Virus record (IMG/VR): IMGVR_UViG_3300037189_004592
Span: 1 to 25,740 of that record
DNA: 25,740 nt
Reading direction: 5' to 3' (one strand)
From: a virus
The position numbers and the translations under genes are program-made. Below the pieces are notes generated by a model that saw only the letters and a list, made by a program, of their open reading frames with translations, was not told the DNA's origin and did no database searches. Below are positions 1 to 25,740 of this stretch, piece by piece. Within the stretch, counting starts at the first letter, position 1, and the number at the start of each line of letters is the position of its first letter.

Positions 1-1749
1 GGAGACCTTCAGCGTCGCGAGGCCGCAGCAGAGGAACTTGCCGCTAAGGCAGCCGAAGCAGCGAGCCGCGTGATGGGTATGGGCGAGGACGACATGGAAG
101 AGGACATGGCACCCGAAGAGGAAGTAGTTCCTGCTGAAGACATGCCCGAAGCCCCTGTTGCCCCGATGGAAGAGGACGAGGAAATGAAAACCTACGCCGC
201 AGAATCCACCGAAGCGTCTGCTATCACTGAAGAAGTTGCTGAATTCTCAGCCGACCCAGAGGACCCCGCAGTAGAGACGTCGGAAGACGCCCCTGCTGAA
301 GAAGTAGAGGCTCTTGAAGCCTCAACCGAAGCCGTCGAAGAGTTCGCGGCCGAAGAAATTATTGAAACCACTATTGCGCCAGAGGCGCAGGAAGAGCAGG
401 CACCCGTGACCGCCGCAGCAGAAGGGTCTTTCGAGGCCCCAGCGTCGCACCAGCCTGTAATTAAGGTTTCGGAAGTGGCACCCGTGGCAATCACGGCTGG
501 CGCTGACATTCCTGGTTACACCGCTGGTAGCACAATTGCCAACATGCACGAAGTTGCTTCGGCAATGGAGAAACGTCTCCACTCGCTTCGTCGTGTTAAC
601 GGTGGAGATGGCGAGCAGCACATTGTTGCTTCATTCTCTACCTCATACCCAGAAGCACGTACCCTTTCGACTAGTGCGGAAGAAAACGCGTCCAAGATTG
701 ACGCCGTTGTCGGACCAGAAGCGCTTGTCGCTTCGGGTGGACACTCGGCTCCTTTCGAGGTCAAGTACGACATCTTTGGGTTCGGAACCACCGAGCGCCC
801 CGTGCGCGACGCACTGCCGAAGTTCCAGGCAGACCGTGGCGGTATCCGTTACATCACTCCCCCGTCGCTTGTTTCCTACTCAGGCGGAACTGTCTACAAC
901 TATGACAGTGCCGTTGGCGTTTGGACTGCAGCGAACGACTCGGCTCAGACACCAAACCCCGCAACCAAAGGCAGCCTGACTGTCGCGTCTGCTGCTGAGG
1001 AGACGGTTGCTACTGACGCTGTTACGCTTCAGTTGCAGTTTGGTAACCTGATGACCCGTGCGTACCCTGAGTTGATTTCTCGCCACAACGAACTTGCTCT
1101 TATCCAGCACGCTCGTGAAGCAGAACTCTACCTTATCTCCAAGATTGCTTCTGGCTCGACGGCTGTCAACGCTCACGTTGCCACCACCGAGGCTGCAAAC
1201 CTTATCGGTGTCGCTCGCGACTTCTTGGTTCAGGTTCGCAAGGCGGCAGCGGCTTACCGCTCGCGTCACCGTCTTTCGGTTGACCTTCGACTCAAGGCTA
1301 TTGTTCCTTCGTGGCTCTACGATGCAATGTCGGCAGACCTCGCACTGAACATGCCTGGTGACGGAAACCTTGCTGTTGGCCGTTCCGAAATCGAGGGTTA
1401 CCTCTCGTCCGTCGGTGTCGACCTCGTTCCTTCGCCTGACCTCGCATCGTTTGGTGCTCAGCAGGGTTCGGCAGCGAAACTCCTTGAGTTCACGGACTCG
1501 TTTACGTGGTACCTGTTCTCCGAAGGAACGTTCCTGTTCCTTGACGGTGGAACGCTGGACCTCGGAATCATCCGCGACTCGACGCTCGTCGGAACCAACG
1601 ACTACAAGATGTTCATTGAAACATTTGAAGGCGTTGCCAAGGTCGGTATCGAATCACTCGCCATCACCACGGCCATTTCGGTCAACGGTGTGGCTGCTGC
1701 TCTCCGCGACACCACTGGTGGCGCAACCGCAGCCGCTATCGAAGAGTAA
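1..1749 (+). CDS. Major capsid protein with acidic N-terminal scaffold-like region (5' partial)
   Basis: The frame is open from base 1 to the TAA at 1747-1749 (582 codons visible), so the true start lies left of the window; the GTG at 70 is only the first internal start-like codon. The first ~28 codons are Ala/Glu/Arg-rich and look helical. Codons ~30-130 are very rich in Glu, Ala and Pro, as in scaffold or delta domains. From about codon 165 (ITAGADIPGY) the sequence becomes an ordinary folded protein with FEVKYDIFGFG, PPSLVSYSGG, LISRHNELALI and a C-terminal IETFEGVAKVG stretch, which I recognise as actinophage HK97-fold major capsid protein. Role: forms the icosahedral shell, with the N-terminal part probably acting in assembly and being removed. 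Codon use is strongly biased to C-ending codons, as expected for the most abundant virion protein. A strong hairpin follows the stop. The fold assignment is by recall, not by a search. Confidence 0.8.
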   Translation, partial: GDLQRREAAAEELAAKAAEAASRVMGMGEDDMEEDMAPEEEVVPAEDMPEAPVAPMEEDEEMKTYAAESTEASAITEEVAEFSADPEDPAVETSEDAPAEEVEALEASTEAVEEFAAEEIIETTIAPEAQEEQAPVTAAAEGSFEAPASHQPVIKVSEVAPVAITAGADIPGYTAGSTIANMHEVASAMEKRLHSLRRVNGGDGEQHIVASFSTSYPEARTLSTSAEENASKIDAVVGPEALVASGGHSAPFEVKYDIFGFGTTERPVRDALPKFQADRGGIRYITPPSLVSYSGGTVYNYDSAVGVWTAANDSAQTPNPATKGSLTVASAAEETVATDAVTLQLQFGNLMTRAYPELISRHNELALIQHAREAELYLISKIASGSTAVNAHVATTEAANLIGVARDFLVQVRKAAAAYRSRHRLSVDLRLKAIVPSWLYDAMSADLALNMPGDGNLAVGRSEIEGYLSSVGVDLVPSPDLASFGAQQGSAAKLLEFTDSFTWYLFSEGTFLFLDGGTLDLGIIRDSTLVGTNDYKMFIETFEGVAKVGIESLAITTAISVNGVAAALRDTTGGATAAAIEE

Positions 1750-1776
1750 ATCGACAGATAGCACCCCACGTAGGCG

Positions 1777-1804
1777 GTGGGTGGCCCTTTCGGGGGTCAC
1801 CCAC
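1777..1804 (+). terminator. Hairpin downstream of the major capsid gene
   Basis: Bases 1777-1787 pair with 1794-1804 in an 11-bp stem with one G-U pair, closing the six-base loop TTTCGG. It lies 27 bp after the capsid stop and 39 bp before the next start. No run of T follows, so it is not a textbook intrinsic terminator. It may be a leaky terminator or an mRNA 3' stabiliser that lets the capsid message exceed the downstream ones. Confidence 0.5.
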
Positions 1805-1843
1805 TCCCCACAAAAAATCTGACAAAGATAAAGGATTTCAAAC

Positions 1844-2725
1844 ATGGTCTTCCCCAAGAATGGCGTTGTAGAGGCACCAATTATTGTGCCCTCCGCTTTT
1901 GGACTACTTGCTGTCGTCAAGCCCGAAAACTCGGCTGACGAAGACCGCTGGATTAGAGGATTTTCTCAGGAATATGAGACAACCGTTGACACCCTTACTA
2001 ACTGGGACGACACAGATACCAATAGTTATGTTCTTGTAAATAACGCCACTGTCAACTATTACGACGAAATTAAGCCGTTCTTCATTGAAATCGACGAAGT
2101 TCGCTCTGGACTTGGTTTCTTGGGACTTGACAGAATTGCTCGTCTCAAGCGTCAACTTGAAGGGGTTACGCAGAAAGCAATGGAGCGTGAGTTGTGGAAC
2201 GGCGATGTTCGTATTGCCCAATCTGAAGATAACAAAGCACTTATTGGTTCCACCGCTGTGGTACTAAACTCTGGCACTGCGCTTAGCGCAAGACGTGCTC
2301 TTGCTCTTTTGGAGCACACTATTGCGACGACTTCGCATGCTGGTGAGCAGGGGATTATTCACGCCACTCGCGACGTTGTTGCTCTTCTTTCTAGTAACTC
2401 AAGCATGCTCTTTCACGAAAAGGAAAAAGACCACCTACAGACTATGGGCGGAACTCCCGTCATTGCTGGCAGTGGCTACTCTGGTCAAGGACCAGCCAGC
2501 GTGTCTGACGGTAGTCAGACTGCCTCGGCTACCAACAAATGGATGTACGCCACTGGCACTGTCAAGGTTTACCTTGGCGATGTTGACGTGGTGAACGATA
2601 ACTTGGCACAGGCGTTTGATGTGTCGGGAAATGCGAATGACATGCGTCTCAAGGCAATTCGCCCCGTGGCGGTTTATTTTGATACGTCAATCCACCTTGC
2701 TGTTCGGGTCGACCTAACAGCCTAA
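1844..2725 (+). CDS. Probable second HK97-fold capsid protein (vertex/pentamer-type)
   Basis: 293 aa, with AAGGA at 1831-1835 placed 8 nt before the ATG. The region around residues 102-121 (LKRQLEGVTQKAMERELWNG) resembles the spine-helix and 'E..LWNG' signature seen in HK97-fold shell proteins and encapsulins. The C-terminal part has WMYATGTVKVYLGDVDVV followed by a beta-rich end (IHLAVRVDLTA). I recall proteins of this shape directly after the major capsid gene in Streptomyces-type phages, where they are thought to be pentamer or minor shell proteins. It sits between the major capsid and the probable tail tube gene. That it is structural is fairly safe; the vertex role is inference. Alternative: a decoration or head completion protein. 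Confidence 0.5.
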   Translation: MVFPKNGVVEAPIIVPSAFGLLAVVKPENSADEDRWIRGFSQEYETTVDTLTNWDDTDTNSYVLVNNATVNYYDEIKPFFIEIDEVRSGLGFLGLDRIARLKRQLEGVTQKAMERELWNGDVRIAQSEDNKALIGSTAVVLNSGTALSARRALALLEHTIATTSHAGEQGIIHATRDVVALLSSNSSMLFHEKEKDHLQTMGGTPVIAGSGYSGQGPASVSDGSQTASATNKWMYATGTVKVYLGDVDVVNDNLAQAFDVSGNANDMRLKAIRPVAVYFDTSIHLAVRVDLTA

Positions 2726-2745
2726 AAATAAGGAGAATAGTCCTA

Positions 2746-3897
2746 ATGGCTACTCAAGACTACGCAGCCAGCATTCAGGGCGTGTCAATTCGCGTGACCC
2801 GCCTCGACGCCGCTGGTAACTTGCTGAACGGTCCTGGTGACTCGTACACCACTTCCGCATTCATGCGAGTATCCTTCACCCCTGAATATGAAGAGGGCGA
2901 AGAAATCACTGAAAAGGGCGCGAACGGTGTCGTATGTGTTTCATACAAGGCTCCTGACACGCTCAAGCGAATCACAATGGAACTTGCCATCTGTGAGCCA
3001 GACCCAGAACTATCGGCTCTTCTTTCGGGCGGTCTCTTGCTTCGCAAGACGGTAAACGGTCAGGTTCAGTCTGTTGGTTGGGCACTTCCTGCTGTTGGAG
3101 ACGACCCTGCTGGTAACGGTGTTGCTGTTGAATGTTGGTCGCACGCTGTGAAGAATGGCAAGCGAGCCTCGGCACTTCCTTACTTCCACTGGATTTTCCC
3201 CTACGCCAAGTTCCGTCAGTCTGGTGACCGCGTTATTGAAAACGGTCTCCTTGCTAACACTTTCGAAGGCTACGCTCTCGGAAACCCCAACTTTGGTGCT
3301 GGTCTCGATGGTCGTTGGGAATTCCCCGTCGCCGCCGAGCGTCCCTACGCTTACGCACGTTCTGCGTATGCACCTCAGGGTCTTCAGGGCTTCTACACGT
3401 GGTCTGACGAACAGCCTGTTGAACCTATCTTCTTCACGAAGACTGGAATTCAGGGCGCTACTAACGTCACAATTTCTAGCATCTCCGCTACCAACGAAAT
3501 TGCCACTGTCACCCTCAGTAACGTCGCTGCCGCAGCGATTGCTAACACAGACGTCATTATTGTTAGTGGCGCTGGTGATGCATTCAACACTGGAAGTGCT
3601 GGAGCCGCAATTGCCAACGTCAACTCGGCTGCCAACACCTTCACCTACGCGGTGGCTAACGTTGGTGCTTCGGCAGTTACTTCGGGTCTCGACAAGTTTA
3701 TCCGAATCACTCTTGCCGACAGCATCGGCGAAGAAGCAACCGCCGCAACCTACACGGCTGTTACTTCGGCTCAGATTGACACGCTATACGCTGGCTCAAA
3801 CGTGGGTAGCATTTCTTCCTACAACGTTCCCGGTAACGTTGACTACAACCCCGACACCAACGTCGACTTCATCATCAAGTCGAACGAGGACGCCTAA
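2746..3897 (+). CDS. Probable major tail (tube) protein with C-terminal beta extension
   Basis: 383 aa; AAGGAG at 2730-2735 precedes the ATG. The N-terminal two thirds contain FTPEYEEGEEITEKGANG, SYKAPDTLKR and MELAICEPDPELSALLSGG, then WHWIFPY-like and ENGLLANTFEGYALGNP segments, a pattern I recall from actinophage tail tube proteins. Residues ~238-318 form an added domain with the repeat also found in the tail-tip proteins (NEIATVTLS...ANTDVIIVSGAGDAFNTG...NTFTYAV), probably displayed on the tube surface. Codon use is highly biased: 13 of 15 Phe codons are TTC, which fits very high expression, and a long hairpin follows. No other tube candidate exists between here and the tape measure gene, which supports the call. 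Its place before the neck genes is unusual; a head fibre or decoration protein is the alternative. Confidence 0.6.
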   Translation: MATQDYAASIQGVSIRVTRLDAAGNLLNGPGDSYTTSAFMRVSFTPEYEEGEEITEKGANGVVCVSYKAPDTLKRITMELAICEPDPELSALLSGGLLLRKTVNGQVQSVGWALPAVGDDPAGNGVAVECWSHAVKNGKRASALPYFHWIFPYAKFRQSGDRVIENGLLANTFEGYALGNPNFGAGLDGRWEFPVAAERPYAYARSAYAPQGLQGFYTWSDEQPVEPIFFTKTGIQGATNVTISSISATNEIATVTLSNVAAAAIANTDVIIVSGAGDAFNTGSAGAAIANVNSAANTFTYAVANVGASAVTSGLDKFIRITLADSIGEEATAATYTAVTSAQIDTLYAGSNVGSISSYNVPGNVDYNPDTNVDFIIKSNEDA

Positions 3898-3910
3898 CCA
3901 CAAAGTAGCG

Positions 3911-3953
3911 AGGCGGTGCGTTTTGGTTACACACAGGCCAAGGCGCACCGCCT
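3911..3953 (+). terminator. Long hairpin downstream of the tail tube gene
   Basis: Bases 3911-3926 pair with 3938-3953: ten perfect pairs, two T-G wobbles, then four more pairs, closing an 11-nt loop (3927-3937). It begins 14 nt after the stop codon and ends 23 nt before the next start. No T-run follows, so it may attenuate or process the transcript rather than fully terminate it. It parallels the hairpin after the capsid gene. Confidence 0.55.
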
Positions 3954-3976
3954 TACTCAATAAATAAGGAACAGAC

Positions 3977-5080
3977 ATGGTTGCTCTATGGGTACAACCC
4001 TCAGAACTGGGTGATTACGCTAACACTGAGTATGCTCAAGAGGCTGCTCAGACTGCTTCGTACCTTATGTGGGCTATGTCTGGTCGCAAATTTTCTGGTG
4101 TAACCACCGTCACGGAACGCTACACTTGCGTACTTAGACGTTCCAGAATGGGCGAATCCAGTAAAACAACTAATGCTGTTCTTTTTGGTGGAACTGTTTA
4201 CAACATTCCTAGTGGCGAGTTCGACTTTGACGAACAATCATCGCTGACTGTTGACGGTATTTCACCAGAATCTCGTATCAAACTTCGTGGCGGTCCAGTA
4301 ACAAGAATTATTTCGATTAGAAATCGAACTGGTGCCGTCCTAGACCCGTCTTACTACTACTTAGTTGACCACTCCACCGTCCAAATTTCTGCTGGGGCAG
4401 CGTGGACGCCGTGTAACACTGAGATTACTTACCAATACGGAAGCGAGCCACCCATCGCGGGAAAGATGGCTGCTCGCACTCTCGGTATTGAGTTTGCTAA
4501 GTTGTGGGCAGACGATGAAACCTGCGCTCTCCCACAGCGTATTACGTCGATTTCCCGTCAGGGCGTAAACTACACAATCCTTGACCAGCAAGACTTTATT
4601 CAAGAATCTCGCACTGGTCTTTATGCGGTTGACCTATTTCTAAAATCAGCAAACCCTGATGGTGCTCGTCGTCGCTCGCGAGTGTTTTCTGTTGACACTC
4701 CGAAGGCTCGTCGTTATACGCCAAAACCTTCCGTGTATACGGCTAATACTCAAGTTGACATTACTCTGTCGGGAAATACGACGGCTAACCTAACTATGTC
4801 TTTGGCAAATATCAACGCTACGTTTTTGACAAACACTGTGGCGTGGACACCGAGCGTCATCCTTAGAAGTTCTTCGGGGCTTCGTACGGACACTCTTTCG
4901 GCAACTTATTCAACAGTAAATGTTGCTGCTAGCACGATTACGGTGTCAGTTCCTTACGCAAATGCTATGCCTGTTTTGGGTCTGATTGACCCCGGTTATT
5001 ATGACCTTTACGGAAACCACTCGAACGGGAGCACTGTTCTTATCAAGTCAGCCAATCTCAAAATCAACATGGCTTCGTAG
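3977..5080 (+). CDS. Head-to-tail adaptor with beta-rich C-terminal extension
   Basis: 367 aa; AAGGA at 3966-3970, 6 nt before the ATG. Residues 16-42 (NTEYAQEAAQTASYLMWAM, then SGRKFSGV) match the helical N-terminus of actinophage adaptor proteins that join portal and neck ring. The middle part, with YQYGSEPPIAGKMAARTLGIEFAKLW, is the usual second helical portion. The adaptors I recall are around 200-250 aa; here residues ~250-367 add a Thr/Ser/Asn-rich beta segment (DITLSGNTTANLTMSLANI...), which could be a surface domain. Function by family resemblance and position after the tube gene and before other neck genes; the extension has no assigned role. Confidence 0.65.
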   Translation: MVALWVQPSELGDYANTEYAQEAAQTASYLMWAMSGRKFSGVTTVTERYTCVLRRSRMGESSKTTNAVLFGGTVYNIPSGEFDFDEQSSLTVDGISPESRIKLRGGPVTRIISIRNRTGAVLDPSYYYLVDHSTVQISAGAAWTPCNTEITYQYGSEPPIAGKMAARTLGIEFAKLWADDETCALPQRITSISRQGVNYTILDQQDFIQESRTGLYAVDLFLKSANPDGARRRSRVFSVDTPKARRYTPKPSVYTANTQVDITLSGNTTANLTMSLANINATFLTNTVAWTPSVILRSSSGLRTDTLSATYSTVNVAASTITVSVPYANAMPVLGLIDPGYYDLYGNHSNGSTVLIKSANLKINMAS

Positions 5081-5122
5081 TTGTACAATAGAACTATAAT
5101 CCTAAACAGATAAGGCAAGAAA

Positions 5123-5293
5123 ATGACTGAAAGCCAGACCAACTTCCGCGCAACAGACATGCCCAGTGCTTCTAGAGTGACCGCAACCCCAGCAACAATT
5201 GCTAGGTTTGTTGCCCCTAAGCAACCAGTTGGTCCTACGCCAACAGTTGAGGACGCCCCTGTTGCGGATGTCGAGGTTGCTGAGGAAGCCTAA
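5123..5293 (+). CDS. Small 56-aa protein of unknown function
   Basis: The reading frame starts at ATG 5123 with AAGG at 5112-5115 upstream, ends with TAA at 5291-5293, and the next gene starts 2 nt later. This spacing and the absence of any other gene in this gap make it likely to be real. The protein is rich in Pro, Val, Ala and Thr (ARFVAPKQPVGPTPTVEDAP) and ends with an acidic DVEVAEEA tail; it has no predicted membrane segment and is probably disordered. The acidic Ala/Glu/Val-rich tail recalls the N-terminal region of the capsid protein. I do not recognise a family; a small neck or assembly factor is possible from position only. Confidence 0.55.
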   Translation: MTESQTNFRATDMPSASRVTATPATIARFVAPKQPVGPTPTVEDAPVADVEVAEEA

Positions 5294-5295
5294 TA

Positions 5296-5802
5296 ATGGC
5301 TATTCCTCTCAACATCAACGAGTTCTCCGAGGACTCCCTCAATCTCAAAGAGATGATGGACGGTATTCTGGAAAAAATCCAGACTACTTTTCAGTCTTAC
5401 AACATTCCACTGCCACAACGTTGCTATTGGATTATGGGTCAACCCGCAATTGATTGCGAGCAACTTGTTGTGTCATTTGCTCAAATGTATTTGGGTGCCC
5501 CCGGTGACCAAGCCTCTGACCCTCAACGTTGTCACGTTCCTCGCACAGCGGTTGTGAACATTATGCTGTCCCGTCAGGTTCCTGTTGTTGGGCAGAACGG
5601 GCGTCCACCAAGCGGAAACAAAATTGAAGAGGGTTCTTATATTGCCGCTGTTGATTCGTGGGTTCTTATGCAGTCCATCAACCTTCTTGACCAGTGGGAC
5701 CCGACTGGTTATGGTTTAGGCGTTATCGCCACTCTTGACGTTATCGGTCCCGAAGGTGGATACCAGACAAGTAATCTCCAACTTACGCTGGCAGTTCCCT
5801 AA
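5296..5802 (+). CDS. Tail terminator / head-tail connector-like protein
   Basis: 168 aa. Residues 53-71 (DCEQLVVSFAQMYLGAPGD) and 75-85 (DPQRCHVPRTA) match a pattern I recall from actinophage connector genes lying between the adaptor and the gp10-like protein. The fold expected for such proteins is a small alpha/beta ring subunit that caps the tail tube or closes the head. The gene starts 2 nt after the small upstream gene and its TAA overlaps the next ATG by one base, so the genes are probably translationally coupled. A head-closure (stopper) role is the main alternative. Confidence 0.55.
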   Translation: MAIPLNINEFSEDSLNLKEMMDGILEKIQTTFQSYNIPLPQRCYWIMGQPAIDCEQLVVSFAQMYLGAPGDQASDPQRCHVPRTAVVNIMLSRQVPVVGQNGRPPSGNKIEEGSYIAAVDSWVLMQSINLLDQWDPTGYGLGVIATLDVIGPEGGYQTSNLQLTLAVP

Positions 5803-6338
5803 TGTATGGGTTGCCAGACAGTTGGGCTGGATGGGCGGCAAAGCGCGTTGTCAGAAACTCCATCGGTAGGAGTAGGTCGGCAGTTAGACGTTCACTTACT
5901 GCTAGGCAGGGCAAGTCCTACTACTTTGACAAACTCATTATTTATAAGCCCGTACTAGAAGAATTTTTGAATGGTCCGAACGGTCCCGTTTGGAGTGATT
6001 TAGAAAGAAGAACTAGAAAGACAGTTGCTGAAGCAAGACGGCAAGTTGGCTACAAGACTGGGCGACTTAGGCGTTCTATTTACTACAATCACGATAGAAA
6101 TTCTCTTGGGCACGTGATAAAAATAGGTTCTGACGTTGAGTATGCCTATATGCACCACCAAGGAACAAGACCGCACGTTATTCTTCCAAAAGGTGACCAC
6201 GAGTTTTTACGTTTTTCAGTGGGAACAAGAATTGTTTACACAAGAATAGTCAACCACCCTGGAACAAAACCAAATAAGTTCTTGTCCCAGCCACTAAGAA
6301 ATAACTTCTCTGAACTAGCAACTATCCGCGAGTTCTAA
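5802..6338 (+). CDS. HK97 gp10-like neck/tail completion protein
   Basis: 178 aa; ATG at 5802 overlaps the previous stop (TAATG). Residues 86-95 (TGRLRRSIYY), 112-125 (VEYAYMHHQGTRPH) and 152-161 (HPGTKPNKFL) are the ordered signatures of the HK97 gp10-like family: the 'TG.L..S' helix end, the 'Y....H.GT....P' strand turn and the 'HPGTK...FL' C-terminal helix. These proteins form part of the neck or complete the tail end that docks to the head. The N-terminal ~35 residues are very basic. It is followed by an 84-bp AT-rich gap before the tail chaperones. Confidence 0.65.
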   Translation: MYGLPDSWAGWAAKRVVRNSIGRSRSAVRRSLTARQGKSYYFDKLIIYKPVLEEFLNGPNGPVWSDLERRTRKTVAEARRQVGYKTGRLRRSIYYNHDRNSLGHVIKIGSDVEYAYMHHQGTRPHVILPKGDHEFLRFSVGTRIVYTRIVNHPGTKPNKFLSQPLRNNFSELATIREF

Positions 6339-6422
6339 AGTCACCAGTGTTTTGTTGCGATAAACTTGTTCTATAACTGAATACCCATTTATTTAATAGA
6401 TATGTAAAGGAAACTACAAATA

Positions 6423-6770
6423 ATGTCTCGATTTAAAGACTTTGGCTCTAAGGTTGTTGAAAACTTAGAACCAATATCATTCAAGATTTGGGATGAAGAA
6501 TTTAGTTGCGTCCCACAACTTCAGGGAAAAGTTCTTCTCGATATGGTCTCTAGTGTAAACACCGATAGTGACTCGTCAGACGCCTCCTCCCAAGCAAAAG
6601 CAATCAATGATTTCTTTAGCAGCGTCCTCACTGACGAAAGCGAGAAGCGTTTCAATGCTCTTCTCACCGACAAAGAGAGAATTGTCTCAGTTGACACTCT
6701 TGGTGAAATTGTCGGCTGGTTGGTGGAGCAATATACTAACCGCCCTACGGAGCGGTCACAGGACTCCTAG
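6423..6770 (+). CDS. Tail assembly chaperone, upstream frame (gpG-type)
   Basis: 115 aa, AAAGGAAA at 6406-6413. It is a small acidic helical protein ending in TLGEIVGWLVEQYTNRPTERSQDS, located immediately before the second chaperone frame and the tape measure gene, the invariant place of lambda G/T-type chaperones. These coat the tape measure protein during tail assembly and are absent from the virion. The stop is TAG at 6768-6770. A -1 shift before this stop would join it to the next frame, giving a fusion of about 238 aa. Family assignment rests mainly on position, size and the frame arrangement. Confidence 0.65.
   Translation: MSRFKDFGSKVVENLEPISFKIWDEEFSCVPQLQGKVLLDMVSSVNTDSDSSDASSQAKAINDFFSSVLTDESEKRFNALLTDKERIVSVDTLGEIVGWLVEQYTNRPTERSQDS
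6740..6770 (+). other. Candidate -1 programmed frameshift window
   Basis: The second chaperone frame lies in -1 relative to the first. It is free of stops from 6740 (after TAA at 6737-6739) to its own end, while the first frame stops at 6768-6770, so any shift must occur in these 31 bases. The only near-slippery heptamer I see is C-CGC-CCT at 6740-6746, where the A-site codon re-pairs well but the P-site does not. The -1 frame before ATG 6815 encodes EWGIDLWPYVNGKAL, which runs naturally into the downstream protein. Confidence 0.5.
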
Positions 6771-6814
6771 AGTGGGGGATTGACCTTTGGCCGTATGTAA
6801 ATGGGAAGGCACTA

Positions 6815-7138
6815 ATGAGTGGACTACACCTTGCGAGCATGGAAGCATCCGATATGCTCGACGTCCTTCATTTCCTCTTTGAAGAGGACTTGAGAGTATC
6901 TTCCGCAGAAGAAATGAAATCAGTAGAAGAGTCTAGAAAACTTATCTACAGCACCCTCTATAACCGCACGTACAAGTACAGTTCTAATAAATCTAGAGGG
7001 TCAACAACTTCTTCTGATATGGACGATTTCGGTCCCGTGAGTCCTTTCACACCGAGTAGTCCTAAACCGTATATTCCACCGACAGATTTTGACCCAAGTT
7101 CTGGCATTCCGGGCATTATCGAACCGACTTTAGGTTAG
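6815..7138 (+). CDS. Tail assembly chaperone, downstream frame (gpT-type)
   Basis: 107 aa if started at ATG 6815, where GGGAAGG at 6803-6809 could act as a ribosome site. The start of the protein, MSGLHLASMEASDMLDVLHF followed by LFEEDL, is the typical core of the second actinophage tail chaperone. The frame stays open 25 codons further upstream with protein-like sequence, so it is probably made mainly as the -1 frameshift extension of the upstream gene. The C-terminal half is rich in Ser, Pro and Asp and probably disordered. It ends 13 nt before the tape measure start. Confidence 0.65.
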   Translation: MSGLHLASMEASDMLDVLHFLFEEDLRVSSAEEMKSVEESRKLIYSTLYNRTYKYSSNKSRGSTTSSDMDDFGPVSPFTPSSPKPYIPPTDFDPSSGIPGIIEPTLG

Positions 7139-7151
7139 GGGGTGAGTCCCA

Positions 7152-10130
7152 GTGGCAGTAGTAGGTGAAGCCCACGTCATAGTACGTGCTCTGACCAATA
7201 AAGTCAGTGACGATATTCGTAAAGGTTTTGACGGAGTTCGTGGTGACATTGCTGCTCGCACTGGGGCTGACCTCGGTGATAAGTTTACTGCTGGATTCAA
7301 TAAAAACGTTGGCGTTAACATTTTTACAAGAATTTCTGATGGCATTGCGTCTATGGCTCCATCAGCGCAGGCTGCCAGACTGCAACTAAACTCTCTCATT
7401 AAAACTGGTTACAAAATGACCGTAGGTTTTAGTCTTATTGCTGGCACTATCGGCGTTGTTGTTGGTGGTCTTGGCGCATTAATTGGCGCTGCTGGTGGCG
7501 CTGCCGCTTCTTTGACTGCCTTGATTGGGACTATGGTTTCCCTCAAAGTGGGGAGCGGTCTCGCTGGCTTTGCTATGAAGGGTGTTGGGGAGGCAGTATC
7601 TTCCGCTGGACAGGCTAGTGGTGTGAGTGCAAAAAGCGTCAAAGAACTTCGCGAAGAAATGCAACAATTGCGTTTTGAGGCTGAAGAAGCCGCCCTTGCC
7701 GAAGAAGAGTTTGGTTTACGTCTAGAGCAGGCTAGGGAGAGCCTAGCCAGAACTGCCGATTTACCAGTCAACTCAATGGCGCGACGCGAAGCAGAACTAA
7801 ACTTCAAGCAGGCGGAACTTGCGTATCGTCAGGCTAAAGATAGAACCAAAGACCTAAATGCCGAAGTAAAAAAAGGCGTTCAAAGTGGGACAGCGGCTGG
7901 TGGTGCTGACCCCTTTGCCCAATTGACCGCAAGCCAAAAGAAATTTGCCCAGTTTTTAATTACCTTAAGACCAATTATTAGCGACTTGAGAGAGCGGGTT
8001 GCTAGTGGGTTCCTTCCAGTTTTGGAAAAACAACTTAAAAGAATTGTTGACTCCGACCTGCTTGGTGTTGTTGAAAAAGGTTACAGCGGAATAGGTGACG
8101 CTCTAGGAAAAGCAGTCAAAGGTTTCACTGGACAAATACTGAAGCCAGAAACACTTGAAGATTTGGGTGGAGTTTTTTCTGACATTGAGTATGTTGTCGG
8201 TAAGTTTGGAAAAACTTTTGGTAAGTTTTTTAGAATATTTTTGAAACTGCTCGACGCTTCTGGACCTTTAATTAGGGATTTTTCTGACTACCTAGACGGT
8301 TTAGCAACTAGGCTCCTAAAATTCCTAGACGGTTTTAGTAACACTGAACTTGAAGATTTCTTTACCCGCGCCGGGGATATTGCTGGAAAGTTTGGTCAAA
8401 TTTTTAGAAATGTTTTTGACGGTCTAAAAGCAATTATTATGGCTAACTTTGGACCTGGCAGCGGTGGGGATATGCTCCTCGACTTCCTTATTGAGTCGAC
8501 AGAGGGGTTTGCAAAACTGGGAGACGACGCCGAGGGACTTGAAACTTACTTTAAAAAGGTTTCTGACAACCTTATTATAATTCTTGATGGCGTTGGAGGA
8601 ATGTTTTCTGGCCTCTCTGCTTTGGGAGAAAACGAAGGAATTGGACAGTTCTTTGACAGAATTAAAGACGCTGGGCCGTCTATCGGAAATATTGCTACAA
8701 AGGGTTTAGAAGCACTTCCCGCTGTTGCCGATTTGGTTGTCGAATTTGCTGATTTAGTTGACAAATTGACAGACAGCGGAGCAATTAAAATTTTCTTTGG
8801 AATTATAGAAGACGCAATTAATGTAATTGGTGACCTACTTCAAAATAAATGGGTTGCTAATATTCTTATTTTCTTTGGACAGATTAAGGCCATCACTCTC
8901 GCTTTGGGCGTTTTAAAAAGTGCATTTGATTTAGTCGGGCTAAGCATTTTGGGAAACACTGGTCTTGCTACTGGCTCTATTGGTACCGTTATTGACGGAA
9001 CTAAACTTTTGGCTGTCGGCGCGGGGGACGTCAGCAGAGTTTTTAAAGACTCATTCAAGCAAGCAGGAAAAAGTGGTACTGGATTTTTTACAACCTTAAG
9101 GGGCGGGCTTGGTGCACTTTCTTTCAGCACCTCTGGCTTTGCTAGGTCCATTGGCTCTATTGGGGGGGCACTCCTACGTGGTGTGGGGGCACTACTTAGT
9201 CCCGTCGGACTGGTAGTAACTGCAGTTGCTCTTTTAATTGGGTATTTTGTCAACCTGTACAACACAAATAAACAATTTAGGGATTCTTTTATACCTGTAT
9301 TTGAAGCAATAGGGAACGCTATAGGTGCAATTGAGATTGCTCTACAACCCATAATGACTGCTTTTGATGAACTATATAACAACCACATCAAGCCACTTCT
9401 TTTTGGTCCAAACGGAAATGACGGTCTAATCTCAGGACTTTCTGATTTTGTCGCAAACGTACTCCCCTTAGTAATTAATGCAATTACTGGACTACTCGTA
9501 CCAGCAATTGAGTTTTTGGTTGGGGTGACAGTGAATGCAATGCAATTTTTTGGTGACTTCTTTGAAGGAGTCAAGGGAATGTTTGCTGGAATTCTTCAAA
9601 TGTTCACAGGTGATTTTATTGGCGGGCTAAGAACTGCACTGGTTTCTTTCGTGTCAATTATTTTGTCAATTATGGATTTTGTTGCAAACTCAATTGTCAA
9701 TGTTGCAAATTTTATGATTCAAAAAATTAATGAAGCATTGCAATCTATTGATGGCACACCGCTCGGTGACTTCATACGAGACACTTTTGGATTTGACGTT
9801 GGCGTTGGAATTCCGTTGCTTCCTCAATCTAATATGGCTTCCGCAGCCATTGCTTCACTCGGTCTCGCAGAGGGTGGAATTGTCAGCCCCCGTGGTGGTG
9901 GCACTATGGCATTGATTGCTGAGGCTGGACGTCCAGAGCGTGTTGAGCCTCTTGACCCCGACGGTCTATCGAAGCGTGACAAGGCTATGATTCAATTTTT
10001 GACAAACGGCACTGCTGGTGGTGGAGTCAATATCACTGTCAACCCGTCTGCTGGCATGGACGAGACGGAACTTGCTGCTGTTATTTCCCGACGACTTGCT
10101 TACGAACTACGTAGAGGTTCTACCGCATAA
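7152..10130 (+). CDS. Tail tape measure protein
   Basis: 992 aa, starting at GTG 7152 with AGGGGGTGAG just upstream. The N-terminus (HVIVRALTNKVSDDIRKGF) is typical of phage tape measures. Residues ~90-145 are hydrophobic and Gly/Ala-rich (membrane-active type), ~160-240 form a charged coiled coil, and further hydrophobic stretches lie at ~660-705 and ~772-857. The C-terminus carries LAEGGIVSPRGG, AEAGRPERVEPL and VNITVNPSAGMDETELA, common at the end of actinophage tape measures. No lysozyme or peptidase domain is evident. By the usual ~1.5 Angstrom per residue rule, a tail near 150 nm is expected. Codons are A/T-ending far more often than in the capsid gene. The TAA overlaps the next ATG by one base. 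Confidence 0.9.
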   Translation: MAVVGEAHVIVRALTNKVSDDIRKGFDGVRGDIAARTGADLGDKFTAGFNKNVGVNIFTRISDGIASMAPSAQAARLQLNSLIKTGYKMTVGFSLIAGTIGVVVGGLGALIGAAGGAAASLTALIGTMVSLKVGSGLAGFAMKGVGEAVSSAGQASGVSAKSVKELREEMQQLRFEAEEAALAEEEFGLRLEQARESLARTADLPVNSMARREAELNFKQAELAYRQAKDRTKDLNAEVKKGVQSGTAAGGADPFAQLTASQKKFAQFLITLRPIISDLRERVASGFLPVLEKQLKRIVDSDLLGVVEKGYSGIGDALGKAVKGFTGQILKPETLEDLGGVFSDIEYVVGKFGKTFGKFFRIFLKLLDASGPLIRDFSDYLDGLATRLLKFLDGFSNTELEDFFTRAGDIAGKFGQIFRNVFDGLKAIIMANFGPGSGGDMLLDFLIESTEGFAKLGDDAEGLETYFKKVSDNLIIILDGVGGMFSGLSALGENEGIGQFFDRIKDAGPSIGNIATKGLEALPAVADLVVEFADLVDKLTDSGAIKIFFGIIEDAINVIGDLLQNKWVANILIFFGQIKAITLALGVLKSAFDLVGLSILGNTGLATGSIGTVIDGTKLLAVGAGDVSRVFKDSFKQAGKSGTGFFTTLRGGLGALSFSTSGFARSIGSIGGALLRGVGALLSPVGLVVTAVALLIGYFVNLYNTNKQFRDSFIPVFEAIGNAIGAIEIALQPIMTAFDELYNNHIKPLLFGPNGNDGLISGLSDFVANVLPLVINAITGLLVPAIEFLVGVTVNAMQFFGDFFEGVKGMFAGILQMFTGDFIGGLRTALVSFVSIILSIMDFVANSIVNVANFMIQKINEALQSIDGTPLGDFIRDTFGFDVGVGIPLLPQSNMASAAIASLGLAEGGIVSPRGGGTMALIAEAGRPERVEPLDPDGLSKRDKAMIQFLTNGTAGGGVNITVNPSAGMDETELAAVISRRLAYELRRGSTA

Positions 10131-13100
10131 TGGCAACTAATCTTATTCTCAACCCGTCTTTCACTCAAGGCACTACTAACTGGACGTTTACGAACTGCAC
10201 CACTGCGGGCACTACGGCACAGTTTTTGTTCAATAACATTGCCCGTGAAATTACCGCAAACTCGGCTGCCACTGCGCCTACGATTGATAGCGCAATTGTC
10301 AATATTGCTGCGTCCACTACTCACACGGCGTCTTTGTATGTGAAACTTAGTGCCGACCAGCCAAGTACTTCATTTTCTTTTAGCCTAAAAACTTATCAGT
10401 CTGACGGAACAACACTTGTCAATACTTTTACGGCTGATACTAAAGAACTGACAGTTTCTGATAGTTGGTACAGATTTACTGTGACAGGAACTTCTGGCGG
10501 TGCCGCTGTAAAGGCACGAATTAGTTTGACAACAACGTCAATTGTGAACGGACGCAAGTTTGTTATTGACGGTGCACAACTTGTCACTGGTTACACCGCT
10601 GTCGAGTTTGATTACATTGAAACTGTTGACCAAGCGCAAGAAAACAAAATTATCAACAAGGCACTGTCCAAAGTGCCATTCCCCCACCTCAGTGGTGTAG
10701 AACTAAATGCTGACGTCAAACTTGGCGATTTCACGTTCAACACTATCGACGCTAACAATGTCGCATATATTCTTACCGATATTGTTGGGCTTTACGGTCA
10801 GCCCGAAACAGAGTATTCGGACATTAGTCGCGGTTTTTACGCAGACGGTGACTACGACGTTCGTGGTCGCTACCAAGCAAGACAAATTTCGTTGGTCGGT
10901 TCTATTCTCGTACAAGATAAAACTTCTGTTGCTTCTGCTAGAGAAAAACTGGTTCGCGCAACTGAACTTGTAAAACGCGGAACGTGGCTAAAGGTTTACC
11001 CCCCGAACGCTACACCACACGCAATTTGGGTTCGACTGAGCGGTGCGTTAGAAATCAATGTTGTCAATCCTCGTGGTCGTATGGATTTCAGTGTTGGGCT
11101 TCGCGCAGCAGACCCACTTATTTATGCGTGGAACGAAGACCGTGAAGACGGTTATTACGTTGCCAACGTCGCTGCTTCTAACTATGAGGGTACGCAGACT
11201 GGTGAAGTTTCTATTACAAATAATGGTAACTATCAGGCACCAGCAATCTTTGAGGTTCGTGGACCAATTAATGGTTCTGTGGCTACGTTGTTCAACTATT
11301 CGAACGCTCAACTGACAAGAATTATTGAGCCTGTTCGTGGTGAACGTTATTACCTTATTGGTCAGAAGTCTTTGAAAGATTTTGAGGCGACACTAAAGTT
11401 CCCGACACCTCACGACCTTATCCCCGGTGATTCTATTACGGTTAGTATCCCAGTGACTACTTCTATCACGGATGTCACATTTGTTGACTCAACAGATACT
11501 GCCACAATCAATGTTGCCTCGACTGCGGGTTATTCAATAGGTGATTTGGTTTCTATTTCTGGTCTGCCTAGCCCAATTGACGTATTCAATGGAAATCAAA
11601 CAATTTTTTCCGTAACTTCTACAACTCAATTCACTATCAAAAACACTACGCTTGTGGGCAATATTTCTCTCACTTCTGGCGACTCAGATTCCATTGTCTA
11701 TAACATTACTAATTCCCGTTTTGACGGAGAGCAGGTTGTTTCATCTATTCCTGACGCAAAAAGTGTTTCGTTTTTGACGACGTACCGAGAGACGTACTCG
11801 TTGAGAAATCTTTTGGGTGCTGACGTTGCTAATAGCCGTTGCGTTGTCTATAAAGACGCCGACTATTTGGAGATTGATTCGAAAGACCAGAACGTTGCTC
11901 TCAATGGTGATGGTAGCCAGTATCGTGGAAAAATTGATGCTCTTTCTGACTGGATTCGTCTTGAACCTGGCGTCAACAAGATTTTGTTGGATGACGCCCA
12001 GCAGGTTCCGTATTACGTGGAGAGAAGAGAAATTACTGCTGCTGGTGTTGCCACGCTTCAGTTGACGGAGCCTCATACTTTTGCTGTGGGTGACAATATC
12101 AACGTTGTTGATGTTGGCGCAGAATATGACACTGCGGGCAGAGCAAAAATTACTAGTTATTCGCGTGCTGGAAATGTTGTTACCGCGTTTGCTAGTGGCT
12201 ACGGTATGACGACTGGTACAAGTGTTGTGATTGGTGGGGTTGACTTTGCTATTGATGGTCAGTACGCAATTACTAACGTCAACGCTAGCGCTTTTACGTT
12301 TGTGACAAATTCAAGCGGAACTATTTACTCAACTAACACCAACGCAACGGTGAAAAAGGTTGTTGCGGTTAGTCAGTATTCCAGAACGAGCAACGTTGCT
12401 ACTTTGACAACGACAACAGCGCACGGTCTGTCTGCTGGTCAGGCTATGTATGTTGTTGGTGTCCACCCTGAGTTTGACGGTCAGTGGTATGTTGCCACAG
12501 CAGCAGACAACACTACCCTCACCTATGACACGGATATTAAGTTCACCGAGAATTTCCCGACAACTAACGCCACCACTGGTGCTACTGTTTATCTCCGATA
12601 CCCAATTATTTCGTACACTGACTACTCGGTTACGTATACGACTGACGGTTCGGCTACGTTAGAAGGTTCTACCCAGTTTGGGTTGTTGTCTTCTATTGAC
12701 TCGCAACGTTTTGCGTCAATCAATAATGTTTCGAGAACTAATAACATTGCTACGCTCACTACAACTAAGAAACACAATTATCAGGTTGGCGAGTATGTTT
12801 CTGTTGAGGGACCTAGTTCTCTTCACCCGACGTATCAAGTTTCTACGGGTAACGCAAAAGTAATCAGCAGTTGGACTCTTGCGTCTAACTTGGTGACGGT
12901 TACTAGTACCGCTCATGGTCTTGTTACTAATGACAAGGCAAACATTTTTGGGGTGCGTACTGGCTCATTTATTGATATCAACGGACAATTCACTGTTGAG
13001 AGAACTGGTGCTGATACCTTTAGGTATAACATTGCTGGACCGATTGTTTTGACGTATGGGGTGGACAAGTACTCTATTTCTAACAACATTGTCAGATTAG

Positions 13101-14035
13101 AACTGAACGCTAAACCAGAGTTTGACCTTACTTACGACAACCTAAACAACGGTTACCCTATCAGTACTCAGATTGATTTTGCGAGTTCGGGTACAGCAAC
13201 AGCAATTGTGGGGAGACACGACGTTATCGGTAGGGACACCGAAAATAACGTTATTTGGTTTGCTACCACCGCTGCTGACGTTACGTTGACAAGTCTTACA
13301 AACACCACGAACACAGTCGCTATTGTTTACGACAATACCCCTGAACGTGGTCGTGTTCAGCGAGTAATTGAGGCTGTCTACTACACAATTAATAATGATT
13401 CGGCTGGGACTACTGAAGCCGCTAACGCCCTGAGCAACACAGCAGTAGCGGGGAACACAGTCTGGGTTCGAACAAACACTGCACACAGCCTCTCCACTGG
13501 CGCAACGGTTGACATTTCTGGACTCTCCTCGCTGTTTAACGGCGTGCAAACCGTTACAAGTGTCGATTCGACAATGTTCAAATTTACTATCGACAACACC
13601 ACTAACGTCAAACATGCGAACGCAACAATAACTCGTGCTGGCACTACTGCCACAGTTACTTTTACCGAAGACCACGGTTACGTTGTCGGGGACAAAGTGT
13701 GGATTTACTCTCCCCGCGCAAACGTTGCGGTGGGGGTTTACGAAGTGCTTACGTCAGCCACTGCTAAAGAATTTCAAATTACTACGGTAGCGAGCGGGGC
13801 AATAGCATCGGGGGACCGAGCGGGCTATAAAGTTCTTCCGTATAGAGAAGACGCCGAAGTTATTCGTGTTTACCCAATTCTAGAAGACCCTGCGCCAACA
13901 GACTTTACTTTTAGTTATAAAAACAGTGGCGACGCAGGAAGTTCGGCTATTGTCGCCGCAGACACTGCTGGCGAAGTTGTGGCAAGTAGTGACGCGAGTA
14001 TGAAGATTTACTATAGGTCTGCCTCAATCGGCTAA
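10130..14035 (+). CDS. Minor tail protein: carbohydrate-binding-like, distal-tail-like and repeat domains
   Basis: 1301 aa; the ATG overlaps the tape measure stop. Residues 1-165 (NLILNPSFTQGTTNWTF...) have the start and Trp/Tyr spacing of a jelly-roll carbohydrate-binding module. Residues ~168-345 match the distal tail protein pattern of actinophages (PFPHLSGVELNADVKLGDF, RGFYADGDYDVRGRYQAR, WVRLSGALEINVVNPRGRMD, GLRAADPLIYAWN), which forms the hub below the tube. The rest is beta-rich with about eight copies of a ~50-60-residue module near residues 457-506, 638-678, 679-731, 751-803, 868-915, 916-969, 1105-1160 and 1167-1222. This suggests a hub protein that carries surface-binding arms. 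No enzyme motif seen. Confidence 0.75.
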   Translation: MATNLILNPSFTQGTTNWTFTNCTTAGTTAQFLFNNIAREITANSAATAPTIDSAIVNIAASTTHTASLYVKLSADQPSTSFSFSLKTYQSDGTTLVNTFTADTKELTVSDSWYRFTVTGTSGGAAVKARISLTTTSIVNGRKFVIDGAQLVTGYTAVEFDYIETVDQAQENKIINKALSKVPFPHLSGVELNADVKLGDFTFNTIDANNVAYILTDIVGLYGQPETEYSDISRGFYADGDYDVRGRYQARQISLVGSILVQDKTSVASAREKLVRATELVKRGTWLKVYPPNATPHAIWVRLSGALEINVVNPRGRMDFSVGLRAADPLIYAWNEDREDGYYVANVAASNYEGTQTGEVSITNNGNYQAPAIFEVRGPINGSVATLFNYSNAQLTRIIEPVRGERYYLIGQKSLKDFEATLKFPTPHDLIPGDSITVSIPVTTSITDVTFVDSTDTATINVASTAGYSIGDLVSISGLPSPIDVFNGNQTIFSVTSTTQFTIKNTTLVGNISLTSGDSDSIVYNITNSRFDGEQVVSSIPDAKSVSFLTTYRETYSLRNLLGADVANSRCVVYKDADYLEIDSKDQNVALNGDGSQYRGKIDALSDWIRLEPGVNKILLDDAQQVPYYVERREITAAGVATLQLTEPHTFAVGDNINVVDVGAEYDTAGRAKITSYSRAGNVVTAFASGYGMTTGTSVVIGGVDFAIDGQYAITNVNASAFTFVTNSSGTIYSTNTNATVKKVVAVSQYSRTSNVATLTTTTAHGLSAGQAMYVVGVHPEFDGQWYVATAADNTTLTYDTDIKFTENFPTTNATTGATVYLRYPIISYTDYSVTYTTDGSATLEGSTQFGLLSSIDSQRFASINNVSRTNNIATLTTTKKHNYQVGEYVSVEGPSSLHPTYQVSTGNAKVISSWTLASNLVTVTSTAHGLVTNDKANIFGVRTGSFIDINGQFTVERTGADTFRYNIAGPIVLTYGVDKYSISNNIVRLELNAKPEFDLTYDNLNNGYPISTQIDFASSGTATAIVGRHDVIGRDTENNVIWFATTAADVTLTSLTNTTNTVAIVYDNTPERGRVQRVIEAVYYTINNDSAGTTEAANALSNTAVAGNTVWVRTNTAHSLSTGATVDISGLSSLFNGVQTVTSVDSTMFKFTIDNTTNVKHANATITRAGTTATVTFTEDHGYVVGDKVWIYSPRANVAVGVYEVLTSATAKEFQITTVASGAIASGDRAGYKVLPYREDAEVIRVYPILEDPAPTDFTFSYKNSGDAGSSAIVAADTAGEVVASSDASMKIYYRSASIG
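11490..13800 (+). repeat. Eight protein-level beta repeats in the first tail-tip gene
   Basis: Coding repeats at about 11498-11645, 12042-12163, 12164-12323, 12379-12540, 12731-12874, 12875-13036, 13444-13608 and 13629-13796. The shared pattern is a strand (NVATLTTTTAH), then GxxxGDxVxVxG, a variable turn with FNG or IDG, a strand (QYxVTxV) and a final FT(Y/F) strand. The copies are diverged at DNA level. The pattern resembles what databases often label E1 FCCH-like in phage tail proteins. Confidence 0.65.
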
Positions 14036-14060
14036 TAAATAGTAGAATAAAAAGACATTT

Positions 14061-16373
14061 ATGGTAAACGCAGACTCACTAACCCCTGAGTACAGGTTTT
14101 TTACAACCGACCTATTGACTAACAAAATTTTGTCAGAGGTGCCGTTCAGTGGCGTCAACTATCAACTTTCACTTATCAACTCTGGAAGTTTTTCAGGAAC
14201 CGTTCCCGTTGATTCAGAGTCGAGAAAATACGACTTATACAACAGCACTATGCCGGGCAAAACGGGTTTGTATATTCTGCGAAACGGTATTTGTGTGTGG
14301 GGCGGAATTATTTGGTCGAGAGAGTATGACCTAGAATCCCGCAGGCTTTCAGTAAACGCAAATGAGTTTACAAGTTACCTGTACCACAGAACCATTTGGA
14401 AAACTTTTACCACGGCTTTTTCCGGGGAACTAAAAGTTTCTACTGACCCCGGTGCTGAAGCAACTATCTCTATTGCTACTGGCGTCCCTTATGACATTCT
14501 TGAAGGTCAGGCTGTACGAATTGTTTTTGCTTCTGAACTTTCAAATCTCAACGGTTACTTCTCGGTGCTAAAAAACTCTACTGACGATGAAATTTACATA
14601 AACCCAGCAGACAGGTTCTACAAACTAACGTCAAAGCGTGTCACTGGATACAAAAAAGGTAAGCAGATTGCTACCGTAAGACTGTGGACCGAATCCGCAA
14701 ATGAACTAAAAATTGGTGACAGTTTTACAATCAGTGGCGCAAACATTGAAAGACTAAACGGGACGCACAGCGTTGTCACCGTAAACGATAAGTATTCGGT
14801 AACTATTCGCACCACTGGTGGTTACAAAGGTCTAAAAGCAGTAGACGATAAGAAAAAATCTTTAGGTTCAAAGGCTCGTTTGACAATCAACGGCTCGGTT
14901 CCACCTGGAAGTTATTCCGTATCGGTTTATTTGAGAACCACCATTTTTGATTTTGTCAAAGGCCTTATTGATTCTATGGGTAAAGATTTTACAGGCATTG
15001 AATTTCCTAACGCTTTTATTGAAGCGGGGCAGACTTTTGGCTACGACGTCGATTCATACAAAGTCAATGGGGGTCTGGCTACTCTCACTACGTCCACACC
15101 ACACGGACTGACCGCTAGCCAAAAAATCAACGTGTTGAACGTTGTCCCAGAGATAAACGGCGAGCGGGAAATTTTAGAAATTATTGACGAGAACACTTTT
15201 ACTTTTAGAACAAACACAAACTTTATTGCGTACGCAACGATTACTCCACGTCAGTACGCAATTTCTAAGAGGGTTACTTCTCGATTGGTGACCACCTACA
15301 CGACGTCCACTAACCACAATCTCAAAGTTGGTGACACAATTACGATTGAAAACGTCCCCGACATTACGAGAAGAATTGACAGAAACACCAACAGAACTGA
15401 CGTTTATACGGGTAACTACATTGTTACTGCGGTTACTGCTCAAAACCAGTTCTCACATAAAACTTCTGTCCCCGCTGACGACTCTATTACTTACACAACG
15501 TTGGCAAAGAACCCGAACCCGTACGTAATCTCTTACCCGACAGTTACGCTGGGAACTTACGGTCCTTACCCTCAGTTTGCTGACCTTGGTTTCACATTTG
15601 ACCGTGCCGACGAAGAATTTTTTGACGTTGATATTTCTACTACTGGTGTTCGCGGGTTCAATCTAACTTCTGTTGGCGAGTTCCTTGATACTTTTGCTAG
15701 TTCTTCTGCTGGCGGTACTGGTTTTGATTACCGTATCGAGTGTCGGTATGACGGAACTTTGAACAGGTTTTCACGGGTGTTCAAGTTTGTCCCCAACATA
15801 ACAGGGTTTACAGACGAAGAGGCCGAAGCGGGACTTAAATATTTAGGTGCTGATAAAACAATCTTTGAGTATCCCGGCAACATTTCTTCGTTCTCAATCA
15901 GCGAGTCGGCTGAAGATGCTATGACCAGAATGTTTGTTGTGGGAAATAAGGAGGGTCTGAGCGAAGAGGCTTCCCAACCGTATTCTGCTGCTTCGTCTAT
16001 TGCTCTTCAGTATGGGTGGCCGATATTAGACGCGACAGAAGACGCTTCTGATATCGAAGACGAAGACATGCTTGCTTTAGTGGCAAGTCGTCAGGTGGGG
16101 GAATCTATTCCGCCAATTATGGATTTCAGCATTAGTATCAACGGCTCACTTGACCCTGTGGTTGGCTCCTACTACCCGGGGCAATGGTGCTCTATAATTG
16201 TAGATGACGAGTTTGTGCGAATGAGATTAGAAAGTGACTTTGAGCCACGTAAGGACGCCCTGTTGAGAAGAATTATGTCTATCAAAGTTTCAGTTCCTGA
16301 TTCATCAACTTTCCCTGAAAAGGTCAGTCTTGACTTGGTTCCCGAATTGGAGGTGAACGGTTTTGCCCAGTAG
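14061..16373 (+). CDS. Minor tail protein, tail-associated (Tal-like) hub
   Basis: 770 aa, ATG 14061, with only a weak purine-rich ribosome site. The first ~115 residues contain FSGVNYQLSLINSGSFSGTV and LYILRNGICVWGGIIW, the pattern found at the start of actinophage Tal/gp37-like hub proteins that close the tail tip. Later segments FDYRIECRYDGTLNRF (~residue 555) and NISSFSISESAEDAMTRMFV (~605) are the usual second half of this family. Between them lie four copies of the repeat that is also present in the neighbouring tail genes. Role: central tip protein, opened at adsorption. No peptidase or lysozyme motif seen, so it may be purely structural. Confidence 0.7.
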   Translation: MVNADSLTPEYRFFTTDLLTNKILSEVPFSGVNYQLSLINSGSFSGTVPVDSESRKYDLYNSTMPGKTGLYILRNGICVWGGIIWSREYDLESRRLSVNANEFTSYLYHRTIWKTFTTAFSGELKVSTDPGAEATISIATGVPYDILEGQAVRIVFASELSNLNGYFSVLKNSTDDEIYINPADRFYKLTSKRVTGYKKGKQIATVRLWTESANELKIGDSFTISGANIERLNGTHSVVTVNDKYSVTIRTTGGYKGLKAVDDKKKSLGSKARLTINGSVPPGSYSVSVYLRTTIFDFVKGLIDSMGKDFTGIEFPNAFIEAGQTFGYDVDSYKVNGGLATLTTSTPHGLTASQKINVLNVVPEINGEREILEIIDENTFTFRTNTNFIAYATITPRQYAISKRVTSRLVTTYTTSTNHNLKVGDTITIENVPDITRRIDRNTNRTDVYTGNYIVTAVTAQNQFSHKTSVPADDSITYTTLAKNPNPYVISYPTVTLGTYGPYPQFADLGFTFDRADEEFFDVDISTTGVRGFNLTSVGEFLDTFASSSAGGTGFDYRIECRYDGTLNRFSRVFKFVPNITGFTDEEAEAGLKYLGADKTIFEYPGNISSFSISESAEDAMTRMFVVGNKEGLSEEASQPYSAASSIALQYGWPILDATEDASDIEDEDMLALVASRQVGESIPPIMDFSISINGSLDPVVGSYYPGQWCSIIVDDEFVRMRLESDFEPRKDALLRRIMSIKVSVPDSSTFPEKVSLDLVPELEVNGFAQ
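14447..15475 (+). repeat. Four protein-level beta repeats in the Tal-like gene
   Basis: Copies at about 14447-14610, 14656-14820, 15060-15220 and 15280-15470. The third reads GLATLTTSTPHGLTASQKI, nearly the consensus of the first tail-tip gene; the fourth has HNLKVGDTITIENVP. The first two are more diverged (YDILEGQAVRI, NELKIGDSFTISGA). Confidence 0.6.
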
Positions 16374-19300
16374 ACGGTATCGCTCACGTAAGAGTCTTGG
16401 GACGAGACTAAATAAGATTCGCTATTCGGTTAGCAAGACTGAAAACACAAGTATTCCTACCGTTGTCGGTAATAATTCAATCAACACATATTCGTTTACT
16501 AAAAATGCTGTCAGCACTGACTATATGACTAGTGGGTCTGTTGACTCAACAACGTATTCTCTTTCAGCATATTTGCCGGGCGGTGAGACTAATCAACGTG
16601 TGCCAGCGCCACTAAATGATGTCACGTATTGGACGCAAGTGGTTGAGGGAAGAGTCGAACTACACCAATCTGGAATTCACGGTGACGGGGAACTAGAAGA
16701 CATTCAAAACGTTTCTGCTGGACTTGATGGTCTTATTTTTGACCCTACGGACGGCGATGCCAGAATTTATTTGACTGGTCGTTTAGAAGTTCCTAAAAGT
16801 AGAAAAGTTTACGGAACGTGGAACTCTGTCGGCAACGTTCCCATAAAACTTATTTACTGGGAGCAAACCCCAGAATACTTTGTAGAGTCTGCATATAGGT
16901 CTGATGGGATTACACACTTAGACCTTAGTGATATCACTCACACACTAGGCGTTGGCGACCTCATTACTGTCACTAAAACTACTGATGATTTTGATGGACT
17001 TTATCGAGTAGTTGAAGTCAAGGCTGACTATGTTTCTGGAGTTACATATGAGCAAAGATACACGCTCACTGTTGACGATTCAGCATATGACGTCGACACT
17101 AATACTGTTACCTTTACTTTGAGTGGCGAGAACCCAACTACAACAGTTATCAAGCCGAACGACCTTGTAGTTCTCTCTAGTGTTGCAGGCTACGAGTCTC
17201 TTGCTGGTCCCCACAGAATTCTTACGGTTGATGACACTACTACGGCAAACACTATTGTTTTTACTTTTTCTGGTTCGTATACTGCTGACGTCGACAACTT
17301 TTATAATACGGTTAGCGCCACTGTTTACACTGGTGTCCCCACTGACACTGTAAACCAGCAGAACTTTAATCCTCTAGGGGTTGCTTCCGAAGACATTTAC
17401 CACTACATAGAACTAGACAATGGCTCCGTTTGGGGGGCAGACGGCTACACATTCCCGATTACGTCAGCGGTGCTTGTCGACGATGTTGCCACTATTACTA
17501 CCGCTTTCCCCCACTATGCCAGCGTAGGAGACACCATTACGGTGGGCGGTTTAGATGAGTCCACTAATCAATTTGCGACGACTACCGTTGTCGACGTATT
17601 TGATGTATTTGATGCGCCAATTATTGCTGTCAACCAAGCAAACAAAACTATTTCTTACTATCAAGCCTCTACTCCAACCGACATACCACCGCCTGAATAT
17701 GAGGCTAAAAACTTTGGTCCATCAACAGCAACAGTAAAATCGTTTGCCGTAACTACTAACGCCAAAACCCCGCAACAATATGCTGTGTATGCAGAAGTTC
17801 TTCAAGGGGCAAACGTTGCCTATTTAACTGAAGCAAAAGTTTTTGAAGTTGTCGGTGAACCCCCCTTTGTTTTGGATGATTACGTTGTTACCGCAATTAA
17901 TCTAAATGTTGTTGTTCTACCAGGAGATTTAGCAAATGCTTACGCGACTCTTACTTCACCTCTACCGTCAAGCGTAAAAAAATTTATTTTGAGGTTTGCC
18001 GACCCGACGTTCTCTTTTTTGAACGGCTCCTACATTGTCCGAGGAGTTAGTGGCAACGACGTTTACTTTACCGACCCCTCTAGTAGTACATACTCAGGGG
18101 CAGCAATTGGTGTTTTGACAGCGCAAATACCATCTAAAAATTATGAAATGTCACCTAATGGGCTTGTTTTTTATGCTGAAAATGACACTGTTCAGACAAG
18201 ACTTGGGTCAGTTGATTTAGATGAAATTACTCTGGCTAATGCGTCTATTGATGTGACTGGAGTTGCCAGTTTTACGGACGTCTCCACTGGTGCTCTCTAT
18301 TCAACTGAGCCAAGTTTTTTTGAGGCAAACACGACGTTCAATGCTGAAGTAAAAATTTATAGCACGCTGACTAACACGACTAATAATCTTTACGGCACTG
18401 CTGATTTGGCTCGCTACCACGACTTGGCAAACGCTGCTACCAACTCTCCCTACACAGCGACAAGTAATGTTCGGTCCTACACTGGTGATATTCTCAACAG
18501 ATTTGCTCGCGGTCTAATTTATTCCGCCAACTTTGGTATTTTCACCGATAACGGTCTTTTGAATGCTACTAACGACAGGACTACTTTTGCTGCTGGCTCT
18601 TTTACGTTGGACGCAAATAGAAACTATCTTTTTGTAATTTCATTTGGAAATTTGCGTGTAGTATCCACTTCTAACGTTGACTCGCGGATTGAGTTTATTG
18701 CCAGCAGCAATCCTAACGCAACGGCAAACTACGCACTCAACACGATGGACGCCAATAACTACGCTTATGTAAAGCAAACTGTCAACTTTGACGATAACAG
18801 TGGTGCCTATTCAGTCAACCCAATGGTCTTTGATTACACGTCAACCAGCGCTTCTCTATCTAACGGAATGACCAATTATTTGGTTCAATCTGGAGTGGAA
18901 ATTTTTTGGCAAATTAGGCACACGTACAACTCGACTGCCACGAGAAGCACTCTCGCTTTCCGAGAATTTGGGTCAGCAAAAAGTGGGATTTCTATTTACG
19001 ATATGGGTCCAGCAGTTACCTCGCAGATTGGTAGCCACGGAAGTGGTGAAGCAAGATTCCTCAGCGAAGGGACATTCGCTGGTGGGGGTGGTGGCTCTGG
19101 CACGACCCCCTTTACAGTGACCGTGGCACGAACATCGCTCGACAGTGCTTACTACGACAACTATGGTAAAGGTGACGGCGGTACAAGCGACCCGTATGCA
19201 AACGAAAACTCTATTTATCAAGGTAACCCAGGTACAGCATCTGGGACTAAGAAATCCCACGTCACCTTTGAGGCGGTTAGCACTCTCGTTGGTCTAAACA

Positions 19301-19701
19301 ATGCCAGCATATATACCAATACAGCACCGTATAGTGCTTTTGCAATCACAAAGATTGAAGTTTATTTGAGAAACAGGCACTCGTACAATGCTTCGGGATT
19401 ATCAGCAAAAATTGGATTCACCGCAGACGGAAGTGTTGGCTCAAGCATTCCTGCCGCTGCTGATGGGTACAACCCAACCTCGTCCTCATTCAGTAAAGGT
19501 CAAGGAAAATGGGTTACGTTGCCAAGTTCTTGGTATAGCGCCATTGCTGGGACTGGAACGTGGGGAATTCTGCTTGGTCTGACTGATGACAACCCAGACA
19601 CGTATGACGGCACGTTGGCAAACTACGGCTACTTTGACGGTGACAACCAATCGGACCCACCGCAGTTTAGATTGACATACACATACAACGTCACGGCCTA
19701 A
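16363..19701 (+). CDS. Large minor tail protein, probable receptor-binding tip/fibre
   Basis: 1112 aa. The start is TTG 16363, chosen because GGAGGTGA at 16349-16356 is one of the best ribosome sites in the window and lies 6 nt upstream; it overlaps the previous gene by 11 nt. The N-terminus is basic (PSRRYRSRKSLGTRLNK). Residues ~180-435 contain three diverged copies of the shared beta repeat. Residues ~640-900 are beta-rich with aromatic residues. A Gly-rich linker (GGGGGSG, ~residue 907) leads to a C-terminal beta-sandwich-like domain ending PPQFRLTYTYNVTA. The last-gene position in the tail block, size and modular C-terminus suggest the host-recognition protein. This role is inference; no catalytic motif was recognised. 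Confidence 0.65.
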   Translation: MPSRRYRSRKSLGTRLNKIRYSVSKTENTSIPTVVGNNSINTYSFTKNAVSTDYMTSGSVDSTTYSLSAYLPGGETNQRVPAPLNDVTYWTQVVEGRVELHQSGIHGDGELEDIQNVSAGLDGLIFDPTDGDARIYLTGRLEVPKSRKVYGTWNSVGNVPIKLIYWEQTPEYFVESAYRSDGITHLDLSDITHTLGVGDLITVTKTTDDFDGLYRVVEVKADYVSGVTYEQRYTLTVDDSAYDVDTNTVTFTLSGENPTTTVIKPNDLVVLSSVAGYESLAGPHRILTVDDTTTANTIVFTFSGSYTADVDNFYNTVSATVYTGVPTDTVNQQNFNPLGVASEDIYHYIELDNGSVWGADGYTFPITSAVLVDDVATITTAFPHYASVGDTITVGGLDESTNQFATTTVVDVFDVFDAPIIAVNQANKTISYYQASTPTDIPPPEYEAKNFGPSTATVKSFAVTTNAKTPQQYAVYAEVLQGANVAYLTEAKVFEVVGEPPFVLDDYVVTAINLNVVVLPGDLANAYATLTSPLPSSVKKFILRFADPTFSFLNGSYIVRGVSGNDVYFTDPSSSTYSGAAIGVLTAQIPSKNYEMSPNGLVFYAENDTVQTRLGSVDLDEITLANASIDVTGVASFTDVSTGALYSTEPSFFEANTTFNAEVKIYSTLTNTTNNLYGTADLARYHDLANAATNSPYTATSNVRSYTGDILNRFARGLIYSANFGIFTDNGLLNATNDRTTFAAGSFTLDANRNYLFVISFGNLRVVSTSNVDSRIEFIASSNPNATANYALNTMDANNYAYVKQTVNFDDNSGAYSVNPMVFDYTSTSASLSNGMTNYLVQSGVEIFWQIRHTYNSTATRSTLAFREFGSAKSGISIYDMGPAVTSQIGSHGSGEARFLSEGTFAGGGGGSGTTPFTVTVARTSLDSAYYDNYGKGDGGTSDPYANENSIYQGNPGTASGTKKSHVTFEAVSTLVGLNNASIYTNTAPYSAFAITKIEVYLRNRHSYNASGLSAKIGFTADGSVGSSIPAAADGYNPTSSSFSKGQGKWVTLPSSWYSAIAGTGTWGILLGLTDDNPDTYDGTLANYGYFDGDNQSDPPQFRLTYTYNVTA
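16899..17670 (+). repeat. Three protein-level beta repeats in the third tail-tip gene
   Basis: Copies at about 16899-17080 (HTLGVGDLITVTK, FDGLYRVVEV), 17104-17270 (IKPNDLVVLSSVAG, GPHRILTVDD) and 17464-17670 (VATITTAFPHYASVGDTITV). They match the module in the two preceding genes and in the tail tube extension. Confidence 0.55.
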
Positions 19702-19720
19702 TAATAGTGAGTGTCACCAA

Positions 19721-19753
19721 TAAACAAACCGCAATTCTGATACCATAATGGTA
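19721..19753 (+). promoter_or_regulatory. Candidate promoter with overlapping inverted repeat at the virion/replication boundary
   Basis: TAAACA at 19721-19726 and CATAAT at 19744-19749 are separated by 17 bp and match the -35 and -10 consensus at four and five of six positions. The -10 lies inside a perfect inverted repeat TACCAT-A-ATGGTA (19741-19753), which could be an operator. This 74-bp gap is the longest between 16 kb and 22.9 kb, and the gene content changes here from virion proteins to replication. It precedes the 19776 gene. Confidence 0.4.
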
Positions 19754-19775
19754 ACGATGGAACGAAAGAGAAAAA

Positions 19776-20249
19776 ATGTATGAAGTAAAGGACGGGTCAC
19801 GAACACTCCAGTTTGACGGTGTTCTGCTAGGGAAGTCATCTTCCTACCGACGTGGCTCATCCCGTTGGATTGAGTTCGAATTGTACCGAACCGAGAGTGG
19901 TTCATACATTCTTTCCCGTGTCGGCGTCTCTCTCGTCTACCACGGCGCTGCTTGCCCGTCAGTAAAGAAATATGGGCTTCAGGAAATCAGTTTTCTTGAA
20001 CTTGAAAATTTAGCAATTCCTTGCGACAAATGCTACCCAACCGAAGACGTCGACCTTGTGTTTCCCGAAAAGGACAGATATTGGGCGCAAGTTAGCGACG
20101 AAGCAGACGCAGTGCTCGACGCTCTGTACCAATACGATGACAATGGCAGTGCCAGATATCTCACCAATGTTGCTCAGCGGCTCCTCGAAGAAGCCTCCCG
20201 CAAAGACTCACAGATTGAATCTGTATATAAAATAGAAGTAATCCCATAG
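19776..20249 (+). CDS. Unknown protein with a possible His/Cys metal site
   Basis: 157 aa; GAAAGAG at 19764-19770 precedes the ATG. I do not recognise a family with certainty. The first half is beta-rich (RWIEFELYRTESGSYILSRVG). H56, C60, C83 and C86 (YHGAAC...IPCDKC) have the spacing of a small zinc-binding site. The C-terminal half is acidic and helical. It is the first gene after the virion block and lies 17 nt before the next gene. A nucleic-acid-associated accessory role is possible, but it is only inference from position and the Cys/His pattern. Confidence 0.6.
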   Translation: MYEVKDGSRTLQFDGVLLGKSSSYRRGSSRWIEFELYRTESGSYILSRVGVSLVYHGAACPSVKKYGLQEISFLELENLAIPCDKCYPTEDVDLVFPEKDRYWAQVSDEADAVLDALYQYDDNGSARYLTNVAQRLLEEASRKDSQIESVYKIEVIP

Positions 20250-20266
20250 AAAGCGGAGAGAAAAAT

Positions 20267-20593
20267 ATGGCTGAAGAGGAACCGAATGAGACCCCTGAGC
20301 CAGAACTAGTTCCTGCTATTGAGATAACAAATTTATCTAGTATCACTATACAAATTCACGAACTCTATTTAGAACTAAAAAAATCTGGATTTAAGGCTAG
20401 CGAAGCCCTAACCCTTACGGGCATGGTGTTGTCTAGTAGCGCAGCAGTAGATTTTATTGACTATCCTTTAGGTAGCAGTGGTACTAGTGAGACAGCAGTC
20501 GGTCAGATAGTGGTACTTGATTCTGACATAGAGGAAGACGATGAAGAATTTGGCGAATGGGACAAGTTTTTTGATAACCCAGACCCGCAGTAG
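20267..20593 (+). CDS. Small acidic protein of unknown function
   Basis: 108 aa, with GCGGAGAG upstream of the ATG. The N-terminus is Glu/Pro-rich and the C-terminus ends in a run of Asp and Glu (DSDIEEDDEEFGEWDKFF); the middle has one clear amphipathic helix pair (IHELYLELKKSGFKASEALT). There is no membrane segment or Cys cluster. It is co-oriented between the 157-aa gene and the DNA polymerase, with short gaps, so it is probably in the same operon. Function not known. Confidence 0.55.
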   Translation: MAEEEPNETPEPELVPAIEITNLSSITIQIHELYLELKKSGFKASEALTLTGMVLSSSAAVDFIDYPLGSSGTSETAVGQIVVLDSDIEEDDEEFGEWDKFFDNPDPQ

Positions 20594-20625
20594 ATAGTCC
20601 CCACAAAACGACGGAGAGCAAAAAT

Positions 20626-22482
20626 ATGAATGACGGACTCAGAAACGTGCAATTGCACCTTGTCAATAACGTCGACGAGGCACGTGCTTTTCTTTCGTGG
20701 CTTGGCGAACGTCGACCTATGGACGCTATTGCCGTGGACATTGAGACGGGAGAACTTCCGGGGCGCCCTACAAAAGACGCGCTTTCTCCGTGGCACGGAC
20801 GTATCCGTTTGGTACAGGTGGGTGACGGTCAGACTGGTTGGGCAATTCCGTGGGATGAATGGTCTGGCGTTTTTTACGAAGCAATGAATAAATTTAACGG
20901 TCCCATCGTTTGCCACAACGTTGCGTTTGAAGCGCGTTGGTTTGACATTCAATCACGTTGGGGTATCCCGTGGCACCGCGCTCACGACACAATGATTATG
21001 GCGCAAGTAATTGACCCGCTTGGCTCTGGTGCGCTGAAGCGTCTGACTTCTCAGTACGTTGACTCAAAGGCCGCTGCCCTTCAGACCCACCTTGATGTTT
21101 CGCTTAGGGAGAATGGCTGGACGTGGGGAAGTGTCCCCGTCAACTTTGAGCCTTACTGGGCGTATGGTGCGCTTGACACAGTTCTCACTATGCGTTTGTT
21201 TGAGCAGTTTTGGGAAAAATGCGGTACGGGAAAAATGTACAGCATTCCATATGAAATTGAAATGGCGGCACGAAAAATTGTTACCCGAATGGAAATCAAC
21301 GGTGCTCGTGTGGACCTTGACTACTCAAAGCAGAAGTTCGATGAACTCAATAAATATGGTGAGTTGGTGCGCGACTGGGGTATGAAAAACTACGGTAAGT
21401 CTGTCACTAGCAATATTCAATTGGTAGGAATTTTTGAAAGTCTTGGCGCTAACATTACCGAGACCACCCCTTCTGGACAAAAATCTGCTTCTGCCGACCA
21501 ACTTAAAATGCTGTTGCGCGACGGCACGCCAGAGATTAAGCAGTTGGCTGACGTCGTTCTCAAGCAACGTAAAGCCGACAAGTTGGCTAACACATACTTT
21601 AAAAACTTTCTTGAAGGCAACATTGACGGGTTTGTTCACCCGTCTGTAAAAACACTTGGCGCTCGTACTGGGCGTATGTCAATTACTGACCCTGCTCTGC
21701 AAACTCTTCCTGCGGGGGACGCCACTGTGCGTCGTGCGTTCTTGCCTAAGGACGACGACCACGTTATTTTGTCGTCCGACCTCGACCAAGTGGAGTTCCG
21801 TCTTACCGCAAACTTTAGCCGTGACGAGCAACTTATCAATCTGTTTAATGAAGCAGACGCAACTGGTGGCGACGTGTTTACGTCGATTATGCGTCAGATT
21901 TACGCAGACGACACACTCCAAAAGTCAGACCCCCGACGCAAATTGGTTAAGGGCGTTGTCTACGGAAAACTGTATGGTGCTGGCATAGCGACTATGGCCC
22001 TCACCGCTGGTGTTTCTGACGCGCAAATGAAAGATGTAGTTGAGGCATTTGATTCCAACTACCCCGGTGTCAAGAAAATGTCTTCCGAAATCGAGGACGT
22101 TGGCACGCAACGACTTCGTTCTGAGGGAGTTGGCTACGTCTACACAAAAACTGGACGTCGACTTCCGTGCGACGATGACCGCGTGTATTCGCTGACTAAC
22201 TATCTGATTCAGGCAAGTGCCGCTGAAATCTTTAAGCAGAACCTTATTAAACTCGACCAAGCAGATTTGACGGAACTTCTTATTGTTCCTGTACACGACG
22301 AAATTGTGTTGAACTGTCCTAAGGACAGCGTTGAGGAAGTCAAGCACCTTGTTCAACAGTGTATGACTACGCGAGAAGAGTGGGAAGTTCCGCTGACCGC
22401 TGGTGTTGATGGTCCTTTCTCTAACTGGGGAGAAAAGTACGAATTAGGAGATGGTAGTGACTCGGTACGTCCTAGCAATTGA
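20626..22482 (+). CDS. polA: DNA polymerase I family (family A) with 3'-5' exonuclease domain
   Basis: 618 aa; CGGAGAG precedes the ATG. Exonuclease motifs are present: D38/E40 (VDIETGE), N98...D107 (HNVAFEARWFD) and Y180-x3-D184 (YGALD), so proofreading is probably active. TGRMSITDPALQTLP leads into polymerase motif A, D385 with Q388 and E390 (DLDQVEFRL). Motif B is R438-x3-K442-x3-Y446-G-x2-Y450-G, and motif C is H557-D558-E559. There is no 5'-3' exonuclease domain, as is usual for phage enzymes. Y446 sits where E. coli Pol I has Phe762 and T7 polymerase has Tyr. It replicates the phage genome. The end overlaps the next gene, which suggests coupling. Confidence 0.95.
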   Translation: MNDGLRNVQLHLVNNVDEARAFLSWLGERRPMDAIAVDIETGELPGRPTKDALSPWHGRIRLVQVGDGQTGWAIPWDEWSGVFYEAMNKFNGPIVCHNVAFEARWFDIQSRWGIPWHRAHDTMIMAQVIDPLGSGALKRLTSQYVDSKAAALQTHLDVSLRENGWTWGSVPVNFEPYWAYGALDTVLTMRLFEQFWEKCGTGKMYSIPYEIEMAARKIVTRMEINGARVDLDYSKQKFDELNKYGELVRDWGMKNYGKSVTSNIQLVGIFESLGANITETTPSGQKSASADQLKMLLRDGTPEIKQLADVVLKQRKADKLANTYFKNFLEGNIDGFVHPSVKTLGARTGRMSITDPALQTLPAGDATVRRAFLPKDDDHVILSSDLDQVEFRLTANFSRDEQLINLFNEADATGGDVFTSIMRQIYADDTLQKSDPRRKLVKGVVYGKLYGAGIATMALTAGVSDAQMKDVVEAFDSNYPGVKKMSSEIEDVGTQRLRSEGVGYVYTKTGRRLPCDDDRVYSLTNYLIQASAAEIFKQNLIKLDQADLTELLIVPVHDEIVLNCPKDSVEEVKHLVQQCMTTREEWEVPLTAGVDGPFSNWGEKYELGDGSDSVRPSN

Positions 22483-22912
22483 CCCTGGCAAGACTACGGG
22501 TATGGCTTTGTTTTCAATAAAAAATGGTGAAGACCCCGAACTTTTGTGGAGTGGTGAGAAAGATTTTGTTGAGTTTGCCGACAAAACACGAATGACTTTT
22601 ATGCAGTACCCAACCCTTGAGGTGGTCTGCGAAAAGTTTACAATTAATATGCAGACCGCTAAAAAGTCTCAAGCACCGTACAGTCTTGAGTGTATTGGGG
22701 CATTGAAGTTGATTCTTGTGGACAGGGGGCGTGACCCCGAATCTCTCAAGTTTCAGTTGCCTGCCAATGCCATGAGTATGTTTACTAACGAGAAACTAAA
22801 AAAACTTGAGTATTGGCATCGTGGTGGTGCGGGACACGCACTTGACGCAATTAGGCACGGTTTGCTGTATTTGGTAATGACTGGGTGGATGCCTAGAAAA
22901 CTTCTTGAGTAG
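22457..22912 (+). CDS. RuvC-like RNase H-fold nuclease (Holliday junction resolvase-like)
   Basis: 151 aa from GTG 22457, preferred because AGGAG at 22446-22450 is 6 nt upstream; ATG 22451 directly abuts this site and is less suitable. It overlaps the polymerase gene by 26 nt. The acidic residues expected of the RuvC/RNase H fold are visible: D9 in AIDPGKTTG, E59 in VVCEKFTI, and D130 in GHALDAIRHG. Length and motif order match phage RuvC-type resolvases, which cut branched DNA formed by replication and recombination before packaging. The position between polymerase and helicase fits. Exact substrate is not shown by sequence. Confidence 0.8.
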   Translation: MTRYVLAIDPGKTTGMALFSIKNGEDPELLWSGEKDFVEFADKTRMTFMQYPTLEVVCEKFTINMQTAKKSQAPYSLECIGALKLILVDRGRDPESLKFQLPANAMSMFTNEKLKKLEYWHRGGAGHALDAIRHGLLYLVMTGWMPRKLLE

Positions 22913-22951
22913 CCCTACTATCGCGTTTCGCAAATAAATAAAATTATTTTG

Positions 22952-22960
22952 TGCTAGTAT
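22952..22960 (+). promoter_or_regulatory. Candidate extended -10 promoter upstream of the helicase gene
   Basis: TG-C-TAGTAT (TG at 22952-22953, hexamer 22955-22960) fits an extended -10 element, in a 75-bp AT-rich gap after the resolvase-like gene and about 28 bp before the helicase ATG. No convincing -35 hexamer is seen 16-18 bp upstream, which extended -10 promoters can lack. AAAGGA at 22974-22979 is the ribosome site of the next gene. Confidence 0.35.
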
Positions 22961-22987
22961 GTACGTAATGACGAAAGGATTTATCCA

Positions 22988-24799
22988 ATGACTGTCGGTG
23001 TCGAACTTGATGACTCTGGAAAAAGTATTGTCATTAATTCTGATTGGCGTTTAAAAGAACTTTGTAAGAGTCTGCCGGGTTCGAGTTATGACTCAACAAA
23101 CCAGACTTGGCGCTTGCCCGTATCGTGGTCTGCTTGTTTAGCACTTCGCTCCACATTTCGTGATGATTTGGTCTTAGGTGAGCGTCTCACCGCGTGGGCA
23201 GTAAATGAACGCACAATTCGCATCGACCCAGCCAATGAACTTAGGGACGTTGAGGTTCTGCCAGACGGAGTTGGTGACCAAGACCTTTTCCCCCACCAGC
23301 GGGCTGGTGTTGAGTTTTTGGCAACTGCACGTCGCGCACTGCTTGCCGACGAACCCGGACTTGGTAAGACTGCCCAAGCAATCCGTTCTTTGAAAAAACT
23401 CAAGGACGGCGGTGAGGCTGTTTTTCCAGCCCTTATTGTCTGCCCAAACACCTTGAAGAAGAACTGGCAACGCGAGTTCAAAAAGTGGTGGCCTGATGTA
23501 AACGTTCAGGTAGTCCGTGGCACAACTAATCAGCGGCGCAAGCAGTTCGAAGAAGAAAACGTTGATGTTTACGTAATCAACTGGGAATCTCTTCGAACCC
23601 ACTCGCGCCTCGCACCTTTTGGTTCTATCGCACTGGCTCGTTGTAAAGCATGTAAAGGTCACGACGAACGAGTAACCGAGGGACGTTGCGAAGTACACGA
23701 ACGTGAACTCAACAGAATTGATTTTAAGGCAATAGTTGCCGATGAAATCCACCGTTCTAAAGACCCAAAATCTAAGCAGACTCGTGCTCTTTGGGCGGCG
23801 TCTGGGGAAGCGGATATTCGCTTTGCCCTGACTGGTACACCCATTGCAAACAACGTTCTCGATTTGTGGGCTATTCTTCACTGGCTCTCGCCTGACGAGT
23901 TCCCAAGCAAGACGCGCTGGATTGACCGTATGGTCGACACTATGCTCAATGCATTTGGCGGTCTTATGGTCTTGGGAATCAAGCCACACATGGAAGAAGA
24001 GTTTCAAGCAGTCATTAGACCCCGCATGCGTCGTATGCTCAAGCAGCGCGTGCTGCCTTGGCTTCCCGAAATGATGTTTGAGCGTCGTGACGTTGAGATG
24101 TCGCCAAAGCAGGGCAAAGCATACAAAGATATGCGAGAGCATATGATTGCGGAACTTGAAGGAAGTGGCGCTGTTGTAGCACCTAGCGTGCTTACACAAA
24201 CCACTCGTTTGATTCAGTTTGCCAACGCTTTTGCCGAGAACGTGGTAAACGAATCCACTGGCGAAATAAAGACCGTTTTGGCAGAGCCTTCTTGTAAAGT
24301 CGATGCTCTTATGGACGACATCAAGAACGGCGACTTCGGAGACGATGCGGTTGCGGTTTGTGCCGTATCTCGACAATTGATTGAATTGCTTAGCGCTCGT
24401 CTCACAAAAGAGGGCATCAATCACGGGTTGATTACTGGCGCTCAGTCGGAGGATGAACGTCAGCAAGCAGTAGATGATTTCCAGTCAGGGAGAACGAAAT
24501 GGATTCTTTTTACAGCGCAGGCTGGGGGTGTTGGAATTACCCTCACTGCTGGTCGACGTTTGGTAATGCTCCAACGTCCGTGGTCACTCGTAGACTACAA
24601 ACAGGCTATTGACCGTATTCACCGTATCGGTTCTGAAATCCACGACTCTGTTATTGTTATGGACTACGTAACTGAAGGAACTATTGAAGAACGAGTTATT
24701 CAGGTTCTCGACGAAAAGGCTGAGAACTTTGAACAAATTGTCCACGACAAAGAAAAACTGTTGGATTTACTGAAACAAGATAAGGCTGGTACTCTCTAA
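22988..24799 (+). CDS. SNF2-family DNA helicase/translocase
   Basis: 603 aa; AAAGGA upstream. Residues 1-70 include a short HARP-like DNA-binding segment (YDSTNQTWRLPVSW), as in SMARCAL1-type proteins. The ATPase core has FPHQRAGVEFL, Walker A D121-EPGLGKT (K127), Walker B D252-E-I-H, LTGTP (281-285), and the C-terminal lobe GGVGITLTAGRRLV with Q539, R543 and R546 in QAIDRIHRIG. Between lobe motifs, C219, C222, C234 and H237 form a possible zinc site inserted before the DEIH motif. Role: ATP-driven remodelling of DNA or of forked replication intermediates; it is not a replicative DnaB-type helicase. It is followed after 2 nt by the exonuclease gene. Confidence 0.9.
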   Translation: MTVGVELDDSGKSIVINSDWRLKELCKSLPGSSYDSTNQTWRLPVSWSACLALRSTFRDDLVLGERLTAWAVNERTIRIDPANELRDVEVLPDGVGDQDLFPHQRAGVEFLATARRALLADEPGLGKTAQAIRSLKKLKDGGEAVFPALIVCPNTLKKNWQREFKKWWPDVNVQVVRGTTNQRRKQFEEENVDVYVINWESLRTHSRLAPFGSIALARCKACKGHDERVTEGRCEVHERELNRIDFKAIVADEIHRSKDPKSKQTRALWAASGEADIRFALTGTPIANNVLDLWAILHWLSPDEFPSKTRWIDRMVDTMLNAFGGLMVLGIKPHMEEEFQAVIRPRMRRMLKQRVLPWLPEMMFERRDVEMSPKQGKAYKDMREHMIAELEGSGAVVAPSVLTQTTRLIQFANAFAENVVNESTGEIKTVLAEPSCKVDALMDDIKNGDFGDDAVAVCAVSRQLIELLSARLTKEGINHGLITGAQSEDERQQAVDDFQSGRTKWILFTAQAGGVGITLTAGRRLVMLQRPWSLVDYKQAIDRIHRIGSEIHDSVIVMDYVTEGTIEERVIQVLDEKAENFEQIVHDKEKLLDLLKQDKAGTL

Positions 24800-24801
24800 C
24801 C

Positions 24802-25740
24802 ATGACAAACAACGGAGTTACAAACGGCACTGTAGAAATTACAGGTGATGCCGAGCAACCATACCGCCTCTCTAACTCAGAGATTCAGGTATTTAAGGAC
24901 TGCCGTCGCAAGTGGTGGCTGGCCTACTACCGACGCCTACAGCCGAAGCAGAAAGACTTCACTGGTGCTCTTGCTCTTGGCTCTCGTGTCCATGAGGCGC
25001 TGGATATGCACTACTCAACTGGAAAAAACTTGCTTGAGGCACACTCCGAGTTGGTGGAAAAAGACTTGGGTAAAATGCAGGCAGAGTTTAGAGATACACA
25101 CAATCTTGAGGCTGAAGCCGAACTTGGGCGAATTATGCTTGAGGGCTACCTTGAGTGGGTGGCAGAAGAAGGAATTGACGCCGACCTTGAAATGATTTCT
25201 ACTGAAGAGATTATTGAAATGCCATTATTCGATGGCAAAGTAGTTCTTCAGGGAAAACTTGATATGCGTGTTCGACGTCGGTCAGACGGTGTGCGTATGT
25301 TCCGTGACTTCAAGACTGTGGGTGGCTCGTTCTCTGACTTTGGAAGTCAGGCTCAAATGAACGAGCAAATCAAGACATATATGCTTCTTGAGTCTGCTCA
25401 GAACAAATCCCCTGAGGAGCGTTCCGAGGGCGGTATCTTTACTATGCTCAAGAAGGTAAAGCGTACGGCTGCCGCACGCCCCCCCTTCTACGAGCAAATT
25501 GAAGTTCGCCACAATAACTTCACTATGCGAGCATTCTGGCAACAAATCCACGGAGTCATTCAAGACCTTCTCGGCGTCAAATCTAATCTTAATGCTGGTG
25601 GTGACTCAAACTTTCTTGCCTACCCACGACCCACGAAAGATTGCAAGTGGAAGTGTCAGTTCTACACTATTTGCCCGCTTATCGACGACGGTAGCGCCGC
25701 CGAGGCAGCAATTAGTGAGATGTATGTGGTCTCCGACCCA
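24802..25740 (+). CDS. Cas4/RecB-like PD-(D/E)XK exonuclease with Fe-S cluster (3' partial)
   Basis: Frame is open from ATG 24802 to the window edge (313 codons visible). Only 2 nt separate it from the helicase stop and no good ribosome site is seen, so translation is probably coupled. Motifs in order: C34 (FKDCRRKWWL), H64 (GSRVHEALD), D154 (GKLDMRV), D169-F-K171 (RDFKTV), Q189...Y193 (QIKTYML), and C281-x3-C285-x5-C291. The four Cys match the 4Fe-4S site of Cas4 and AddB-type nucleases, and D154/D169/K171 are the catalytic set. Such phage enzymes resect DNA ends in recombination. No cas1, cas2 or repeats are present, so a CRISPR role is not supported. Confidence 0.85.
   Translation, partial: MTNNGVTNGTVEITGDAEQPYRLSNSEIQVFKDCRRKWWLAYYRRLQPKQKDFTGALALGSRVHEALDMHYSTGKNLLEAHSELVEKDLGKMQAEFRDTHNLEAEAELGRIMLEGYLEWVAEEGIDADLEMISTEEIIEMPLFDGKVVLQGKLDMRVRRRSDGVRMFRDFKTVGGSFSDFGSQAQMNEQIKTYMLLESAQNKSPEERSEGGIFTMLKKVKRTAAARPPFYEQIEVRHNNFTMRAFWQQIHGVIQDLLGVKSNLNAGGDSNFLAYPRPTKDCKWKCQFYTICPLIDDGSAAEAAISEMYVVSDP

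Follow-up and report, generated by a model that had tools for sequence, protein, structure and literature searches.

The virus fragment analysed here, a stretch of 25,740 bases in IMG/VR (hereafter the window), contains neither AGCT nor GATC, and this absence is confirmed as real, strong and clade-wide. We consider it likely that the window's lineage was purged of restriction sites by selection, with Type II restriction in its hosts acting as the agent. The window itself is a piece of a tailed phage of Actinobacteria with a genome of about 130 kb, and its clade consists of uncultured viruses that infect actinobacteria, probably in freshwater.

Absence of AGCT and GATC from the window

String counting returned zero for both words, and because both are palindromes the counts hold for both strands.

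1..25740, no strand: no AGCT and no GATC over the full length (string count, codon-shuffle nulls)

The initial annotation had claimed that AGCT was missing throughout and that some 100 sites were to be expected by chance, and both statements held. The expected number of AGCT sites amounted to 90 under a maximal-order Markov model, 100 from base composition, and 105 ± 9 after shuffling of synonymous codons (with a minimum of 84 among 300 shuffles), the latter null preserving all proteins as well as codon usage. The corresponding values for GATC were 42, 100 and 64 ± 6, and shuffling codons within genes yielded 101 ± 8 AGCT and 63 ± 6 GATC sites. The constraint that it had predicted for codon choice (an NNA codon never preceding GCT) was borne out as well, with GCT used at 0 of the 121 NNA–alanine junctions while otherwise being the top alanine codon (300 of 760). 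Moreover, the general depletion of palindromes that would have spoken against a specific effect was not seen: ACGT (156 observed versus 153 expected), TCGA (86/88), GCGC (68/75) and ATAT (65/66) stood at expectation, so the loss of AGCT and GATC is specific. Depleted yet still present were CCGG (16/62), GGCC (19/64), TGCA (44/118) and TTAA (46/97).

Gene content and host group

The genes of the window, and its overlap with a second contig, are as follows.

1..1749, + strand: region of the major capsid protein, truncated at its 5′ end by the window boundary (gene order shared with phage DSL-LC01)
2746..3897, + strand: probable major tail protein (gene order only)
7152..10130, + strand: probable tape measure protein (gene order only)
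10130..19701, + strand: three large genes (10130-14035, 14061-16373 and 16363-19701), minor tail or structural by gene order
20626..22482, + strand: DNA polymerase I (68% identity to DSL-LC01, 61% to Microbacterium phage Pumpernickel)
22451..22912, + strand: probable RuvC-like resolvase (gene order shared with DSL-LC01)
22988..24799, + strand: SNF2-family helicase (PF00176, 3.4e-41)
24802..25740, + strand: PD-(D/E)XK nuclease (Pfam; counterpart at the equivalent position in DSL-LC01)
18114..25740, no strand: the window's last 7.6 kb, overlapping the end of contig G001 (58.9 kb) at 99.96% identity

A Pfam search gave no match for the capsid region (1..1749) or the putative tape measure gene (7152..10130). 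The order of structural genes, followed by the polymerase, RuvC-like, SNF2 and PD-(D/E)XK genes, is that of the 129-kb phage DSL-LC01 (OQ999401), an Actinomycetia phage that was assembled from a lake and is lysogenic by prediction (PMC10611076). The window shares its DNA polymerase I family with DSL-LC01 and with Microbacterium phages such as Pumpernickel. Given the length and identity of the overlap with G001, the genes of that contig were attributed to the window's phage.

Two findings place these viruses among the actinobacterial phages. The nearest named relatives infect Actinobacteria, the relatives of the window's polymerase being phages of Microbacterium and Arthrobacter, and the clade genomes G011 and G004 carry a WhiB gene, which has been used as a marker for assigning freshwater phages to Actinobacteria (PMC6802176). 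An archaeal host was considered, as AGCT and GATC are exactly the words methylated in a lake Nitrosoarchaeum (PMC6329791), but the tmRNA and WhiB genes of the phages ruled it out. Searching a genome collection for a host with either the phage ribonucleotide reductase or the tag-coding pattern of the phage tmRNA gave no match.

Distribution of the absent words among relatives

The double avoidance, for which a search of related contigs had been proposed, was found in every one of the 18 closest among 80 related contigs (L001-L013, L018, L022, L071, L077 and L080, with G001 included), all of which had 0 AGCT and 0 GATC. For the large clade genomes G004, G005 and G011 (132-135 kb), codon shuffling predicted 571-607 AGCT and 321-349 GATC sites versus none observed. 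Near sister contigs contained 76-127 AGCT sites per locus, close to expected, and more distant contigs were mostly near expectation; the AGCT-normal relatives have the same backbone as the window. Both states even occur under the same IMG dataset number (3300010885), with 0 AGCT in L022 and 110 in L047.

On a tree built from DNA polymerase I (20626..22482 in the window), the absence of AGCT required 2 changes, that of GATC 5, of CCGG 5 and of TTAA 3, which indicates that lineages lost different words repeatedly. The words missing in one lineage or another comprise CCGG, TTAA, ATAT together with TTAA, and GCGC. The ATAT and TTAA combination is that of DSL-LC01 (129 kb; L202, L204, L081 and L203), which differs from the window in having AGCT and GATC at normal levels and completely lacking ATAT (0 versus 126 expected) and TTAA (0 versus 121 expected). 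Since GATC is missing in several lineages that keep AGCT, the two zeros act as separate traits. The earlier proposal of two specificities therefore stood insofar as a second, independent palindrome is truly missing, the two zeros act separately and restriction is the best explanation, but the set of affected words exceeds two and extends to CCGG, ACGT, GCGC and CCWGG.

In the survey of Rusinov et al. 2018, complete or near elimination was encountered in approximately one in ten viral genomes and overwhelmingly concerned orthodox Type II sites, with elimination being defined as an observed/expected ratio <0.1 at about 15 or more expected sites (PMC6286503). With 0 of 90 AGCT and 0 of 42 GATC sites, the window falls within this definition, as do the relatives of complete size. 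The pattern described there also has the host carrying a matching enzyme and elimination being more pronounced in non-temperate phages. Like the surveyed cases, ours concerns short palindromes in a dsDNA phage at observed/expected <0.1 (PMC6286503). Unlike them, the clade entirely lacks between two and four 4-base palindromes at a time in genomes of up to 135 kb, and has sharply defined exempt contexts. Restriction-site elimination is thus a known strategy that is here unusually complete and multi-site, and the odd features are how many words are eliminated in genomes of this length, the contexts that are exempt, and the modification genes found alongside.

Replacement of AGCT in aligned genes and in tmRNA

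When aligned genes were compared with those of five AGCT-bearing relatives, 0 of the 85-120 AGCT sites were conserved in the window, compared with an average 4-mer conservation of 17-21%, and the replacements were varied and many of them synonymous. The tmRNA genes differed likewise, with three AGCT sites in G026, one in G023 and 0 in the clade tmRNAs, the difference between AGCT-bearing relatives and clade including a change from AAGCTTGTAG to AAGCGTGTAG. That tmRNA genes were purged too demonstrates selection on DNA rather than on codons. We found tmRNA genes in 11 of 29 sequences checked of this phage family (with tags such as AESRSAFALAA), for example at the following positions.

L083, 8422-8775: tmRNA
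L104, 8972-9311: tmRNA
L111, 12691-13036: tmRNA
L155, 17801-18097: tmRNA
L169, 11068-11405: tmRNA

These comparisons bear on whether the zeros might stem from biased mutation, from effects of codon use or base composition, or from faulty assembly, instead of selection on DNA sites. Some further palindromes of the window are indeed depleted, as such a bias would have it. Nonetheless, the codon-shuffle nulls expect 63-607 sites where 0 were seen, four palindromes are at normal levels in the window, the replacements are varied and reach into tmRNA, and the sequences stem from many source metagenomes, with AGCT-bearing and AGCT-free relatives in one dataset. We therefore rejected an overall loss of palindromes, an effect of codon usage and an artefact of assembly, and attach next to no probability to explanations of this kind.

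Contexts in which CCGG and GATC are tolerated

While CCGG is not absent from the window, its occurrence is restricted to one type of context.

1..25740, no strand: CCGG only within CCCGG/CCGGG (DCCGGH 0 of 38 expected; CCCGG or CCGGG 15/21; CCCGGG 1/3)

The three large clade genomes each had 0 DCCGGH sites versus 132-140 expected, with CCCGG/CCGGG at 49/61, 64/61 and 55/57, and throughout the clade CCGG remains almost solely with a preceding C or a following G. The distant contig G020 follows the same rule (DCCGGH 0/86; CCCGG/CCGGG 57/45), and in the relatives G016 and G030 CCGG is missing outright. CCWGG, unlike CCCGG/CCGGG, is strongly depleted in the clade (11/36 in the window and 12/101 in G001). 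Further words are missing in parts of the clade, namely ACGT in the sublineage contigs G005 (with one exception), G007 and G011, and GCGC in G003, G006 and G011. A comparable exemption was seen for GATC in two other relatives (L122-L135), where all 10 remaining sites of G028, and most of the residual sites of G027, are GATCG/CGATC. As a separate observation, three DCCGGH sites occur in G002 (L085-L087) but none in G004, to which it is near-identical by polymerase; this hints at a recent relaxation.

Tolerance of CCGG in one overlapping context only is what would be expected if methylation there blocks cutting. Judging from the sequence context, we infer that the tolerated CCGG sites may be shielded via methylation at an overlapping CCSGG motif. 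Such sharp exempt contexts are a new aspect of site elimination, and are best read as sites that would be shielded by overlapping methylation.

The probable agent of site elimination

Type II enzymes are known for AGCT, for GATC and for CCGG. What was observed is the complete, clade-wide absence of AGCT and GATC from protein genes and tmRNA, the presence of these words in relatives, the lineage-specific palindromes and the confinement of CCGG to CCCGG/CCGGG, and from these patterns we infer host restriction enzymes to be the agent. In some of the cells entered, Type II enzymes would cut unmethylated AGCT, GATC and CCGG, and each remaining site would reduce phage survival. Mutations destroying these sites, many of them protein-silent, would then be fixed until zero sites were left, with CCGG being tolerated where overlapping CCSGG methylation might shield it.

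The absent words and exempt contexts would in this way preserve, in readable form, which specificities of restriction and methylation a phage lineage has met, and each related genome seems to record the enzymes that its lineage met. Restriction of AGCT, GATC and CCGG, together with CCSGG-type methylation, is accordingly predicted in and around freshwater Actinobacteria, for which methylation data from Lake Biwa show none (PMC6329791). The Lake Biwa drafts of these bacteria, including hgcI/acI, contained no methylated motif and no methyltransferase, these drafts being incomplete (PMC6329791), and suggest that such systems may be missing from the most common candidate hosts.

With host enzymes not found and the Lake Biwa drafts unmethylated, we keep a low-probability alternative in which the phages themselves encode AGCT and GATC nucleases without matching methylation; these would destroy host or rival DNA, and the site-free phage would be immune to them. 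The absolute, clade-wide nature of the absence fits this quite improbable scenario, as do the many clade genes without family assignment and the fact that the chromosome of a host like the unmethylated freshwater actinobacterial drafts would be fully cuttable (PMC6329791). On the other hand, 70 clade-specific proteins yielded no match to the restriction endonuclease profiles of PADLOC (only to methyltransferase, 2OG and MADS-type profiles), such profiles being insensitive, and no restriction endonuclease appeared in Pfam results among 25 of 30 families listed for the clade-specific proteins. The window's own PD-(D/E)XK nuclease is a poor candidate AGCT cutter, since DSL-LC01 has such a nuclease in the same place and keeps AGCT and GATC. 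Cell-borne restriction is also a better fit to the CCSGG exemption and to the large number of palindromes that are partly depleted. More improbable still is the full version of this idea, namely that the phage uses sequence-specific nucleases as an attack on a methylation-free host chromosome, with its self-immunity written in its own sequence.

Modification genes accompanying elimination

Among 50 records subjected to a profile search, Mom-family genes (PF25680) were present in G001, G004, G005 and G011 and in 0 of 46 other records, several of the Mom-less clade contigs being short fragments. The best copy in each of the four scored E-values from 4.8e-45 to 2.5e-48, above cut-off, and the clade genomes carry one to three copies, of which one in G004 also matched the solved structure of Mu Mom (8bv8; E 8.5e-19). 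The clade thus resembles phage Mu in having clear Mom homologues. It differs in that the preference of Mu Mom fails to explain the surviving clade sites: Mu Mom prefers the context SASNY, and in this context the TGCA depletion of the clade was unrelieved, with which another Mom specificity remains compatible.

The same four contigs also carry an amino-methyltransferase (PF01555/PHROG 67). More generally, of the long contigs, 7 of the 8 depleted in GATC had PF01555 versus 0 of the 14 others, in three parts of the tree, a link that amounts to some three independent pairs and is statistically not strong. The link between Mom and AGCT absence, being a single evolutionary event, is not statistically strong either, and we treat both associations as leads. 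Avoidance should become weaker where DNA is modified (PMC6286503), whereas the two are found side by side here, which speaks against the preferred explanation. The presence of Mom-family and amino-methyltransferase genes beside elimination is new, and suggests that modification and elimination may be combined. As predicted from these genes, the base-modifying Mom-family enzyme and the amino-methyltransferases would protect other sites, with elimination being needed only for what modification leaves uncovered. The clade also offers a natural system for asking how the evasion of restriction is shared out between eliminating sites and modifying bases.

The amino-methyltransferases could also be taken to endanger the phage, if a methyltransferase of host or phage methylated sites in the course of infection and a DpnI-like enzyme then cut them. 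That they accompany a depletion of GATC at three places in the tree agrees with such methylation-dependent cleavage, which we nevertheless hold to be unlikely. Avoidance is weak for modification-dependent enzymes in the survey, GATC excepted (PMC6286503), further enzymes of this type would be required for AGCT and CCGG, and the CCSGG exemption points to protective rather than endangering methylation.

Other Mom-carrying phages gave a mixed picture, with eliminated sites in just 2 of 5 sampled, and a general link between Mom and elimination across phages was not retained. The two are Listeria phage LP-026 (GATC 1/118, GGCC 0/27) and Bacillus phage Riggi (CCGG 0/48, CGCG 0/26, GGCC 1/64), noted at loci L207 and L209; the three further phages had zero eliminated sites.

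As for other methyltransferases, no D12 or Dam family member was found, bar one Dam-like match with in-frame stops in G033, and no C5 methyltransferase was found in the clade. C5 and Dam-type methyltransferase matches with stop codons were noted in AGCT-normal relatives, at L169-L175 (G026) and L176-L179 (G033). A clade-only ABC-ATPase/GNAT protein (family 87) was examined as a Mom candidate, but does not belong to the Mom family PF25680 and had no clear structural match. It is one of the clade-only genes (families 87, 139, 140 and 141), which include this ABC-ATPase/GNAT fusion as well as histone-deacetylase-like and dual-specificity phosphatase-like proteins, and an S-adenosylmethionine synthetase is also among the clade-specific set.
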